Assembly: GCF_005503555.1 (NCBI RefSeq)
Contig: NZ_SCNG01000003.1
Location: forward strand, 124,001-188,000
Reading direction: 5' to 3'
DNA: 64,000 bases
Source of the DNA: Rudaea sp. 3F27F6
GTDB taxonomy: Bacteria; Pseudomonadota; Gammaproteobacteria; Xanthomonadales; Rhodanobacteraceae
The position numbers were made by a program, and so were the translations under genes. Below are positions 1-64,000 of this stretch, piece by piece. Each line of letters starts with the position of its first letter. Within the stretch, counting starts at the first letter, position 1. Below the pieces are notes generated by a model, which did not search any database, had not been told where the DNA came from, and saw only the letters and a program-made list of their open reading frames with translations.

Positions 1-80
1 AACTGCTCCGTCGAGAGGCGGCCTTGGAAGTGGTTTCCCGCCGCGACGTTCGCGTGCCCTAAAGTAAAAGTATTCGGCCT

Positions 81-2696
81 TCACAGCCCACGCATCTGCG
101 CAAGCGAAGCGCGCGCACGGGCTGCGCCGGTGGTGACCAGTTCGACGATGTCGTGCTGGCTCTCGTCGATGAATTCGGCAATCTGCGGAAGCAGGCGCGT
201 CGAGTTTTCGAATGCCGTTATCGCCTGCTGTTTCAGCTTGCGCCGGTCGATCGGTGCGACATCGGCCTCTTCGCTGTGGCGCAGGGCGAACTCGCCGTGC
301 ATGCCGTCGATCCACGCGCGTATCGCGTCGCGGCTGCGCTGGTCGAAGAGGGCGGTCGGCTGTTGGGCGAGCATCGCGTCGATTTCGTCGAGGCGCGCGA
401 GCTGTTGCCGCGGCGGGGAATTTGCACGCAGCTCGGTCTCGACTTCCTGCAACCATAAGCCCACGCGATTCAGCGCGATCAGCGGTTGCGAGGGATCGCG
501 GCGCAGCATTTCGGCATCGTATTGGCGCGATTTCGCGAAGTAGCGTCGTGCGGTGGCAAAGTCGCCGCTCTTTCCCGCAATCATCGCGGCAGTCGAGGCT
601 TCGAGCACGAGGTTGATGTAGAAACGCACATCATCGGGCCGGCGTGCGATCAGTTCCTCGTGCGCATGCACGGCGTCGGTAGCCAATGCCAGCGCCTCGC
701 CGCGTTTCGCCGGATCGGCTTCGGCAAAGGCCATCGTCCACTTGGCGAGAAAATACAGGGTGGTCGCTTTCGAATTGTCGATATCGTTGCGGTCCGCTTC
801 ATTCGTTGCGCTGCCCCGCGCCTCGGCATACAAACTGCCGGCTTCCTGCAGCAGTGCGATGCGTTCCGCCGCGGATATCTCGAGGCCGGGCGTGCGCCCG
901 AACTGGGCCAACGCGTCGGCGCGGACGCGCAACTCGGCCGAAGTTTCGCTGTCGTCGCGTGCGCTGCGCGCGAGCGCTGCGAGCTGCCGGAAGCGCTTCG
1001 TCGCCTCGGTGAACAGGCGCTGTTCGCTGACGCAGATGGCAAGCAGTTTCTGTACGACGAGGCGTTGCCGGCGCGACGCCGCGTCTGCGCCGCCGATCAC
1101 CTCGGCATGATCGAGTGAGCGCAATGCGAGTGCGAGCGTCTGCTGGCGCTGCGCAGGCGGGATCAGCAGGCGTTCCTGCATTTCTGCGAGGCGCACGTAG
1201 CCGAGCGCGATTTCAAGCAGCAATACACGGTTGTCGCCGGCATCCGCGCCGAGTTGATTGAGGTAATCGAGACCCGTGTCGAGCAGCGTCTGCTGTGCTT
1301 TGGCCGTGCCGGGCACGTTGGCGATCTGATCGAATACCTCGCCGACGAAACGATTGGCGAGCGTGCGCACGTTGCTGAAGTGTTTCTCTGCGCGGGCGAA
1401 TTGCTTCTCCGCGCGTGCGGACTGCGCACGCGCCTGATGCGCCTGATGCAGCGCAGTCGCCGACAGGGCGAGCAGACTGGCCGCGGCAAGCACGCCGAAT
1501 GCGACGCCGGCTCGGTTGCGGACGATGAACTTGCGCGCGCGATAAGCGAACGTGCCGCCGCGCGCGAGCACCGGGCGATCGTCGAGATGCCGGCGCACGT
1601 CATCGGCGAACTGATCGACGCTGGCGTAGCGACGGTACGGCTCCTTGCGCAGCGCCATCAGCACGATGTTGTCGAGATCGCCGCGCAGGTTGTGCTGCAG
1701 ACGGCGCAAACGAAACGGACCGAGATCGTGGGCTTCGTTCGTCATATGCGCGGCGAGACTCGCGCTCGGCCGCTCGGGATCGGTGGCGACGATCTCTTGC
1801 ACCAGCTCGTGCATGCGCGTTTTGTCGGCACTGTACGGGCTGCGTCCGGTAAGCAGGCGATAAAGCAGCACGCCGAGCGAGTAGACATCGCTGGCGATGC
1901 TGATCGCCTCGCCCTTGATCTGTTCGGGGCTGGCGTACTCGGGCGTAAACGCGTTGATCGTCGCGGGTTCGTCGACGCCCGCATCGACGAGGCGGGCAAT
2001 GCCGAAGTCGAGCAGTTTCACCGCGCCGTTGTTGTCGACGAGAATGTTGCTCGGCTTGAGGTCGCGATGCACGATGAGGTTCTGGTGCGCGAACTGCACC
2101 GCGGCGCAGACCTCGCAGAACAGTTCGAGCCGTGCGCGCAGATCGAGACCGCGTTCGCGACAATAGCGATCGATCGCGATGCCATCGACGTAGTCCATGA
2201 CGATATAGGGCGTGCCGTCCGCGCTGCTGCCGCCGTCGATCAGGCGCGCGATGCCCGGGTGATCCAGGCCGGCGAGTATCCGTCGCTCGCGGCCGAAGCG
2301 TGCGGCCGCGTCGCGGCTGCCGAGATCGGCGCGAATCAGCTTGATCGCGACTTCTTTTTCGTACTGCGCATCGTCGCGGCGCGCACGGAACACGCGGCCC
2401 ATGCCGCCGCGCGCGATCTCGGCGGTGATGCGGTAGGGCCCGAGCAGGCTGCCGATCCACGAGTCCGTTTTGCGCGAGTCGTCGTCGTTCAGCGCGTCGA
2501 TGGCGCGCTCGATCGAAGTGGCTTGATCGAGGAAGCCCTCGGTGCGTTCCGCTTTGGCGATCCATTCGAGTGCCTCGCGATACAGCGCTTCGTCGCCGCT
2601 CGCGGCCGCGCGCACGTGCGCTTCGCGCACCGCTGCGGGAAGGCCGAGGCAATCGCCGACGATCTCGGTGAGTTTTTGCCAGCGTTCGGAATTCAT
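81..2696 (-). CDS. Transmembrane serine/threonine protein kinase (PknB-like) with C-terminal helical repeat region
   Basis: Phosphorylates Ser/Thr on unknown protein targets. The predicted protein is 871 residues. The kinase domain covers about residues 88-370: glycine loop RGGMGRVF near 96, VAIK lysine near 119, HRDLKPSN with the catalytic Asp near 212, DFG near 230 and the YASPEQ activation-segment end near 255. One hydrophobic segment near 397-417 anchors it, followed by an Ala/Arg-rich helical, TPR-like region of about 450 residues that is probably periplasmic. I chose the ATG at 2696 because an AGGAAG ribosome-binding site sits directly upstream; an upstream in-frame ATG at 2789 adds 31 residues without family resemblance. 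The N-terminal MNSERWQKLTEI type is known from kinases encoded beside ECF sigma factors, and one lies nearby at 5996-6652. Kinase assignment is firm; the target is unknown. Confidence 0.9.
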   Translation of the reverse strand: MNSERWQKLTEIVGDCLGLPAAVREAHVRAAASGDEALYREALEWIAKAERTEGFLDQATSIERAIDALNDDDSRKTDSWIGSLLGPYRITAEIARGGMGRVFRARRDDAQYEKEVAIKLIRADLGSRDAAARFGRERRILAGLDHPGIARLIDGGSSADGTPYIVMDYVDGIAIDRYCRERGLDLRARLELFCEVCAAVQFAHQNLIVHRDLKPSNILVDNNGAVKLLDFGIARLVDAGVDEPATINAFTPEYASPEQIKGEAISIASDVYSLGVLLYRLLTGRSPYSADKTRMHELVQEIVATDPERPSASLAAHMTNEAHDLGPFRLRRLQHNLRGDLDNIVLMALRKEPYRRYASVDQFADDVRRHLDDRPVLARGGTFAYRARKFIVRNRAGVAFGVLAAASLLALSATALHQAHQARAQSARAEKQFARAEKHFSNVRTLANRFVGEVFDQIANVPGTAKAQQTLLDTGLDYLNQLGADAGDNRVLLLEIALGYVRLAEMQERLLIPPAQRQQTLALALRSLDHAEVIGGADAASRRQRLVVQKLLAICVSEQRLFTEATKRFRQLAALARSARDDSETSAELRVRADALAQFGRTPGLEISAAERIALLQEAGSLYAEARGSATNEADRNDIDNSKATTLYFLAKWTMAFAEADPAKRGEALALATDAVHAHEELIARRPDDVRFYINLVLEASTAAMIAGKSGDFATARRYFAKSRQYDAEMLRRDPSQPLIALNRVGLWLQEVETELRANSPPRQQLARLDEIDAMLAQQPTALFDQRSRDAIRAWIDGMHGEFALRHSEEADVAPIDRRKLKQQAITAFENSTRLLPQIAEFIDESQHDIVELVTTGAARARASLAQMRGL

Positions 2697-3002
2697 TTCT
2701 TCCTCGGATTGCGGCCGTCGTGAGCGTGGCCTTCGTGCTTGAGCGTCGGTCAATTCCGCGCCTGTGAATAAAAGCGCAGAAGCGCGCAAATCGGTTCATC
2801 GCGATGCGGTGCGTTCGTTTTCACAGAAAAATTCAACAACGAGATCGTGCTTGAGCCGTTTCCGCGAATGCTGCGCTCAGACAGATGAGAGCCGCAGATT
2901 TCGGGCTCCGTGGGGACATTCGTCCGAGGCCGATCGCGATGCAGGGCGACGATCGGCCTCGGCGCGGATGTTCCGGTTGTCGTTCATCGAAGGAGTGCAT
3001 TC
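2697..3002. other. Divergent intergenic region between kinase and LRR gene
   Basis: About 306 bases between two divergent starts, so it must hold both promoters. I see the AAGGAG ribosome-binding site of the LRR gene at about 2989-2994. No convincing sigma-70 hexamers, palindrome or RNA fold stands out. Confidence 0.5.
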
Positions 3003-5702
3003 ATGTTGTTGCAGTGGTTTTCATCTCGTTTCCTCCGCGCCGGAAGCATCGCCGCACCGCGGCCGTCCGGTGCACGCCGCGGCGCCGCCGTGCTGTCGCT
3101 CGGATTCGCCGTCGCCGGCCTCGCCGCGAGCGCGCCGGCGCGCGCCGACATCCCTGCCGGAGAGCGGCAGGTTCTCGTCGATCTGTACGCCAGTGCCGGT
3201 GGCGCCAACTGGTCGAACAAGACCAACTGGCTCGGCGCGGCCGGCACGGAGTGCACCTGGAACGGCGTCACCTGCGATGCGGGCAAGACGCACGTCACCG
3301 TGCTCAAGTTGAATTTCAACAATCTCATCGGCACGGTGCCGTCGTCGCTCGCGACGCTGTCCGAACTGACTCAGCTCAATCTGCGGCAGAACGAGTTGAG
3401 CGGGAGCATTCCTGCTCTCGCCGGCATGACCAAGCTGGTCAATGTCGACCTGAGCAGCAACAAGTTCACCGGCACCTTGCCGTCGCTGACCGGCTTGAGC
3501 GGTCTTGTTGAGTTCCGCGTGCAAGGCGGCCAGTTGACCGGCTCGACGCCCGCTCTGACCGGCTTGACCAAGCTCCGATATTTCTACGTCAACGGCAACA
3601 AGCTGGACGGGCAGATCGGTGCGCTCGCGGGCGCTGTCGCGCTCGAAGAGTTCAGCGTCTACAACAATCAAATGAGCGGCGCGATTCCCGATCTGACCGG
3701 CCTTACCGCGCTGAAGCTGTTCGACGCTTCGGTCAACCAGTTCAGCTCGATCGGTGCGTTGAACGGCCTTGCCAACCTCGAAACCGTGGTCGTCGCTTAC
3801 AACCAGTTGAGCGGCTCGATTCCCTCGCTGCAAGGACTGGGCAAGCTGAGGAATTTCTACGTCAACGACAACCAGCTCACCGGTTCGATTCCGCCGCTGG
3901 GCGACCTGGTCAACATCGAGCAGTTCTATCTGAGCCACAACAAGATCGGCGGTCAGATTCCTTCGCTTGCCGGACTCGTGAAGATGCGCGCCTTCTGGGT
4001 TTACGACAACCTGCTGGTCGGCTCGCCGCCGGCGCCGCCGAATCAGACCATGGCCGCGATCCTGTGCCCGAATCCGTTGCGCAACAGCCCCGAGGCGGCG
4101 ATCAATCAGGCCTGGGACAACGTCGTCACCGGCAACCAGCCCTGGTCGGACGGATGCACCGGCAGTTTCGATGTGACGCCGACCGTGCGCGATGCGGCCA
4201 GCGGCGATCCGATCACCGACGGCAGCACGGGCACGATCACACCGAACACCACGCAGATTCTCCCGCTGAACGGCAGCGTCCAGTTCACCCTGACGCCGGC
4301 GCAGGGCTATCACCTGCGCACGCCGATCGACAGTTCCTGCCCGGGCAATCGCAACGGCAATGTTTTCACCGCCGGCCCGGTCACCGACTATTGCTACGTC
4401 AACGCAGTTTTCGTCAAAGACGCGGTGCCGCCCGTCGACGGCGTTTGCGGCAGCGACCACGGCAAGACTCTGAGCGTACCGCCGACCAACCTGTGCAGCG
4501 CCGGCAGCGCGAGCGCCGTCGCCGGCAACGGGCCGTGGATCTGGTCGTGCGCGGGCAGCGGAGGCGGCGCGACCGCGCAGTGCTCGGCCGAGAAAGCGGG
4601 GCGGAACTGGACGGTGACGGCCGTGGTTTCCGGCAGCGGCGGCATTGCGGCGCCGACGACGCAGAGTGTCGCCGACGGCGCCGTTGCCCGCGTCACCGCT
4701 ACGCCGGATCGCGGCTACGCGTTGAAGAGTGCCGTCGGTTGCGGCGTGAGTGCGATCGTGCCGGGCACCACTTCGGCGCCGGTCGAGGTGACGACGGCCG
4801 CGGTCACGGCCGATTGCACGGTCACCTTCACCTTCACCGCGATTCCGCTCGACGGCGTATGCGGCAGCGACAACGGCAAGACCTTGACCGCTCCTCCGAC
4901 TCATCTGTGCAGTGCGGGCGACGCGAGCGGCATCGAAGGTACGGGACCGTGGACGTGGTCGTGTTCGGGTCTCCATGCCGGCAGCACCGCGCAGTGCTCG
5001 GCGCAGAAAGCGGCGCAGACTTGGACGGTGACCGCCGGCGTCAACGGCAGCGGCGGCACGGCGGCGCCGGCCACACAAAGCGTTGCCGACGGCGCTCGTG
5101 CCACGGTGTCTGCCGCGCCCGATCCCGGCTATGCGCTGGCCGGCGCAGTGGGCTGCGGTGGCGCAGCGATCTCCGGCAACACGGTGACCACAGCCGCGGT
5201 GACGGCGGACTGTACGTTGACGCTGATCTTCGCTCCGGCCGCGCACGCGACGACGACGCAGTTCATGAACGTGGCTCCGTCCGCACCGCGTGTCGGCGAC
5301 AGCGTGGCGGTGAGCGTGCGCGTCAGCGATGCCGTATTTGCAGGAGCGATCGAATCGATTGCCGGCACGACGGCAGCGGCGCGCGACGCACGGCCCGCGG
5401 CGATTCCGGCCGGCACGGTCACGGTGAGCGGCGGCGGTACCTCGTGCATTGCCGCGCTCGACGTCGCCGGCAACGGTCAGTGCAGCCTGCACTTCCCGAT
5501 GGCGGGCGTGCATCAGTTGCAGGCGACGTATCCGGGCAGCACGACGCAGGGACATTTGCCGTCGAGCGCCGTTTATGCCGTGACCGTCGTCGATGCGCCA
5601 ACCTCGCCTCTCGCGCAGGCGCCGTTGCTCGACCACAAGGGTCTGTCGCTGCTCGTGCTGCTGTTGTGCGGTGGCGCGCTATGGCGGCATGCACGCCGCT
5701 GA
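3003..5702 (+). CDS. Exported leucine-rich-repeat protein with Ig-like repeats and IPTL-like C-terminal anchor
   Basis: A predicted secreted or surface-anchored adhesion or recognition protein of 899 residues. A long signal peptide ends near APARA. Next comes a cap resembling the plant LRR N-terminal domain (ANWSNKTNWLG ... CTWNGVTC), then about ten LRRs (residues ~95-345) with the L-x-L-x-x-N-x-L-x-G-x-IP pattern. Two copies of a Cys-containing module follow (CGS-D-GKTL ... LCSAG ... GPW-WSC ... QCSA), each with a WTVTA ... GSGG beta-repeat, then a bacterial Ig-like domain. The C-terminus PLLDHKGLSLLVLLLCGGAL plus basic tail resembles an IPTL-CTERM sorting signal. I chose ATG 3003 because AAGGAG lies 8 bp upstream. 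It sits between the kinase and its probable ECF partner, on the opposite strand. Ligand unknown. Confidence 0.85.
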   Translation: MLLQWFSSRFLRAGSIAAPRPSGARRGAAVLSLGFAVAGLAASAPARADIPAGERQVLVDLYASAGGANWSNKTNWLGAAGTECTWNGVTCDAGKTHVTVLKLNFNNLIGTVPSSLATLSELTQLNLRQNELSGSIPALAGMTKLVNVDLSSNKFTGTLPSLTGLSGLVEFRVQGGQLTGSTPALTGLTKLRYFYVNGNKLDGQIGALAGAVALEEFSVYNNQMSGAIPDLTGLTALKLFDASVNQFSSIGALNGLANLETVVVAYNQLSGSIPSLQGLGKLRNFYVNDNQLTGSIPPLGDLVNIEQFYLSHNKIGGQIPSLAGLVKMRAFWVYDNLLVGSPPAPPNQTMAAILCPNPLRNSPEAAINQAWDNVVTGNQPWSDGCTGSFDVTPTVRDAASGDPITDGSTGTITPNTTQILPLNGSVQFTLTPAQGYHLRTPIDSSCPGNRNGNVFTAGPVTDYCYVNAVFVKDAVPPVDGVCGSDHGKTLSVPPTNLCSAGSASAVAGNGPWIWSCAGSGGGATAQCSAEKAGRNWTVTAVVSGSGGIAAPTTQSVADGAVARVTATPDRGYALKSAVGCGVSAIVPGTTSAPVEVTTAAVTADCTVTFTFTAIPLDGVCGSDNGKTLTAPPTHLCSAGDASGIEGTGPWTWSCSGLHAGSTAQCSAQKAAQTWTVTAGVNGSGGTAAPATQSVADGARATVSAAPDPGYALAGAVGCGGAAISGNTVTTAAVTADCTLTLIFAPAAHATTTQFMNVAPSAPRVGDSVAVSVRVSDAVFAGAIESIAGTTAAARDARPAAIPAGTVTVSGGGTSCIAALDVAGNGQCSLHFPMAGVHQLQATYPGSTTQGHLPSSAVYAVTVVDAPTSPLAQAPLLDHKGLSLLVLLLCGGALWRHARR

Positions 5703-5995
5703 CGATTTTGTTTCCCCCAAGGCCAGGGACGGCCACCTTCGATCGGATCGGCAGATCGGTCTGATTGGAAAACCAAAGAGGCGCGCCAAGTCGCGCCTCC
5801 ATGCCTATAGCCGTCGCAGCGGATTTGGCGCATGTGTCGGAGCATCAAGCAAGCGCAAATGGCAACGTTTCGCTTGCATTGTCGACTTTACGCAGCGAAG
5901 CCATAGTCGCTGCTGTCGCTTGTATCGTCTATCTTTTCGGCGCGCTGTTTGTGCGAGCAATACGGATGCAGCGACGCACGCACCCGCCGCGTCGG
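5703..5995. other. Convergent intergenic region (LRR gene / sigma factor)
   Basis: Noncoding stretch between converging genes. Its only clear element is the hairpin at 5778-5799, listed separately. The rest shows no recognisable gene or motif. Confidence 0.5.
5778..5799 (-). terminator. Probable terminator of the ECF sigma factor transcript
   Basis: Perfect 8-bp stem GAGGCGCG / CGCGCCTC with a 6-nt loop. Read on the minus strand it is followed by TTTGGTTTTCC, a broken T-tract, which suits termination of the sigma-factor transcript. On the plus strand no T-tract follows. Confidence 0.55.
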
Positions 5996-6652
5996 TCAGA
6001 TCGGCGGTTCGACCTGCGCCGCTTCGAGTTCGCTGCGCAGGAACACGCGTGCCATCGTCCAGTCACGTTTGACCGTAGCCGGCGACAACTGCATCAGCGC
6101 GGCGACTTCCTCGATCGGCAGGCCGGCGAAATAGCGCAGATCCATGATCTGCGCCTGTCGCGCCGACAACGCACGCAGTTTCTCCAGCGCCGCTTCGAGT
6201 GCGACGAAATCGAGTTCCAGGCGCTCGCTTGCCTGCGCATCGGGCGCCTCCGCGCCGAGGCCCGACGGGGTGCATCCGGCCAGCGTGTTGTCGAGACTCG
6301 TGAACGCCACGTCGCCGCCGCGTTTCTGCGCGCGGCCGACACGTGCGTGGTCGATCAATACGTGACGCATGATCTGCGCGGCGAGGCGAAAGAAATGTGC
6401 GCGGTCGTTGAGTTGCAAATCGTGCGCGTCGGCGAGTCGCAGGAACACCTCGTTGACCAGCGCCGTCGGCTGCAAAGTGTGATCGGCGCGTTCTTTGCGC
6501 AATTGGTGCCGCGCGGTGCGGCGCAATTCGGCATAGACGCGCGGCGCGAGTTGCGCCATCGCCACGGGTTCTCCGGCCGTATAGCGGTGCAGCAGCACGG
6601 TCAGCGTTTCGTCGCCTTCGGCTTGCGGCGAAATGGGGGCGGAATCGGTCAT
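5996..6652 (-). CDS. ECF-type RNA polymerase sigma factor (TIGR02999/ECF43-like)
   Basis: A 218-residue alternative sigma factor. Region 2 includes RVYAELRRTARHQLRKER and TALVNEVFLRL, followed by HFFRLAAQIMRHVLIDHAR. Region 4 has the helix-turn-helix around EEVAALMQLSPATVKRDWTMAR. This pattern belongs to the ECF group usually paired with Ser/Thr kinases rather than anti-sigma factors, and a kinase with the matching N-terminus is at 81-2696 on the same strand. The two are separated by the opposite-strand LRR gene, which is unusual. No anti-sigma gene adjoins it. The start at 6652 (ATG) lacks a strong ribosome-binding site. Activation by kinase phosphorylation is inferred from the family. Confidence 0.88.
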   Translation of the reverse strand: MTDSAPISPQAEGDETLTVLLHRYTAGEPVAMAQLAPRVYAELRRTARHQLRKERADHTLQPTALVNEVFLRLADAHDLQLNDRAHFFRLAAQIMRHVLIDHARVGRAQKRGGDVAFTSLDNTLAGCTPSGLGAEAPDAQASERLELDFVALEAALEKLRALSARQAQIMDLRYFAGLPIEEVAALMQLSPATVKRDWTMARVFLRSELEAAQVEPPI

Positions 6653-7146
6653 CGGCGGTGGCTGCTGCGGGGGCGAAGATCGGCGACGGTAACGGCGATC
6701 GAGTATACGGATTCACTCTCGGCGTGGCCTGCCTTCGCTCTTCGCAGCGCCTTCGATGATGCGATCTTCGTGAACCTGTTCTCAAGATGACTCGATTCGA
6801 GCGAGATCGGGTGCTTCGCGTTCGAGTGTGAATTCTGCGTGACCGCAGCAAGAGAAATTGCGAAATGCAAATGCTATAGTCGAAGCGGTTGTTGAGTGTG
6901 TCGGCAAGAGGGTAGTGATAGCAGCGGGACCGGATCGATCCGGTCCGGATTCCAAATCGCGACGGGCGTCCAGCACCCTGTCGCCCGCATCCGGAGTGGA
7001 TGCGGTGCGCTTTGATCGATCCCCTGATAGACGATTCCAGCCCGGCACATGATCCGGACAGGGCGCGAAGGCTTTTGCTTTTCGCGGGTCGCAAATAATT
7101 CGTGCGAGGCCATTGCCTTGATCGCCTTCATGGGGAGAGGGTTGCT
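6653..7146. other. Divergent intergenic region with a perfect palindrome
   Basis: About 494 bases between the divergent sigma-factor and response-regulator genes. It contains a 20-bp palindrome (6927-6946, listed separately), a small stem GCATCC-5-GGATGC at about 6989-7005 and an AT-rich patch (aaatgctatagt, about 6863-6880) that could supply a -10 box. No small gene is convincing. Confidence 0.5.
6927..6946. promoter_or_regulatory. Perfect 20-bp palindrome, possible operator
   Basis: GGACCGGATC followed immediately by its exact reverse complement GATCCGGTCC. It lies 200 bp upstream of the response-regulator start and 275 bp upstream of the sigma-factor start. A spacer-free palindrome in a long divergent promoter region suggests a dimeric DNA-binding protein site; the binder is unknown. 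Confidence 0.4.
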
Positions 7147-7854
7147 GTGCGTCTGAAAGTTGCGGTACTCGAAGATGATGCCGATTTGCGCGAGGACATC
7201 CTCATTCCTCAATTGCGCAAATTCGGTTTCGACGTCGCCGGCTTCGGCACCTCGGTCGACCTGTTTCGCGCGATGCTCGCGGCGACTTTCGATCTGCTCG
7301 TGCTCGACATCGGCCTGCCCGACGGCGACGGTTTCAGCGTGGCGCGCCGGCTGCGCGAGAATTTCGCGATCGGCATCGTCATCCTGACCGGACGCAGCGC
7401 CGCGGCGGACCGGGTGAAAGGTCTGACCGAAGCGGCCGATGCGTGGCTGGTCAAGCCGGTCGAAATCGAAGTGCTCGCCGCGACCTTGCACAGCCTCGCG
7501 CGGCGCATGCGCATGAGCGCCGTCGAGAGCGACACCGAATCCGCGCAGTGGAGTCTCGCTCCCGAAGGCTGGCAACTGTGCGAGCCCGACGGCGGCAGCA
7601 TGACGCTAAATCATTCCGAGCGGCGTCTTCTGGCGCGGCTATTTGACGCACCTGGCGAACTCGTCACCCACGACGAATTGATTCGCGCACTCGTCAATTC
7701 GGCCGAGGACGTCGATCTGCATCGCCTGGAAATGCTGATTCATCGGCTGCGGCGCAAAGTCGCCGCCGAGCTTGGAAAGCCGTTGCCGTTGCGCTCCGTG
7801 CGCGGCAAGGGCTACATCATTTTCACCAAGGACGAGCGCCGCGCGGAATCCTGA
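7147..7854 (+). CDS. Orphan OmpR/PhoB-type response regulator
   Basis: A 235-residue two-component transcription factor. The receiver domain is residues 1-115, with acidic pocket E9-D10-D11, phospho-acceptor Asp54 in LLVLDIGLPDGDG, the switch Thr in ILTGR and the Lys in WLVKP. A winged-helix DNA-binding domain follows (about 135-228), ending in the typical LRSVRGKGYIIF. I chose GTG at 7147 because GGGGAGAGGG lies just upstream and the receiver fold begins immediately. No histidine kinase is adjacent, so it is an orphan here. It immediately precedes the giant surface-protein gene on the same strand, which may be a target (inference). Confidence 0.9.
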   Translation: MRLKVAVLEDDADLREDILIPQLRKFGFDVAGFGTSVDLFRAMLAATFDLLVLDIGLPDGDGFSVARRLRENFAIGIVILTGRSAAADRVKGLTEAADAWLVKPVEIEVLAATLHSLARRMRMSAVESDTESAQWSLAPEGWQLCEPDGGSMTLNHSERRLLARLFDAPGELVTHDELIRALVNSAEDVDLHRLEMLIHRLRRKVAAELGKPLPLRSVRGKGYIIFTKDERRAES

Positions 7855-8154
7855 TTTCGTCTGCGATAGCTCACCCAATCTCACCTCCGCGGGCGTGGCG
7901 CACACATGCAGTGTGACCGTGCGCAAGTTTTCGTGAGTGTAATTTCCCGCATCGCTGCATAGCATGCGCGCCACAGGGACAGGGCTTTGCGCCCTATGGG
8001 TTTTGCATAGCTTGCCGTGAAGTTCCGGCGGGCATCGCTTGCGCGCATTCGCACGCAATGCGGCAGACCCGGAGAAATCAGGAGGAACCCGCCGCGACAA
8101 CCCTTTGGTTGCGCGGACGGACGCGTTTTGCCTAGAAACCGTGGAGAAATATCG
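7855..8154. other. Leader/promoter region of the giant DUF11 gene
   Basis: 300 bases between the response regulator and the giant gene. It holds a small GGGC-TTTGC-GCCC stem near 7986-7998, a strong hairpin at 8092-8116 (listed separately) and the GGAG ribosome-binding site at about 8143. I could not match it to a known riboswitch class. Confidence 0.45.
8092..8116 (+). promoter_or_regulatory. Hairpin in the 5' leader of the giant DUF11 gene
   Basis: Ten paired bases (CCGCG-CAACC with GGTTG-CGCGG, one bulged A) closed by a CTTT tetraloop, 38 nt before the start codon. It may affect mRNA stability or translation. No T-tract follows, so it is not an obvious terminator. Confidence 0.35.
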
Positions 8155-11100
8155 ATGGGCAGCCGGATCGAGATACCGCATGTGTGGCGATGGATATGGG
8201 CGGGAGGCGTACTCGCCGCCGCGGTTTTGCTGGGACGCTCGGCGCATGCCGAAGGCAGCCGCTCCCTGTTTCCCGCCTCGTACTCGAGCAATCCGACGAC
8301 GTGCGATGGGAACAATCCGTGTCGTGCCGAAATGGATCTGCGCAACGGCGGCTCCTATGCGGGCGTAACCAAGCAGAGCCAGTTCCTCTACGTCTTCGCC
8401 GAAGCCGGCGAATACATCCTGCTCGGTTCGCGCAATCGCGGCAACAGCGGCGATATTCGCGTCTATAACCCGCAGTCGTTCGGAGCGAAGGGCAGCGAAA
8501 CGGTTCCGACGACGATCAATTTCTCGTGTGCTGCAGCGAGCGGCACGTATCCGGGCAGCTACTCGGGCAACGACACTGGAGGCAATGCGCGCGGCCTGAT
8601 CTCCACGCGCGCGGCGGAACTCGCCGGCCCGAACAGCGCCAACAACAGCGCCACCGTCACCAACGGCTACGCCCCGTGCGCCTATCTTGCGCCGACGACC
8701 GGCGTGTACGGCGTCGTGTTCACCGCGGCGAGCACGGGCGGCACCACGGCTAACGGCATCATCGATCCGCCGCGCGTCAGCAGCGGCACGGTTTCCGCGT
8801 GGGACGTGACCGTGCGCGCGAACCTCACCTCGACGGCCGACTTGAACGGCCGCCTGTTCACCTACGCCTGGGTCGGCTACACCGGCAACAATCCGCGGCC
8901 GGTGTTTCACACGCTGTACTACGTAACCCTCGACGGCTATCGCTATCAGCAGGATTCCAAGGGTCTCGATCCGAACGCCTACGCGCTCTACGCCAACGCG
9001 GCCGGCTTCCTCGACAACGGCCAGCCGCTGTACAAAGATCTGCGCGGCTCCGATCAGTACGTCGGCAACATCCAGTCCGGCCTCGCGGCTCAGCCGGCGC
9101 AGGCGCCGATCTTCTTCAGCACGCCCGATCCGTCGGGCGCGAACGCCGTCGAAGTGGGACGCGTTCTGCAATCCCTCGGCATCCCGTCCACGCCGGCGAC
9201 GCCGCAATTGCTGTCGGTCGGATTCAACGGCGCGCAGGGCGGCAACCAGACCTATGTCAGTGCGGGCGGCACTTTCCAGTTCAGCACTGCCAACACGACT
9301 TCCTACCAGATCGTGGTCAGCCGCAACGGCACCGACTTCGATCCGGGCAACACCGCGAACGCGACCTTGACCGGTCTCGCGCCGGGCGGCGCGAACACCG
9401 CTTTCTGGAGCGGCAAGGACAATAGCGGCACGGCCTTCCCGGCCGGCAACTACAACTTCCAGCTCATCGTGCGCAATGGCGAAATCCATTTCCCGCTGAT
9501 CGACGTGGAAGGCAACGGCAACGGCGGCCCGGTCCTGACCAAGCTCAACGGTACGCCGGGCGATCACACCGTGTTCTTCGACGACCGCGGTTACGTCACG
9601 CGCAACAACGTCGCCATCGGCGTGCTCAACGGCAATCTCTGCGGCGCGTCTTCCGCCCAGGTCCCGCCGACGCCGACGTATTCGCTGGTCGGTGTCGATT
9701 CGAGCGCGCAGACCGGCGGCAAGTACTATCGCTGGTGGCCGGGCTACGGCAACACCAACAGCGATTGCAGCGACAGTTCCGCATTCGGCGACGCCAAGGC
9801 GCTCGACCTGTGGGCCTATCAGGCCGCGTCGCTGCCGAACTCCAACCTCATCGTCAATCCGCAGCCGCCGGCGAAAGTGGCGACGTCGGTGTCGGTGCCG
9901 CCGACCGTGTTTCCGGGCGCGACGGTCAACGGCACTTTCGTTTTCCAGAACGTCGGCAGCACGACTGCGACCGGCGTGACGTATACGACGGTGATCGGCA
10001 CTCCGGGCAGTTGCCCGACCGGCGTGGCCTTCCAGTCCCTGCCAAGCGGAGTGAATTTCACCTACAACTCGTCCACCTGCGCGGTCTCGTTCACCGGCAT
10101 GCCGGGGTCGCTGACCAGCGGCCAGCAACTCGTCTTCAACTTCAGCTACACCGCGCCTTCGGTGGCGGGCAATGTGCCGGTCAGCACGACGGTCAATTCG
10201 ACCAACGGCGGTAACGCGAACGCGAGCGGCACGACCAAGGTGATCACGGCCGACGTTGCCGCGACGGTCAGCGTCCCGGTTACGACGCCGCCGTCGAGCC
10301 CGGTCAGCGGCACGATTACCTACACCAACCTTTCCGCCGCCACGGCCAATGCGGACGGCATCACTTACACAGCGACGATCGGCACGGCCGGCAGTTGCCC
10401 TAGCGGCGTCAGCTTCCCGACGCTGCCGTCCGGCGCTACGGCGAACTACAACAGCTCGAGCTGCCAGGTCTCGTTCAGCGGCATGCCGACGAGCCTGACG
10501 CCGGGACAGAGCCTGACCGTCGGCTTCCAGTACACGAGCCCGGCGACCGCCGGCAGCACGATACCGGTCAACGTGTCCATCGCCACGACCACGCCGGAAT
10601 CGAACACAGCGAACAACAGCCAGTCGGGATCGACCAAGGTCGCCGGCGCGATCACCGCGAACAACGACACCGGCACCGCCGTATCGAGCGCGGCCGGTGG
10701 CACCAGCGTGACGAACGTACTCAGCAACGACAGCCTCAACGGTGCGACGCCGACGGCGGGCACCGGTGGCACCGTGATTCTCACCGCGGTCGGCACCTTG
10801 CCGACCGGCATCACCCTCAACACGTCGACCGGTGCGGTCAACGTGGCCGCCGGCACGGCCTACGGCAACTACAGCTTCGATTACCAGATTTGCGAGACGG
10901 CCAATCCGACCAACTGCAAGACTGCGACGGTGACCGTGCCCGTCGTCTCCATCGTGGCGAAGAACGACGTCGGCGCCACCGTGCCGAACACCGGTGGCAC
11001 GGCCTACTCGAACGTACTCAACGACAACGGCAACGGCGCGGACACATTGAACGGCGTGCCGGCGACGCTGACCACGGTAACGCTGAGTCAGGTGTCGAGC

Positions 11101-14100
11101 ACGAATGCGGGAGTCAGCCTGAACCCGGCCACCGGCGCGGTGACTGTCGCGCCGGGCACGCCCGCGGGCAGCCAGACCGTGACCTACAAGATTTGCGACA
11201 AGGCCAATCCGTCGATCTGCACGACAGCGACGAGCACGGTCACGGTCAACACGCCGGCAAGCATCACGGTTGCCAAGGCGCAGACGAGTCCGGCCGCGGG
11301 CACGCCCGTGCAGCCGGGCGATCAGATCGAGTACGAGCTGACCGCGACGAACACGGGCGGCACGGCCGCGACAAACTACGCGTTCTACGAAGAGTTGCCG
11401 CAATACACGACTTACGTCGGCGCGACCGCGGAGACCGCGACACCGACGGTGACGGGCTGCGCGGCAGGCGATGCCGGTGCGAAGCTGTGCACGGTGAGCT
11501 TCGATGCGGTGCCGGCGAACGGCACTTCAAAGGCGAAGATCACGGTCAAGGTCGGCACGCTGCCGACGAGTGCCACGAAGGTGGTCAACCTGATCACCGA
11601 CAACACGACCACTCCGCCCGCAGGCTGCAACGCCGGCACGGGTGTCTGCACGACGCCGCCGACGAGCTGCACGGGCGGTGACACGCACTGCGTCTCGACG
11701 GGTGTGGCGCAGGCCGACCTGAGCGCGACGGGCGCGACGGCACAGACCGTGACGGTCAACACGCCGGTGACCGTGGTGACAACCTGCACGAACGCGGGTC
11801 CGAATGCGGCGCAGAGTGCAACGTGTGCGGTGACCGGCGGCCCTGCGGGCACGCAGACGACGTGCAGTCCGACGGTGCCGGTGACGAGCCTCGCCAATGC
11901 CGCAACGATCACGTGTACGACGACGTTCACGCCCACCAGTTCTGGCGTGGTGACGCTGACGACGACGGCCGGTAGCAATACGCCCGATCCGACGCCGGGC
12001 AACAATACGGCGACGAGTAAAGTTACCGTCAACACGCCGGCAGCGATCACGGTCGCGAAGGCGCAGACGAGTCCGGCCGCAGGCACGCCTGTGCAGCCGG
12101 GTGACCAGATCGAGTACGAACTGACCGCGACGAACACGGGCGGTACGGCCGCGACGAACTACGCGTTCTATGAAGAACTGCCGCAGTACACGACCTATGT
12201 CGGTGCGACCGCGGAGACCGCAACGCCGACAGTGACCGGCTGCGCGGCGGGCGATGCCGGTGCGAAGCTGTGCACAGTGAGCTTCGATGCGGTGCCGGCA
12301 AACGGCGTGTCGAAGGCGAAGATCACGGTGAAGGTCGGCACGTTGCCGACAAGCGCCACGAAGGTGGTCAACCTGATCACCGACAACACGACGACTCCGC
12401 CCGCAAGCTGCAACGCCGGTACCGGTGTCTGCACGACGCCGCCGACCAGCTGCACGGGCGGTGATACGCACTGCGTCTCGACTTCGGTTGCTCAGGCTGA
12501 TCTCAGCGCGACCGGTGCAGTAGCACAGACCGTGACGGTCAACACGCCGGTGACGGTGGTGACGACGTGCACGAACGCGGGTCCGAACGCGGCGCAGAGT
12601 GCGACGTGTGCGGTGACGGGCGGCCCGGCAGGCACGCAGACAACGTGCAGCCCGACGGTGCCGGTGACGAGCCTCGCCAACGGCGCGACGATCACGTGTA
12701 CGACGACGTTTACGCCGACCAGTTCGGGCGTGGTGACGTTGACGACGACGGCGGGCAGCAACACGCCCGATCCGACGCCGGGCAACAACACGGCGACGAG
12801 TAAAGTTACTGTCAACACGCCGGCCGCGATTACCGTGGCGAAGACGCAGACCAGTCCGGCCGCAGGTACGCCTGTGCAGCCCGGCGATCAGATCGAGTAC
12901 GAGTTGACCGCGACGAACACGGGCGGTACGGCCGCGACGAACTACGCGTTCTACGAAGAACTGCCGCAGTACACGACCTACGTCGGTGCGACCGCGGAGA
13001 CCGCAACGCCGACAGTGACGGGCTGCGCGGTAGGCGACGCCGGTGCGAAGCTGTGCACGGTGAGTTTCGATGCAGTGCCGGCCAACGGCGTGTCGAAGGC
13101 GAAGATCACGGTCAAGGTTGGCACGTTGCCGACGAGCGCCACGAAGGTGATCAACCTGATCACGGACAACACGACCACTCCGCCTGCAGGCTGCAACGCC
13201 GGTACCGGTGTTTGCACGACGCCGCCGACCAGCTGCACGGGCGGTGACACGCACTGTGTGTCGACGGGTGTAGCGCAGGCTGACCTCAGCGCGACGGGTG
13301 CTACTTCGCAGACGGTAACGACGAACACCCCGGTGACGGTGGTAACGACGTGCACGAACGCGGGTCCGAACGCGGCGCAGAGTGCGACGTGTGCGGTGAC
13401 CGGCGGCCCTGCAGGCACGCAGACGACGTGCAGCCCGACGGTGCCGGTGACCAGCCTTGCCAACGGTGCGACGATCACGTGTACAACGACGTTCACACCG
13501 ACGAGTGCGGGCGTGGTGACGTTGACGACGACGACCGGAAGCGACACGCCCGATCCGACGCCGGGCAACAACACGGCGACGAGCACGGTGACGGTGAACA
13601 CGCCGGCCGCGATCACGGTGGCGAAGGCCCAGACCAGTCCGGCCGCAGGCACGCCTGTGCAGCCGGGCGACCAGATTGAGTACGAACTGACCGCAACGAA
13701 CAGTGGTGGTACGGCCGCGACAAACTACGCGTTCTACGAAGAATTGCCGCAGTACACGACCTATGTTGGTGCGACCGCGGAGACCGCAACGCCGACAGTG
13801 ACCGGCTGCGCGGCAGGCGACGCTGGCGCGAAGCTGTGCACGGTGAGCTTCGATGCGGTGCCGGCGAACGGCAGTTCGAAGGCGAAGATCACGGTGAAGG
13901 TTGGCACGCTGCCGACGAGCGCCACGAAGGTGGTCAACCTGATCACGGACAACACGACCACTCCGCCTGCGGGTTGCAATGCCGGCACGGGCGTTTGCAC
14001 GACGCCGCCGACGAGCTGCACGGGCGGTGATACGCACTGCGTGTCGACGGGTGTGGCGCAAGCCGACCTCAGCGCGACCGGCGCTACTTCGCAGACGGTA

Positions 14101-17100
14101 ACGACGAACACGCCGGTGACGGTGGTGACGACGTGCACGAACGCGGGTCCGAACGCGGCGCAGAGTGCGACGTGTGCAGTGACGGGCGGCCCTGCAGGCA
14201 CGCAGACGACCTGCAGCCCGACGGTGCCGGTGACGAGCCTCGCCAATGCCGCAACGATCACGTGTACGACGACGTTCACGCCGACGAGTGCGGGCGTCGT
14301 GACGCTGACGACGACGGCGGGCAGCAATACGCCCGACCCGACGCCCGGCAATAACACGGCAACGAGCACGGTGACGGTGAACACGCCGGCCGCGATCACG
14401 GTGGCGAAGGCGCAGACCAGTCCGGCCGCAGGTACGCCTGTGCAGCCGGGTGATCAGGTCGAGTACGAACTGACCGCGACGAACACGGGCGGTACGGCCG
14501 CGATGAACTACGCGTTCTATGAAGAACTGCCGCAATACACGACCTACGTCAGTGCGACTACGGAGACGGCGACGCCGACGGTGACGGGCTGCGCGGTAGG
14601 CGACGCCGGTGCGAAGCTGTGCACGGTGAGCTTCGATACGGTGCCGGCGAATGGCATTTCGAAGGCGAAGATCACGGTGAAGGTGGGCACGCTGCCGACG
14701 AGCGCGGCGCGCATGATCAACCTGATCACGGACAACACAACGACTCCGCCTGCGGGCTGCAACGCCGGCACGGGTGTCTGTACGACGCCGCCGACGAGCT
14801 GCACGGGCGGTGATACGCACTGCGTCTCGACGGGCGTGGCCCAGGCTGACCTCAGCGCGACGGGTGCTACTTCGCAGACGGTAACGACGAACACGCCGGT
14901 GACGGTGGTGACGACGTGCACGAACGCCGGTCCGCAGAGTGCTGCGAATGCGACCTGTGCGGTGAGCGGCGGCCCTGCGGGCACGCAGACGACCTGCAGC
15001 CCGACCGTGCCGGTAACGAGCCTCGCCAATGCCGCAACGATCACGTGTACGACGACGTTCACGCCGACCAGTGCGGGCGTGGTGACCTTGGCGACGACGA
15101 CCGGAAGCGACACGCCCGATCCGACGCCCGGCAACAACACGGCGACGAGCACGGTGACGGTGAACACGCCGGCCGCGATCACGGTGGCGAAGGCGCAGAC
15201 GAATCCTGCGCCGGGCACCGCGGTGCAACCGGGCGATGAGATCGAGTACGAACTGACCGCAACGAATACGGGTGGCACAGCGGCGACGAACTACGCGTTC
15301 TACGAAGAACTGCCGCAGTACACGACGTATGTCGGTGTGACCGCGGAGACCGCGACGCCGACGGTGACGGGCTGCGCGGTAGGCGATGCCGGTGCGAAGC
15401 TGTGCACGGTGAGCTTCGATGCGGTGCCAGCGAACGGCACTTCGAAGGCGAAGATCACGGTGAAGGTGGGCACGCTGCCGACAAGCGCCACGAAGGTGAT
15501 CAACCTGATCACGGACAACACGACGACTCCGCCTGCGGGTTGCAATGCTGGCACGGGCGTTTGCACGACGCCGCCGACGAGCTGCACGGGCGGTGATGCG
15601 CACTGCGTGTCGACGGGTGTGGCGCAAGCCGACCTGAGCGCGACGGGCGCCGTCGCACAGACGGTAACGACGAATACGCCGGTGACGGTGGTGACGACGT
15701 GCACGAACGCGGGTCCGCAGAGTGCGGCGAACGCGACGTGTGCAGTGACCGGCGGTCCTGCGGGCACGCAGACAACGTGCAGCCCGACGGTACCGGTGAC
15801 GAGCTTCGCCAACGGCGCGACGATCACGTGTACGACGACGTTCACGCCGACCAGTTCGGGCGTGGTGACGTTGACGACAACGGCGGGCAGCGACACGCCC
15901 GATCCGACGCCCGGCAATAACACGGCGACGAGCACGGTCACGGTGAATACGCCGGCCGCGATCACGGTGGCGAAGGTGCAGACGAGTCCGGCCGCGGGTA
16001 CGCCCGTACAGCCAGGCGATGAGATCGAGTACGAACTGACCGCGACGAACACGGGCGGCACGGCCGCGACGAACTACGCGTTCTATGAAGAGCTGCCGCA
16101 ATACACGACCTATGTCGGTGCGACGGCGGAGACCGCGACGCCGACGGTGACGGGCTGCGCGGCAGGCGATGCCGGTGCGAAGCTGTGCACGGTGAGCTTC
16201 GATGCGGTGCCGGCGAACGGCACTTCGAAGGCGAAGATCACGGTCAAGGTTGGCACGCTGCCGACGAGCGCGGCACGCGTGATCAACCTGATCACGGACA
16301 ACACAACAACGCCGCCTGCGGGTTGCAATGCCGGCACGGGTGTCTGCACGACGCCGCCGACGAGCTGCACGGGTGGCGACACGCACTGCGTCTCGACCTC
16401 GGTCGCCCAGGCCGACTTGAGCGCGACCGGTGCCACTTCGCAGACAGTAACGACGAACACCCCGGTGACGGTGGTGACGACGTGCACGAACGCCGGTCCG
16501 CAGAGTGCGGCGAACGCGACGTGTGCGGTGACCGGTGGCCCGGCGGGCGCGCAGACGACCTGCAGCCCGACGGTGCCGGTGACGAGCCTTGCCGACGGTG
16601 CGACGATCACGTGTACGACGACGTTCACGCCGACGAGTGCGGGCGTGGTAACGCTGACGACGACGGCGGGCAGCGACACGCCTGATCCGACGCCGGGCAA
16701 TAACACGGCGACGAGCACGGTGACGGTGAATACGCCGGCGGCGATCACGGTGGCGAAGGTGCAGACCAGTCCGGCCGCGGGTACGCCCGTGCAGCCGGGC
16801 GATGAGATCGAGTACGAGTTGACCGCGACGAACACGGGCGGTACGGCCGCGACGAACTACGCGTTCTACGAAGAACTGCCGCAGTACACGACTTACGTCG
16901 GCGCGACCGCGGAGACCGCGACACCGACGGTGACGGGCTGCGCCGCGGGCGATGCCGGCGCGAAGCTGTGCACGGTGAGCTTCGATGCGGTGCCGGCGAA
17001 CGGCACTTCGAAGGCGAAGATCACGGTGAAGGTCGGCACGTTGCCGACAAGCGCCACGAAGGTGGTCAACCTGATCACCGACAACACGACGACTCCGCCC

Positions 17101-19449
17101 GCAGGCTGCAACGCCGGTACCGGTGTCTGCACGACGCCGCCGACGAGCTGCACGGGCGGTGATACGCACTGCGTCTCGACGGGCGTGGCGCAGGCCGACC
17201 TGAGCGCGACGGGCGCCGTCGCACAGACGGTGACGACGAACACCCCGGTGACAGTGGTGACGACGTGCACGAACGCGGGCCCGCAGAGTGCGGCGAACGC
17301 GACCTGCGCGGTGACTGGCGGTCCTGCGGGCACACAGACGACCTGCAGTCCGACGGTGCCGGTAGCAAGCTTCGCCAACGGCGCGACGATCACGTGTACG
17401 ACGACGTTCACGCCGACGAGCGCGGGCGTGGTGACGCTGACGACGACGACCGGCAGCGACACGCCCGATCCGACGCCCGGCAATAACACGGCGACGAGCA
17501 CGGTCACGGTGAACACGCCGGCCTCGATCGATGTGACGAAGACGCTCGACGGCAGCGTGGATACGCCGATCGTCGGCGGCCAGACGATCCGTTACACGTT
17601 GACCGCGACGAATACGGGCGGCACGGCGGTGAGCGGCTATACGCTCTATGAGGTGGTGCCGGCGAATACCACGTTCGTTTCGGTAAGCGACGGCACGACC
17701 ACGGCGACGACCGACTGCGCCTCCGGCGCTGCGGCCGGCACGCTGTGCAAAGTGATCTTCGCCACGGTGCCAGCCAAGGTCGGCACGACGGACGGCACGG
17801 CCTCGGTGGTCGTGACCTTCGCGGCGACGCCGACGATCACCGACAGCACGCGGTTCATCGCGAACCGGATCACGGTGCCGAACGCCTGCGTGGGTTCGAG
17901 CTGCAGCCTGCCGCCGCTGCCGCCGGGCTGCAACACGGTCGACGGTCAGACGACGTGCACGCCGCCGACTTCGTGTTCGGCCAACGATACGCACTGCGTG
18001 CAGACGCCGGTCGCGATCGCGGATCTGCGCGCGAGCGGTCCGACTCCGGTCAATGCGACGATCGGCACGCCGGTATCGGTGCAGACGACGTGCACGAACG
18101 ACGGCCCGAACGCCGCGGCGAACGCGCACTGCGCGGTGACGGGCGGCCCGGCGGGCGCGCAGACGACGTGCAGTCCGACGGTGCCGGTGGCGAGCCTGGC
18201 GAGCGGCGCGACGATCACGTGTACGACGACGTTCACGCCGGTCGATGCGACGCCGATCGTGCTGACCACGACCGCGGACAGCGACACGCCCGATCCGAAC
18301 ACGGGCAACAACACGACGACGACCACGGTCACCGCAGGCCAGATCACGCCGAATCCGGACAGCGCGACGACGCCGTTCGGCACGCCGGTGACGACGGACG
18401 TAACCGCGAACGACGTGGCCAACGGATCGACGATCGACAAGTCGAGCGTGGTGCCGACCCAGCCGGCGCACGGCAGCGTGAGCTGCAGCACGACGGGCCA
18501 GTGCACGTACACGCCGGCGGCCGGCTTCACCGGCACCGACACGTATGCGTACAAGGTCTGCGACACCTCGTCGCCGGCGCGCTGCGGTTCGACCACGGTG
18601 ACGGTGACGGTCGGGCCGAAGGCCAACGCCGACACGCTGACGACGCCGCAGGATGCGCCCGGCACGGGCAATGTGTCCGGCAACGACGTCTATGCGCCGG
18701 GCTCGAACTTCAGCGTGACGACGCCGCCGGGCCACGGCACGGTGACGATGAATCCGGACGGCAGCTACACCTACACGCCGGCGCCGGGTTATCACGGACC
18801 GGATACGTTCACCTACACGGTGTGCACGCCGCCTCAGCCCGACGCGAAGCTGTGTTCGAGCGCGCCGGTCAATATCACAGTGCAGGCGCCGAACGTGTTC
18901 GATCCGCCGTTCATCACCAAGGCGGCGAGCCGCGCGGCCGACCTGCAAAGCGTGAAGTGGACGATCGTCGTCGACAACAACAGCAACCCGACCGCGCAGA
19001 GCGTGCAGGTGCGCGATCCGTTGCCGGCCAGCATGATCGCGGTCAGCGGCAGCGTGAGCTGCGTGGCTTACGGCGGTTCGACGGTAAGCGCGTGCCAGTT
19101 CGATACGGTGAACAACCGCCTTGTCGCCGACGTGCTGCTCGCCTCGGACCTCGGCCAGACGAATCCGATCGCGGGTCCGAACCGTGTCGAGGTGATCTTC
19201 GAGGCCAAGTACGTGACATCGCCGGTGCCGGTGACGAACACGGCGCAGGCCTGCTTCGATCCGCAGAACAAGGCGGGCGGTGCGGCGAGCTGTGCGCAGT
19301 CGGTCGCCGGTTCGGCTTCGTACACGCCGTCGGTGCCGCCGACACCGCCGGTGCCGGCGCCGATCAATTCGCGTTGGATGTTGATCCTACTGGCGATGAC
19401 GTTGATCGCGACGATGGCGTGGCGTTCGCGCCGCGGCGCGGACAGCTGA
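8155..19449 (+). CDS. Giant exported DUF11-repeat protein (3,764 residues)
   Basis: A predicted surface-anchored structural or adhesive protein. The signal peptide ends at about AHA (residue ~33). A unique N-terminal region to about 585 has FlgD-like features (SGKDNSGTAFPAGNYNF). DUF11-like and cadherin/Ig-like domains follow (VSVPPTVFPGATVNGTFVF; ITANNDTGT). Eight near-identical 261-residue units occupy residues 1031-3118, each with two DUF11-type domains and ten Cys, then one diverged unit, two VCBS/cadherin-like domains (PAAGFTGTDTYAYKVC; PAPGYHGPDTFTYTVC) and a last DUF11 domain. The C-terminus has a Pro-rich linker, SRWMLILLAMTLIATMAW and a basic tail, resembling an IPTL-type sorting signal. 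I chose ATG 8155 because GGAG lies 8 bp upstream and a signal peptide starts there. Confidence 0.9.
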   Translation: MGSRIEIPHVWRWIWAGGVLAAAVLLGRSAHAEGSRSLFPASYSSNPTTCDGNNPCRAEMDLRNGGSYAGVTKQSQFLYVFAEAGEYILLGSRNRGNSGDIRVYNPQSFGAKGSETVPTTINFSCAAASGTYPGSYSGNDTGGNARGLISTRAAELAGPNSANNSATVTNGYAPCAYLAPTTGVYGVVFTAASTGGTTANGIIDPPRVSSGTVSAWDVTVRANLTSTADLNGRLFTYAWVGYTGNNPRPVFHTLYYVTLDGYRYQQDSKGLDPNAYALYANAAGFLDNGQPLYKDLRGSDQYVGNIQSGLAAQPAQAPIFFSTPDPSGANAVEVGRVLQSLGIPSTPATPQLLSVGFNGAQGGNQTYVSAGGTFQFSTANTTSYQIVVSRNGTDFDPGNTANATLTGLAPGGANTAFWSGKDNSGTAFPAGNYNFQLIVRNGEIHFPLIDVEGNGNGGPVLTKLNGTPGDHTVFFDDRGYVTRNNVAIGVLNGNLCGASSAQVPPTPTYSLVGVDSSAQTGGKYYRWWPGYGNTNSDCSDSSAFGDAKALDLWAYQAASLPNSNLIVNPQPPAKVATSVSVPPTVFPGATVNGTFVFQNVGSTTATGVTYTTVIGTPGSCPTGVAFQSLPSGVNFTYNSSTCAVSFTGMPGSLTSGQQLVFNFSYTAPSVAGNVPVSTTVNSTNGGNANASGTTKVITADVAATVSVPVTTPPSSPVSGTITYTNLSAATANADGITYTATIGTAGSCPSGVSFPTLPSGATANYNSSSCQVSFSGMPTSLTPGQSLTVGFQYTSPATAGSTIPVNVSIATTTPESNTANNSQSGSTKVAGAITANNDTGTAVSSAAGGTSVTNVLSNDSLNGATPTAGTGGTVILTAVGTLPTGITLNTSTGAVNVAAGTAYGNYSFDYQICETANPTNCKTATVTVPVVSIVAKNDVGATVPNTGGTAYSNVLNDNGNGADTLNGVPATLTTVTLSQVSSTNAGVSLNPATGAVTVAPGTPAGSQTVTYKICDKANPSICTTATSTVTVNTPASITVAKAQTSPAAGTPVQPGDQIEYELTATNTGGTAATNYAFYEELPQYTTYVGATAETATPTVTGCAAGDAGAKLCTVSFDAVPANGTSKAKITVKVGTLPTSATKVVNLITDNTTTPPAGCNAGTGVCTTPPTSCTGGDTHCVSTGVAQADLSATGATAQTVTVNTPVTVVTTCTNAGPNAAQSATCAVTGGPAGTQTTCSPTVPVTSLANAATITCTTTFTPTSSGVVTLTTTAGSNTPDPTPGNNTATSKVTVNTPAAITVAKAQTSPAAGTPVQPGDQIEYELTATNTGGTAATNYAFYEELPQYTTYVGATAETATPTVTGCAAGDAGAKLCTVSFDAVPANGVSKAKITVKVGTLPTSATKVVNLITDNTTTPPASCNAGTGVCTTPPTSCTGGDTHCVSTSVAQADLSATGAVAQTVTVNTPVTVVTTCTNAGPNAAQSATCAVTGGPAGTQTTCSPTVPVTSLANGATITCTTTFTPTSSGVVTLTTTAGSNTPDPTPGNNTATSKVTVNTPAAITVAKTQTSPAAGTPVQPGDQIEYELTATNTGGTAATNYAFYEELPQYTTYVGATAETATPTVTGCAVGDAGAKLCTVSFDAVPANGVSKAKITVKVGTLPTSATKVINLITDNTTTPPAGCNAGTGVCTTPPTSCTGGDTHCVSTGVAQADLSATGATSQTVTTNTPVTVVTTCTNAGPNAAQSATCAVTGGPAGTQTTCSPTVPVTSLANGATITCTTTFTPTSAGVVTLTTTTGSDTPDPTPGNNTATSTVTVNTPAAITVAKAQTSPAAGTPVQPGDQIEYELTATNSGGTAATNYAFYEELPQYTTYVGATAETATPTVTGCAAGDAGAKLCTVSFDAVPANGSSKAKITVKVGTLPTSATKVVNLITDNTTTPPAGCNAGTGVCTTPPTSCTGGDTHCVSTGVAQADLSATGATSQTVTTNTPVTVVTTCTNAGPNAAQSATCAVTGGPAGTQTTCSPTVPVTSLANAATITCTTTFTPTSAGVVTLTTTAGSNTPDPTPGNNTATSTVTVNTPAAITVAKAQTSPAAGTPVQPGDQVEYELTATNTGGTAAMNYAFYEELPQYTTYVSATTETATPTVTGCAVGDAGAKLCTVSFDTVPANGISKAKITVKVGTLPTSAARMINLITDNTTTPPAGCNAGTGVCTTPPTSCTGGDTHCVSTGVAQADLSATGATSQTVTTNTPVTVVTTCTNAGPQSAANATCAVSGGPAGTQTTCSPTVPVTSLANAATITCTTTFTPTSAGVVTLATTTGSDTPDPTPGNNTATSTVTVNTPAAITVAKAQTNPAPGTAVQPGDEIEYELTATNTGGTAATNYAFYEELPQYTTYVGVTAETATPTVTGCAVGDAGAKLCTVSFDAVPANGTSKAKITVKVGTLPTSATKVINLITDNTTTPPAGCNAGTGVCTTPPTSCTGGDAHCVSTGVAQADLSATGAVAQTVTTNTPVTVVTTCTNAGPQSAANATCAVTGGPAGTQTTCSPTVPVTSFANGATITCTTTFTPTSSGVVTLTTTAGSDTPDPTPGNNTATSTVTVNTPAAITVAKVQTSPAAGTPVQPGDEIEYELTATNTGGTAATNYAFYEELPQYTTYVGATAETATPTVTGCAAGDAGAKLCTVSFDAVPANGTSKAKITVKVGTLPTSAARVINLITDNTTTPPAGCNAGTGVCTTPPTSCTGGDTHCVSTSVAQADLSATGATSQTVTTNTPVTVVTTCTNAGPQSAANATCAVTGGPAGAQTTCSPTVPVTSLADGATITCTTTFTPTSAGVVTLTTTAGSDTPDPTPGNNTATSTVTVNTPAAITVAKVQTSPAAGTPVQPGDEIEYELTATNTGGTAATNYAFYEELPQYTTYVGATAETATPTVTGCAAGDAGAKLCTVSFDAVPANGTSKAKITVKVGTLPTSATKVVNLITDNTTTPPAGCNAGTGVCTTPPTSCTGGDTHCVSTGVAQADLSATGAVAQTVTTNTPVTVVTTCTNAGPQSAANATCAVTGGPAGTQTTCSPTVPVASFANGATITCTTTFTPTSAGVVTLTTTTGSDTPDPTPGNNTATSTVTVNTPASIDVTKTLDGSVDTPIVGGQTIRYTLTATNTGGTAVSGYTLYEVVPANTTFVSVSDGTTTATTDCASGAAAGTLCKVIFATVPAKVGTTDGTASVVVTFAATPTITDSTRFIANRITVPNACVGSSCSLPPLPPGCNTVDGQTTCTPPTSCSANDTHCVQTPVAIADLRASGPTPVNATIGTPVSVQTTCTNDGPNAAANAHCAVTGGPAGAQTTCSPTVPVASLASGATITCTTTFTPVDATPIVLTTTADSDTPDPNTGNNTTTTTVTAGQITPNPDSATTPFGTPVTTDVTANDVANGSTIDKSSVVPTQPAHGSVSCSTTGQCTYTPAAGFTGTDTYAYKVCDTSSPARCGSTTVTVTVGPKANADTLTTPQDAPGTGNVSGNDVYAPGSNFSVTTPPGHGTVTMNPDGSYTYTPAPGYHGPDTFTYTVCTPPQPDAKLCSSAPVNITVQAPNVFDPPFITKAASRAADLQSVKWTIVVDNNSNPTAQSVQVRDPLPASMIAVSGSVSCVAYGGSTVSACQFDTVNNRLVADVLLASDLGQTNPIAGPNRVEVIFEAKYVTSPVPVTNTAQACFDPQNKAGGAASCAQSVAGSASYTPSVPPTPPVPAPINSRWMLILLAMTLIATMAWRSRRGADS
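11245..17508 (+). repeat. Eight tandem 783-bp coding repeats
   Basis: Exactly periodic units starting at 11245, 12028, 12811, 13594, 14377, 15160, 15943 and 16726, each opening with VNTPA-ITVAK. All are 261 codons with no length variation, so the reading frame is kept. Differences are scattered and mostly synonymous. Units 1-4 share CTNAGPNAAQSATC, units 5-8 share CTNAGPQSAANATC; units 1-5 read GDQ and 6-8 GDE before the EYE motif. Confidence 0.95.
17509..18327 (+). repeat. Ninth, diverged repeat unit
   Basis: It begins with VNTPASIDVTKTLDG and keeps the unit layout (TATNTGGTA, NTVDGQTTC replacing NAGTGVC, CTNDGPNAAANAHC, TCSPTVPVASL) but is 819 bp long and clearly older than the eight-copy array. 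It probably marks the ancestral edge of the expansion. Confidence 0.8.
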
Positions 19450-19469
19450 GGTTCGTAGGGCAGGGGATA

Positions 19470-19495
19470 GAACCGGTCCAGCGCTGGACCGGTTC
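19470..19495. terminator. Perfect 26-bp palindrome after the giant gene
   Basis: GAACCGGTCCAGC followed directly by its exact reverse complement, 20 bp after the stop codon and between convergent genes. As RNA it would form a stem of up to 13 bp minus the loop bases. No T-tract follows on either strand, so intrinsic termination is unproven; mRNA 3'-end protection is an alternative. Confidence 0.55.
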
Positions 19496-19501
19496 GGTTG
19501 C

Positions 19502-19529
19502 GACGAGCCCGGCGTATGCCGGGCTCGTC
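19502..19529. terminator. Second hairpin after the giant gene
   Basis: Perfect 12-bp stem GACGAGCCCGGC / GCCGGGCTCGTC with a GTAT loop, 6 bp after the first palindrome. The pair probably separates transcription of the giant gene from the convergent GGDEF gene. No T-tract is present. Confidence 0.6.
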
Positions 19530-19608
19530 CGCGCTTAGTGTGTATGTAAAACCGGTGCAGGCCGTTCGCCGCCTGCCGACGATTCGATCTTATTGCGGCC
19601 GATGACGC

Positions 19609-21456
19609 TCACGACTGCCAGGCGAGCGGCGAGCTGGCTTCGAGTCTGACCTGTCCCGATTCGGCCGCCTGCTGTGGCGCGCGTGCGATCGTCAGGGTCG
19701 AGCCTCCGTCTTTCGCCGCCACGCCCCAGATGCCGGCCCAGGCGTTCGCGCCGGCCTGCCGAGCGGATTGCAGCGCGCGCGCGGCGAGACGCAGCGCGTC
19801 GTGCCAGTCGTGCGTCGTGCCATCGGGAAAGAACGGGTTCGAGGCGACGCCGATCGAGATGCCGATCTTGACCGCATCGCCATCGGACAGATCGATGCCG
19901 CCTTCCTCAACGAGGCGGCGCAGCGCGTCGGCGCGCGCATTCGCTTCCTCGAACGTGGCGCCGCCGAGGGCGACGAGGAAACTGTCTTCGCTCCAGCGCG
20001 CGGCAAAGTCGTTCGCGCCGCCGAGTGTGCGCACGCGGCGCGCGAGCTGACGCAGCACGCGGTCGCCGACTTCGTAACCGTACAGATCGTTGATCGCGTC
20101 GAGCTTGTCGACGGCAATGAGCAGCAGCGCCTCGCGTGCACCGGCTGCCGCGTCCGCGGACGCGGCAGCGAAACGCGCGATCGCGGCGCTGCGGTTCGGC
20201 AGGCCGGTGAGCGGATCGATGCCGCGCAGACGACGGATGCGGTGGCGCGCGCGCAGCCATAGCACCGATGCGGCGACCGCGAGCAGGACGGAGAGCGCAG
20301 CGCCGCCGAGCAGCAGCGGCGTCGCGCGGGTCAGCTCGCCGTTGTTCGACTTTGCCGCGTCGTTGCGCGCCTTGATCGCCGCGTCGACGGCGACGACGTC
20401 GCGCAGGTTCTGCGCCTTGAGCGTGCCGAGTGTGATCGCGTCGGCCTGCTTGAGCGCGTCGAACGCCTGCTGCGGTTTGTCCATGCCGGCGTAGATCGTG
20501 GCGAGCAGGCGCAGCGCGTCTTCTTTCTCTTGCCGATAGTTGCCCTGTTCGGCCAAGCCGAACGCCTGCTGCGCCGTGCTCAGTGCGGAGTCGCGCTCGC
20601 CGCCGTTCCAGCGGCGTTCGGCGATGCGGCTCAGGGTATAGCTCTGGCCCTGCATATCCTTGATCTCGCGCTGGCCCGCGAGCGAGGCGTCGAGCAGCGC
20701 GGCGGCTTCCTCGTGGCGCCCTTGCGTATCGAAGATCACTGCGCGTTGGGTGTTCACGCGGTTGCGCAGCAAGGCGTCGCCCTGGGCCTGGTCGAGATGC
20801 TGCGCGAGCTTGTCGAAGGCGACGAGCGCTTCGTCGTAGCGCTTCATCTTCATCAAATTGAAGGAGAAGTTGTAGTCGATCCACGGCTGGTTGCGCGCAT
20901 GGCCCTGGCTCAGTTCGTAGGCCTTGCGGATGTAGCGGTCCGCGGCTTCGGGCGCATCGAGGCCGAAGTACACGGTGCTGATCGCCACGGCGGCATTGAT
21001 GCGGTACTGAACCATCGACTCGGCCGCGCTGAGTTCGTATGCGCGGATGAAAAAGCCGGTCGCGCGGACCACGTCGCCGGAGGTCTGCAGCATGCTGCCG
21101 ATCGCGGTCAGCGAAAGGAATTTCTGCGTGTCGTTGAATTCGCTCCAGTGCGCGTCGGTCAGTGCCTGCGTGCGGTCGGCGATCGCCGACGATTCCGCAG
21201 GCTTGCCGATGAGACCTTTCGCCGTGCCGAGGCAGCCGAGCCAACCGATTTCGCTGAACGCGGAGAGCCTGCCAGCGGCGAGGCGTTTCTCGGCCATCTG
21301 CTCCGCTTCCTGGGGTGCGCGGCCCATCTGCTGCATACACTGCGAGATCGCGGCTTGCTCCGGATCGACTGCAGGTACAATCTGCGCAGATACATGGCGC
21401 GCGATCGGTACGCACATGGCGAGAGCGGAAACGAACAGCAAGGGACGTCGGGTCAT
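19609..21456 (-). CDS. Exported-sensor TPR protein with degenerate GGDEF domain
   Basis: A 615-residue membrane protein. The signal peptide or anchor ends near HVSAQ (25). About 350 residues of TPR-like helices follow (probably periplasmic), then a transmembrane segment near 380-402 and a cytoplasmic GGDEF-type domain from about 412 (DPLTGLPNR at 414-422). The signature GG[DE]EF is SEDSF at residues 489-493 (in RWSEDSFLVAL), so both glycines and the glutamate are lost; cyclic-di-GMP synthesis is unlikely unless this subfamily is unusual. It may act as a binding or signalling domain. Start ATG 21456 has AAGGA upstream. It is divergent from the histidine kinase with a 52-bp gap, suggesting shared regulation. 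Confidence 0.85.
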   Translation of the reverse strand: MTRRPLLFVSALAMCVPIARHVSAQIVPAVDPEQAAISQCMQQMGRAPQEAEQMAEKRLAAGRLSAFSEIGWLGCLGTAKGLIGKPAESSAIADRTQALTDAHWSEFNDTQKFLSLTAIGSMLQTSGDVVRATGFFIRAYELSAAESMVQYRINAAVAISTVYFGLDAPEAADRYIRKAYELSQGHARNQPWIDYNFSFNLMKMKRYDEALVAFDKLAQHLDQAQGDALLRNRVNTQRAVIFDTQGRHEEAAALLDASLAGQREIKDMQGQSYTLSRIAERRWNGGERDSALSTAQQAFGLAEQGNYRQEKEDALRLLATIYAGMDKPQQAFDALKQADAITLGTLKAQNLRDVVAVDAAIKARNDAAKSNNGELTRATPLLLGGAALSVLLAVAASVLWLRARHRIRRLRGIDPLTGLPNRSAAIARFAAASADAAAGAREALLLIAVDKLDAINDLYGYEVGDRVLRQLARRVRTLGGANDFAARWSEDSFLVALGGATFEEANARADALRRLVEEGGIDLSDGDAVKIGISIGVASNPFFPDGTTHDWHDALRLAARALQSARQAGANAWAGIWGVAAKDGGSTLTIARAPQQAAESGQVRLEASSPLAWQS

Positions 21457-21508
21457 CGCACTCGATCCTTTGGGAAAAATGGCGGTTCTCTGATCAACCT
21501 TTCAGTGT

Positions 21509-22927
21509 ATGCGAGACGGCAGTCCTTGCGCTGAGGCGCACTCGGCAGAATCGCCGCGCGCCGGCCGCGCGTCGGTGTCGTGGCTGCGCCCCGCGCCGAT
21601 CGCCGATCCGCTCGACCGACGCAACGCGGCGATGCTGCGCATTCTGCTCGTGTGCATGGGCATCGCCCAGCCGCTCAGCACCTTGTCGAGCCAGCTCGGG
21701 CCGCAGCCGGTCATGCTCGACACCGGCGCAGTCGTTCTCTCCGCGGCGAGCACGGCGCTGGTCTGGTTGTGTTTTCTGATCCTGCATCGCGGACATTTCC
21801 GCATCGCGGCGAATCTGTTCGTCGCGACGAGCCTGCTCTTCCTTTTCTACGTGTATGCCGAATGGGGGCTCGCGCAGCAGATGCGCTTCCAGCTCGGCCA
21901 GGTCTATCCCGTGCTTGTCGGCGGCCTGCTGTTGAGCCGGCGCTCGCTATGGCTGTGCGCCGGCATGCTCGGCGCGATCTTTCTCGTCGGCGCTTGGCGC
22001 GATCTGGCGAATCTGTACTACAGCTTGCACATGTTCACGAGCGGCGCGGTCGATCTGCTGCGCACGCTGTTCGCCCTGCTCGTGATCACGCTGGTCCTCG
22101 ACCGCGCGGTCGCCGCGCTGCGCGACAGCCTTGCCGTCGCGCTCAAGCGCGGCAACGATCTCGCGCGCATCCGCGACCGCATGCAGCTCGAGATTGAAGA
22201 CAAGGAACGTTCGCGCGAGCAGATGCTGCACGCACAGAAGATGCAGGCGGTCGGCCGCCTCGCCAGCGGCATCGCGCACGATTTCAATCACCTGCTCTCG
22301 CTGATCCTCGGCTATGCACGGCAGGGCCGCGACGGCGGCAATGCGGACGAAATGCGGCAGGCCCTCGCCGGGGTCGAGAGCGCGGCGCGGCGCGCGGCCG
22401 CGGTGTCGCACAAACTGCTCAACTTCGCGCGCGAGGATCTGACCCGCACCGAAGTGTTCGACGCGGACAAAGCGGTGCGCGAGATGCGCCCGATATTCGC
22501 GCAACTGTTCGACCCGCGCACGCACCTCGTCTACGAGCCGGCCGGCGAAGCCTTGCCGATCTCGTTCGATCGCGCGCAGTTCGAGCTGATGCTGCTCAAC
22601 ATCGCCGCCAACGCGAATCAGGCGATGCCGGACGGCGGAAGTTTCCGCGTCATCCTGCGTTCGTTGCGCGAATCGGCGCAGGCCGAGATCGTCCTCGCCG
22701 ACAGCGGCCATGGCATGAGCGAGGACGTGCTGCGCCGCGTGTTCGAGCCGTTCTTCACGACCAAGCCCGCGGGCGAAGGCACAGGGCTCGGACTTCCGGC
22801 CGCGTACAACATGGTCAAGGCCAACGGCGGAACCCTGACCGCACATAGCGCGCCGGGCGCGGGTGCAATCTTCGTCATCCGTCTGCCGCTCGCAGCGCAC
22901 ATCGAATCCACACTGCCCGCGGACTGA
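21509..22927 (+). CDS. Membrane sensor histidine kinase
   Basis: A 472-residue kinase without an attached receiver domain. About five transmembrane helices occupy residues 42-205. A short coiled segment (EDKERSREQMLHAQKM) leads to the dimerisation/phospho-acceptor motif GIAHDFNHLL. The ATPase domain shows N-box NIAANANQAM, G1 DSGHGMS, F-box FEPFFTTK and G2 GTGLGL. The H-box type (AHDFNHLL) is the NtrB-like group common in hybrid kinases. No cognate regulator adjoins, though the orphan regulator at 7147 is a possible partner (speculative). The stop codon abuts that of the convergent LTA-synthase-like gene with no spacer. The start is uncertain because no good ribosome-binding site precedes 21509. 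Confidence 0.85.
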   Translation: MRDGSPCAEAHSAESPRAGRASVSWLRPAPIADPLDRRNAAMLRILLVCMGIAQPLSTLSSQLGPQPVMLDTGAVVLSAASTALVWLCFLILHRGHFRIAANLFVATSLLFLFYVYAEWGLAQQMRFQLGQVYPVLVGGLLLSRRSLWLCAGMLGAIFLVGAWRDLANLYYSLHMFTSGAVDLLRTLFALLVITLVLDRAVAALRDSLAVALKRGNDLARIRDRMQLEIEDKERSREQMLHAQKMQAVGRLASGIAHDFNHLLSLILGYARQGRDGGNADEMRQALAGVESAARRAAAVSHKLLNFAREDLTRTEVFDADKAVREMRPIFAQLFDPRTHLVYEPAGEALPISFDRAQFELMLLNIAANANQAMPDGGSFRVILRSLRESAQAEIVLADSGHGMSEDVLRRVFEPFFTTKPAGEGTGLGLPAAYNMVKANGGTLTAHSAPGAGAIFVIRLPLAAHIESTLPAD

Positions 22928-24712
22928 CTAGAGTTCGCGTTCGCTCAGCGCAGCGGCAAGCAGATCGGCGAATTCGCCGCGCAGATGTGCGCGGGCGAGC
23001 GAACGCAGTGCGTGGCCGATGTCGTCGGCCGGCGCTTCGCTGCCGAGGTCGAGCAGTTCGCGCAGCGCTTCGACGACGAGGAAATAGTCGTCTTCCACTC
23101 CGGCGCTCTTGAGCAATTGCGCGGGCAGCAGCCAGCTCTGCGTATCCGCGCGACGCGGCGTCGCGTCGGCAGTGTCGTAGATCAGCCATGGCACGCTCTG
23201 TTCCTTGGCCTCGCGGCCGTCGTCGAAACCGAGCTGCTCGTAGACCGGCTGCAGCGCCGGCAGATGGTCGCCGTAGAACAGCAGTACGGTGCGGCGTGTG
23301 CGCTGGTGCAGCGCGCCGACGAGACGCATCAATTCGTGATCGGCGTCGTCGAGCAGATACAGATAATTGGCCAGCCAGAAGCGGCCAGTTTCGTCGAGAC
23401 GCGCGGGCAGCGGCAGGGCGTGGTAGCGCACGGGGTCGAGGCCGGGCCGCCAGTCGTAGGGGCCGTGGTTCTCCATGCTGATCGCGAAGACGAAGCGCGG
23501 CGCCCCGGCGTCGGCCAGCTCATCAAGCACGCGATCGGTCAGTGCCGCATCGGAAGTGAACAGGCCGACAATCGCGTCGGGTGGAAATTCGCGGCTGTCG
23601 ACGAAGCGCTCGAAGCCGAGCTGCGCATAGGCTTTGCGCCGGTTCCAGAATCCGGCCGCGTTCGGATGCACGGCCACGGTGTCGTAGCCGCGCGCGGCCA
23701 GCGTGGAGACGAGCCCGGGCAGGCGTGCATCGCGCAATTCGAGCCACGGATACTGCACGCCGCCGAGGCTTGCGAGCGGCGCGCCGGTCAGCACCTCGAA
23801 CTCGGTACGGATCGTGCCGCCGCCGAAGGTCGGCACGCGCATCTCGCCCGCAGAAGCGCGCGCGGCGAGGTCGCGCAAGCCGCCGAGAAAGCGGCCTTCG
23901 GCGACACCGCGCAGGCGCGCGGGATCGAACAAGGATTCGCTTTGTAGCACGACGATGTCGGGCAGTTCGTGCGCGGGCGGCGCGGCGCGCAGGCGTTCGC
24001 GCAAGGGTTCGGCATGGCGCCGCAGCAGTGCGATGGCGGCATCGCGGTCGGCTGCGGGCACGTCGCCGCTGCCAAGTTCCCAGTGATAAAGCAGAAGGAT
24101 GCCGATCAGACCGATACGCTGCGTGCTTTCGCTAAGCGCCCACGGTTCGAAGCCGAGGCGGTCGGCGTCGTAGAGACGGCGCCACGGCCCCGCGCCGGCG
24201 ACCAGGCTAAGGCCGAGCAATACCGCTGCCGCGGCGAGCGCCGTGCGCCGCCAGCCGGCGAGGCGCCAAGTCGCGCGGCGCCGGTACAGCCACGCGCTGA
24301 CGAGCAGACCAAGCGCGGCGAGCGCGACAATGCGCAGGTCGAAGGCGACGTAGCGGCCGAGCAGGTTCAGTGCAGGGCCCGGTTCGGCGAGCAGGCGCAG
24401 GTCGCCCGGCAGCAGCGGCGCTTCGAGATGGGCGATCTTCGCTTCGTTGGCCGCGTACAAGCCGACGACGGCGAGCGCGGTCAGCCAGCACGCGAACCAC
24501 AGGCGCCGCGTCAGTGCGAAAGCGAGCAGCCAGGCGATCAGCACTGGCATGGTGTTGGCGAAAATCAGGCTCAGCGCGTCGAGCTTCGGCGGCCACGGCA
24601 GGGCCGGATCGATGCGGTCGACGATCAGCGCGAGCAGCAGCACGCACGCGGCGACCGCGGCCGCGGCGCGTAACCGCGGCTGCTGCAGCACGGCGAGGAC
24701 GCGTGCGTGCAT
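22928..24712 (-). CDS. LTA-synthase/phosphoglycerol-transferase-like membrane sulfatase-fold protein
   Basis: A 594-residue alkaline-phosphatase-superfamily enzyme that probably transfers a phospho-alcohol group to an envelope glycan or lipid. About five N-terminal transmembrane helices (residues 14-170) precede a periplasmic catalytic domain. Metal and catalytic residues are visible: Glu259 in LQSESL, nucleophile Thr300 in FGGGTIRTEFEVLTG, SMENHGPY and FYGDHLPAL. These match LtaS/OpgB-type enzymes. The start ATG at 24712 overlaps the cutA stop as TGATG, so the two are co-transcribed and translationally coupled. The actual substrate (for example periplasmic glucans) cannot be told from sequence. 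Confidence 0.82.
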   Translation of the reverse strand: MHARVLAVLQQPRLRAAAAVAACVLLLALIVDRIDPALPWPPKLDALSLIFANTMPVLIAWLLAFALTRRLWFACWLTALAVVGLYAANEAKIAHLEAPLLPGDLRLLAEPGPALNLLGRYVAFDLRIVALAALGLLVSAWLYRRRATWRLAGWRRTALAAAAVLLGLSLVAGAGPWRRLYDADRLGFEPWALSESTQRIGLIGILLLYHWELGSGDVPAADRDAAIALLRRHAEPLRERLRAAPPAHELPDIVVLQSESLFDPARLRGVAEGRFLGGLRDLAARASAGEMRVPTFGGGTIRTEFEVLTGAPLASLGGVQYPWLELRDARLPGLVSTLAARGYDTVAVHPNAAGFWNRRKAYAQLGFERFVDSREFPPDAIVGLFTSDAALTDRVLDELADAGAPRFVFAISMENHGPYDWRPGLDPVRYHALPLPARLDETGRFWLANYLYLLDDADHELMRLVGALHQRTRRTVLLFYGDHLPALQPVYEQLGFDDGREAKEQSVPWLIYDTADATPRRADTQSWLLPAQLLKSAGVEDDYFLVVEALRELLDLGSEAPADDIGHALRSLARAHLRGEFADLLAAALSEREL

Positions 24713-25032
24713 CACGGCGTGTGCGTCTGCGCTTCGATCCACGCGAGATACGGCGCGTGCGCGGCAGTGATGTCGAGCGCGATCACTTCGGGCAGCTCGT
24801 ACGGATGCAGGGCGACGATGCGCTCGCGCAGCGCGTTGAAGCGTTCGCGCACGGTTTTGATGACGAGAAGATGTTCCTCGTCGCGGCAGACCTTGCCCTG
24901 CCAGCGATACGTCGAGACGACGCCGGCGATGCGGTTGACGCAGGCGGCGAGCCCTTCCTCGACGAGCGCCGTGGCGAGGCGTTCGCCGCTCCGCACGTCG
25001 GGGCAGGTGCATAGCGCTATGATCGCGGTCAT
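24712..25032 (-). CDS. cutA: CutA divalent-ion tolerance protein
   Basis: A 106-residue cytosolic trimeric protein of the CutA1 family, linked to divalent-cation (copper) tolerance, though the true role is debated. Visible family motifs: CTCPDVRSGERLATALVEEGLAACVNR near the start, YRWQGKV, EEHLLVIKT and HPYELPEVIAL. Length is typical. The stop overlaps the start of the downstream membrane transferase by one base. Upstream, its start lies only 21 bp from the divergent start of the endonuclease/phosphatase-fold gene, so the promoters must overlap coding sequence. An in-frame extension to 25923 runs antisense through that gene and is rejected. Confidence 0.92.
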   Translation of the reverse strand: MTAIIALCTCPDVRSGERLATALVEEGLAACVNRIAGVVSTYRWQGKVCRDEEHLLVIKTVRERFNALRERIVALHPYELPEVIALDITAAHAPYLAWIEAQTHTP

Positions 25033-25053
25033 GTCGAATCCGGAGAGAGGGCG

Positions 25054-25956
25054 ATGATCGAACGTGTATCGTGCCGCGGGAAAAATCTGCGTCAACCCGG
25101 CAACGCGCGGCGCATTGCGTGTGGGTTCATCGGTCTGCTCGGTGCGATCGTGCTGTCGCCGGCCCAGGCCGAGCCGCCGTCGCCGCCGATCGACGTCGCC
25201 ACGTACAACCTGCGCCTCAACGTCGCCTCCGACGGCGCGAACGCTTGGCCGCAGCGGCGCGATGCAGTCAAGGCGCTGATCCGCTACCACGAGTTCGACA
25301 TCGTGGGTACGCAGGAAGGCCTGCCCGACCAGATCGCCGATCTCGACAAGTTGTCCGACTTCGTCCATGTCGGCGTCGGCCGCGACGACGGCAAGGACGC
25401 GGGCGAGCATTCGGCGATCTTCTACAGGAAAGGACGCTTCGAGCTGGAACGGCACGGCGACTTCTGGCTCAGCGAAACGCCCGACAAACCCTCGAAGGGC
25501 TGGGACGCGAAATGCTGCAACCGCATCGCGAGCTGGGCGAAGCTGCGCGATCGCACCGGCGGCCGCAGCTTCTTCGTGTTCAACGTACATTTTGACCATC
25601 AGGGCGAGATCGCGCGGCGCGAATCGGCCAAGCTGATGCTGCGCAAGATCAAGGAGATCGCCGGCGACGAGCCGGTGATCTGCACGGGCGATTTCAATTC
25701 GACGCCCGACACCGAGCAGATCAAGACGATGGCGTCGGTGTTGCACGACGCGCGCGCGTTCAGCACGGAGCTGCCTTACGGTCCGGCTGGCACGTTCAAC
25801 GACTTCAAGCTCGACTCGGCGCTGCCCGAGCGCATCGATTACATCTTCGTCAGTCCGAAGATCGAAGTATACAAATACGCTGTGCTCACCGATTCGTACA
25901 ACGCACGGTTCCCGTCCGACCATCTGCCGGTCGCCGCGCGCATCCGCCTTCCGTAG
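25054..25956 (+). CDS. Secreted endonuclease/exonuclease/phosphatase (EEP) family protein
   Basis: A 300-residue metal-dependent phosphodiesterase-fold protein. The signal peptide runs to about LSPAQA (residue 39). The EEP catalytic signature is complete: TYNLR, GTQEG (Mg-binding Glu), EHSAIFYR, FNVHFDH, CTGDFNSTPD, IDYIFVSP and the terminal SDHLPV. The substrate could be nucleic acid, a phosphosugar or a phospholipid head group; sequence alone does not decide. Start ATG 25054 has a GGAGAGAGGG ribosome-binding site. Confidence 0.85.
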   Translation: MIERVSCRGKNLRQPGNARRIACGFIGLLGAIVLSPAQAEPPSPPIDVATYNLRLNVASDGANAWPQRRDAVKALIRYHEFDIVGTQEGLPDQIADLDKLSDFVHVGVGRDDGKDAGEHSAIFYRKGRFELERHGDFWLSETPDKPSKGWDAKCCNRIASWAKLRDRTGGRSFFVFNVHFDHQGEIARRESAKLMLRKIKEIAGDEPVICTGDFNSTPDTEQIKTMASVLHDARAFSTELPYGPAGTFNDFKLDSALPERIDYIFVSPKIEVYKYAVLTDSYNARFPSDHLPVAARIRLP

Positions 25957-25964
25957 AGGTGCGG

Positions 25965-25991
25965 CTTTCGCGCACGCGCCGCGCGCGAAAG
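25965..25991. terminator. Hairpin between convergent EEP and hemC genes
   Basis: Perfect 9-bp stem CTTTCGCGC / GCGCGAAAG with a 9-nt GC-rich loop, 8 bp after the EEP stop and 43 bp beyond the hemC stop. There is no T-tract, so this is terminator-like only. Confidence 0.45.
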
Positions 25992-26034
25992 AGCCCGGAT
26001 TGATCGCATCGCCCTGAGTGCGCGCGCGCCTGCT

Positions 26035-26949
26035 TCAGGATTTCAGCAAGGCGCCCGCACCGAGCGCGAGCAGCGCTTCGGCGACTTCGCGGCCGAGCGA
26101 TTCGGGTTCCGCGTCGAACGGCGCGGCCGCGGACGCGCGGATCAGCTTGCCGGTCGCGGCGTCGCCGACCAAGCCGTAGAGCTGCAGGCCGTGCTCGGCC
26201 TCGACGCACCAGGCGGCGATCGGCACTTCGCAGCTGCCTTGCAACCGTCGCGTCATCGCGCGCTCGGCGCCGGTGCAGCGCGCGGTCGCCTCGTCGTGCA
26301 GCGGCGCGATCAGTCTGGCGATGCGCTCGTCGTCGGCGCGCTGTTCGATCGCGATCGCGCCCTGCGCCGCGGCGGGCAGCCAGGCGGGTGCGGCGAGGCG
26401 GCTGCGAATGCGCGTGGCGAGGCCGAGGCGTTCGAGTCCGGCGCAGGCGAGCACGATGGCGTCGTAGTCGCCGGCGTCGAGCTTGGCCAGGCGCGTATTG
26501 ACGTTGCCGCGCAGGTCGAGAAGTTCGAGGTCGCCGCGCAGCGCGCGCAACTGCGCCTGGCGGCGCAGCGAGGAGGTGCCGACGCGTGCGCCCTCGGGCA
26601 ATTCGTCGAGGCGCGCGAATTTCGCGCTGACGAAGCCGTCGGCCGCGTCCGCGCGTTCGAGCACGGCGCCGACGGCGAAGCCCGCATCGAGTTCCATCGG
26701 CATGTCTTTATAGGAATGCACGGCGATGTCGGCGCGGCGTTCGGCAAGCGCGACTTCGAGTTCCTTGAGGAACAGGCCCTTGCCGCCGATCTGCGCGAGT
26801 GGACGGTCGAGGATGCGGTCGCCGCGCGTCGTCATCGGCAACAGCTCGACGCTCAATTCGGGATGTTCGGCGCGCAGGCGCGCGGCGACGTGTTCGGCCT
26901 GCCACAGGGCGAGCGCGCTCTGGCGCGTGGCGATTCTGAGAACGTTCAT
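26035..26949 (-). CDS. hemC: Porphobilinogen deaminase (hydroxymethylbilane synthase)
   Basis: A 304-residue enzyme that polymerises four porphobilinogens to hydroxymethylbilane in haem/sirohaem synthesis. Visible: [13 protein letters not shown] at the N-terminus, HSYKDMP with catalytic Asp82, [20 protein letters not shown], and the dipyrromethane-cofactor Cys240 in [12 protein letters not shown] prefer ATG 26949 ([10 protein letters not shown]) over an in-frame ATG ten codons upstream because it matches the family N-terminus; neither has a strong ribosome-binding site. It lies 37 bp downstream of algR on the same strand, the arrangement known from Pseudomonas. hemD, which often follows, is absent here. 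Confidence 0.95.
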
Positions 26950-26986
26950 TTGTATATTTTTGCAGGTTTGCGCCGACAACGCGATC

Positions 26987-27721
26987 TCAGCCGCCTTTGA
27001 CGAACCTGCGCAGCGACGGCAGGTTGCGCCGGCTCACTTCGAGCTGCTCGTCGCTGTCGGCGAGGCGGACGAAAACGCGCTCGTCGCCTGTGCGCACGAG
27101 CGCGGCGAGGCGGTGCTTGGCGACGAGGCAGTTGCGGTGGATGCGCACGAAACGTTCGTCGAACTCGGCTTCGAGCGTCTTCAGCGATTCCTCGACGAGC
27201 ACTTCGCCGCGCGCGTGGTGCACGCGCACGTACTTGTCTTCGGCGATCAGATAATCGATGTCGGCGACCGGAACGAGGACGAGGTTGCCGCGCATGCGCG
27301 CACACAGGTGGGTGCGGTTCGGCGGCCGTGCCGCGGCGGACTGCACCGTGGCGACCGCCGCGCCGCTGTAGCGCCGCGCGCGCGTGAGCGCGGCCTGCAG
27401 GCGTTCGAGGCGGATCGGCTTGACCAGATAGTCGACCGCGTTCGCCTCGAACGCGGCGAGCGCGTGCTCGTCGTAGGCGGTACAGAAGATCACCGCGGGC
27501 GCCGGCTCGAGCATGGCGAGATGACGCGCGGCTTCGAGGCCGCTCATCAGCGGCATATTGACGTCGAGCAGAATCAGATCGGGGGCGAGGCGCGAGGCCA
27601 GTTCGACCGCGCTGCGGCCGTCGCCGACTTCGGCGACGACGTCCACGCCGCCGGCTTCAGCGAGCAGGCTCGCCATGCGCGCGCGTGCGGGCGGTTCGTC
27701 GTCGGCAATCAGGGCCTTCAT
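26987..27721 (-). CDS. algR: LytTR-family response regulator, AlgR-like
   Basis: A 244-residue two-component transcription factor. The receiver domain has D7-D8, phospho-acceptor Asp53 in LILLDVNMP, a CTAYDEHA switch and the VKP lysine. A LytTR DNA-binding domain fills the C-terminal 100 residues ([32 protein letters not shown] ... [13 protein letters not shown]). Placement between an AlgZ/FimS-type kinase and hemC matches Pseudomonas algZ-algR-hemC, where AlgR controls type IV pili, twitching and exopolysaccharide. Start ATG 27721 gives the family N-terminus; an alternative ATG at 27748 adds nine residues. The symbol rests on synteny plus domain type. Confidence 0.85.
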
Positions 27722-27802
27722 GGACGATGTTCCATACCTATCCGGCAACCCGATGTTTGTTGAAGAGTGCGGCCATGGGCAATTGCTTGCGCATTTCTGC
27801 CG

Positions 27803-28882
27803 TCAGGATGATGGCAGAAACAAGGTCACTTCGAAGTCCTCGGCGCCTTCGCGCACGTCGAGCGCGCCGCGCCGGCCGAAATGGTATTCGATCCGGCTGC
27901 GCGTGTTGGCCAGGGCCATGCCGTTCCGTGACGGCGTGCGCATACCTTCGCGCGGGCGCGGGTTGACGATGCCGACGACCACGCCGTCGGCATCGTTCTT
28001 GCCGCGCGTGCGCTGCGCGCGCAGGCTCACCGCGCCGCCTTCGGGCAGTGGCTGGATGCCGTGGTGGATCGCGTTCTCGACGAGCGGCTGCAGCAGCAGC
28101 GCCGGCATCGGCAGGTCGCGCGGCAGGTCGGCGGCGAAATCGACGTCCACGCGCAGGCGATCGCCGAGGCGCAACTGCTCGATCGCCAGATAACGCTGCG
28201 CGAGTTCGAGTTCGGCGCCGAGCGTGGACGGCTTGCCGTCGGCGCCGAGCGCGGCGCGGAACAGATCGGACAAGTCTTCGACCGCGTGCTCGGCTGCGTC
28301 GGGACGCGTGCGGATCAGACTCGCGATGGTGTTCATGCTGTTGAACAGGAAGTGTGGACGGATGCGCGCCTGCAGCGCGTCGAGGCGCACGTGCGCCTCG
28401 GCCTGCACGCGCGCGCGCCACTGCTCGATCACGTAGAAGTAGCGCAGCAGCGCGGCGCCGACGAGGGCGGCGAGGGCGGTGTTGCGCAGCACGAAGCGCA
28501 TGCCGAGCGGCGCCGGCAGGGTCAGCCCGGCGCCGAGTTCCTGGTCGAGCGAGAACACGACCGCGCTGCCGACCGCGACGATGGCGAGAATGATCGCGTA
28601 GGCGACGAGCACGCCGGCGAGCGGCGCGAGCCGCGCGAGCGACGTGCGCAACTGGCACAGGCAGACGATGCAGACGAGGGTGAGCCACTGCGCGAATACG
28701 GTCGCCGTGCCGAGGCGTGGCAACAGTTCGCGCGATTCGTCGCTCGGCGCGAGCATGATCACGACGATGAGCAGTTCGGCGACGAGCATCGCCGCGAGCA
28801 GCACCGGCAGCGAGCAGAAATCCGGCAGCCACGGCGCGGTCGCTGCGGGCAGTTTTGCGGCGGACGGCGGGTTGGCGCTCAT
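27803..28882 (-). CDS. algZ: LytS/AlgZ-type sensor histidine kinase
   Basis: A 359-residue membrane kinase of the His_kinase (PF06580) class that lacks a conventional H-box helix pair. Four hydrophobic segments lie at about 24-44, 62-78, 88-112 and 132-150. The phospho-acceptor is His177 in ARIRPHFLFNSMNTI; the ATPase domain begins with LLLQPLVENAIHHGI and ends NGMALANTRSRIEYHFG. Partner of the AlgR-like regulator 81 bp downstream. The upstream esterase ends 16 bp before its start, so all four genes probably share a transcript. Confidence 0.87.
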   Translation of the reverse strand: MSANPPSAAKLPAATAPWLPDFCSLPVLLAAMLVAELLIVVIMLAPSDESRELLPRLGTATVFAQWLTLVCIVCLCQLRTSLARLAPLAGVLVAYAIILAIVAVGSAVVFSLDQELGAGLTLPAPLGMRFVLRNTALAALVGAALLRYFYVIEQWRARVQAEAHVRLDALQARIRPHFLFNSMNTIASLIRTRPDAAEHAVEDLSDLFRAALGADGKPSTLGAELELAQRYLAIEQLRLGDRLRVDVDFAADLPRDLPMPALLLQPLVENAIHHGIQPLPEGGAVSLRAQRTRGKNDADGVVVGIVNPRPREGMRTPSRNGMALANTRSRIEYHFGRRGALDVREGAEDFEVTLFLPSS

Positions 28883-28898
28883 CGCGGCGCGCGCGGCC

Positions 28899-29561
28899 TC
28901 AGCGCAGGCGCGCGCCGAGCCAGCGGCGCAGCTCGAGGATTTCTTCCATGCAGACCTGGTGCGCCATCGGGTAGCTGTGCCACTCGACCGCGTAGCCGAG
29001 GCTCTGCAGATGATCGCGGCTCAGCATGCCGAGCGCTTGCGGCACGATCGGGTCGGCGCTGCCGTGGCCCTGGAAAATCGGTATCGCACGGTTCGCCGCG
29101 CTCGCTTCGGCCGCAGTCTTTTCGGCGAGCGGCAGATAAGTCGAGAGAGCGACGATGCCGCCGAGCTTCTGTGCGTGGCGCACGCCGCCGGCAAGAACGA
29201 TCGCGCCGCCCTGGGAGAAGCCGGCGAGAACGATGTTCTCGGCGGCGATGCCGCGCTCGACTTCGCGCGCGATCAGTTGTTCGAGTTCGCCGATCGAAGC
29301 GCGGATGCCGGCTTCGTCCTGCTTCTGCGCGATGTCCATGCCGGCGATGTCGTACCAGGCGCGCATCGGCATGCCGCCGTTGACCGTGACCGGTCGCACC
29401 GGCGCATGCGGAAACACGAAACGCAGCGCAGGCCACGCGCGGTCGACCAACTCGGGCACGATCGGCTCGAAATCGTGGCCGTCGGCGCCGAGGCCGTGCA
29501 GCCAGATCACGGCGTGTTTCGGGTTGGCAGCGGTTTCGATTTCGACGGCGGGCAGAGGCAT
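28899..29561 (-). CDS. Carboxylesterase / phospholipase family alpha/beta hydrolase
   Basis: A 220-residue cytosolic serine esterase of the EstB/acyl-protein-thioesterase family. WLHGLGADGHDF supplies the oxyanion-hole region, GFSQGG the nucleophile Ser, GSADPIV the Asp and YPMAHQV the His, with typical spacing and length. It lies 16 bp upstream of the AlgZ-type kinase on the same strand and is probably the first gene of esterase-algZ-algR-hemC. Physiological substrate unknown. Confidence 0.88.
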   Translation of the reverse strand: MPLPAVEIETAANPKHAVIWLHGLGADGHDFEPIVPELVDRAWPALRFVFPHAPVRPVTVNGGMPMRAWYDIAGMDIAQKQDEAGIRASIGELEQLIAREVERGIAAENIVLAGFSQGGAIVLAGGVRHAQKLGGIVALSTYLPLAEKTAAEASAANRAIPIFQGHGSADPIVPQALGMLSRDHLQSLGYAVEWHSYPMAHQVCMEEILELRRWLGARLR

Positions 29562-29779
29562 GAAGTGTTCCGGTTCGACGGTGCCGCATGGTGACGCTTT
29601 TCCTGCGCGGAGTGAAGACCGGCGCGGCGCGGTTCGTCACACCGGCCGAGCCGGCCCGGCGATGCGAACGAAGCCGGCCGCAACGAATTGCGCGCCAAGG
29701 GACTCGTGACTTTCGGCTGCTGGCGGCCGCGCCGGCCTCGGCTATGCTGCGCGCTTTGCGCGCAACCGGAAAACCACGC

Positions 29780-32248
29780 ATGTCACGCCGTCTGCTCAGC
29801 CTGCTCACTGCTTCGCTCGTCTTCGCTTCCGCCACGGCACAGGCCGATCCTGCGCCGGCCGCCGCGGCCGCGCTGACCCTGGAAACCGTCATGGCCGATC
29901 CGGGCTGGATCGGCGCGTCGCCGCAGAACGCCTACTGGTCCGCCGACGGACGCGCGGTGTACTACTCGGCCAGGCGCAAGGATTCCGCGGTCGTCGACCT
30001 GCATCGCGTCGATCTCGCCGCGGGCCGCGACGGCGTCGTCGACGGTGCAGCGATGGCGACGAGCGACGGTACCGGCGCGGTCTACGATCTTGCCGGTACG
30101 CGCGCGGCGTTCGTGCGCAACGGCGACATTTTCGTGCGCGATTTGCGCAACGGCGCGCTGAGCCAGGTCACGCGTTCGGCGCAGGGCCATCGTCTTCCGC
30201 AGTTCTCCGCCGACGGACGCAGCCTGAGCTTTCGCGGCGGCGGCGACTGGTACGTCTACGATCTGACCGCCGGCGGCATCACGACCGTCGCCCAGGTCAA
30301 GGCGGAGAACGATCCCGAGGCGGCGCCGAAGGCCGACGATCTGCGCGATTTCCAACTGCGCACCTTCTCCACGCTGAAGAAGCTCAAAAACGACAAAGAA
30401 GCCCGCCGCGCGCATGCTGAGGAACTACGCCGCGCCGACCCCACGCGCGCGTCCGCGCCGTTCTACCTCGGCGACGAGGTGAAGGTGCTCGACACCGAGT
30501 TGTCGCCCGATGCGCGCTTCCTGCTCGTCGTGACCATGGCGAAGAAGCACGACGAGGGCAAACGCGGCGAGCTGACGCGCTACGTGACCGAGTCGGGCTA
30601 CGAGGAGTTCGAGAAGGAGCGCGTGCGCGTCGGCCGCAATGCGCCCGCGCCGCAGTCGCTGCAACTGCTCGATCTGGTCGAGCACAAGGCGTATCCGCTC
30701 GCGCTCGACGCGCTGCCGGGCATCCACGACGACCCGCTCAAGAGTGTGCGCGAGGAGAATGCCAAGCTCGCCGACAAATCCGTCGGCGAGAAACCCGCAG
30801 CGGACAAGAAGGACGAGAAGAAGGACAAGGCCCCGGACAAGCCGAAGCCGCGTGGCGTGCGCATCGTCTCCAGCGCCGAGGACGGCGGTGGCGGCGGCAT
30901 CGTCTGGAGCCGCGACGGCAAGGCGCTCGCGATCCAGTTGCGTGCGATCGACAACAAGGACCGCTGGATCGCGACCGTCGATCTCGACCGCCATGCGCTC
31001 GTGCCGCAGCACCGCCTGACCGATCCGGCCTGGATCAACTGGAACTTCAACGAATTCGGTTTCCTCAACGACCAGCGCACGCTCTGGTATGCCTCCGAGG
31101 AAACCGGCTATGCGCACTTGTATACCAAGGCGCCGGGCGGCAAGGCGGTCGCGCTGACCAGCGGCAAGTTCGAGGTGTCGCGTCCCGAACTGTCGAGCGA
31201 CGGACGCTGGTTCTACGTGCGCGCCAATCAGGAGGCGCCGTACGCCTACGACGTGTACCGCGTGCCGTCGGGCGGCGGCAAGCTCGAACGCATCACGCAG
31301 TACAAGGGCATGCAGGATTTCACCCTGAGCCACGACGGCAATCAATTGCTCGTCACGCATTCGTCGAGTTACGTCCTGCCGCAGCTTGCGATCGCGAATG
31401 CGGACGGCTCGGGTAGTCCGCGCGAACTCGGCGATACGCGCAGCGCGCAGTTTGCCGGCATGAGCTGGATTGCGCCGGAAATCGTCGAAGTGCCGTCGAC
31501 GCATTTCAAGGGCGTCGTCTACGCGAAGCTGTACAAGCCGGCGAATCTCGACAAGTCGGCGAAGCACCCGGCGGTGTTGTTCATCCACGGCGCGGGCTAT
31601 CTGCAGAACGTGCATCTGCAGTACCCGGCGTATTTCCGCGAGCAGATGTTCCATAACCTGCTCGTGCAGAAAGGCTATGTCGTGATCGACATCGACTACC
31701 GCGGCTCCGAAGGTTACGGCCGCGACTGGCGCACGGCGATCTACCGGCAGATGGGCCATCCCGAGCTGGAAGACATGCTCGATGCGAAGAAGTATCTGGT
31801 CGACAACTACGGCGTCGATGCCAAGCGCGTCGGCGTCTACGGCGGTTCGTACGGCGGCTTCATGACCCTGATGGCGCTGTTCCGCGCGCCGGGCGAATTC
31901 GCCGCGGGCGCCGCGCTGCGCCCGGTCACCGACTGGATGCAATACAACCACGAATACACATCGAACATCCTCAATACGCCGCAGGACGATCCGATCGCCT
32001 ACAAGCGTTCTTCGCCGATCGAATTTGCCGACGGCCTCAAGGACGCGCTGCTGATCTGCCACGGCGTGATCGACGACAACGTGCTGTTCGAGGATTCGAT
32101 GCGCCTCTATCAGCGTCTGATCGAACTGCACAAGGACAACTTCACCATCTCGCCTTATGCGCTCGACCGCCACGGCTTCACCAACGCCGATTCCTGGCTG
32201 GACGAGTACAAGCGCATCTACAAGCTGTTCGAGACGAACTTGAAATAA
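29780..32248 (+). CDS. Exported S9-family prolyl oligopeptidase (DPP-IV/acylaminoacyl-peptidase-like)
   Basis: An 822-residue periplasmic serine peptidase that cleaves short peptides. The signal peptide ends at about ATAQA. A beta-propeller domain follows, interrupted by a highly charged insertion (about residues 320-360, rich in Lys/Asp/Pro). The C-terminal alpha/beta-hydrolase domain has nucleophile Ser690 in GVYGGSYGGFMTL, Asp in DDNVLFEDS and His in DRHGF. I chose ATG 29780 because the signal peptide starts there; the ribosome-binding site (GGAAAA) is weak. A strong 12-bp hairpin follows its stop. It could supply peptides to the scavenging functions further right, but is not linked to them by an operator. 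Confidence 0.9.
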   Translation: MSRRLLSLLTASLVFASATAQADPAPAAAAALTLETVMADPGWIGASPQNAYWSADGRAVYYSARRKDSAVVDLHRVDLAAGRDGVVDGAAMATSDGTGAVYDLAGTRAAFVRNGDIFVRDLRNGALSQVTRSAQGHRLPQFSADGRSLSFRGGGDWYVYDLTAGGITTVAQVKAENDPEAAPKADDLRDFQLRTFSTLKKLKNDKEARRAHAEELRRADPTRASAPFYLGDEVKVLDTELSPDARFLLVVTMAKKHDEGKRGELTRYVTESGYEEFEKERVRVGRNAPAPQSLQLLDLVEHKAYPLALDALPGIHDDPLKSVREENAKLADKSVGEKPAADKKDEKKDKAPDKPKPRGVRIVSSAEDGGGGGIVWSRDGKALAIQLRAIDNKDRWIATVDLDRHALVPQHRLTDPAWINWNFNEFGFLNDQRTLWYASEETGYAHLYTKAPGGKAVALTSGKFEVSRPELSSDGRWFYVRANQEAPYAYDVYRVPSGGGKLERITQYKGMQDFTLSHDGNQLLVTHSSSYVLPQLAIANADGSGSPRELGDTRSAQFAGMSWIAPEIVEVPSTHFKGVVYAKLYKPANLDKSAKHPAVLFIHGAGYLQNVHLQYPAYFREQMFHNLLVQKGYVVIDIDYRGSEGYGRDWRTAIYRQMGHPELEDMLDAKKYLVDNYGVDAKRVGVYGGSYGGFMTLMALFRAPGEFAAGAALRPVTDWMQYNHEYTSNILNTPQDDPIAYKRSSPIEFADGLKDALLICHGVIDDNVLFEDSMRLYQRLIELHKDNFTISPYALDRHGFTNADSWLDEYKRIYKLFETNLK

Positions 32249-32256
32249 GCTGTCGC

Positions 32257-32284
32257 CATCGTCGCGGCGCCTGCCGCGACGATG
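32257..32284. terminator. Hairpin after the S9 peptidase gene
   Basis: Perfect 12-bp stem CATCGTCGCGGC / GCCGCGACGATG with a GCCT loop, 8 bp after the stop codon. No T-tract follows. It separates the peptidase from the VOC gene. Confidence 0.6.
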
Positions 32285-32313
32285 CGCACCCAAGTTCACG
32301 ACGGAGCGACCTC

Positions 32314-32730
32314 ATGCGTATCCATGCCCTGACTCCGATTCTCAACGTCAGCGACATTCAGCAAAGCTTCGACTGGTTTGCCAAGTTCGGCTGGCGCAAG
32401 GGCTTCGAGTGGGGCGAGCCGCTGAGCTTCGGCAGCGTCTGCACCGACACCTGCGAAATTTTCCTCTGCCGCGGCGCGCAGGGCAGCCGCGGCAAGGGCA
32501 GCAATACGACGACGTTCGGCGACGAGGCAAACGGTGAAACCGCCGACAAGGGCGTGTGGATGTCGCTCTGGGTCGACGACGTCGACGCGGCGCATGCGCA
32601 CTGCGTTGCGCAGGGCCTCGAAGTGATGTTCCCGCCGACCGACATGCCCTGGGGCGTGCGCGAGATGCACATCCGCCATCCCGACGGGCATATTTTCCGC
32701 GTCGGCCGCGGAACCGAAGAGCAGGGCTAA
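32314..32730 (+). CDS. VOC-family (glyoxalase/bleomycin-resistance-like) protein
   Basis: A 138-residue single vicinal-oxygen-chelate domain. Start ATG 32314 has GGAG upstream. Typical elements: LTPILNVSDIQQSFDWF at the N-terminus, SLWVDDVDAAHAHC in the middle and MHIRHPDGHIFRVGR at the end, giving the paired beta-alpha-beta modules. Family members are dioxygenases, glyoxalases or drug-binding proteins; this sequence does not indicate which. Its stop codon overlaps that of the convergent serine hydrolase. Confidence 0.85.
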   Translation: MRIHALTPILNVSDIQQSFDWFAKFGWRKGFEWGEPLSFGSVCTDTCEIFLCRGAQGSRGKGSNTTTFGDEANGETADKGVWMSLWVDDVDAAHAHCVAQGLEVMFPPTDMPWGVREMHIRHPDGHIFRVGRGTEEQG

Positions 32731-33887
32731 GGCTGCTGTGCCGTCGAAGTCGCGGGATGCTGCAGATAGACGTGCAGGATCTGCTTGACCAGTTCGTGCG
32801 GGGAGGACGCCTGCAGGTTGGTCAGCACGATCGCGGTGAGATGGCTTTCGGGCAAGGTGGTAATCCACACCGCCGCGCCGCCGCCCGATGAGATGCCGGG
32901 TTGTCCTTCCACCGGATAGGGCACGAATTCGAGACCGAACATGCCGGTCTTGCCGTCGCGCAGTTTGTACAAGGTGCCCATCATCGCGAGCGCCGCCGGC
33001 TTGATCACTTTGCCGCTCCACAGCGCAGCCTCCCAGCGCGCCATCGCGTCGATGTTTCCGTTGAGCGAGGCGGCGGGGGTCGCCCAATCGGGAAATCCCT
33101 TCGATCCGAAAGCGTGGATACCCGACTGGGAAAATACCGGCGCGCCGTTCGCGTCGATCTGCAGCTTGGAGCGGTCCGCGGTCGGTTCCAGCGCGGTATA
33201 CAGCGACGCGCGGCCCGGGATGATTTCCCAGCCGTCGCCCCAGCGCATGCTCGATATGCCGAGCGGCTTGAGCAGCCGGTCTTCGACGAATGCCTTGTAA
33301 GGCTTGCCGCCGATGCGTTCGATGATATTGCCGAGCAGCATGAACTCGACCTGGTTGTAAACCATCTTCACGCCGGGCTCGCCGACCGGCTTCGTCGCGA
33401 GCAATTTCATCAGTTCCGCCTGCGTGCCCGCGAGCGGCAGCACGTTGACGTCGTCCGCCGCGATGCCGTCTGGCAGGCCCGAGGTATGCGACAGGCAATG
33501 GCGTATCGTGACCGGCGCCCACGCGGCCGGAAGCTCCGGCAGATAGTCGCGGATGGATTTGTCGAGCGACAGTTTCCCTTCCTCGACCAGGGTCATGATC
33601 GCGATCGCGGTGAATTCCTTGGTCGTCGAGGCGAGCGTGAACAGGGTGTCGTCGGACACCGGCGCCTTCAGTTCGACATTCGCCAGACCGTAGCTGGACT
33701 TTTTCACCACCTTGCCGTCCTGGATGACGGCTATGGATGCGCCGGGAATCTTTTTCGCCGCCATGTACTGCGTGACGACGCGATCGGCTTCGTCGCCTGC
33801 CGCGGCCTGCGGTGAGGCGGCTTGCGCCTGCAAAGAGAAAGCGCTGGAAAAAAGGGCGCACGAGACGACGATCAGTGCCTTCAGCAT
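32727..33887 (-). CDS. Exported beta-lactamase-fold serine hydrolase (class C/AmpC-like family)
   Basis: A 386-residue periplasmic protein. The signal peptide ends near LQAQA (23). S-x-x-K nucleophile motif is S87-T-T-K90; the usual Tyr-x-Asn position reads Y177-N-Q, so the third residue departs from the norm; the third-motif region is SSGGGAAVW. It is probably an esterase or D-amino-peptidase-like enzyme rather than a beta-lactamase. Start ATG 33887 has a good AAGGAG ribosome-binding site 7 bp away; the longer open frame upstream reads antisense through the divergent permease. Its stop overlaps the VOC stop. Confidence 0.85.
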   Translation of the reverse strand: MLKALIVVSCALFSSAFSLQAQAASPQAAAGDEADRVVTQYMAAKKIPGASIAVIQDGKVVKKSSYGLANVELKAPVSDDTLFTLASTTKEFTAIAIMTLVEEGKLSLDKSIRDYLPELPAAWAPVTIRHCLSHTSGLPDGIAADDVNVLPLAGTQAELMKLLATKPVGEPGVKMVYNQVEFMLLGNIIERIGGKPYKAFVEDRLLKPLGISSMRWGDGWEIIPGRASLYTALEPTADRSKLQIDANGAPVFSQSGIHAFGSKGFPDWATPAASLNGNIDAMARWEAALWSGKVIKPAALAMMGTLYKLRDGKTGMFGLEFVPYPVEGQPGISSGGGAAVWITTLPESHLTAIVLTNLQASSPHELVKQILHVYLQHPATSTAQQP

Positions 33888-34280
33888 GACCTGGCTCCTT
33901 CGATGGTGGCCAAGCGCCCAAGGGCTTGGTCTGGCTCGATTAGATATCCCGATGCACAACGCGCACATGTGCCGAAAGCAACTCTTCGGATTGCCGCCGT
34001 TGTTCGCGCTGCGCAGCGCGTGCGGAAAACTACGAAAACGGAAGCGGCGCTTGCACGGGATGAATCGAAGACTTGCCGGAGCGCGGCCGCGCAAGCGGCC
34101 CGACTGCCGAAGCACGGTCCGATCCGTCCCGTTTCCGGTACAGCGGCGCAGCGATGCGGGCCGTGGTCTCCGCGTCGTTCCCAGCAGAAGGCAAACCGTG
34201 GATACTGCATCCATGCCGCAGCCGGTCCGCCTTCCCGCTCCGCACTCCGATCGCTGTCCTCGCGAGGACACAAGACGCGC
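33888..34280. other. Divergent intergenic region (serine hydrolase / APC transporter)
   Basis: About 393 bases. It must contain two promoters. I see no palindrome, long hairpin or small gene I can support; open frames across it are extensions of the neighbours. Confidence 0.5.
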
Positions 34281-35582
34281 ATGAGCACGTCGCGGCGAGC
34301 GCTCGGTCTGTGGTCGGCCACCGCGCTCGTCGTCGGCAACATGATCGGCTCCGGCGTTTTCCTGCTGCCCGCGTCGCTGGCGCCGTACGGTCAGGCGAGT
34401 CTCTACGGCTGGGCTCTGTCGGCGACGGGCGCTTTGCTGTTGGCCGGCGTGTTCGCGTATCTGTCGCGACGCCATCCGATCGCCGGCGGCCCGTACGCTT
34501 ACGCGCGCATCGCCTTCGGCGAGTTCACCGGATTCATCATGGCGTGGAGCTACTGGATTTCGGTCTGGTGCGCGGTCGCCGCGATCGCGGTCGCGTTCGC
34601 CGGCAGCATGGCGGTGATTTTCCCCGCACTTGCGCTGCCGGGGCGCGAGGCGGCCTGCGCGCTGATCGTGCTGTGGCTCGGCACCGCGTTCAATATCGCC
34701 GGCGTGCGCACGGCCGGGATCGCGCAACTCGTCATCACCATTCTCAAACTCGTGCCGCTGTTCGTCGTCATCGCGGTCGGCGCGACCCGGCTCGACGCCG
34801 CGTCGTTCACCCCGTTCAATCCGAGCGGGCAGGGCTGGCTGCCGGTGACGACGATCACCGCGGCGCTCGCGCTGTGGGCGCTGCAGGGCATGGAGTGCGC
34901 GACGATCCCGGCCGAGCACGTGACCGATGCGGAGAAGACCATCGCGCGCGCGACCTTCATCGGCGTCGCGCTCGCCGCGGTGGTGACGATCGCCGCGTGC
35001 ACGGTCGTGCTCGGGCTGGTGCCGCTCGATCGCTTGAAGATGTCGACCGCGCCGTTTGCCGACGCGGCGACGCGGCTCTGGGGCAGCGGTGCCGGCGTGG
35101 CGATGGCCGCGGCGATGGCGGTGTCCTGCCTCGGCGCGCTCAACGGCTGGATTCTCGTCCAGGGCCAGGTGCCGTACGCGGCGGCGCGCGACGGCCTGTT
35201 CCCTGCCTACTTCGCCAAGGTCGACGCGCACGGCACGCCGCGCATCGGCCTGGTCGTCGGCAGCGTGCTCGCGACGGTGCTCGTGGTGGCGAATTTCGCC
35301 GGCTCGCTGGTCGCCGTATTCACCGCGTCGATCCTCCTCGCCACGGCCGCGGCGCTGCTGCCGTACGCGTTCAGCGCGGCGGCGATGCTCAAGATCGAAT
35401 GGCAGTCGCGCGAACCGTCGGCGTGGCGTCTCGCGGTCGCCGGGTTCGCCTTGGTCTACGGGATCTGGGCGCTGATCGGCACGGGGGCCGAAGCCTTGCT
35501 CTGGGGCGCCGGCCTGCTGCTCGCGGCATTGCCGTTCTACGTTTTGCGCCGTCGCGAGTATTTTACCCGCTCGTCGGCCTGA
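34281..35582 (+). CDS. APC-superfamily amino acid/polyamine antiporter (AdiC/CadB-like)
   Basis: A 433-residue inner-membrane transporter with about 12 helices. The first helix carries the substrate-binding signature VVGNMIGSGVFLLPASL, and AWSYWISVWC, AGVRTAGIAQ and ALWALQGMECA agree with arginine/agmatine-type antiporters. Start ATG 34281 is weakly preceded by GAGGAC and gives the family N-terminus. The MATE gene follows after 69 bp on the same strand and may be co-transcribed. Substrate unproven. Confidence 0.85.
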   Translation: MSTSRRALGLWSATALVVGNMIGSGVFLLPASLAPYGQASLYGWALSATGALLLAGVFAYLSRRHPIAGGPYAYARIAFGEFTGFIMAWSYWISVWCAVAAIAVAFAGSMAVIFPALALPGREAACALIVLWLGTAFNIAGVRTAGIAQLVITILKLVPLFVVIAVGATRLDAASFTPFNPSGQGWLPVTTITAALALWALQGMECATIPAEHVTDAEKTIARATFIGVALAAVVTIAACTVVLGLVPLDRLKMSTAPFADAATRLWGSGAGVAMAAAMAVSCLGALNGWILVQGQVPYAAARDGLFPAYFAKVDAHGTPRIGLVVGSVLATVLVVANFAGSLVAVFTASILLATAAALLPYAFSAAAMLKIEWQSREPSAWRLAVAGFALVYGIWALIGTGAEALLWGAGLLLAALPFYVLRRREYFTRSSA

Positions 35583-35651
35583 CCAAAAGACTATCGCCGT
35601 CACGGTATCTGCGGCAGGATACGCATCCTCGCGCGCTGCCCTCTCTCGCCC

Positions 35652-37049
35652 ATGTCCTCAATGCAAAGGCCGAATCACGCCCTGACCCAGGGTGCGATCG
35701 GCAAGACCCTGTTCCTGTTTACGCTGCCGATTCTCGCCGGCAACGTGCTGCAGTCTCTCAACGGTTCGGTCAACGCGATCTGGATCGGCCACGGCCTTGG
35801 CGAAGCCGCGCTCGCGGCCGCGTCGAACGCGAACACGATCCTGTTCTTCCTGCTCGGCGCCGTGTTCGGCATCGGCATGGCGGCGACGATCCTGGTCGGC
35901 CAGAGCATCGGCGCGAACGACATCGCCCAGACCAAGCGCGTGATCGGTACGAGCCTGGTGTTCTTCGTCGTCGCCTCGGTAGCGATCGCCGTGGTCGGCC
36001 TCATCCTTTCCGAACCGCTGATGGAATGGATGCGCATGCCGGCGGACGCCAAGCCGCTCGCAATCGCCTATCTGCGCGTCATCTTCCTCGCGATTCCGTT
36101 CGTCTATGTGCTGACCTTCATTGGCATGACCCTGCGCGGCGCGGGCGATGCGCGCACGCCGTTCATCTTCCTTGCGGTGAACGTCGTGCTCGACATCGTG
36201 CTCAACCCGCTCTTCATCTTCGGCTTCGGCCCGGTGCCGGCCATGGGCATCGCCGGTTCGGCGACGGCGACCCTGGTCGCGACTGTGCTGAGCCTCGTCG
36301 GCGTGATCGCGTATCTGTACAGCAGCAAGCATTTCCTGCGCATCGGCCGCGACGAACTGCATCACCTCAAGATCGATCCGACGATTCTCAAGTCGCTGAT
36401 CGTCAAGGGCGTGCCGATGGGTCTGCAGATGGTCGTGATGTCGACGTCGATGATCGCGATGATCTCGCTGGTCAACAGCTTCGGCGCACACACCACGGCG
36501 GCGTATGGCGCCTGTTTCCAGTTGTGGAACTACATCCAGATGCCTTCGCTCGCGGTCGGCATGGCCGCGTCGAGCATGGCCGCGCAGAACGTCGGCGCGG
36601 GCTTGTGGGATCGCGTCAATAAAGTCGCGATGACCGGCGTCGGCTACAACTTCCTGCTGACCGGCAGCCTCGTGGTGATCGTCTACCTGTTCAACCGCGG
36701 CGCGCTCGGCCTGTTCCTGCCGGCGGACGGCGGTGCGATCGAGATCGCACAGCACATCAACCACATCGCGGTCTGGTCGTTCATCCTGTTCGGCATCTCG
36801 TTCGTGCTCGCCGGCGTGGTGCGCTCGACGGGCGCGGTGATCCCGCCGCTGATCATCCTCGTCATCTCGCTGTGGGTCGTGCGCATTCCGTTCGCCTATT
36901 CCTTCGTCAATAGCTGGGGCGCGGACGCGGTCTGGTGGAGCTTCCCGGTCGGCTCGGCCGTGTCGATGACCTTGTCGGCGCTGTACTACCGCTACGGCGG
37001 CTGGCGCAAGGCGCGCATGCTGGCGTCGACCGCCGCGGCGCGGCCGTAA
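35652..37049 (+). CDS. MATE-family multidrug/metabolite exporter
   Basis: A 465-residue cation-coupled efflux transporter with 12 predicted helices in two homologous halves (IGKTLFLFTLPILAGNVLQSLNGSVNAIWIG; ILKSLIVKGVPMGLQMVVMSTSMIAMISLV). Conserved MRGAG-like LRGAGDARTPF follows helix 4, and the second half has SSMAAQNVGAG. Two start codons are possible (35652, 35661), neither with a clear ribosome-binding site. The dispersed repeat lies just downstream. Confidence 0.9.
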   Translation: MSSMQRPNHALTQGAIGKTLFLFTLPILAGNVLQSLNGSVNAIWIGHGLGEAALAAASNANTILFFLLGAVFGIGMAATILVGQSIGANDIAQTKRVIGTSLVFFVVASVAIAVVGLILSEPLMEWMRMPADAKPLAIAYLRVIFLAIPFVYVLTFIGMTLRGAGDARTPFIFLAVNVVLDIVLNPLFIFGFGPVPAMGIAGSATATLVATVLSLVGVIAYLYSSKHFLRIGRDELHHLKIDPTILKSLIVKGVPMGLQMVVMSTSMIAMISLVNSFGAHTTAAYGACFQLWNYIQMPSLAVGMAASSMAAQNVGAGLWDRVNKVAMTGVGYNFLLTGSLVVIVYLFNRGALGLFLPADGGAIEIAQHINHIAVWSFILFGISFVLAGVVRSTGAVIPPLIILVISLWVVRIPFAYSFVNSWGADAVWWSFPVGSAVSMTLSALYYRYGGWRKARMLASTAAARP

Positions 37050-37076
37050 GGGCACGATTCACCACACGCAGCTCTG

Positions 37077-37338
37077 CTTTTGATCCGTCTTTTGATCTGT
37101 CTTTTGATCTCGGGTCCCCGTCAGCCGCGGCGAGGGCATGACGGATCAGCCCGCAGGGGCCGCGCGATGGATCGCGCGGCGTTCGCGAACGTACATGGAT
37201 GTACGTCGAGCGAACCCCGGCATGCCATCGCGAACCCGTAGCGCGCAGCGCGAAGGGCGCGGCTCCCGGGGCGGCGTTTCTTTGGTTACTTTCTTGTCGC
37301 TGTAGACAAGAAAGTGACCCGCTCGTCCAAAGGACGAG
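37077..37338. repeat. Xanthomonadales-type dispersed repeat element
   Basis: Composite noncoding element between convergent MATE and mutM genes. Order: three 12-bp direct repeats of CTTTTGATCYGT (37077-37112); CGGGTCCCCGTCAG; an imperfect hairpin (GTTCGC ... ACGTACAT-GG-ATGTACGT ... GCGAAC) near 37184-37218; CCCGTAGCGCGCAGCGCGAAGGGC; then a 14-bp stem GTTACTTTCTTGTC / GACAAGAAAGTGAC (37285-37318, one G.T wobble) and a second stem CTCGTCC-AAA-GGACGAG (37322-37338). I recognise this order from many Xanthomonadales genomes, where related copies recur. Only one copy is in this window. Its function is unknown. Confidence 0.75.
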
Positions 37339-37439
37339 TGGAAGCTCTGCTTTGTTCGAAAAGCGGCCCGCATGCCGGACGCAATTCCGGCAGGGGGACG
37401 CTGGAACAAAGAGCAAATCCGCCGAAGGTGCCAAGCGCG

Positions 37440-38252
37440 TCAGCGCTGACAGCGCGGACAATAGAACGTCGAGCGCTGACCGAGCGTGACCACGCGAATC
37501 GGCGTGCCGCAGACCTTGCACGGTTCGCCCGCGCGGCCATAGACGAACAACTCCTGCTCGAAGTAGCCCGGCGCGCCGTCGGGCGAGATGAAGTCGCGCA
37601 GCGTGGTGCCGCCGCGCGTGATCGCGTAGTCGAGGATGCGCTTAACTTCCTGCGCGAGCCGTTCGTAGCGCGCGAGCGAGACCGAGCCGGCCGCGCGGCT
37701 CGGATGGATGCCCGCGGCGAACAGCGCCTCGGCGGCATAGATGTTGCCGACGCCGACGACGATCTTCTGGTCCATCAGGAAGGTTTTCACCGGTGCGGCG
37801 CGGCCGCGCGACATTTTCCACAAGTACACGCCGTCGAAGCCGTCGCCGAGCGGCTCGGGGCCGAGGTCGGCGAGCAGTTCGTGGGTCGTGCCGAGCGGCT
37901 GCCAGAGTTGCGAGCCGAAGCGGCGCGGGTCGGTGTAGCGCAGGATGCGTCCGTCGTCGAGCCGCCAGTCGACGTGATCGTGCGTGCCCGCTTCGGTCGT
38001 GCCGGCGAGCACGCGCAGCGAGCCCGACATGCCGAGATGCAGCAGCGCGCTGCCGGCTTCGGTATGCACGAGCAGGTATTTCGCGCGGCGCTCGACAGCG
38101 TCGACGCGCTGGCCGGGCAGTTTCTCGCGCAGGGTGCGCGGAATCGGCCAGCGCAGGCGCGGCTGGCGCACGATGACCGCGTCGATGCGGTGGCCGAGCA
38201 GATGCGGCGCAATACCGCGGCGCGTGGTTTCGACTTCGGGCAGTTCGGGCAT
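37440..38252 (-). CDS. mutM: Formamidopyrimidine-DNA glycosylase
   Basis: A 270-residue base-excision repair enzyme that removes 8-oxoguanine and formamidopyrimidines, then nicks the strand. N-terminal [12 protein letters not shown] supplies the catalytic Pro and Glu; the beta-strand Lys is in [18 protein letters not shown] and GTTLRDF are conserved DNA-binding segments; the C-terminal zinc finger is C-x2-C ... C-x2-C in the last 29 residues. Length is typical. It lies 49 bp after the amino acid permease on the same strand, probably transcribed separately. Confidence 0.96.
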
Positions 38253-38301
38253 GGCTTATTGTGCCAGCGCCGACGCCATCGTGCGCTGAGGCCGGCGCAA
38301 C

Positions 38302-39774
38302 TCAGCTCTGACGCGGTTTGTAGAAAGCGTAGATCGCGAGCCCGACGACGAAGTAGCCGCCGATGATCGTCGCCGGAAAGACGTCGCCGTGCGCGGCGCG
38401 GATCAGAATGTCGATAAGCAGCGGCAGCGCCATCAGCGCGGCGAAGAGGATGCCGAGCACGGGCACGATGCCGATCCACCAGCCGCCGAGCATGATGCCG
38501 CCGAGCGGCACGCGGAACGGGCGCGGCCGTTCGGGCTCGACCGCGCGCAGACGCATCACCGCGGCGCAGACGATCGCGAACGCGAGCGCGGTGCCGAGGC
38601 TGATCAGATCACCGAGCACGGAAATCGGCATGAACGCCGCGAGCAGAGACATGACCAGGCCGACGTACAGCGTGCCGCGCCGTGGCGTGCGCGTTTTCGC
38701 GTCGATGCGCGCGAACACTTCCGGCAGCATGCGGTCGCGCGCCATCGCGTAGAAGACGCGGCTCTGGCCGTAGATCGAAGTCAGCAGCACCGACAGCAGG
38801 CCGATCACCGCCGCGCTCTTGATCGCGAGGCCGAGTGCGGGCAGGCGCATCGCGTCGACCGCGAGCGCGAGCGGATCGGCGACGCCGAGCTGGCGGTACG
38901 GCACGATCCCGGTCATCACCGCCGCGACCGCCATGTAGAGCAGGGTGCAGATGGTCAGCGTGGAGAAGATGCCGATCGGCAGATCGCGCTGCGGATTGCG
39001 CGCTTCGGCGGCGCTGGTCGATACGGTCTCGAAGCCGACATAGGCGAAAAAGATCGCCGAGGCGCCGCGCAGCACGCCGGGCCAGCCGAACTCGAAGTTG
39101 CTCTGCGCGGGCGGCACGAACGGAATGAGATTGCCCGGATCGACGAAGGCGACGCCGATCGCGGCAAACACGACGAGTGCGGCGATTTTCAGCAGGACGA
39201 CAGCGGTGTTGAACGCGACCGACTGCGACAGGCCGCGCATGAGCACGGCGGTCACCACGAGCATCGCGCCGGCGGCGAGCACGTTGACGCCGCCGCCGAA
39301 ACGCATCCGATATTCGTCGCCGACGCGTTCGAGATCGAACAGCGGCGTGGTCAGCGTGGCCGGCAGATGCAGGCCGAGCTGGTCGAGCAGGGCTGTGGCG
39401 TAGCTGGCGAAGCCGACCGCGACGGTCGCGGCGGCGATGCCGTATTCGAGCAGCAGGAGCCAGCCCGCGCACCAGGCGGCGAACCGGCCGAAAGTCAGCA
39501 GCGCGTAGGAATAGCTCGATCCCGACATCGGCATGGTCGCCGCCAGCTCGGCGTAGCAGAACGCGGTGAAGCCGCAGGCGATCGCCGCGATCACGAAAGA
39601 CAGCACCACGGCCGGCCCGGCGTGGAACGCGGCGGCCGATCCGGTCATGACGAAGATGCCTGCGCCGATCACCGAACCGATCCCGATCAGGGTGAGCTGA
39701 AGCGGGCCGAGGCTGCGCGCCAGTCCGTGTTCGGCGGCGTCGTCGGCCGCCAAGTTTTGAAATTTATCTTTCAT
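38302..39774 (-). CDS. APC-family amino acid permease (YhdG/CAT-like)
   Basis: A 490-residue inner-membrane permease with about 12-13 helices. The first helix has LIGIGSVIGAGIFVMTGSAA; also typical are CYAELAATMPMSGSSYSYALLTFGRFAAWCAGW, FFAYVGFETVSTSAAEARNPQRDLP and RVFYAMARDRMLP. It is divergent from the DgcA-type gene, with 52 bp between starts, and the proposed RpiR operator at 39758-39773 overlaps its start codon. I infer that it imports the amino acids or dipeptides released by the neighbouring enzymes. Confidence 0.88.
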   Translation of the reverse strand: MKDKFQNLAADDAAEHGLARSLGPLQLTLIGIGSVIGAGIFVMTGSAAAFHAGPAVVLSFVIAAIACGFTAFCYAELAATMPMSGSSYSYALLTFGRFAAWCAGWLLLLEYGIAAATVAVGFASYATALLDQLGLHLPATLTTPLFDLERVGDEYRMRFGGGVNVLAAGAMLVVTAVLMRGLSQSVAFNTAVVLLKIAALVVFAAIGVAFVDPGNLIPFVPPAQSNFEFGWPGVLRGASAIFFAYVGFETVSTSAAEARNPQRDLPIGIFSTLTICTLLYMAVAAVMTGIVPYRQLGVADPLALAVDAMRLPALGLAIKSAAVIGLLSVLLTSIYGQSRVFYAMARDRMLPEVFARIDAKTRTPRRGTLYVGLVMSLLAAFMPISVLGDLISLGTALAFAIVCAAVMRLRAVEPERPRPFRVPLGGIMLGGWWIGIVPVLGILFAALMALPLLIDILIRAAHGDVFPATIIGGYFVVGLAIYAFYKPRQS

Positions 39775-39786
39775 AATGTATGTTAT
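39757..39786 (+). promoter_or_regulatory. Predicted sigma-70 promoter of the dgcA gene
   Basis: TTGAAA (39757-39762), an 18-bp spacer and TGTTAT (39781-39786). Transcription would start near 39793, about 34 nt before the chosen start codon. The -35 box is part of one predicted operator, and the -10 box abuts a second. Confidence 0.5.
39758..39773 (+). promoter_or_regulatory. Predicted RpiR operator, site 1
   Basis: TGAAATTTATCTTTCA, an inverted repeat TGAAA-6-TTTCA. It overlaps the -35 box of the dgcA promoter and the start codon of the divergent permease. It shares 13 of 16 bases with the site at 40826. Confidence 0.6.
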
Positions 39787-39801
39787 GACATCTTTCTATC
39801 A
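39786..39801 (+). promoter_or_regulatory. Predicted RpiR operator, site 2
   Basis: TGACATCTTTCTATCA, 28 bp downstream of site 1 (start to start) and immediately after the predicted -10 box. It matches the RpiR-gene site at 13 of 16 positions. Confidence 0.5.
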
Positions 39802-39826
39802 TTCTTGTCCAGAGGCGGAAAACGCC

Positions 39827-40816
39827 ATGCGCACCGACATCCGGCACGAACGCTGGGAGCTGGCCGCTCCGTTCGTGATCGCGAGCGAAACTTATTACTA
39901 CGCCGACGTGATCGTGGCGACCTTGGAGCACGACGGTGCGGTCGGCCGCGGCGAATGCACGCCGACCAGTTTTTATAATGAGACGATCGAAGGCGTGCTC
40001 GCCACCACGCGCGCGCTCGCCGCGCGCCTCGCCGCGGGCGAGCCGTGGCAGCGCGTCCACGCCGACGCGCCGGCCGGTGCCGCGCGCAATGCGATCGATT
40101 GCGCCGTGTGGGATCTGCGCGCGAAGCAGGCGAACAAACGCGTCTGGGAACTCGCCGGCATCGCCGCGCCGCAGCCGGTGCGCACGGCGACGACGATCAG
40201 CATCGACAGCGCCGAACGCCAGGCCGAGCATGCGCGCGCGCTGGCCGCCGACGCGGGTGGCGCCGCGCTGATCAAGCTCAAGCTGGATGCCGCCGACGTG
40301 ATCGCGCGCGTCGAGGCAGTGCGCGTGGCCGCGCCTATGGCGACGTTGATCGTCGACGCGAACGCATCCTGGGACGCCGCCCTGCTCGACGCGGTGATGC
40401 CTGCGCTGGCGCGCGCGGACGTTGCGATGATCGAGCAGCCTCTGCCGGCGAACGCCGATGCGGCGCTGGCCGACCTGCGCCACCTCGTGCCGATCTGCGC
40501 GGACGAATCGGCGCACGTCAGCACCGACCTCGCCGCGCTGCGCGGACGCTACGACCTGGTCAACGTCAAGCTCGACAAGACCGGCGGTCTGACCGAAGCG
40601 CTGCGTATGGTCGCGCAGGCGCGCGAGCTCGGCTTCGGTCTCATGGTCGGTTGCATGGAAGGCACTTCGCTCGCGATGGCCCCGGCCATGCTGATAGCCG
40701 GCGCCGCGCGCTTCGCCGATCTCGACGGCCCGCTGCTGATCGGCCGCGACCGCGACGATGGATTGCGCTACGAACGCGGCATCGTCTCGCCGCCGTCCGC
40801 CGCCTTGTGGGGATAG
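39827..40816 (+). CDS. dgcA: DgcA-type N-acetyl-D-glutamate racemase / dipeptide epimerase
   Basis: A 329-residue enolase-superfamily enzyme. Catalytic KxK is K150-L-K152; Mg ligands are Asp177 (VDANASW), Glu203 (MIEQPLP) and Asp226 (CADES); the opposite-face Lys is in VKLDKTGG. This is the dipeptide-epimerase subgroup. Its relatives either epimerise L-Ala-D/L-Glu from peptidoglycan or, when encoded with a DUF1611 gene, racemise N-acetyl-D-glutamate (DgcA). The DUF1611 gene at 42390 favours the DgcA reading. I chose ATG 39827 because it gives the family N-terminus and leaves the operators outside the gene; ATG 39785 would place the -10 box in coding sequence. Confidence 0.82.
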   Translation: MRTDIRHERWELAAPFVIASETYYYADVIVATLEHDGAVGRGECTPTSFYNETIEGVLATTRALAARLAAGEPWQRVHADAPAGAARNAIDCAVWDLRAKQANKRVWELAGIAAPQPVRTATTISIDSAERQAEHARALAADAGGAALIKLKLDAADVIARVEAVRVAAPMATLIVDANASWDAALLDAVMPALARADVAMIEQPLPANADAALADLRHLVPICADESAHVSTDLAALRGRYDLVNVKLDKTGGLTEALRMVAQARELGFGLMVGCMEGTSLAMAPAMLIAGAARFADLDGPLLIGRDRDDGLRYERGIVSPPSAALWG

Positions 40817-40825
40817 AGGAAGTTG

Positions 40826-40841
40826 TGTTATTTTTCTTTCA
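40826..40841 (+). promoter_or_regulatory. Predicted RpiR operator, site 3
   Basis: TGTTATTTTTCTTTCA, 48 bp before the deacylase start and 10 bp after the dgcA stop. Among the closest to the consensus: 14 of 16 identical to the RpiR-gene site, 14 of 16 to the 50882 site and 13 of 16 to site 1. Confidence 0.65.
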
Positions 40842-40854
40842 TAAATATTAACAA

Positions 40855-40870
40855 TGAAATTTTTCTAACA
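40855..40870 (+). promoter_or_regulatory. Predicted RpiR operator, site 4
   Basis: TGAAATTTTTCTAACA, 29 bp after site 3 (start to start) and 19 bp before the deacylase start codon. It shares the N6 core TTTTTC with site 3. Confidence 0.5.
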
Positions 40871-40888
40871 TAAACGGATGGTGCCGTG

Positions 40889-42385
40889 ATGACTGGAAAG
40901 ATGCTTTTCGCTCTGTCGCTGTTGGTCAGCGCTTCCGCGTTCGCCGACGATTTCCTGATCCGCGACGCGCTGCTCGTCGACGGCACCGGTGCGCCGCCGC
41001 GTCGCGCGGACGTGCGCGTGGCGCACGACAAGATCGCCGCGATCGGAGAATTGAAACCGAATCCGGGCGAAGCCGTCGTGGATGCACACGGCCTCGCGCT
41101 TGCGCCAGGCTTTATCGACACGCACAGCCATCACGAAGACGGCCTTGACAAGAAACCCGACGCGATGCCCGTCGTCAGCCAGGGCGTGACCACGATCATC
41201 TCCGGTCAGGACGGCGGCTCCGAGATTCCGCTCGCCGATTTCTTCCGCAAGATCAAGGCCAAGCCGGCCGCGATCAACATCGCCTCGTACTCGGGGCACA
41301 ACTCGCTGCGCGACAAGGTGCTCGGCGAGGACTTCAAGCGCAAGGCGACGCCGGCCGAAGTCGAGAAGATGCGCCAACTGCTCGCCGCCGACATGCAGGC
41401 CGGCGCGCTCGGTCTCTCGACCGGGCTCGAATACGACCCGGGCATTTACTCGGACAAGTCCGAAGTGCTGACGCTCGCGCGCGAGGCGGCGAAGTACGGC
41501 GGGCGCTATATCAGCCATATGCGCAGCGAAGACCGCGAGCTGTGGGCGGCGCTCGACGAGATCGTCAACATCGGCCGCGTGGCGAAGCTGCCCGTGCAGG
41601 TCAGCCACGCCAAGCTCGGCATGACCGACTGGTGGGGCCAGGCCGATCGTTTCCTCGGCGTGCTCGACAAGGCGCGCGCCGAAGGCATCGACGCGACGCT
41701 CGACGTCTATCCGTATCCGAACTGGCAGAGCACGCTGACCGTGCTCTGGCCGAAGCGCGATTTCGAGAACCGCGAAACCGCGGAGTTCGTGCTCAAGCAT
41801 CTCGCGCCGGCCAACGGTTTATTGCTGTCGCGCTTCACGCCCGATCCGACATTGGTCGGCAAGACCGTGGCCGAGATCGCGCGCATGCGCGGCATCGACG
41901 AGCCCGCGGCGGCGATGGCGCTGATCCGCGAGAGTGAAACGAGCCACGGCGACATCGAAGTGATCGGCACGAGCATGGACGAGCGCGACATCGACAAGCT
42001 CATCGCCTGGCCGCACGCGAACATTTCTTCCGACGGCATGCTCAACGATCTGCATCCACGCGGCGCCGGTTCGTTCACCCGCGTGCTGCGCGTCTATGTG
42101 CGCGAGAAGAAGCTGCTGACCCTGGAGGAGGCGGTGCGCAAGATGAGTTCGCTCGCCGCCAAGCATATGGGCCTCGCCGACCGCGGCGAGATCCGCAACG
42201 GCGCCTACGCCGATCTCGTGTTGTTCGACCCGGCCACGGTGGCCGACCGCGCCACCACCAAGGAACCCGGCGCGCTGTCGGTCGGCGTGGCGCGCGTCTG
42301 GGTCAACGGCTCTCTGGTTTATCAAGACGGAAAAGCGACCGGTGCCCGTCCGGGCCGCGCGCTGCTCCGCGAAAAAGGACATTGA
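40889..42385 (+). CDS. Exported N-acyl-D-amino-acid deacylase (D-aminoacylase)
   Basis: A 498-residue amidohydrolase-superfamily enzyme that hydrolyses N-acyl-D-amino acids to free D-amino acids. The signal peptide ends near ASAFA (residue ~18), so it acts in the periplasm, unlike many cytosolic homologues. The metal-binding DTHSHHE motif follows GLALAPGFI; ISHMRSED and VSHAKLG carry further metal or substrate His residues. The C-terminus has the usual AKHMGLADRGEIRNGAYADLVLFDP. A GTG at 40886 directly precedes the ATG at 40889, and I use the ATG. The dgcN start is 4 bp after its stop, so they are one operon. Two predicted operators precede it. Confidence 0.88.
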   Translation: MTGKMLFALSLLVSASAFADDFLIRDALLVDGTGAPPRRADVRVAHDKIAAIGELKPNPGEAVVDAHGLALAPGFIDTHSHHEDGLDKKPDAMPVVSQGVTTIISGQDGGSEIPLADFFRKIKAKPAAINIASYSGHNSLRDKVLGEDFKRKATPAEVEKMRQLLAADMQAGALGLSTGLEYDPGIYSDKSEVLTLAREAAKYGGRYISHMRSEDRELWAALDEIVNIGRVAKLPVQVSHAKLGMTDWWGQADRFLGVLDKARAEGIDATLDVYPYPNWQSTLTVLWPKRDFENRETAEFVLKHLAPANGLLLSRFTPDPTLVGKTVAEIARMRGIDEPAAAMALIRESETSHGDIEVIGTSMDERDIDKLIAWPHANISSDGMLNDLHPRGAGSFTRVLRVYVREKKLLTLEEAVRKMSSLAAKHMGLADRGEIRNGAYADLVLFDPATVADRATTKEPGALSVGVARVWVNGSLVYQDGKATGARPGRALLREKGH

Positions 42386-42389
42386 ACGC

Positions 42390-43424
42390 ATGCAAATCCA
42401 AGGACCTTATCTGCTGTTCCTCGGCGACACGCCGCGCCCGCTCGACGCAAAGACTGCGAGCGGCATTCTCGACTGGCGTCCCGAATTGTGCGGCGGCCAA
42501 TACCGGCTCAGCAAGGACGCGGTCGATCTCGGCCTGCGCGACTACACGCCGGCCGAAGCGGCCGCGGCCGGAATCCGCACGATGGTGATCGGCGTCGCGC
42601 CGTTCGGCGGCGCGATCGAGCCGGAGTGGGTCGAAGCGATCCTCGCCGCGGTCCGCGCCGGGCTCGACGTCGCCAGCGGCATGCACACGCGCCTCGGCGA
42701 CATTGCGGCGATCCGCGACGCCGCACGCGAATCGGGCGCGCAGTTGTTCGACGTGCGCCACGGCAACGGCACCTTCGACGTTGCCTCGGGACGCAAGCGC
42801 ACGGGGCGCCGCGTGCTCACGGTCGGCGTCGATTGTGCGGTCGGCAAGAAGTACGCCGCGCTCGCGATCCATCGCGCGCTCGTGAAGCGCGGGATCGCCG
42901 CCGACTTCCGTGCGACCGGCCAGACCGGCATTCTGATCGCCGGCGGCGGCATCGCCATCGACGCGACGGTTTGCGACTTCACCGCGGGCGCGGCCGAGGC
43001 GCTGTCGCCTGGCAACGCGCCCGAACACTGGGATGTGATCGAAGGGCAGGGCTCGCTGTTCCATCCGGCTTATGCGGGCGTGAGCTTGGCGCTGCTGCAC
43101 GGCTCGCAGCCCGACGCGCTCGTGGTCTGCCACGATCCGCGCCGCACGCATATCGACGGTTATCCCGACTATCCGCTGCCGACACTCGCCGCCTGCATCG
43201 CCTTGAACGAGCAGGTCGCGCGCCTGACCAATGCGCATGCGCGCGCCGTCGCGATCGCCATCAACACGCATCGCATGAGCGATGCCGAACGCGCGCGCGC
43301 GCTGGCCGCCGTGCGCAGTGAAACCGGCCTTGTCGCCTTCGATCCGATCGCGACCGGCGCCGACGCCGTGGTCGACGCGCTGATTCCGCAGCGCGAGGCC
43401 GTACTTTCCGAAGCCACTCCCTGA
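42390..43424 (+). CDS. dgcN: DgcN-type DUF1611 protein (D-glutamate N-acetyltransferase)
   Basis: A 344-residue cytosolic protein of the DUF1611 family. A P-loop-like motif is visible (LTVGVDCAVGKKYAAL), with EGQGSLFHPAYAGVSLALLHGS and VVCHDPRRTHIDGYPDYPLP. In marine Pseudoalteromonas the family member DgcN acetylates D-glutamate, and DgcA then racemises the product; I transfer that role because both genes are present. AAGGA sits about 10 bp before ATG 42390. The neighbouring deacylase could release acyl groups from N-acyl-D-residues taken up from outside. Confidence 0.8.
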   Translation: MQIQGPYLLFLGDTPRPLDAKTASGILDWRPELCGGQYRLSKDAVDLGLRDYTPAEAAAAGIRTMVIGVAPFGGAIEPEWVEAILAAVRAGLDVASGMHTRLGDIAAIRDAARESGAQLFDVRHGNGTFDVASGRKRTGRRVLTVGVDCAVGKKYAALAIHRALVKRGIAADFRATGQTGILIAGGGIAIDATVCDFTAGAAEALSPGNAPEHWDVIEGQGSLFHPAYAGVSLALLHGSQPDALVVCHDPRRTHIDGYPDYPLPTLAACIALNEQVARLTNAHARAVAIAINTHRMSDAERARALAAVRSETGLVAFDPIATGADAVVDALIPQREAVLSEATP

Positions 43425-43436
43425 AGAGGAAAAACC

Positions 43437-45065
43437 ATGCGCTGCTCCGCCGCTGCTTTTGCTTCGACATTGTTGACCTTCGCCGCTTCCGCACACGCCG
43501 CCGCCGATCCGGCCGCGGCGTCGGCGAAGATCTTCACCGAACTGACCACGGGCAAGCCGCAGCCCGGTTGCGCCGCGAGCGTGATGCGCGACGGCCGCGT
43601 GCTCTGGGCCGGGGGCTTCGGCTACGCCGACCTGGCGACGAAGCGCAAGATCACGCCCGATACGCTGTTCAATATCGCTTCGATCTCGAAACAGTTCACT
43701 GCGTTCGCAATCCTGCAGCTCGAAGCGGCGGGCAAGTTGTCGCTCGACGATTCGATCCGCAAGTTCCTGCCCGAACTGCCCGAATATGCGCAGCCGGTGA
43801 CGATCCGCCACCTGCTTCATCACACCGGCGGTCTGCGCGACTACGACCTGCTCGCCAACATCAAGGGTATCGACTATGCCGACAAGCTCAGTGAAGACGA
43901 TACGCTCAAACTGATGGCGCGCCAGCGCGGCACCGATTTCGTGCCGGGCAGCGAACACGTCTACAGCAATACCGGTTATGTCCTGCTCGCCGTGGTCGTC
44001 GAACGCGCGTCGAAACAGACGATGCGCGACTATGCCGCCGAACACATCTTCGGCCCGCTCGGCATGCGCGAGACGAGTTACGTCGATCACTATCCGGTCG
44101 ACCTGCCCGCGCTCGCGCGCGGCTATAGGGACGACGGCAAAGGCGGCTATGCGATCGACGAATCCGCCTGGGAGCCGACCGGCGACGGCCAGGTGCATAC
44201 CACGGTGCGCGAGCTAGCGCTGTGGGAGCAGAACTTCGCTACCGGCCGCGTCGGCGGCCGCGCCTTGGTCGAAAAGATGAGCGAGACCGGCGTGCTCAAC
44301 AACGGCGACAAGCTCAACTACGCGATGGGCGTCAACGTCGGTCACTACCGCGGATTGCGCTCGATCGAGCACTCGGGCGGCTGGGCCGGCTATCACGGTT
44401 ACTTGATGCGTTTTCCCGATCAGGGCGTCGGCGTCGCCGTACTGTGCAACGCGCCGAAGGCGGAGTCGCACGAATACACGACGAAGCTCGCCGACCTCTG
44501 GCTCGGCGACAAACTCGGCCCGGTCAATCCGACCGCCGACACGCCGCCGAACGAGAACGTCAAACGTCACGCCGGCGTCGCCGCATCCGCCGTGCAGCCG
44601 GGCATCTACGCGAACGACGTCGGCGGGGTGCTCGAAGTGCGCCGCGGCAAGTCGGGGCTGGAAATCCGTTCGTCCGAGGCCAAGGGCGTGATCGGCGCGG
44701 GGCAGGGCAACATCTACCCGCTGAGCGGCGGTGAGGAGATGGCCTACGTCGCTTTTCCTGCGAACGACCGCGTCGTCCTCGATATCGATCCGCACGTCTA
44801 CAGTCTGCTCAAGCCGTGGCAGCCGAAATCGCTGCAGCCTTACGTCGGCAGCTATTTCAGCGACGACGCCGACATCGGCTTCACGGTGACGGGGGGCAAG
44901 GAAGGGCTCACGGCCAAGCTCGGTACGGAAACGACACGGCTGCGTCCGGTCGCCGAGAACAAGTTCCGCGCCGGGCATGCTGGCTTGATCGAGTTCCGCG
45001 CCGACGGCAGCGCCGTTCTGCTCACGCCCGATTTGCGTGGGGTCGTTTTCAGCAAAACGCATTGA
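43437..45065 (+). CDS. Exported serine hydrolase (beta-lactamase/D-aminopeptidase-like)
   Basis: A 542-residue periplasmic protein. The signal peptide ends near SAHA (residue ~21). Penicillin-binding-fold motifs: S82-I-S-K85, Y176-S-N178 and EHSGGWAGY as the third motif. A C-terminal lipocalin-like beta domain (about 390-542) resembles the extra domains of D-aminopeptidase DAP-type enzymes, suggesting hydrolysis of D-residue-containing peptides. It is 12 bp after dgcN, with GAGGAAAAA as ribosome-binding site, so it belongs to the deacylase-dgcN operon. A 12-bp hairpin follows. Confidence 0.87.
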   Translation: MRCSAAAFASTLLTFAASAHAAADPAAASAKIFTELTTGKPQPGCAASVMRDGRVLWAGGFGYADLATKRKITPDTLFNIASISKQFTAFAILQLEAAGKLSLDDSIRKFLPELPEYAQPVTIRHLLHHTGGLRDYDLLANIKGIDYADKLSEDDTLKLMARQRGTDFVPGSEHVYSNTGYVLLAVVVERASKQTMRDYAAEHIFGPLGMRETSYVDHYPVDLPALARGYRDDGKGGYAIDESAWEPTGDGQVHTTVRELALWEQNFATGRVGGRALVEKMSETGVLNNGDKLNYAMGVNVGHYRGLRSIEHSGGWAGYHGYLMRFPDQGVGVAVLCNAPKAESHEYTTKLADLWLGDKLGPVNPTADTPPNENVKRHAGVAASAVQPGIYANDVGGVLEVRRGKSGLEIRSSEAKGVIGAGQGNIYPLSGGEEMAYVAFPANDRVVLDIDPHVYSLLKPWQPKSLQPYVGSYFSDDADIGFTVTGGKEGLTAKLGTETTRLRPVAENKFRAGHAGLIEFRADGSAVLLTPDLRGVVFSKTH

Positions 45066-45078
45066 GGATGAAGATGGC

Positions 45079-45118
45079 ATCGACAGGGCGCGGCGCGCGA
45101 CCGCTACGCCCTGTCGAT
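45079..45118. terminator. Hairpin between convergent serine hydrolase genes
   Basis: Perfect 12-bp stem ATCGACAGGGCG / CGCCCTGTCGAT with a 16-nt GC-rich loop, 13 bp after the upstream stop. There is no T-tract. It ends the permease-side operon and may serve both strands. Confidence 0.55.
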
Positions 45119-45150
45119 CCTGCTTTTCGGCGGTTCGCGCTGCGTTCGGC

Positions 45151-46896
45151 TTAGACCTTGCGAAAGGTCAGCCCGGAGTAAAAAAGCTGGCTGCCGTCGT
45201 CGCTGAAGCGCACGACTTCGCCGGTGGTCTGCGGCCCGAGTCCGCCCGTCACGGCATGCGTCGCGCTGCCGAAGATGAGCGGGTACGCAAATTTGCCGGT
45301 GTTGTAGACCAGTTGCAGGCGCGGCTGGTGCGTGTCGAACGCGTTGATCTCGGCGGCGACGATGCGTTCGTTGCCCTGGATCTGGTAGCCGAACAGCTCG
45401 TAGCGTCCGATCCGTTCGCGCCATGCGACTGCGGTCGCGGAGTCCGGCTGACGATAGCCTTGCTGCCACACGCCGTCCGCGTCGATACGGAACAGCACGT
45501 GGTAAGGGCCGGCGTCGGCGAAGCGGTAGCGCACGCCGTCGAGGTCGGACTGGGTCGTCGTCGCCGCGGTCGCAAAGGGCTGGAAACTGCCGTCGGACAG
45601 ACTCTTCAGACGCAACGTTTCGTCGCCGTCCACGAGCAGCAGATCGTTGCCGTCGCGCGAGACGAGAGCGAAGTCGCGCTTGCGCGCGTAGGCGCCGGCG
45701 CATTGTTTGAGCATCTCGGCCGACATCACGACGGGCGTTGCCTGTTTGTCGAGCGCGGGCAGTCGTGGCACCGGACGGATGTCCTCCACTTTGAGACCGT
45801 GGCTTTTCAATTTGTCGAACGCATATTCGTTGGCAAGACGGTCGCCGCCGACGGTGTTGACCAGAATGACCGCCGCGTCGCGCGTCTGCGGGAACAGCAG
45901 CAGTGCCGCATTGGCGAAGCCCGTGCTGCCGGCGTGGTACATGGCGAACGCAGTGGAGTTGCGGAAGGTGAACCAGCCGAGACCCTTGCGGTTGCTCTCG
46001 ACGAGGATGTTCTCGTTCGACGGGGTGAACATCAGGCGCACGCTGTCGGCGTCGATCACGGCGTTCGATTTGCCGTGCCACGCATCCATCATCGCGATCG
46101 CGTAGCGCGAGAGGTCTTCCACATTGGAATACACGCCGCCGGCGGGCTGATCGCGCAATTCGAACGCAGGTGCGGTGCGGCCGTCGGCATAGTAGAGCAC
46201 CGACAGCGGCGACAGGGCCGCGTCGCCGGCGAAACCGGAGTGCGACATGTTCAAAGGCGCGAGGACGTGCCGCCTCAGGTAATCCGGGTAGTCCTCGCCG
46301 CTGACGTTGCGAATCGCGACGCCGAGCAGGCTGTAGCCGATGTTGGAATACAGACCGATCGTCTGCGGCCACGCCGCCAGCTCGGTGTCGTTGAGCAGAT
46401 CGACGACGTCGGTATAGCGCGCCTTCTCCAGCTCCGTGTACTTGAACACGTCGGTCGGCAGGCCCGAGGTGTGGTTCATCAGCGAACGCACCGTCACCTG
46501 CTGCAGATCGGCGCCGCGCGTGCCGATGCGCAGCTGCGGCACGTAGCGCGTGATCGGCACGTCGATGTCGAGCAACCCGCGCCGCTGCAACTGCATGATC
46601 GCGAGGGAAGTGAACGTCTTCGTGACCGAGCCTATGCCGACCACTGTGGCCGGCGACATGGCCGCGCCCGCGTTTCGGTCGGCCAAGCCGAAGCCTTCGG
46701 CCCAGGCCAGTCTGCCGTTTTCGACGAGAGCGGCGCTCGCGCCGACCAGCTTGCCGCGCGCCATGCGCTCGGCGACGAATCCGCGCAAAGCCGCGCTGCG
46801 ATCGGCGGCGATGTCCGCTCTGTGATTGCTGCAAGCGCCGAGAACGGCCGCCGCCGCGGCTGCCACGGAGCTATGGATGAACGTACGGCGATGCAT
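45151..46896 (-). CDS. Serine hydrolase lipoprotein (beta-lactamase family)
   Basis: A 581-residue predicted lipoprotein: the N-terminus MHRRTFIHSS plus an Ala-rich helix ends in lipobox VLGAC with Cys22. Active-site motifs are S90-V-T-K93, Y183-S-N185 and YHAGSTGFA. The C-terminal 200 residues form a beta-rich extension as in D-aminopeptidase-like family members. It lies 95 bp downstream of the RpiR gene on the same strand, convergent with the other serine hydrolase. Together the two probably trim D-residue peptides outside or in the periplasm (inference). Confidence 0.87.
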   Translation of the reverse strand: MHRRTFIHSSVAAAAAAVLGACSNHRADIAADRSAALRGFVAERMARGKLVGASAALVENGRLAWAEGFGLADRNAGAAMSPATVVGIGSVTKTFTSLAIMQLQRRGLLDIDVPITRYVPQLRIGTRGADLQQVTVRSLMNHTSGLPTDVFKYTELEKARYTDVVDLLNDTELAAWPQTIGLYSNIGYSLLGVAIRNVSGEDYPDYLRRHVLAPLNMSHSGFAGDAALSPLSVLYYADGRTAPAFELRDQPAGGVYSNVEDLSRYAIAMMDAWHGKSNAVIDADSVRLMFTPSNENILVESNRKGLGWFTFRNSTAFAMYHAGSTGFANAALLLFPQTRDAAVILVNTVGGDRLANEYAFDKLKSHGLKVEDIRPVPRLPALDKQATPVVMSAEMLKQCAGAYARKRDFALVSRDGNDLLLVDGDETLRLKSLSDGSFQPFATAATTTQSDLDGVRYRFADAGPYHVLFRIDADGVWQQGYRQPDSATAVAWRERIGRYELFGYQIQGNERIVAAEINAFDTHQPRLQLVYNTGKFAYPLIFGSATHAVTGGLGPQTTGEVVRFSDDGSQLFYSGLTFRKV

Positions 46897-46991
46897 GACA
46901 GTCCTGCGCGGGGCAAAGGACGATTATTCCCGCGCACGAATCCTCGCCTCGACCGGCAAAAGTCATGCTTGCCGATCTGTGCAGCGAAAAC

Positions 46992-47894
46992 TCAGGAGCC
47001 CGGCTCTTTGCGCCCGGGTTGGCCGATGTGGCCGACGAATTCCTGATACAGCTCGGACAATTGCGCGAGCCGCTTCTCGACGCCGCTGCCGAGTTCGAGC
47101 ACAACGCCGTTGGCGAGCAGGCTCAGCGCGGCGAAGATCGGCAGCATCGTGTCCCAGAACAGGCCGCTCTCGGTCGGCAGGGCGAGTACGTGCGAAGTGT
47201 ATTTGCGCGCCCAGTGACAGTATTTGTCGGTGACGATGACCAGGTTCAAGCCGAGATCGTGGCAATGCCGCGCGAGAGTTTGCGCCTGGCGCGAATAGCG
47301 CCGCGTCTCGACGATCACCACGCAGTCGTTCTTGGTGCCGTCGAGCAGGATCTCGGAGAAATGGCCCGCGGAAAGATCGGTGACGCGCACGCCGGCACGC
47401 ACGTACTGCAGCAGGTGAGCGAAATGGCCGGCGAGTCCGCGCTCGGTCTGGAAGCCGACCACATGCAGGTTCGCCGCGTGCGCGAGACGCTCGACGATGG
47501 CCTGCCATTCGGGCGTGCCGGCGAGACGGTAGACTTCGACGAGCGCGGCGATGTTGAGGTCGAGATCGCGCTGCAGCGCCGGCTGGCCCGAGCCGGCCTG
47601 GAGCACCGAACGCAGGCCGTCGCCGATCGGCCACGGCGCGACGGCGACGTCGAACTTGAACGCGTTCTTGAGTTCGCGGAAGTTGCGGTAGCCGAGGCGG
47701 CGGCAGAAGCGGCCTACCGTCACCGGGCTGATCGCGAGCTTGGCGGCGAGCGAATTCGCCGTCTCGAACGGGATGCCCTGGCGATTGGTCAGGAGAAAGT
47801 TCGCGATCAGGCGTTCGGACTCGGTGAACTGGTCCATTTCGCTTTCGATCTGGGCGAAGAGTCTCTGGTCCGCCTTGGGTTTTTGCCGCGGCAC
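46992..47894 (-). CDS. MurR/RpiR-family transcriptional regulator
   Basis: A 300-residue regulator. The N-terminal RpiR helix-turn-helix domain is residues ~5-82 (FTESERLIANFLLTNRQGIPFETANSLAAKLAISPVTVGRFCRRLGYRNFRELK); a SIS sugar/phosphate-isomerase-like ligand domain covers ~120-270. Such proteins sense amino-sugar or related metabolites, MurR being the N-acetylmuramate example. Start is GTG 47894, with AAGGA 7 bp away. A 16-bp predicted operator lies 29 bp upstream, suggesting autoregulation, and seven similar sites control neighbouring genes. The ligand is unknown; a D-glutamate or muropeptide derivative would fit the locus. Confidence 0.88.
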   Translation of the reverse strand: MPRQKPKADQRLFAQIESEMDQFTESERLIANFLLTNRQGIPFETANSLAAKLAISPVTVGRFCRRLGYRNFRELKNAFKFDVAVAPWPIGDGLRSVLQAGSGQPALQRDLDLNIAALVEVYRLAGTPEWQAIVERLAHAANLHVVGFQTERGLAGHFAHLLQYVRAGVRVTDLSAGHFSEILLDGTKNDCVVIVETRRYSRQAQTLARHCHDLGLNLVIVTDKYCHWARKYTSHVLALPTESGLFWDTMLPIFAALSLLANGVVLELGSGVEKRLAQLSELYQEFVGHIGQPGRKEPGS

Positions 47895-47922
47895 AGGCGC
47901 GTCCTTGTACTGTCCTCAACGA

Positions 47923-47938
47923 TGACAGAAAGATAACA
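47923..47938 (-). promoter_or_regulatory. Predicted RpiR operator, site 5 (autoregulatory)
   Basis: On the minus strand it reads TGTTATCTTTCTGTCA, 29 bp upstream of the RpiR GTG start. It differs from the 40826 site at only two positions. A single site, without a tandem partner. Confidence 0.6.
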
Positions 47939-47953
47939 TCGCCGCGCGCGAAT

Positions 47954-47982
47954 GACACGCGCCGCGGCGGTCGGCGCGTGTC
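47954..47982 (-). terminator. Hairpin after TonB receptor 1
   Basis: Perfect 11-bp stem GACACGCGCCG / CGGCGCGTGTC with a CGGCGGT loop, 10 bp beyond the receptor stop and upstream of the co-directional RpiR gene. No T-tract follows. It probably limits read-through into the regulator. Confidence 0.55.
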
Positions 47983-47991
47983 GCTGCTCCT

Positions 47992-50817
47992 TCATTTGCC
48001 GGCGCGGCCGAACTTCCAGTCGAACTCCAGCCACACCTGCCGGCCGAACGGGTTGTAGCTGCCGATGTTGTAGAACGGCGCGACGTTCCAGGTGCGATCC
48101 TTCGGCGGCATCGAATCCTTGATGTTGTTGACGATGAAGCTCAGGCGCATGGCATCGTTGACGTTGTAATTGATGCTGCCGTTGTAGGTGATCCACGGCG
48201 CCACCGTGCCGGCGCCCGGCGTGGCGAAGCCGGTCGTATTGCTCTGCGCGATGTAGTTCGGTGTCTTGCCGTAGCGGATGCCGAACAGCGTCGCCGACCA
48301 CGCGCCGACGTCCCAAGTCACCGAACCGTTAAGGATGGTCTTGAACTGGGGGCCGCTCAGCTCGGTGTATGCGTAGTACGGGCTGCGCAGCATGTCGATC
48401 GCCGGTTCGCCCGGATACTGCTGCATCATGTGCTTCAGGGTGACGTTGTATTGCCCGGCGAAAGTGAGGCTGCCGTAGCGGCCGATGTCGAGCTTGTAGT
48501 CGAGCGAGGCGACGATGGCCGACGTGTTCTCCTTGGCGACGTTGATCGGCAGCACGGTCACGCTCTGCAACGCGTTCGGGTTGGCACTGTCGGCCGGGTT
48601 GCGCACGATCTGCGCGAGCGTGGCGACGCAGGTCGGCGACTTGATGTCGATCTGGCCGGTGCGGCAGGCGGCTTCGAGCTGCAGGGTGCCGTTCACGCTT
48701 TGCAGCAGCACTTCGTTGGAGATATTGATGTTGATGTAGTCGAGCTTGACGTCGAAGTCGGGCGTCGGCGAGAAGACCAGGCCGTAGCCCCATGACTTCG
48801 CCGTGATCGATTTCAGATTCTGGTTGCCGTAGTGCACGGTCTGGATGCTTTCGCGCGCGTACGGGCACTGGTCGATCGGCGTGCCCGGATAGCGCGTCTG
48901 GCACAGGTAGCTGTCGTTGAAGGTCTGGTACGCGCTGCTCTTGCCGCCGAAAACGTAGGACATATCGGGCGCGCGGAACGCGTTGCCGTAGTTGGCGCGC
49001 AGCAGCCAGGCGTCGTTCGGGCGGAATTCGAGGCCGAGCTTGTAGGTCGGATGCGCATCGGTACCGCCGCGGTGCTCGCTGTACTGGTCGTAGCGCGCAG
49101 AGAGATTGGCGGTCAGCATGCTCGTCAGCGGAACGCGTAATTCGCCGGCGAACGCCCAGTTGTTGCGCGTGCCGCCGCCCGAGGTGCCGGCGAGCTGAAG
49201 GAATTCGCCGTTGATCACGCGCGGATCGTTCGGATTGCTCCAGGCCTGACTGCCGATCTGCGCGACGCCGGCAAAACCGACCGCGCCCGCGGGCAGATTG
49301 AACAGTTCGGTGTTGGTGATCTGCAGGTTGAGATTCTGCGTCCAGGCGGAGTTCTTGCTGTGGATCACGCCGTTGAAACTCGCGTATTGCGCGGGCGTCA
49401 GCGGCTTGTAGAGATTGGCGATGTTCGGCGCATAGACCGGATAGCCGCTCGTGGTGCCGAGCTTGGGGCCGAGGAATTGCTTCTCGAAGAATTCGTTGAT
49501 CGGCTTGGTCAGCGGCCACGGGCTCTTGTCGGCGACGTTGTTCTGCGAGCGCGAGTAGTAGAGGTCGTAGTCGAAGCCTTTGCCGAGCACACCTTTGATG
49601 CCGGCCCAGGCTGTGTAGGTGCGGCTGATCTGCGATTCGAGCATCGGCCACTGGCCGCCGGTTTCCTCGGGTGAGAAGACGCGCTCGAACATTTCGAAAT
49701 TGTCGGTGTTCTGGTCGTAGAGCGGCTGGCCGCCGTTGGAACTCCAGGACGCCGAGTTCGAGCTGAAAGTCACCTTGCTGAGGCTGTAGACGAGATTGCC
49801 GTAGATCTGCGTTTCCTCGTCGAGCTTGTATTTGAGATTGGCGTAGGCGATCGCCGAGCGGTGCTTGTTGTTGATCGTGTTGTAGCCGTTGGCATATTTG
49901 CTGCCGCAGAAATAACCGTGGTTCGGCCGGTAATCGCGCGTGGTGGTGCCATTGAACAAGCCTTTCAGCGATCCGCAGGCGTCGCCCGGGTCGAGATAGT
50001 TTTTAAGCTCGTCGCTCAGGTCGGGGCCGTAGTTGTCGACTGCGAACGTGGGCACACCGTAGCGGCCACTCGGGTCGGGATTGGCGTCGGTCGAACGGGT
50101 CAACGCGCGCTGGCGCCCCCAGATCGGTTGCTGGTTGTTGAGCTCCGCGCCGAAGGTCAGATCGAGCTGGCCCCAACTGTGGCCGCCGAGAAATTGCAGG
50201 CGCTGATTCTCGCCGCCGCCGCCTTTGTAGCCGCCGGTGCGCAGGTTGAGTTCGAAACCTTCGACGCGGTCTTTCAGGATGATATTGACCACGCCGGCGA
50301 TCGCGCTCGAACCGTAGATCGACGAGTTGTTGCCCGGCAGGATGTCGATGCGATCGACCATCCCGGTCGGGATATTGGTCAGGTCGACGATATTGCTCAT
50401 GCCGTTGAACATGAGCGGGAAGTCGGCCATCGGATGGCCATTGATCATGATCAGGGTGAAACCCGGATCGAGGCCGAACAGCGAAATTTCCTGCGCGCCC
50501 GGGGTGAAGTTGGCGGTCGACTGGCTGTCCTGCACCGCGCCGTTGGCGAGCGGCATCTTGCGCAGCGCCTCGTAGACATTGGCAAAGCCGAGCTTCTGCA
50601 TCTGCACGCTGCTGATCTGGATCGTCGGCGAGGCCGTTTCGATCTGCGCCTGCGGAATCAGCGAGCCGGTGACGACGACGCCGCCGAGTTCGGTCGTCTC
50701 CTTTTTCTTCGCGCCGTCCGCGGCGGAAGCGTCGGTGGTTTGCGCGAACGCGTGGGCGCATGCGAAGCCCGCAGCGAGGCCCATCAGGATCGATGACACG
50801 AGTACTCGTTGTTTCAC
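47992..50817 (-). CDS. TonB-dependent outer-membrane receptor 1
   Basis: A 941-residue receptor for energised uptake across the outer membrane. The signal peptide ends at about AHAFAQ; next is a TonB-box-like ELGGVVVTGSLIPQAQIETAS. The plug domain shows NVYEALRKMP, ISLFGLDPGFTLIMINGHPMADFP and GVVNIILKDRVEGFELN, and a 22-strand barrel follows. The C-terminus ends KFGRAGK rather than the usual aromatic residue. I chose GTG 50817 (VKQRVLVSS) because GGGAGAGGGCA precedes it exactly as at the ATG of receptor 2; an ATG at 50880 is upstream without a signal. Two predicted operators flank its promoter. Cargo is inferred to be a D-amino-acid-containing peptide or muropeptide. Confidence 0.9.
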   Translation of the reverse strand: MKQRVLVSSILMGLAAGFACAHAFAQTTDASAADGAKKKETTELGGVVVTGSLIPQAQIETASPTIQISSVQMQKLGFANVYEALRKMPLANGAVQDSQSTANFTPGAQEISLFGLDPGFTLIMINGHPMADFPLMFNGMSNIVDLTNIPTGMVDRIDILPGNNSSIYGSSAIAGVVNIILKDRVEGFELNLRTGGYKGGGGENQRLQFLGGHSWGQLDLTFGAELNNQQPIWGRQRALTRSTDANPDPSGRYGVPTFAVDNYGPDLSDELKNYLDPGDACGSLKGLFNGTTTRDYRPNHGYFCGSKYANGYNTINNKHRSAIAYANLKYKLDEETQIYGNLVYSLSKVTFSSNSASWSSNGGQPLYDQNTDNFEMFERVFSPEETGGQWPMLESQISRTYTAWAGIKGVLGKGFDYDLYYSRSQNNVADKSPWPLTKPINEFFEKQFLGPKLGTTSGYPVYAPNIANLYKPLTPAQYASFNGVIHSKNSAWTQNLNLQITNTELFNLPAGAVGFAGVAQIGSQAWSNPNDPRVINGEFLQLAGTSGGGTRNNWAFAGELRVPLTSMLTANLSARYDQYSEHRGGTDAHPTYKLGLEFRPNDAWLLRANYGNAFRAPDMSYVFGGKSSAYQTFNDSYLCQTRYPGTPIDQCPYARESIQTVHYGNQNLKSITAKSWGYGLVFSPTPDFDVKLDYININISNEVLLQSVNGTLQLEAACRTGQIDIKSPTCVATLAQIVRNPADSANPNALQSVTVLPINVAKENTSAIVASLDYKLDIGRYGSLTFAGQYNVTLKHMMQQYPGEPAIDMLRSPYYAYTELSGPQFKTILNGSVTWDVGAWSATLFGIRYGKTPNYIAQSNTTGFATPGAGTVAPWITYNGSINYNVNDAMRLSFIVNNIKDSMPPKDRTWNVAPFYNIGSYNPFGRQVWLEFDWKFGRAGK

Positions 50818-50881
50818 TGCCCTCTCCCAGTTTTTTTGTAGAAAGCCGATGCCTGACTCGTGCTGGAAGCGCGGCGGCAAA

Positions 50882-50897
50882 TGTTATTTTAATTTCA
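50882..50897 (+). promoter_or_regulatory. Predicted RpiR operator, site 6
   Basis: TGTTATTTTAATTTCA, immediately downstream of the -10 box of the receptor 1 promoter and 65 bp before its start codon. It matches the 40826 site at 14 of 16 positions. Confidence 0.6.
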
Positions 50898-50926
50898 ACA
50901 ATATTCAAATGTCAGTTTATTGTCAA
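50898..50926 (-). promoter_or_regulatory. Predicted sigma-70 promoter of TonB receptor 1
   Basis: On the minus strand: TTGACA (50926-50921), a 17-bp spacer and TATTGT (50903-50898). Transcription would start near 50890, inside operator site 6, about 75 nt before the GTG start. Confidence 0.65.
50910..50925 (+). promoter_or_regulatory. Predicted RpiR operator, site 7
   Basis: TGTCAGTTTATTGTCA, 28 bp from site 6 and covering five of six bases of the -35 hexamer. It matches the 59573 site at 13 of 16 positions. Confidence 0.5.
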
Positions 50927-50986
50927 ACGTTGTCGGCGCTCGGATGAACGGCGTGCGTGCGGCGCGTCGAGATGAGCAGGCAAGAA

Positions 50987-51010
50987 AAAACCCGCCTCGC
51001 GGCGGGTTTT
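50987..51010 (-). terminator. Rho-independent terminator of the thiolase gene
   Basis: Stem AAAACCCGCC / GGCGGGTTTT with a 4-base loop. Reading leftward from the thiolase it is followed by further T residues (TTTTTTCTTG), a classic intrinsic terminator 24 bp beyond the stop. Confidence 0.85.
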
Positions 51011-51033
51011 CGGTTTCCGTTGGAGGAGTTTTT

Positions 51034-52287
51034 TTAGACGCGTTCGAGCAGCCCGACCGTGCCCGTGCCGCCGTCCGCGCAGAGCGAGACGATACCTCGC
51101 GCACCGACGGGCAATGCAGCGAGTTCCTTCGCCGCCTGGCTCAGCACGCGCGCGCCCGTCGCGGCGAACGGATGGCCGATCGAGATCGAGCCGCCATGCG
51201 GGTTGACGCGCTCCCACGGGAAGGCGCCGAGGTCGGCGTCGATACCGGCGCGCTCCTTGCGATAGGTCGCATCGGCAGCCATGCGCAGGTTGGCGACGAC
51301 CTGCGCGGCGAACGCTTCGTGCACGTTCCACGAGGCGACGTCAGCGAACTTGAGCTTGTGCCGCGCGAGCAGGCGTGCGATCGCGCGCGCGGGCGCCATC
51401 AGCATGCCTTCGTCGCCGTTGATGTAGTCGATCGCGGCGAGTTCCCAGTCGACCAGTTTCACCGTCGGCTGCAGGCCGAGGCGGGCGAGGCCTTCGCGGT
51501 CGGCGACCCAGAGCGAGGCGGCACCGTCGGTCAACGGCGAGGCATTGCCCGCGGTGATCGTGCCGTGCTGCGCATCGAACGCGGGCTTCAGGCTGGCGAG
51601 TTTCTCGATCGAGGTGTCGCGGCGCGGCAGGTTGTCGGCACCGACGCCGTCGAACGGCAGGATCAGATCGTCGAAAAAGCCCTCGTCCTGGCCCTTGATC
51701 GCGCCCTGGTGGCTGAGCAGCGCACGCTGATCCTGATCGGCACGCGAGATGCCGAAGTGCTTGACCGTGTCTTCGGTGTGTTCGCCCATCGAGCGGCCGG
51801 TTTTGCGGTTCGCCCAACCGCGCGTCGGCAGGTTGAAATCGCCCGCGCCGATCTTGCTCAGGCGCTCGGCCGCCGCCGCGGGGTCTTTGGCGAACAGGAA
51901 AGTCAGCTCGTCGGCGACGCGCTGCTTCAGCGCGATCGGCACGTGGCTCATCGATTCGCTGCCGCCGACCAGGGCGAGATGGGCGCCGCCGCGGCCGAGC
52001 ATCGCGCCGGCTTCGATCGCGCTCATGAAACTGGTCGAACAGGCGAGGGTGGTCGAGAAAGCGGGGATGGTCGGATCGATCTGCGCATCGAGCACAACTT
52101 CGCGCGCGATATTGGAGACGTCGGGGTGGGTGATGACCTGGCCCCAGATGACGAAATCCGGCCGCGCGCGCTGCGCCATCGCCTGCACGAGCGGCACGGA
52201 CAGCGCGATCGAGGAATGCTTGGCGTAGACGCCGCCCGCCTTGACGAACGGGGTGCGCAGGCCGGGGGCGAGGAAGATGTCGTTCAT
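51034..52287 (-). CDS. Acetyl-CoA C-acyltransferase (thiolase)
   Basis: A 417-residue thiolase that cleaves 3-ketoacyl-CoA in fatty-acid beta-oxidation, or condenses acetyl-CoA. Nucleophile Cys83 is in STTLACSTSFMSAIEAG; the second-site residues are NVHEAFAAQV, GGSISIGHPFAATGAR and the general-base Cys in SLCADGGTG. Start ATG 52287 has GGAGC upstream; the longer frame to 52686 reads antisense through the TetR gene. It is divergent from the TetR regulator, with a palindromic operator between them, and ends at a strong terminator. Closest in style to FadI-type proteins. Confidence 0.92.
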   Translation of the reverse strand: MNDIFLAPGLRTPFVKAGGVYAKHSSIALSVPLVQAMAQRARPDFVIWGQVITHPDVSNIAREVVLDAQIDPTIPAFSTTLACSTSFMSAIEAGAMLGRGGAHLALVGGSESMSHVPIALKQRVADELTFLFAKDPAAAAERLSKIGAGDFNLPTRGWANRKTGRSMGEHTEDTVKHFGISRADQDQRALLSHQGAIKGQDEGFFDDLILPFDGVGADNLPRRDTSIEKLASLKPAFDAQHGTITAGNASPLTDGAASLWVADREGLARLGLQPTVKLVDWELAAIDYINGDEGMLMAPARAIARLLARHKLKFADVASWNVHEAFAAQVVANLRMAADATYRKERAGIDADLGAFPWERVNPHGGSISIGHPFAATGARVLSQAAKELAALPVGARGIVSLCADGGTGTVGLLERV

Positions 52288-52359
52288 GACGTGCTCCGAA
52301 TGAGAGGGTCGCCGAGGCAGCGCATCTCGGGGGAGGCTTGCGGCCGATCGCGGCCATAG

Positions 52360-52375
52360 TATGATAGTCATCATA
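52360..52375. promoter_or_regulatory. Predicted TetR operator
   Basis: Perfect inverted repeat TATGAT-AGTC-ATCATA in the divergent thiolase/TetR promoter region, 18 bp before the TetR start. The placement suits autoregulation and control of the thiolase by the TetR protein. Confidence 0.6.
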
Positions 52376-52392
52376 TAACGTGCTTTCAAGCC

Positions 52393-52977
52393 ATGCGCTA
52401 TTCCGTCGAACACAAGCAACAGACCCGCGACAGGCTGCTTTCCGCCGCCGCCGCGGCGATCCGCGCACGCGGCCCGGACCGTGTGGCCGTGGCCGGCGTC
52501 ATGGCCAAGGCGGGCCTGACTCACGGCGGTTTCTACGCGCATTTCGCCTCGAAGGACGCGCTGATCGGCGCGGCCATCGACCGCATGTTCGAGGAAAGCC
52601 GCGCGCGCATCCGCGAGGAAACGCAAGGGCTGTCCCCACACGATGGCCTGGTCGCTTATATCGACTTCTATCTTTCCGCACGCCATCGCGACGCACGCGG
52701 CGCCGGCTGCGCGCTCGCGGCCTTGGCCGGCGACCTGCCGCGCCTGAGCCTCGCCCTACGCCAGCGCTTCGCCGCGGGCATGCAGCGCATGCAGCAGATT
52801 CTTGCCGGCACCTTGCGCCTGATCGGCCGCGCCGATGCCGAAGCGCTGGCCGATTCGATGCTCGCCGAGCTGGTCGGTGCGCTTGCGATCGCGCGCGCCG
52901 AGCCGGACAAGGCGCGCTCCGATTCGATCCTGGCGCATTCGCGCCAGGCCCTGAAATTTCGCTTTCAACTGGATTGA
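52393..52977 (+). CDS. TetR/AcrR-family transcriptional regulator
   Basis: A 194-residue repressor. The N-terminal helix-turn-helix is about residues 28-58 (VAVAGVMAKAGLTHGGFYAHFASKDAL), the GFYAHF variant typical of the NemR/AcuR-like branch. The C-terminal all-helical domain carries a TetR_C-like ligand pocket (LSARHRDARGAGCALAALAGDLPR). It is divergent from the thiolase and 5 bp upstream of a thioesterase, so it probably controls acyl-CoA metabolism through the palindrome at 52360-52375. The effector may be an acyl-CoA or electrophile (inference). Confidence 0.88.
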   Translation: MRYSVEHKQQTRDRLLSAAAAAIRARGPDRVAVAGVMAKAGLTHGGFYAHFASKDALIGAAIDRMFEESRARIREETQGLSPHDGLVAYIDFYLSARHRDARGAGCALAALAGDLPRLSLALRQRFAAGMQRMQQILAGTLRLIGRADAEALADSMLAELVGALAIARAEPDKARSDSILAHSRQALKFRFQLD

Positions 52978-52982
52978 ACCCC

Positions 52983-53438
52983 ATGGATATCGTTGCCGAA
53001 CTCCCCACCGGTCTGACCGGTCTCGAACAACTGCAGAAGCTGATTGCGATGGGCGGCCGCCCGCCGATCGGCGATACGATGGATTTCACCTTTGTCGATG
53101 CGGGCGACGGCTACGGCGTTTTCGAGAGCACGCCCGGGCTGCATCTGTACAACCCGATCGGCACCGTGCACGGCGGCTATGCGGCGACCCTGCTCGATTC
53201 GGCTTGCGGCTGCGCGGCGCATTCCAAGCTCTCGCCGACCCAGGGCTACACGACCCTGGAGCTGAAGGTCGCCTATCACAAGCCGATCACCAAGGACACC
53301 GGCAAGCTGCGCGCCGAGGGCCGCGTGCTCAGTTTCGGCCGCCGCGCGGCGTTCGCCGAGGCCACCCTGAAGGACGCCGCCGGCAAGCTCTACGCTTCGG
53401 CGACGTCGACCTTGCTGGTCTTCGAGCGGCAGGCATAG
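52983..53438 (+). CDS. PaaI-family hotdog-fold acyl-CoA thioesterase
   Basis: A 151-residue hotdog thioesterase hydrolysing acyl-CoA. The catalytic helix region NPIGTVHGGYAATLLDSACGCA has the HGG and Asp/Ser residues of the PaaI group; ELKVAYHKPITKDTGKLRAEGRVLSFGRRAAFAEATLKDAAGKLYA forms the central strands. Start ATG 52983 is 5 bp after the TetR stop, so the two are co-transcribed. Substrate chain length is not evident. Confidence 0.88.
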   Translation: MDIVAELPTGLTGLEQLQKLIAMGGRPPIGDTMDFTFVDAGDGYGVFESTPGLHLYNPIGTVHGGYAATLLDSACGCAAHSKLSPTQGYTTLELKVAYHKPITKDTGKLRAEGRVLSFGRRAAFAEATLKDAAGKLYASATSTLLVFERQA

Positions 53439-53565
53439 GGCCTGCTTTTTCGCGCCGGAAACCCCGTCCAAACAAGCGTATGACTACGCCGCTTCACTGG
53501 CGTGAACTCTTCGCCTGCTTTATAGTCTCAAGCTAACCTAGGGGTCGGGGCTGGAAGAGAAACAT

Positions 53566-54771
53566 ATGCTTGATACTGTTCTGAATTTTCTTAACGGCGG
53601 CCTGCTGCAAGCGGGTTGGCTGTTCAAGGTCATTTATTTCCTCATCGTTACGCAGCTGACGATTTTTGCGGTGACTTTGTACCTGCATCGCAGCGCCTGT
53701 CATCGCGGTGTCGATTTCCATCCGGTCGTTGCGCACGTGCTGCGCTTCTGGTCGTGGGTGTCGACCGGCATGGTCACGCGCGAGTGGGTTGCGGTGCACC
53801 GCAAGCACCACGCGAAGTGCGAGACCGAGGAAGATCCGCACAGCCCGAAGATCTTCGGCATCAACGCGGTGCTGTGGAAGGGCGTCGACCTGTACCGCGT
53901 CGCCTCGCTCGAACAGGACACACTGGAAAAGTACGGCAAGGGCTGCCCGGACGACTGGATCGAGCGCCATCTCTATACGCCACACGCGTATTGGGGCCCA
54001 ACTCTGACCTTCATCGTCAACATCGCCCTGTTCGGCATCTGGGGCGTGGCGATCTCGGCCCTGCAGATGATCTGGATCCCGTTCTGGGCCGCCGGCGTGG
54101 TCAACGGCATCGGCCACTGGTGGGGCTATCGCAACTTCGAAACCTCCGACATGGCGACGAACCTGTCGCCGTGGGGCGTGTGGATCGGCGGCGAAGAACT
54201 GCACAACAACCATCACGCTTTCCCGAGCTCGGCCAAGTTCGCGCTGCGCAAGTTTGAAGTCGATATCGGCTGGGCGGTGATCTGCGTGCTGCGCAAGTTC
54301 GGCCTTGCCAAGGTACTGCGCGTGGCGCCGACGCTCGACGTGCGGCCGAACGTGCAATTGCCGGACGGCGAAACGATCAAGGCGCTCGTCTCGCACAAGT
54401 TCGAGGTGATGAGCGACTACTTCCGCGGCGTAATCGCGCCGACCCTGCACGAAGACGCCAAGCAGGCCGGCAGAGGCATCGCCGGGATTCCGCGCGCGCT
54501 GCGTCGCGCCCTCGGCAACGGCGGCCGCTGGCTCGACGAGCATTCGCGCCAGAAGATGCTCGCGGCGATCGAACATCGTCCGACTCTGCGCACGGTCTGC
54601 GATTTCCGCGCGCGCCTGGCGACGGTACTCGAACGCAACAGCGGCGGCGCCGAAGCGATGATGAACGGCCTGACCGACTGGTGCCGCGAAGCCGAAGCCT
54701 CGGGCATCCACGCGCTCGCGTCGTTCGCCGCACGCCTGCGCGGCTACGCGCTCGCTCCGGTACGCGCATGA
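53566..54771 (+). CDS. Membrane fatty acid desaturase (delta-9, DesA-like)
   Basis: A 401-residue di-iron integral-membrane desaturase that introduces a double bond into acyl chains, adjusting membrane fluidity. The three histidine boxes are H41-R-S-A-C-H46, H78-R-K-H81-H82 and H213-N-N-H216-H217. Hydrophobic segments lie near 20-40, 55-72, 145-180. A soluble, basic C-terminal region of about 150 residues exceeds the core fold. Start ATG 53566 has GGAAGAGA upstream. An intrinsic terminator follows at 54800-54827. Confidence 0.92.
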   Translation: MLDTVLNFLNGGLLQAGWLFKVIYFLIVTQLTIFAVTLYLHRSACHRGVDFHPVVAHVLRFWSWVSTGMVTREWVAVHRKHHAKCETEEDPHSPKIFGINAVLWKGVDLYRVASLEQDTLEKYGKGCPDDWIERHLYTPHAYWGPTLTFIVNIALFGIWGVAISALQMIWIPFWAAGVVNGIGHWWGYRNFETSDMATNLSPWGVWIGGEELHNNHHAFPSSAKFALRKFEVDIGWAVICVLRKFGLAKVLRVAPTLDVRPNVQLPDGETIKALVSHKFEVMSDYFRGVIAPTLHEDAKQAGRGIAGIPRALRRALGNGGRWLDEHSRQKMLAAIEHRPTLRTVCDFRARLATVLERNSGGAEAMMNGLTDWCREAEASGIHALASFAARLRGYALAPVRA

Positions 54772-54799
54772 CGGCAGTCGCCGTGATCGAATTGAACAG

Positions 54800-54827
54800 A
54801 ACCCGCTGCGGCGGGTTTTGTTTTTTG
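54800..54827 (+). terminator. Rho-independent terminator of the desaturase gene
   Basis: Stem AACCCGC / GCGGGTT with a TGCG loop, then TTGTTTTTTG. A classic intrinsic terminator 29 bp after the desaturase stop. It ends only 17 bp before the start codon of the next gene, leaving almost no room for that gene's own leader. Confidence 0.85.
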
Positions 54828-54844
54828 TGCATATCGGAACAGGC

Positions 54845-56425
54845 ATGACGAACGCGTCCGAAGATCGGCTGTGGCTCAAGGCACAGCGCTATCTCGCGTC
54901 GAACCAGTTGACCGCCGCACGCATAACCTGCGAGTCGCTGCTGCAGCGTGCGCCTGCGCACCTCGATGCGCGGCTGCTGCTGGCCGGCCTTCTGCTGTCC
55001 GAGCACCGCGTGCGCGAAACCGCGGCGCAGTTGCTGCAGGCGGCGCAGACCCGCCCGTTGGCGCCGCAGATGGCGAGCAAGATCGCGCTCGCGCTGTTGC
55101 GCGTCGGCGAAGTCGTCGCCGCGCGCGAATGCGTTGCACAGGCGCGGTCGGTGCCTACGTTGTCGGGCGCCGATTGCGCTGCGCTCGCGCATGCGCTGCA
55201 GACCACCGGCGAGCACGAGGGCGCGCTGGCGCTGATCGAGCGTGCACGCGCACTCGGTTCCGACAACGCCGACCTGCGCTATTTCCACGCCATCCAACTG
55301 ATCTTCAACGGCAAGCTCGACAGTGCCGCGACGCAGCTGGAAAGCTGCCTGCGCATACAGCCCGGCTTCGGTCGCGCAACCTTGTCGCGTGCGCGCCTGC
55401 GCAAGGTGACTTCGGCCACTCAGCATCTCGACGATATTCGCCGGCGTTTCGGTGTGGTCGAAAAAGGCACGGTCGAACACGCGGCGCTCGAGTTTGCCCA
55501 GTTCAAGGAACTCGACGATCTCGGCGAATATGCCGACGCGTGGAAAGCGCTCGAACGCGGCAACGCGATCATGCAGGCGCGCGTGCCGTACGACATCGCG
55601 CAGCACGATGCGCTTATCGAACGCCTGATCGAATTGTCGACGCCCGAATACATTCACGCGGAAGCGCAGTCGGCGCGCGAAAGTGCGCGCGCGAACGGGC
55701 CGCAGCCGATCTTCATCATCGGCATGCCGCGCAGCGGCACGACCTTGCTCGAACGCATCCTCGGCAATCATTCGCAAGTCGCATCGGCCGGCGAACTCGA
55801 CGACTTCGCGCATCAATTGCGCTGGCAGGCCGATCACTACGAGAACACGATGCTGGACGCGGTGCTGCTTCAGCGCATGCCCGGCCTCGACTACGCCAAT
55901 ATCGGCGCGCGCTATCTCGAACAGACGCAGTGGCGCGCACAGAGCAAGCCGTTCTTCGTCGACAAACTACCCGCGAACTATTTTCTCGCCGGCGCGATCC
56001 ATCGCGCGTTGCCACACGCGCGCATCCTGAATATGTCGCGCGATCCGATGGACGTGTGCTTCTCCAACTTCAAGGCGTTGTTCGGCGATGCCTGCGCCTA
56101 CAGCTACCATCTGCCTGCGCTCGCCGCTCATTACAGCCACTACGCACGCGTGATGCGGCACTGGCATCAAGTCATGCCGGGACGGATATTGGACGTGGCT
56201 TACGCTGATCTGGTCGCCGCGCCCGAAGCTATGGCACGACGCGTCCTCGATCACTGTGGCCTGCCGTTCGAGGAAGGCTGCATCGACATTTCGCGCAACA
56301 GCGCGCCGGTCGCGACTTTGAGCACGGCGCAGGTACGCGAGGGCATCCACGATCGCGCGAAAGGCGAGTGGCGGCGCTATGAAGCGTGGTTCGAGCCTCC
56401 GGGTATTGCGTCAGGGCAAGCCTGA
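54845..56425 (+). CDS. Cytosolic TPR-containing sulfotransferase 1
   Basis: A 526-residue protein without a signal peptide. About 240 residues of TPR-like helices (LLQRAPAHLDARLLLAGLLL; ALQTTGEHEGALALIERARALG) precede a PAPS-dependent sulfotransferase domain. The 5'-phosphosulfate loop is FIIGMPRSGTTLLERIL (residues ~289-305), FFVDKLPANYFLAGAI follows, and the 3'-phosphate-binding region is NMSRDPMDVCFSNFK. TPR-sulfotransferases probably modify protein or peptide acceptors held by the TPR; the acceptor is unknown. Start ATG 54845 has only a weak ribosome-binding site (GGAACAGG). It is convergent with TonB receptor 2, a pairing repeated at 59798-64000. Confidence 0.85.
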   Translation: MTNASEDRLWLKAQRYLASNQLTAARITCESLLQRAPAHLDARLLLAGLLLSEHRVRETAAQLLQAAQTRPLAPQMASKIALALLRVGEVVAARECVAQARSVPTLSGADCAALAHALQTTGEHEGALALIERARALGSDNADLRYFHAIQLIFNGKLDSAATQLESCLRIQPGFGRATLSRARLRKVTSATQHLDDIRRRFGVVEKGTVEHAALEFAQFKELDDLGEYADAWKALERGNAIMQARVPYDIAQHDALIERLIELSTPEYIHAEAQSARESARANGPQPIFIIGMPRSGTTLLERILGNHSQVASAGELDDFAHQLRWQADHYENTMLDAVLLQRMPGLDYANIGARYLEQTQWRAQSKPFFVDKLPANYFLAGAIHRALPHARILNMSRDPMDVCFSNFKALFGDACAYSYHLPALAAHYSHYARVMRHWHQVMPGRILDVAYADLVAAPEAMARRVLDHCGLPFEEGCIDISRNSAPVATLSTAQVREGIHDRAKGEWRRYEAWFEPPGIASGQA

Positions 56426-56428
56426 AAG

Positions 56429-56457
56429 CATCGAGGCCGGACTGGCCGGCCTCGATG
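56429..56457. terminator. Hairpin between sulfotransferase 1 and TonB receptor 2
   Basis: Perfect 12-bp stem CATCGAGGCCGG / CCGGCCTCGATG with an ACTGG loop, between the convergent stop codons (3 and 8 bp away). No T-tract is present; it probably acts on both strands. Confidence 0.6.
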
Positions 56458-56465
56458 AATTGCGT

Positions 56466-59300
56466 TTACGAACCGCTTCTGCCGAATTTCCAGTCGAATT
56501 CCAGCCACATTTGCCGGCCGTAGGGGTTGTAGCTGCCGGCGTTGTAGTAGGGATAAACCGTCCAGGAGGAATCTTTCGGCGGCATCGAGTTCTTGATGTT
56601 GTTGACGATGAAGCTCACGCGCATATCGTCGTTGACGCTGTAGTTGATGCTGCCGTTATAGAGGATCCATGGCGCGACGCTGCCCGAACCGGGCGTCGCA
56701 TAGCCGGTCGAGTTGCTCGCGGCGATGTAGTTGGGCGTCTTGCCATAGCGCGTACCGAACAGCGTGGTTGAAAACGGGCCGATGTCCCAGGTCACCGACG
56801 CATTCGCGATGGTCTTGAACTGCGGGCCGCTTTGCTCGCTGAAGGCATAGTAGGGGCTGCGCAGCATGTCGATTTCCGGGTCGCCGGGATACTGCTGCAG
56901 GCGATGCTCCAAAGTCACGTTGTACTGCGCGGCGAATGCGAGGCTGCCGTAGCGAGCGAGATCGAGTTTGTAGTCCAGCGACGCGATGATGCCGGACACC
57001 TTCTCCTTCGCGATATTGATCGGCAGTACGATGACCTGCTGTAGCGCATTCGGGTTGGCGCTGTCTGGCGGGTTGCGCGTTATTTGCGCGAGCGTGGTCA
57101 CGCAAGTCGGAGAATTGATGTCGATCTGTCCGGTACGGCAGGCTGCTTCGATTTGCAGGAGTCCGTTCATGCTTTGCAACTGGACTTCGTTGGAAATATT
57201 GACGTTGTAGTAGTCGGCCTTGATGTCGAAGTCAGAGTTGGGCGACCAGACCACGCCGTAGCCCCAGGACTTGGCCGTAATCGATTGCAGCTTGCGGTTT
57301 CCGTAGTGCTCGGCAAACACCGCCAGCCCCGCGTACTTGCACTGATCGATGGGCAACCCCGATTGACTAGGATCGGTCGCGCAGCGGTAGTAATCGTTGA
57401 CGTCGTAGTTGTAAAAGCCGCTCTTCCCGCCGAAGACATAAGCCATGTCCGGCGCGCGGAAGGCGGTGCCGTAGCTGGCACGCAGCAGCCATGCGTCGGT
57501 CGGGCGGAATTCCAGGCCCAGCTTGTAAGTCGGGCGATCATCGCTGCTGGCGCCGTTGTTCTTGTACTGATCGTAACGGGCGGAAAGATTGGCCGTCAGC
57601 ATGCTTGTGATCGGGACACGCAACTCGCCGGAGTAGGCCCAGTTGCTGCGCGTGCCGCTACCCGACGTTCCGGTCAGTCCCCAGAAATCGCCCGCGACGA
57701 CGCGCGGATCGTTGGGATTGTTCCAAGCCTGGCTGCCGATCTGGGCGACGCCGGCGAAGCCGACGGAGCCGGCCGGCAGGCTGAATAGGTCGGTGTTGGT
57801 GACCTGCAAATTGAGATTCTGCGTCCAGGCGACGTTTTTGCTGCGGATCGTGCCGTTGATGCTGGCGTATTGAGCGGGCGTGAGCGGCTTGTAGAAGTTG
57901 TTTACGTTGGGCGCATAAACCGGGTAGCCGCTTTGAGTGCCTTGTTTCGGGCCAAGGAACAACTGCTCAAACAAGGCATCGGCTTTCGCTCCGAGGAGCC
58001 ACGGGGATTTTTCCCAGACGTTGTCCTGTGAGCGCGCGTAGAACAGGTCGTAGTCCCAGTTCTTTCCGAAACTGCCGCGGATCCCGGCCCAGGCCGTGTA
58101 CTGGCGGCTCAGCTGCGTGTCCAGGCTCGGACCCAATCCCCCCATTTCTTCCGGAGAGAAGAGGTGCTGGAAGAGCTCGAAATTTCCCGTATTCGAGTTG
58201 AAGAACGCATTGTTGTTGTTCGTCGCCCACGTACCTGCACCGCTCGAGAAAGTCACCGAACCGACGCTGTACAGCATGTTGGCATAGGCCTGCGTATCGT
58301 CGTCGAGCCGATACTTCAGATTGATATAAGCCGTACCTGAGCGGTTCTTGTTCAAAATGGTGCCGTAGCCGGCGGCGTACTTGCTGCCGCAGTAGTACCC
58401 CAGTTTCTGGCGGTATTCGTAGTCCGTAGTGCCGCCCCATAGATTGGAGAGCGAGCTGCAGGTGGCTTGACCGGGATCGACATAGGTTCCCGAGCCGTAG
58501 TTGGGGCCGTAGTTGATGTAGAGAAAGTCGCGCTGGCCGTAGCGGCCGTTGGGGTCCGGGTTCGAATTGGTGGACTTGGTGATGTCGCGGTTGTAGCCCC
58601 AGATCGGCTTTTCATTGTTGAGCTGGAGGCCGAAGGTCAGATCGAGATTGCCCCAGGTATGCCCGCCGAGGAATTCCAGGCGCTGGTTTTGTCCGCCGCC
58701 GCTGCTATAGCTACCGACGCGGGCATTCAGCTCGAAGCCGTCGATGCGGTCCTTCAGGATGATGTTGACTACGCCCGCAATCGCGCTGGAGCCGTAAACC
58801 GCGGACTGGTTGCCCGGCAGAATATCGATGTGATCGACCATGCCGGCGGGAATATTGGTCAGGTCGACGAAATTGCTCGATCCGTTGAACAGGAACGGGA
58901 AATCGGCCATCGGATGGCCGTTGATCATGATCAGAGTGAAGCCCGGGTCGAGTCCGAGCAGGCTGATTTCCTGGGCGCCCGGCGTGAAGCCGCCGCCCGA
59001 CGACTGCCCGTCTTGAACTGCGCCCGTGGCGAGAGGCATCGAACGAAGCGCCTGATAGACGTTGGCGAAGCCCTGCTTCTCCAACTGCGCGCCGGTGATC
59101 TTGAGGGTTGCGGACGCCGTTTCGATCTGCGCCTGCGGAATCAAAGAGCCGGTGACCACGACGCCTTTCAGTTCGGTGGTCTCCCTTTTCTTGCCGCTGT
59201 CCGAAGTGGACTGGTCTGCGTTCTGCGCCAACGCGCCGTTCGTTGTCAGGCTTGCGCACAGGCCCATGATGATCGAAGACACCAACAAGCGTTGCTTCAT
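56466..59300 (-). CDS. TonB-dependent outer-membrane receptor 2
   Basis: A 944-residue paralogue of receptor 1, close along the whole length. The signal peptide ends near NGALAQ; TTELKGVVVTGSLIPQAQIETAS is the TonB-box region. The plug has NVYQALRSMPLATGAVQDGQ and GLDPGFTLIMINGHPMADFP; the barrel ends WLEFDWKFGRSGS. Start ATG 59300 (MKQRLLVSS) is preceded by GGAGAGGGCA, which fixes the start of receptor 1 by analogy; an upstream ATG at 59345 is not supported. A predicted RpiR operator lies 273 bp upstream, across a structured leader. It is convergent with sulfotransferase 1. Cargo unknown, presumably related to that of receptor 1. Confidence 0.9.
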   Translation of the reverse strand: MKQRLLVSSIIMGLCASLTTNGALAQNADQSTSDSGKKRETTELKGVVVTGSLIPQAQIETASATLKITGAQLEKQGFANVYQALRSMPLATGAVQDGQSSGGGFTPGAQEISLLGLDPGFTLIMINGHPMADFPFLFNGSSNFVDLTNIPAGMVDHIDILPGNQSAVYGSSAIAGVVNIILKDRIDGFELNARVGSYSSGGGQNQRLEFLGGHTWGNLDLTFGLQLNNEKPIWGYNRDITKSTNSNPDPNGRYGQRDFLYINYGPNYGSGTYVDPGQATCSSLSNLWGGTTDYEYRQKLGYYCGSKYAAGYGTILNKNRSGTAYINLKYRLDDDTQAYANMLYSVGSVTFSSGAGTWATNNNNAFFNSNTGNFELFQHLFSPEEMGGLGPSLDTQLSRQYTAWAGIRGSFGKNWDYDLFYARSQDNVWEKSPWLLGAKADALFEQLFLGPKQGTQSGYPVYAPNVNNFYKPLTPAQYASINGTIRSKNVAWTQNLNLQVTNTDLFSLPAGSVGFAGVAQIGSQAWNNPNDPRVVAGDFWGLTGTSGSGTRSNWAYSGELRVPITSMLTANLSARYDQYKNNGASSDDRPTYKLGLEFRPTDAWLLRASYGTAFRAPDMAYVFGGKSGFYNYDVNDYYRCATDPSQSGLPIDQCKYAGLAVFAEHYGNRKLQSITAKSWGYGVVWSPNSDFDIKADYYNVNISNEVQLQSMNGLLQIEAACRTGQIDINSPTCVTTLAQITRNPPDSANPNALQQVIVLPINIAKEKVSGIIASLDYKLDLARYGSLAFAAQYNVTLEHRLQQYPGDPEIDMLRSPYYAFSEQSGPQFKTIANASVTWDIGPFSTTLFGTRYGKTPNYIAASNSTGYATPGSGSVAPWILYNGSINYSVNDDMRVSFIVNNIKNSMPPKDSSWTVYPYYNAGSYNPYGRQMWLEFDWKFGRSGS

Positions 59301-59393
59301 TGCCCTCTCCATGCAGTAGGAAAAATTTTTCGGAACACGATGCACGCCCGATCGCTAGCGGTCGGGTAATCGGGACGAAATGGACGAGAAAGA

Positions 59394-59412
59394 CCCGATC
59401 AAAATGATCGGG
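59394..59412 (-). promoter_or_regulatory. Stem-loop in the predicted receptor 2 leader
   Basis: Perfect 8-bp stem CCCGATCA / TGATCGGG with a 3-base loop; on the minus strand it is followed by TCTTTCTCG. Related CCCGAT/ATCGGG pieces lie on both sides (59347-59373, 59416-59432), so alternative pairings are possible. It could be an attenuator or a weak terminator. Confidence 0.35.
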
Positions 59413-59572
59413 CAGGCCCGATGAAAGGCCCGAGCACAGCCGGATGATGCGTCGCGACGAACGTTTTTGTTCAACGCCGAAAAAGACATCGTGAGCGCAA
59501 CCTCAGCGTCTACGTGCCACCCGCTCCACCGAATGGCGCGTCGTACCCCCGATCGACGCACGATAATGAAAT

Positions 59573-59588
59573 TGTTATTTTCTTGTCA
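59573..59588 (+). promoter_or_regulatory. Predicted RpiR operator, site 8
   Basis: TGTTATTTTCTTGTCA, in the divergent region between receptor 2 and sulfotransferase 2. On the minus strand it contributes TGACA to a TTGACA -35 box, as at receptor 1. It has no clear tandem partner. Confidence 0.55.
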
Positions 59589-59797
59589 AATTCATGTCTT
59601 AGAAAGGGCGAAATTGTGGCGCAATTTGCATTTAATCCCGAGTTTTACCTGTTATCGCTCTTCGGCATGCGTGTTTTGCCGGGCAGAGGCGGCAGGGCCA
59701 GAAGGAATCGTTTGGCGAATCACAACGCGTCGAGGGCTATAAAAACGAATCGGACGGCAGCCCGCCGCCTTTGTAGAACACATAACGGATACCCATC

Positions 59798-61372
59798 GTG
59801 CGCGAATTGACCACACGCGAGGGGCGCCTTTGGCGCCGAGGACAAACGTTTCTTGCGGGAAACCAGTTCGACGATGCGAAGAGCACGCTCGAGGAACTGA
59901 TCGAGCTGATTCCCGAGCATGTCAGAGCCCGCATCGTGTTGGCCGGAATCGCCATGGCGAAAGGGCAGGTGCGTGCCGCGAGCAGCCAATTGCTGGCTGC
60001 CGTCGATGCGGCGCCGGACGACATCGCGACGCTCAATATGCTGATCATGTCTCTATTGCGCATCGGCGAAGTCGTCGCCGCGCGCGCCTGCGCCGATCGC
60101 GCCGCCGCGATGGAACTGCGCACAATTGCGGACTTTGCCGGCGTTGCCCACGCCTATCAAACCATCGGCGAGCACGCTAAGGCATTGGCTGTGATCGAGC
60201 GAGCGCGCGAGCATGGGCTCAACACGCCCGACTTCAGCTACTTCCGCTGCATCCAGCTCATGTTCAACGATCGCATCGCGGAAGCAGAGAGCGAGGCGCA
60301 GGCCTGCCTTGCTGCGCGCCCCGGCTTCGGTCGGGCTGCGCTCGCGCGGGCTCGCCTGCGCAAGCAGTCGCGTGAGCGGAATCATCTGCAGGATCTGCAG
60401 GCGCGCCTGCCGCAAGCCGAGCCCGGAAGCGTGGATCACGCGGCGCTCGAGTTTGCTCTGTTCAAGGAGTTCGACGACCTCGACGATGCCGACAACGCCT
60501 GGCGCGCACTCGAACGCGGCAACGAGATCATGCGTCAGCGTCTGCCGCACGACGACGAATCCGAGCAGCGCCTGTTCGATCTGCTGATGCAGACCTGCAC
60601 GCCGGAATTCCTGCACTCGGCGAATACACCGGCCGAGCATCCGTCGCCGATCTTCATCATCGGCATGCCGCGCAGCGGTACGACCCTGCTCGAACGCATC
60701 CTCGCCAATCATTCGATGGTTGCCAGCGCGGGCGAACTCGATGATTTCGCCCGCCAGCTGCATTGGCAATTCGACTATCACAGTCCGGCGATGATCGACG
60801 AGGTGATGCTGCAGCGTGCGGCGACACAAGACTACGCCGCCGTCGGTGCACGCTATCTAAGCCAGACCCAATGGCGCGCGGGCGGCAAACGTCATTTCAT
60901 CGACAAGCTGCCGCCGAACTATCTTCTGGCTGGGTTCATTCACAAAGCGCTGCCGCAAGCGCCGATTTTGCATATCGTGCGTGATCCGGTCGGTTTGTGT
61001 TTTTCCAATTACAAAGCCTTGTTCGGCGATGCGGTCGCGTACAGCTATTCGTTCGATGCGCTGGCCGCGCACCATCGACGCTACGAGCGCCTGATGCAGC
61101 ATTGGCACGGGGTCATGCCCGGCCGGATTCTCGACATCTCCTATGCCGAGCTCGTGTCCGATACCGAGACCAGCGTGCGCAAGATACTCGCTCACTGCGA
61201 GCTGCCTTGGGAGCCGCAGTGTCTCGATATGAGCGCGGCGGGAGGACCCGTGGCAACGCTCAGCGCCGCCCAGGTGCGTGAACCGATTCACGCCAGGTCG
61301 CTTGCCGAATGGCGACGTTACGAGCGTCAGCTCGAACCTTTGCGTCGCGCGCTGTCGGAAAGCCGCGCATAA
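59798..61372 (+). CDS. Cytosolic TPR-containing sulfotransferase 2
   Basis: A 524-residue paralogue of sulfotransferase 1 with the same layout: N-terminal TPR-like helices (VREL ... FDDAKSTLEELIELIPEHVRARIVLAG), PAPS loop FIIGMPRSGTTLLERIL at residues ~286-302, FIDKLPPNYLLAGFI and HIVRDPVGLCFSNYK for 3'-phosphate binding. Start is GTG 59798 with a poor ribosome-binding site; no better start is visible. It is convergent with TonB receptor 3, duplicating the arrangement at 54845-59300. No signal peptide; the acceptor is unknown. Confidence 0.85.
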   Translation: MRELTTREGRLWRRGQTFLAGNQFDDAKSTLEELIELIPEHVRARIVLAGIAMAKGQVRAASSQLLAAVDAAPDDIATLNMLIMSLLRIGEVVAARACADRAAAMELRTIADFAGVAHAYQTIGEHAKALAVIERAREHGLNTPDFSYFRCIQLMFNDRIAEAESEAQACLAARPGFGRAALARARLRKQSRERNHLQDLQARLPQAEPGSVDHAALEFALFKEFDDLDDADNAWRALERGNEIMRQRLPHDDESEQRLFDLLMQTCTPEFLHSANTPAEHPSPIFIIGMPRSGTTLLERILANHSMVASAGELDDFARQLHWQFDYHSPAMIDEVMLQRAATQDYAAVGARYLSQTQWRAGGKRHFIDKLPPNYLLAGFIHKALPQAPILHIVRDPVGLCFSNYKALFGDAVAYSYSFDALAAHHRRYERLMQHWHGVMPGRILDISYAELVSDTETSVRKILAHCELPWEPQCLDMSAAGGPVATLSAAQVREPIHARSLAEWRRYERQLEPLRRALSESRA

Positions 61373-61398
61373 AAAAAGGGCCGGCATAATGCCAGCCC
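61371..61398 (-). terminator. Rho-independent terminator of TonB receptor 3
   Basis: Read leftward: stem GGGCTGGCA / TGCCGGCCC (one mismatch) with a 3-base loop, followed by seven T residues at 61377-61371. A classic intrinsic terminator. Its T-tract abuts the stop codon of the convergent sulfotransferase. Confidence 0.8.
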
Positions 61399-61459
61399 TC
61401 GTCCCGATGAAGTTCTGAGGGGCAGACCATCCTTGGCCTGCGCCCCCTGCAAGAGATGC

Positions 61460-64000
61460 TTACTTGCTGCGTCCGAACTTCACGTTCATTTCGAGGAACA
61501 TCGAGCGGCCGTACACGTTGTAGACCTGATAGTTGTAGTACGGCACGGACGTGTAGGTCGGATCCTTCGGTGGCATCGAGTTCTGGATGTTGTTGACGAT
61601 GAAGCTCATCGTCGCATCGTCGCTGAAAGAGTAGGACACCGAGCCGTTGTAGATCATCCACGGCGCGACGTGGCCTGCACCGGCAACGAAAGATCCGACC
61701 GTATAGGCCCTGTGATTTGGGATCGCACCGTAACGCGTGCCGAACACGGTCGTCGACCATGGGCCGATGTCCCAGGTGACCGAGCCGGTGAGGATGCTCT
61801 TGAACTCAATCGTGCTCGCGTTGAACGGGTCGTCGAAGTTGTTGTAGGTCGGATCGCCCGGGAAGGTCTGATGCGAGTGCTTCAGCGTGTCGTTGTAGTT
61901 CAGGCCGAACTGGAAGTCGCCGTAGCGGCCCACGTCGAGCTTGTAGTTCGCCGACGCGATGATGCCGGATACCGATTCGTTGGAGATATTGATCGGCAGT
62001 ACGTTGATCTGCGTGATCTGCCCTTGCGGACCGCGCTGCACCTTGCTCAACGCGTCGACGCAGGTCGGCGAGTTGATGTCGAGTTGGCCGAGGCGGCAGG
62101 CCGATTCGGTCACGAGCAGCGTGTCGGCGCTCTGCAGATTGACCTCGTTGGAGATCTTGATCTTGTAGTAGTCGGCCTTCAAGGTCAGGTCGCTGGTCGG
62201 CGACCACACCAGGCCTCCGCCCCAGGACTTCGCCGTGACCGGCTGCAGTCCGCGATTGCCCTGGTGCTGGATGAATGGATCGACCGTGTTGTAGTACGAG
62301 CACTTGGTGATGTCGCCCGGCTGCTTGGTGGCGCAGAGATAGTAGTCGGTCAGGCCCGGCTGGAAGGAGCCGCTCTTACCGCCGAACGTGTAGGCCATGT
62401 CGGGCGCGCGGAACGCGGTGCCGTAGTTGGCGCGGAACAGCAACGTGTCCACCGGACGGTATTCCGCGCCGAGCTTGTAGGTCGGCTTGTCGTAACTACC
62501 GCCGCCGTCGTTCTCGTATTTGTCGTAGCGCAACGAAGCAGTAAGCGTGACGGTGCTGAGGACGGGTGCGCGCAATTCGACTGCGGCCGCCCAGTTGGAG
62601 CGCTGGCCGTTGCCCGCGGTGCCGGTGCGGCCGAAGAAGTCGCCGTTTTGCAGCGACGCCTGCACCGGATTGCTCCAGTACTGGTCGCCGAGCTGGAGAA
62701 CGCCGGCGATACCGGCCGAGCCGCCCGGCAGAGAGAACAGATCCGTGTTCGTCACCTGCAGATTGATGTGCTGCGTCCAGGTCTTGGACTGGCTTTCGAT
62801 CTGGCCCTGGAAGCTCGCGTACTGCGCCGGCGTCAACGACTGGTAGAACTTGGACGGATTCGGCGAGTAGACGGGATAGCCAGAAGATGTGCCCTGCTTC
62901 GGCCCGAGGAACTGCTGCTCGAAGAAGCTCGTGACCGGTGCCTTCAGCGGCCACAGCTCCTTGGTGTCGTTGTAGGCGCCGGAACGGTCGACGAAAACGT
63001 CGTAGTTCCAGTTGGATCCGCCGATGCCGCCGCGCGCGCCGCCGTAGAAATTATAGGTGCGCGATAAATCGTGGATCATTCCTACGCCGAGACCACCCGA
63101 CTCCTCCGGCGAGAAGATGTGCTGGAATAGCTCCAGTCGCTGCGTGTCTTGATTGAGGAAGGTGACGTTCCAGAAGCGCCGCCCATCGCTGTAATGCTGC
63201 GTATTGGCGTTGAAAAGCAAATTGCCGTACAGCTCGATATTGTCGTTGATGCGGTCGGTGATTTTCAGATACCCGGACGCTTGGCGCGATTGGCTGTTGA
63301 TCGTGCCGTAGCCGGTTTCATAGCGGCTACCGCAGTAATAGCCGCTGGCGCTGTGATCGTAGATGGTCGTGCCGTGGAAATTGCCTGCGACCTGGGCGCA
63401 GGTCGCAGCGCCGGGATCGACGCGGTGCAGGACGAAACTGTTGTCGTAGTACCAGTAGCCGAACGTGGAAGACCCGAAGCGCCCGGCCGGATTCGGGTTC
63501 GCGTTCTGCGAAGCGGTCAGGTCGCGCTGGTAGCCCCAGATCGGATCGGTATTGCTGATCTGCAGACCGTAGACGACGCTGAGATTGCCGAAATCGTGTC
63601 CACCGAGCAGTTCGAGGCGCTGGCTCTGGCCACCGCCGTTGGAGAATCCACCGACGCGATAGTCGACCTCGAATCCGTCGACTTTCTGCTTGAGGATGAT
63701 GTTGATGACGCCGGCAATGGCGTTGGAGCCGTAAATCGCGGACTGATTGCCCGGCAGGATGTCGATGTGATCGATCATGCCGACAGGGATATTGGTCAAG
63801 TCGACGAAATTGCTCGTGCCATTGAACAGCAGCGGATAGTCGGCCATTGGATGGCCGTCGATCAGGGTCAGAGTAAAGCCCGGATCGAGGCCGAGCAGGC
63901 TCAGTTCATGCGCGCCCTGGGTGAATCCGCCCTGGAACTGTCCGTCCTGCACGGCGCCGGTGGCAATCGGCATGGACCGCAATGCGTCGTAGACGTTGGC
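61460..64000 (-). CDS. TonB-dependent outer-membrane receptor 3 (5' end beyond window)
   Basis: The C-terminal 846 residues of a third receptor paralogous to receptors 1 and 2; the reading frame is open to the window edge, so the signal peptide and TonB box are missing from view, not from the gene. Plug motifs: NVYDALRSMPIATGAVQDGQ, GLDPGFTLTLIDGHPMADYPLLFNGTSNFVDLTNIPVGMIDHIDILPGNQSAIYGS. The barrel ends FLEMNVKFGRSK, again without a terminal aromatic residue. It diverges more than receptors 1 and 2 do from each other. It is convergent with sulfotransferase 2. A predicted RpiR operator would be expected just outside the window. Confidence 0.9.
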   Translation of the reverse strand, partial: ANVYDALRSMPIATGAVQDGQFQGGFTQGAHELSLLGLDPGFTLTLIDGHPMADYPLLFNGTSNFVDLTNIPVGMIDHIDILPGNQSAIYGSNAIAGVINIILKQKVDGFEVDYRVGGFSNGGGQSQRLELLGGHDFGNLSVVYGLQISNTDPIWGYQRDLTASQNANPNPAGRFGSSTFGYWYYDNSFVLHRVDPGAATCAQVAGNFHGTTIYDHSASGYYCGSRYETGYGTINSQSRQASGYLKITDRINDNIELYGNLLFNANTQHYSDGRRFWNVTFLNQDTQRLELFQHIFSPEESGGLGVGMIHDLSRTYNFYGGARGGIGGSNWNYDVFVDRSGAYNDTKELWPLKAPVTSFFEQQFLGPKQGTSSGYPVYSPNPSKFYQSLTPAQYASFQGQIESQSKTWTQHINLQVTNTDLFSLPGGSAGIAGVLQLGDQYWSNPVQASLQNGDFFGRTGTAGNGQRSNWAAAVELRAPVLSTVTLTASLRYDKYENDGGGSYDKPTYKLGAEYRPVDTLLFRANYGTAFRAPDMAYTFGGKSGSFQPGLTDYYLCATKQPGDITKCSYYNTVDPFIQHQGNRGLQPVTAKSWGGGLVWSPTSDLTLKADYYKIKISNEVNLQSADTLLVTESACRLGQLDINSPTCVDALSKVQRGPQGQITQINVLPINISNESVSGIIASANYKLDVGRYGDFQFGLNYNDTLKHSHQTFPGDPTYNNFDDPFNASTIEFKSILTGSVTWDIGPWSTTVFGTRYGAIPNHRAYTVGSFVAGAGHVAPWMIYNGSVSYSFSDDATMSFIVNNIQNSMPPKDPTYTSVPYYNYQVYNVYGRSMFLEMNVKFGRSK

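Follow-up and report, generated by a model that had tools for sequence, protein, structure and literature searches.

The window (the whole 64,000-nucleotide stretch of Rudaea DNA analysed here) carries a gene cluster whose content points to a function in D-amino-acid and peptide scavenging, together with a gene for an RpiR-type regulator. The genes of the locus are the following.

38302..39774, minus strand: amino-acid permease (APC family)
39827..40816, plus strand: dgcA, N-acetyl-D-Glu racemase / L-Ala-D/L-Glu epimerase family (NCBIfam NF042940, 422.6 bits, cut-off 400)
40886..42385, plus strand: amidohydrolase-family (D-aminoacylase-like) deacylase, start at GTG 40886 or ATG 40889
42342..43424 (ORF coordinates), plus strand: dgcN (DUF1611), N-acetyltransferase-like (Pfam PF07755/PF17396)
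43437..45065, plus strand: serine hydrolase with the beta-lactamase/D-aminopeptidase fold, following dgcN on its strand
45151..46896, minus strand: second serine hydrolase, again with the beta-lactamase/D-aminopeptidase fold, following rpiR on its strand
46992..47894, minus strand: rpiR, HTH_6 + SIS regulator of 300 amino acids, the proposed binder (SIS loop RRYSR, residues 198-202)
47992..50880 (ORF coordinates), minus strand: TonB-dependent receptor 1
56466..59345 (ORF coordinates), minus strand: TonB-dependent receptor 2
61460..63982 (ORF coordinates), minus strand: TonB-dependent receptor 3, with its own site outside the window

The DgcA protein is predicted to be the N-acetyl-D-Glu racemase of the DgcN-DgcA pathway. 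Its ORF is open from 39776; the start was placed at the ATG at 39827, and four of six orthologues from the genus show stops in the aligned stretch when extended to residues 1-3. The dgcN product covers the whole of the NCBIfam model NF041892 with 466 bits (cut-off 480), and its true start is probably internal to the ORF. The second serine hydrolase is possibly co-transcribed with rpiR. The three TonB receptors are paralogues, and the receptor 3 protein begins before its listed start, past 63982.

Operator-like sites of the locus

The initial annotation described a set of eight 16-bp near-palindromes and took a locus-encoded RpiR protein for their binder. All eight 16-mers are present where it placed them, but the locus total is nine, with one site just past the window end.

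39758..39773, plus strand: operator 1 of the permease/dgcA divergent pair, at a plus-strand promoter match (39757-39784)
39786..39801, plus strand: second operator of the permease/dgcA pair, starting 28 bp after the first; the pair is found in orthologous loci
40826..40841, plus strand: operator 1 before the deacylase-dgcN operon
40855..40870, plus strand: operator 2 before the deacylase-dgcN operon, 29 bp from operator 1
47923..47938, minus strand: single operator in the gap that separates TonB receptor 1 from rpiR, 28 bases away from the start codon of rpiR
50882..50897, plus strand: proximal operator of the TonB receptor 1 pair, overlapping a TAAAAT -10-like box (one of two minus-strand promoter matches)
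50910..50925, plus strand: distal operator of the TonB receptor 1 pair, overlapping the -35-like box of both minus-strand promoter matches
59573..59588, plus strand: single operator before TonB receptor 2, overlapping the TTGACA of a minus-strand promoter match
64513 in window coordinates (G000 C10:188513), outside the window: ninth locus site, before TonB receptor 3, a 16-mer identical to that at 59573
52952..52967, plus strand: weaker candidate site within the 3' end of a gene for a TetR protein, 15 bases upstream of a thioesterase-type start codon

Across the eight sequences, T1, G2, A5, T8, T12, C15 and A16 are invariant and T6 and T14 occur in seven, as had been read by hand; the measured spacings of the tandem pairs (28, 29 and 28 bp) likewise agree with the 28-29 bp claimed. 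Several window sites have CTGTCA or CTTTCA at their end. The site at 39758 covers codons 1-6 of the permease ORF as listed and overlaps TTGAAA, a -35-like box for dgcA. The sites at 59573 and 64513 belong to one duplicated leader (77.5% over 276 nt), so that the ninth site, being the same 16-mer, is not independent of the former. The candidate at 52952 is possibly a chance occurrence. Within the window, no match to a known structured RNA was found in Rfam.

Searching the window with the invariants-only pattern TGNNANNTNNNTNNCA gives 11 matches, compared with a mean of 1.8 and a largest value of 6 in 100 dinucleotide shuffles. Because this pattern, like the stricter TGWHAKYTWHHTDWCA, was fitted to the sites themselves, fairer tests are provided by leave-one-out ranking, the genome scan and the palindrome obtained from other bacteria (below). 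When each site is omitted in turn, it ranks first among all non-training window positions in seven of eight cases and second in the remaining one, that of 59573, which is outranked by 52952. In the 5,704,709-bp genome, TGWHAKYTWHHTDWCA has 11 matches (reversed control, 1), nine of which lie at the locus (the eight window sites and C10:188513). The many equal matches in unrelated promoters that would have counted against the initial annotation were thus not found: only two strict matches are off-locus in 5.7 Mb, both Pho-box-like, one before a PBP-like protein, which by eye we take to be PstS, and the other flanked by a TonB receptor and a porin. A wider regulon in this genome was considered and dropped: with one mismatch allowed, there are 25 off-locus rows (2 exact and 23 one-mismatch, with one place entered once per strand), and the reversed control gives 19, so there is no clear excess. 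As a point against the operator reading, the matrix built from the window sites also reaches 15.1 bits at a site next to a different RpiR protein encoded in this genome.

Conservation beside rpiR in other bacteria

This matrix, built from the eight window sites, was applied with a threshold of 13 bits, picked after the scores were seen, to 8 orthologous loci with a 71-75% identical RpiR, to 31 distant loci with a 33-42% homologue (taken from 41 listed matches of that grade) and to 71 further homologue loci, mostly alphaproteobacterial (from the best 80 of 152 relatives). The loci are interrelated, with many Bosea and Rhodobacteraceae among the 71, so the counts do not represent independent events. 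With sites counted anywhere in the locus, promoter or not, a 13-bit site is present in all 8 orthologous loci, 26 of the 31 distant loci (of 41 listed) and none of 20 control regions; the respective counts are 8, 27 (same 31 of 41) and 2 at 12 bits, and 8, 31 (same 31 of 41) and 8 at 10 bits. No 13-bit site was found in 5 of the 31 distant loci (of 41 listed) or, in the 190-bp window at the rpiR start, in 21 of the 71 further loci (best 80 of 152). Among 150 column-permuted palindromic matrices, the highest counts are 7 of 8 orthologous loci (observed, 8) and 23 of 31 distant loci with 31 sites (observed, 26 and 51; 31 of 41 listed). The permuted matrices match 7 of the 31 distant loci on average, and since the matrix is AT-rich, part of the signal in GC-rich genomes reflects promoter composition.

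In the further loci, where rpiR starts were extrapolated from alignment positions, a site lies at the rpiR start in 50 of 71 (190-bp window; best 80 of 152 relatives), whereas 28 offset windows averaged 0.9% and peaked at 8.7%; none of 400 permuted matrices reaches 50 of 71 among these best 80 of 152 (mean 6.7, maximum 32). The rpiR-linked conservation spans gamma- and alphaproteobacteria. Expectation maximization on 64 of the 71 further rpiR promoters, blind to the window sites but with a width of 16 and palindromy imposed (shuffled sets were given 40 starts versus 120), returned the palindrome TGAAAGATATCTTTCA; L094, L103, L104, L109, L116, L118 and L123, mostly Bosea near-duplicates, had been left out beforehand. 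Seven of the eight window sites are among the top eight positions for TGAAAGATATCTTTCA in the 64 kb, and 59573 ranks 13th. Genes similar to dgc are mostly absent from the further loci (any present in 16 of 71, best 80 of 152); two that were looked into contain peptide transporters and M81 peptidases.

Of the window's sites, those preceding dgcA alone are general among close relatives; those at rpiR, the deacylase operon and the receptors are not. The pair precedes dgcA in all 8 orthologous loci, as well as in L066 and L133, so the lack of conservation that would have undermined the initial annotation was not seen. Both members reach at least 13 bits in seven of the eight loci, and the partner in the eighth scores 12.2; the divergent permease is in view in six. 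L066 and L133 are named Rhodanobacter loci outside the eight (17.6-18.7 and 12.2 bits) and the two that add to them among nine Rhodanobacter-type loci in the best 80 of 152, the other seven being DNA already counted. An equivalent of the deacylase-operon pair is present in one of the eight (L043), and a weak receptor site (12.2 bits) in one of seven with a receptor in view, these receptors being 34-46% identical. For the claim that rpiR has its own promoter among the targets, the window offers the site at 47923, through which RpiR may regulate its own gene, but no site before rpiR was found in any of the 8 orthologous loci; self-regulation was accordingly rejected as a conserved feature of dgc loci, though sites at rpiR are frequent in distant relatives. 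Across the genus, rpiR and an at least 70% identical dgcA co-occur in the same 7 of 16 genomes. All 7 dgcA loci of rpiR clusters have a 13-bit site, compared with none of 13 loci of other dgcA relatives (best 11.7 bits), which are short (2.0-4.0 kb) and in some cases come from genomes with rpiR elsewhere.

The regulator and its SIS domain

The RpiR/MurR family domains are both above cut-off in the window regulator (Pfam HTH_6, 48.8 bits; SIS, 31.3 bits), its top Foldseek matches are RpiR proteins, and, as expected for the family, linked catabolic genes have palindromic operator-like sites in their promoters. The core of the recognition helix, TVGR, is invariant across 16 aligned proteins. The phosphosugar-binding Ser/Thr loop of the SIS domain, represented in NanR by Ser179/Ser181/Thr184 (in the section of PMC12713135 consulted), was not found in the window protein: in the alignment with RccR, S-x-S-G-x-S is matched by [DE]-x-R-R-Y-S. 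The phosphate-binding loop has been lost, and the protein is still of the RpiR family by domains and fold. R198, R199 and Y200 are conserved in 8, 8 and 8 of the 8 orthologues, in 31, 31 and 31 of the 31 distant homologues (of 41 listed) and in 71, 70 and 71 of the 71 further homologues (best 80 of 152). The structure 3sho, titled RpiR, carries a WRY loop.

Because the phosphate-binding loop is replaced by RRYxR, the predicted effector is probably something other than a phosphosugar. A more tentative extension, which we regard as somewhat less than an even bet, is that there is a widespread RRY-type RpiR subfamily that has lost phosphosugar sensing, in which the RRYxR pocket would sense an acidic amino-acid or peptide metabolite (e.g. 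N-acetyl-D-Glu or a D-Glu-containing peptide) and which would control how D-amino-acid peptides are taken up and degraded in alpha- and gammaproteobacteria, by way of a conserved pair of sites 28-29 bp apart.

Pair spacing and promoter overlap

The spacing of the pairs is constant, and pairs 28-29 bp apart are found again in different bacterial classes. A partner of at least 6 bits is found at 28 bp in all 8 orthologous loci and in 16 of 26 distant loci (from 31 of 41 listed), whereas in the further loci (best 80 of 152) the distance is 29 bp in 34 of 48, this profile covering 48 of the 50 positives, with L080 and L109 left out. In the distant loci (31 of 41 listed), a second partner peak lies at 17 bp (14 of 26), and the commonest spacing of all matches is 11 bp (16) versus 28 bp (14). 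The 17-bp and 11-bp spacings stem from a TGACA-like match between the members of the pair that coincides with the TTGACA box, so that promoter overlap and motif are not fully independent. The best site has TTGAC or GTCAA over it or close by in 25 of 26 distant loci (31 of 41 listed) and 42 of 48 further loci (best 80 of 152), but in only 2 of the 8 orthologous loci.

The three window regions scanned for promoters yielded four matches, each with a -35-like box that overlaps an operator, among them that of TonB receptor 2 (10 of 12, minus strand); this overlap suggests repression. The -10-like box overlaps an operator in one match only (50915-50886, minus strand); in the other three it falls either between the operators or beyond them. 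These regions gave no promoter-like match at the deacylase pair, at the rpiR site or for the permease.

Proposed binder and mode of action

That the sites are operators of the locus-encoded RpiR, as first proposed, we consider highly probable: the motif tracks rpiR across genomes, from which binding itself is predicted. What makes the link stronger than the initial annotation could have foreseen is that the motif accompanies rpiR in genomes mostly lacking dgc-like genes. Recurrence might instead arise from AT-rich promoters in GC-rich genomes combined with duplicated TonB-receptor leaders, given that 59573 and the out-of-window copy are one duplicated leader, that the three receptors are paralogous and that permuted matrices match up to 23 of 31 distant loci (of 41 listed) and up to 32 of 71 further loci (best 80 of 152). 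Such an artefact is already disfavoured and scarcely credible in the face of observed counts above every permuted matrix and shuffled promoter set, partner peaks at 28 or 29 bp, and recovery of the same palindrome from other genomes without the window sites. Ownership of the sites by a different regulator, with PhoB as the foremost candidate, is also very improbable. A Pho box consists of TGTCA-N6-TGTCA direct repeats, 11 bp apart and spanning the same 16 bp; both off-locus strict matches resemble it, and the CTGTCA or CTTTCA endings of several window sites echo it. PhoB was nevertheless rejected as their owner on symmetry, as the window sites do not form TGTCA direct repeats but palindromes (G2 in eight of eight versus G13 in three, C15 in eight versus C4 in two), and the motif travels with rpiR into other genomes.

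A more serious competitor, though still an unlikely one, is that RpiR, once bound to the sites, works as an activator or in a dual mode rather than as a plain repressor. The RpiR protein NanR of S. pneumoniae is described in part of PMC12713135 as an activator whose effector leaves DNA affinity unchanged, SapR, the nearest named family model, is termed an activator in the title of PMC9884982, and the -10-like box, which in three of the four promoter matches is not covered by an operator, would suit activation. This is opposed by the -35-like box under an operator in four of four matches, joined by the -10-like box at 50915-50886, and by E. coli MurR, for which the same section of PMC12713135 describes a proposed tetramer over the -35 and -10 as repressing. 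The joint reading, in which the sites are operators of this RpiR and RpiR represses, is accordingly graded as likely and not higher, because just one of the four matches has an operator over its -10-like box and the nearest named RpiR is a reported activator.

Under repression by RpiR, its HTH domain, as a dimer, would recognize the 16-bp palindrome with the fixed core TGNNA-N6-TNNCA (half-site TGWHA), and two dimers or one tetramer would occupy sites with starts 28-29 bp apart at the core promoter. Occupied sites would block the permease/dgcA, deacylase-dgcN-peptidase, rpiR and TonB-receptor promoters, until a metabolite derived from D-amino-acid or peptide uptake binds the SIS domain and lifts repression.

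A motif read by hand becomes a testable regulon with a named proposed binder and an operator traceable through many genomes. The scavenging of D-glutamate and D-amino-acid peptides, a process whose control is little known, thereby gains a regulatory point of entry. The same type of regulator adjoins peptide transporters, mostly without dgc-like genes, so that the effector can be narrowed down by comparing gene content. No operator for a dgc locus or an RpiR of this type was found in open-access titles and abstract openings; a published prediction may exist, RegPrecise and subscription papers being outside the scope of this search.

Comparison with known systems

SapR (NCBIfam NF046014) is the top-scoring named RpiR model for the window protein (158 bits, cut-off 500) and, unlike the window locus, regulates a surface attachment protein in Burkholderia; in a word search of the main text of PMC9884982, ‘consensus’ and ‘palindrome’ do not occur. 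The best structural matches of the window RpiR are to Pseudomonas RccR (8k3b, TM about 0.53-0.56), whose pseudo-palindromes TGTAGT/ACTACA, of 15 and 28 bp in the portion of PMC5489143 consulted, start with TG and end with CA like the window sites. RccR/HexR differ, however, in their half-site, in serving central carbon metabolism with KDPG as ligand, and in keeping the SxSGxS loop (8ju9, 8k3b) that the window RpiR does not have. An IolR-type paralogue in the same genome, beside genes that by eye are of the inositol type, has TGGAATAAAAATTCCA and, 29 bp on, the weaker palindrome TGCAATACGAATTGCA; the 16-bp geometry is that of the window sites, whereas the half-site and targets are different, the identity to the window RpiR is 21% and the SIS loop, SFPPYGKET, contains no RRY.

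E. coli MurR shares with the window protein the RpiR fold with HTH and SIS (Foldseek 7en7 and 7en5, SIS part) and a peptidoglycan-linked role. Its proposed tetramer bridges two adjacent sites over 47 bp in total (according to the section of PMC12713135 consulted), compared with 44-45 bp for the window pairs. MurR senses a phosphosugar, MurNAc-6-P, whereas the window protein has no Ser/Thr phosphate loop, and the targets in the window locus are, unlike those of MurR, amino-acid and peptide genes.

The DgcN-DgcA D-glutamate pathway reportedly has a dedicated regulator, DgcR. The window locus resembles this pathway in its dgcA, above the NCBIfam cut-off; its putative dgcN falls just below the cut-off of its own model. 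The regulator in the window is RpiR-type, and the locus differs in the addition of the deacylase, the peptidases and the TonB receptors.

Gene content of the locus

The gene set for D-amino-acid and peptide scavenging described in the initial annotation fits the Pfam and NCBIfam assignments. The predicted products include an APC amino-acid permease, an RpiR regulator (HTH_6 and SIS domains), TonB receptors, a D-aminoacylase-like amidohydrolase, two serine hydrolases with the beta-lactamase/D-aminopeptidase fold, DgcA, which exceeds its NCBIfam cut-off (422.6 against 400), and DgcN, which falls slightly short of its own (466 against 480). The three TonB receptors are paralogous and lie in series:

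47992-50880, minus strand, TonB receptor 1
56466-59345, minus strand, TonB receptor 2
59413-59393, minus strand, terminator-like hairpin in the putative leader of receptor 2
59798-61372, plus strand, TPR-sulfotransferase gene between the receptors
61460-63982, minus strand, TonB receptor 3

The leaders of receptors 2 and 3 are 77.5% identical across 276 nt, and that of receptor 2 is possibly ~215 nt or longer (59345-59560, minus strand). Four terminator-like hairpins are found in the region of this leader compared with 1.0 in shuffles, the window gave no Rfam match, and attenuation in this putative leader is possible. Separately, 55472-55827 repeats 60431-60768, and the repeated stretch ~4.95 kb upstream indicates a second copy of the TPR-sulfotransferase gene.

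The sites in the window and the genome

The eight 16-mers reported initially, namely the dgcA pair (39758, 39786), the deacylase pair (40826, 40855), the rpiR site (47923, minus strand), the receptor 1 pair (50882, 50910) and 59573, are all present, with the same invariant columns and pair spacings. When each site is left out and a matrix built from the other seven, the omitted site ranks first among all the remaining window positions in seven cases and second in one. In the 5.70-Mb genome, a strict pattern to which all eight sites conform gives 11 matches, compared with one for the reversed pattern: the eight, a ninth locus site upstream of the third TonB receptor (C10:188513, window coordinate 64513) and a further two, which lie on a different contig. 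Site nine does not count as independent of 59573, because the two share the same 16-mer and their leaders are 77.5% identical over 276 nt. The two off-locus matches, which by their form look like Pho boxes, are:

L001 (own genome, contig C8), position 1501 of L001, Pho-box-like site before a PBP-like (PstS-looking) gene
L002 (own genome, contig C8), position 1501 of L002, Pho-box-like site flanked by a TonB receptor and a porin

With one mismatch allowed, 25 matches fall outside the locus against 19 for the control. So far as the motif shows, the regulon is local to the locus.

The motif follows rpiR across genomes

Regions no longer than 20 kb surrounding RpiR homologues in other genomes of the family were scored with a matrix built solely from the window sites; the sample comprised all eight loci at 71-75% identity (orthologous) and 31 of the 41 matches listed at 33-42% (distant). 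Sites of at least 13 bits, the threshold adopted, occur in 8/8 orthologous loci, 26/31 distant loci and 0/20 control regions, the controls being drawn from genomes of both groups. Lowering the threshold to 10 bits gives 8/8, 31/31 and 8/20. Among 150 column-permuted palindromic matrices that preserve composition and symmetry, the maxima are 23/31 distant and 7/8 orthologous loci (means 7.2 and 1.7). Within the genus, rpiR and a dgcA of at least 70% identity share the same 7 of 16 genomes. All seven dgcA loci of the rpiR cluster carry a 13-bit site. Of 13 loci with more remote relatives of dgcA (39-56% identity), including three from the window's own genome, none does, the best scoring 11.7.

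In named genomes, 152 RpiR relatives were scanned and the best 80 kept. Nine of the 80 are of the Rhodanobacter type; the other 71 are mostly alphaproteobacterial (Rhodobacteraceae, Bosea and others). In only 16 of these 71 is there any match resembling dgcA or dgcN in the vicinity, and for 14 of the 16 the identity is just 25-34%. In the two loci examined, from Tabrizicola (L076) and Bosea (L103), rpiR is followed by an Opp/Dpp-kind peptide ABC transporter and an M81 (MlrC-type) metallopeptidase, likely a peptide-scavenging locus in its own right. A window-type site nevertheless stands at the rpiR start in 50 of the 71, whereas 28 offset windows average 0.9% and never exceed 8.7%; none of 400 permuted matrices reaches 50 loci (maximum 32) and shuffled promoters give at most nine. 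The strongest test of RpiR as binder is the reverse one. Expectation-maximisation on 64 of the 71 promoters, with the window sites withheld but width 16 and palindromy imposed, learned TGAAAGATATCTTTCA, with a log likelihood of 338 (120 starts) compared with 11-14 for shuffled sets (40 starts). Scored on the window, this palindrome places seven of the eight sites and the weaker candidate 52952 in the top eight positions, and 59573 ranks 13th.

Since rpiR and the motif persist while the gene context changes, RpiR is the economical candidate for the binder. The initial proposal of the locus-encoded protein is thus backed by the motif tracking rpiR (8/8, 26/31 and 50/71 loci; 0/20 controls), in an uneven sample of homologues related to one another. 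An RpiR paralogue in the same genome (L013), which by eye adjoins inositol-type genes, has TGGAATAAAAATTCCA at 2226, scored by the window matrix at 15.1 bits, and a weak palindrome, TGCAATACGAATTGCA (6.0 bits), 29 bp away at 2255. The 16-bp geometry may accordingly be common to RpiR proteins as a whole, specificity residing in the half-site, and perhaps the pair spacing is general in the family too.

Conserved core and comparable regulons

The expected conservation in orthologous loci holds for the dgcA pair and not for the other sites. Both members of this pair reach at least 13 bits in seven of the eight loci (the partner in the eighth scores 12.2), the pair recurs in two more named Rhodanobacter loci, and the divergent permease is visible in 6/8. 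The deacylase pair is found in one of the eight and a site upstream of rpiR in none; a receptor site appears, weakly (12.2 bits), in one of the seven loci with a receptor in view, these receptors being only 34-46% identical to those of the window. Given these counts, the dgcA pair would be the core, and self-regulation and receptor control may be particular to the Rudaea sp. 3F27F6 genome.

Comparable regulons occur in more distant gammaproteobacteria. In one (L059), a pair precedes, all on one strand, a TonB receptor, a serine hydrolase, a dgcA-like gene (380.7 bits, under the cut-off), a POT peptide symporter and rpiR. Another, in the Steroidobacteraceae (L109), is an independent multi-site regulon with sites at 352, 4341, 5960, 9965 and 11542; these lie in front of a serine hydrolase, in the interval separating an S9 peptidase from a D-serine-dehydratase/alanine-racemase-type gene, in front of dgcN, at rpiR and in front of dgcA. 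This recurrence of gene content supports a predicted role in peptide and D-amino-acid scavenging.

Pair spacing and promoter overlap

Partners scoring 6 bits or more are spaced 28 bp from the best site in 8/8 orthologous and 16/26 distant loci, and 29 bp from it in 34/48 further loci. The distant loci show an additional peak at 17 bp (14/26) and, over all matches, 11 bp is the commonest spacing (16, against 14 for 28 bp); both shorter spacings are due to a TGACA-like match that falls between the two members and coincides with a TTGACA box. On one strand or the other, TTGAC overlaps the best site or lies close to it in 25/26 distant and 42/48 further loci, but in only 2/8 orthologous ones. Three scanned window regions contain four promoter-like matches:

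39757-39784, plus strand, -35-like box over operator
50926-50898, minus strand, -35-like box over operator
50915-50886, minus strand, -35-like box over operator, -10-like box overlapped too
59589-59560, minus strand, -35-like box over operator

In these regions no such match was found at the deacylase pair or the rpiR site, nor was there one for the permease. The overlap of predicted operators with -35-like boxes in 4/4 matches (-10-like in 1/4) favours, and does not prove, that the sites block RNA polymerase.

Comparison with known RpiR systems

RpiR regulons are an already known kind. The initial remark that no published operator of this form was known for a DgcA/DgcN locus agrees with a search of a partial open library, in which none was found for such a locus or for this RpiR type. 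In preprint PMC12713135, Escherichia coli MurR is described as repressing, with a proposed tetramer covering a pair of neighbouring sites at -35 and -10, and Streptococcus pneumoniae NanR as activating.

In the alignment, the S-x-S-G-x-S loop of RccR chains is [DE]-x-R-R-Y-S in the window clade. R198, R199 and Y200 are retained in 8, 8 and 8 of 8 orthologous, 31, 31 and 31 of 31 distant and 71, 70 and 71 of 71 further homologues, and R202 in 8/8, 23/31 and 63/71. The predicted structure (mean pLDDT 79) would place the loop between strand 191-195 and helix 202-214. The RRY-type loop is not unique to this clade, because the solved SIS domain 3sho carries a similar WRY sequence. Whereas Ser and Thr residues of the NanR SIS domain hold phosphate (PMC12713135), the window RpiR clade has R-R-Y in that loop, and it is reasonable to infer that its effector would be something other than a phosphosugar, possibly of a new class.
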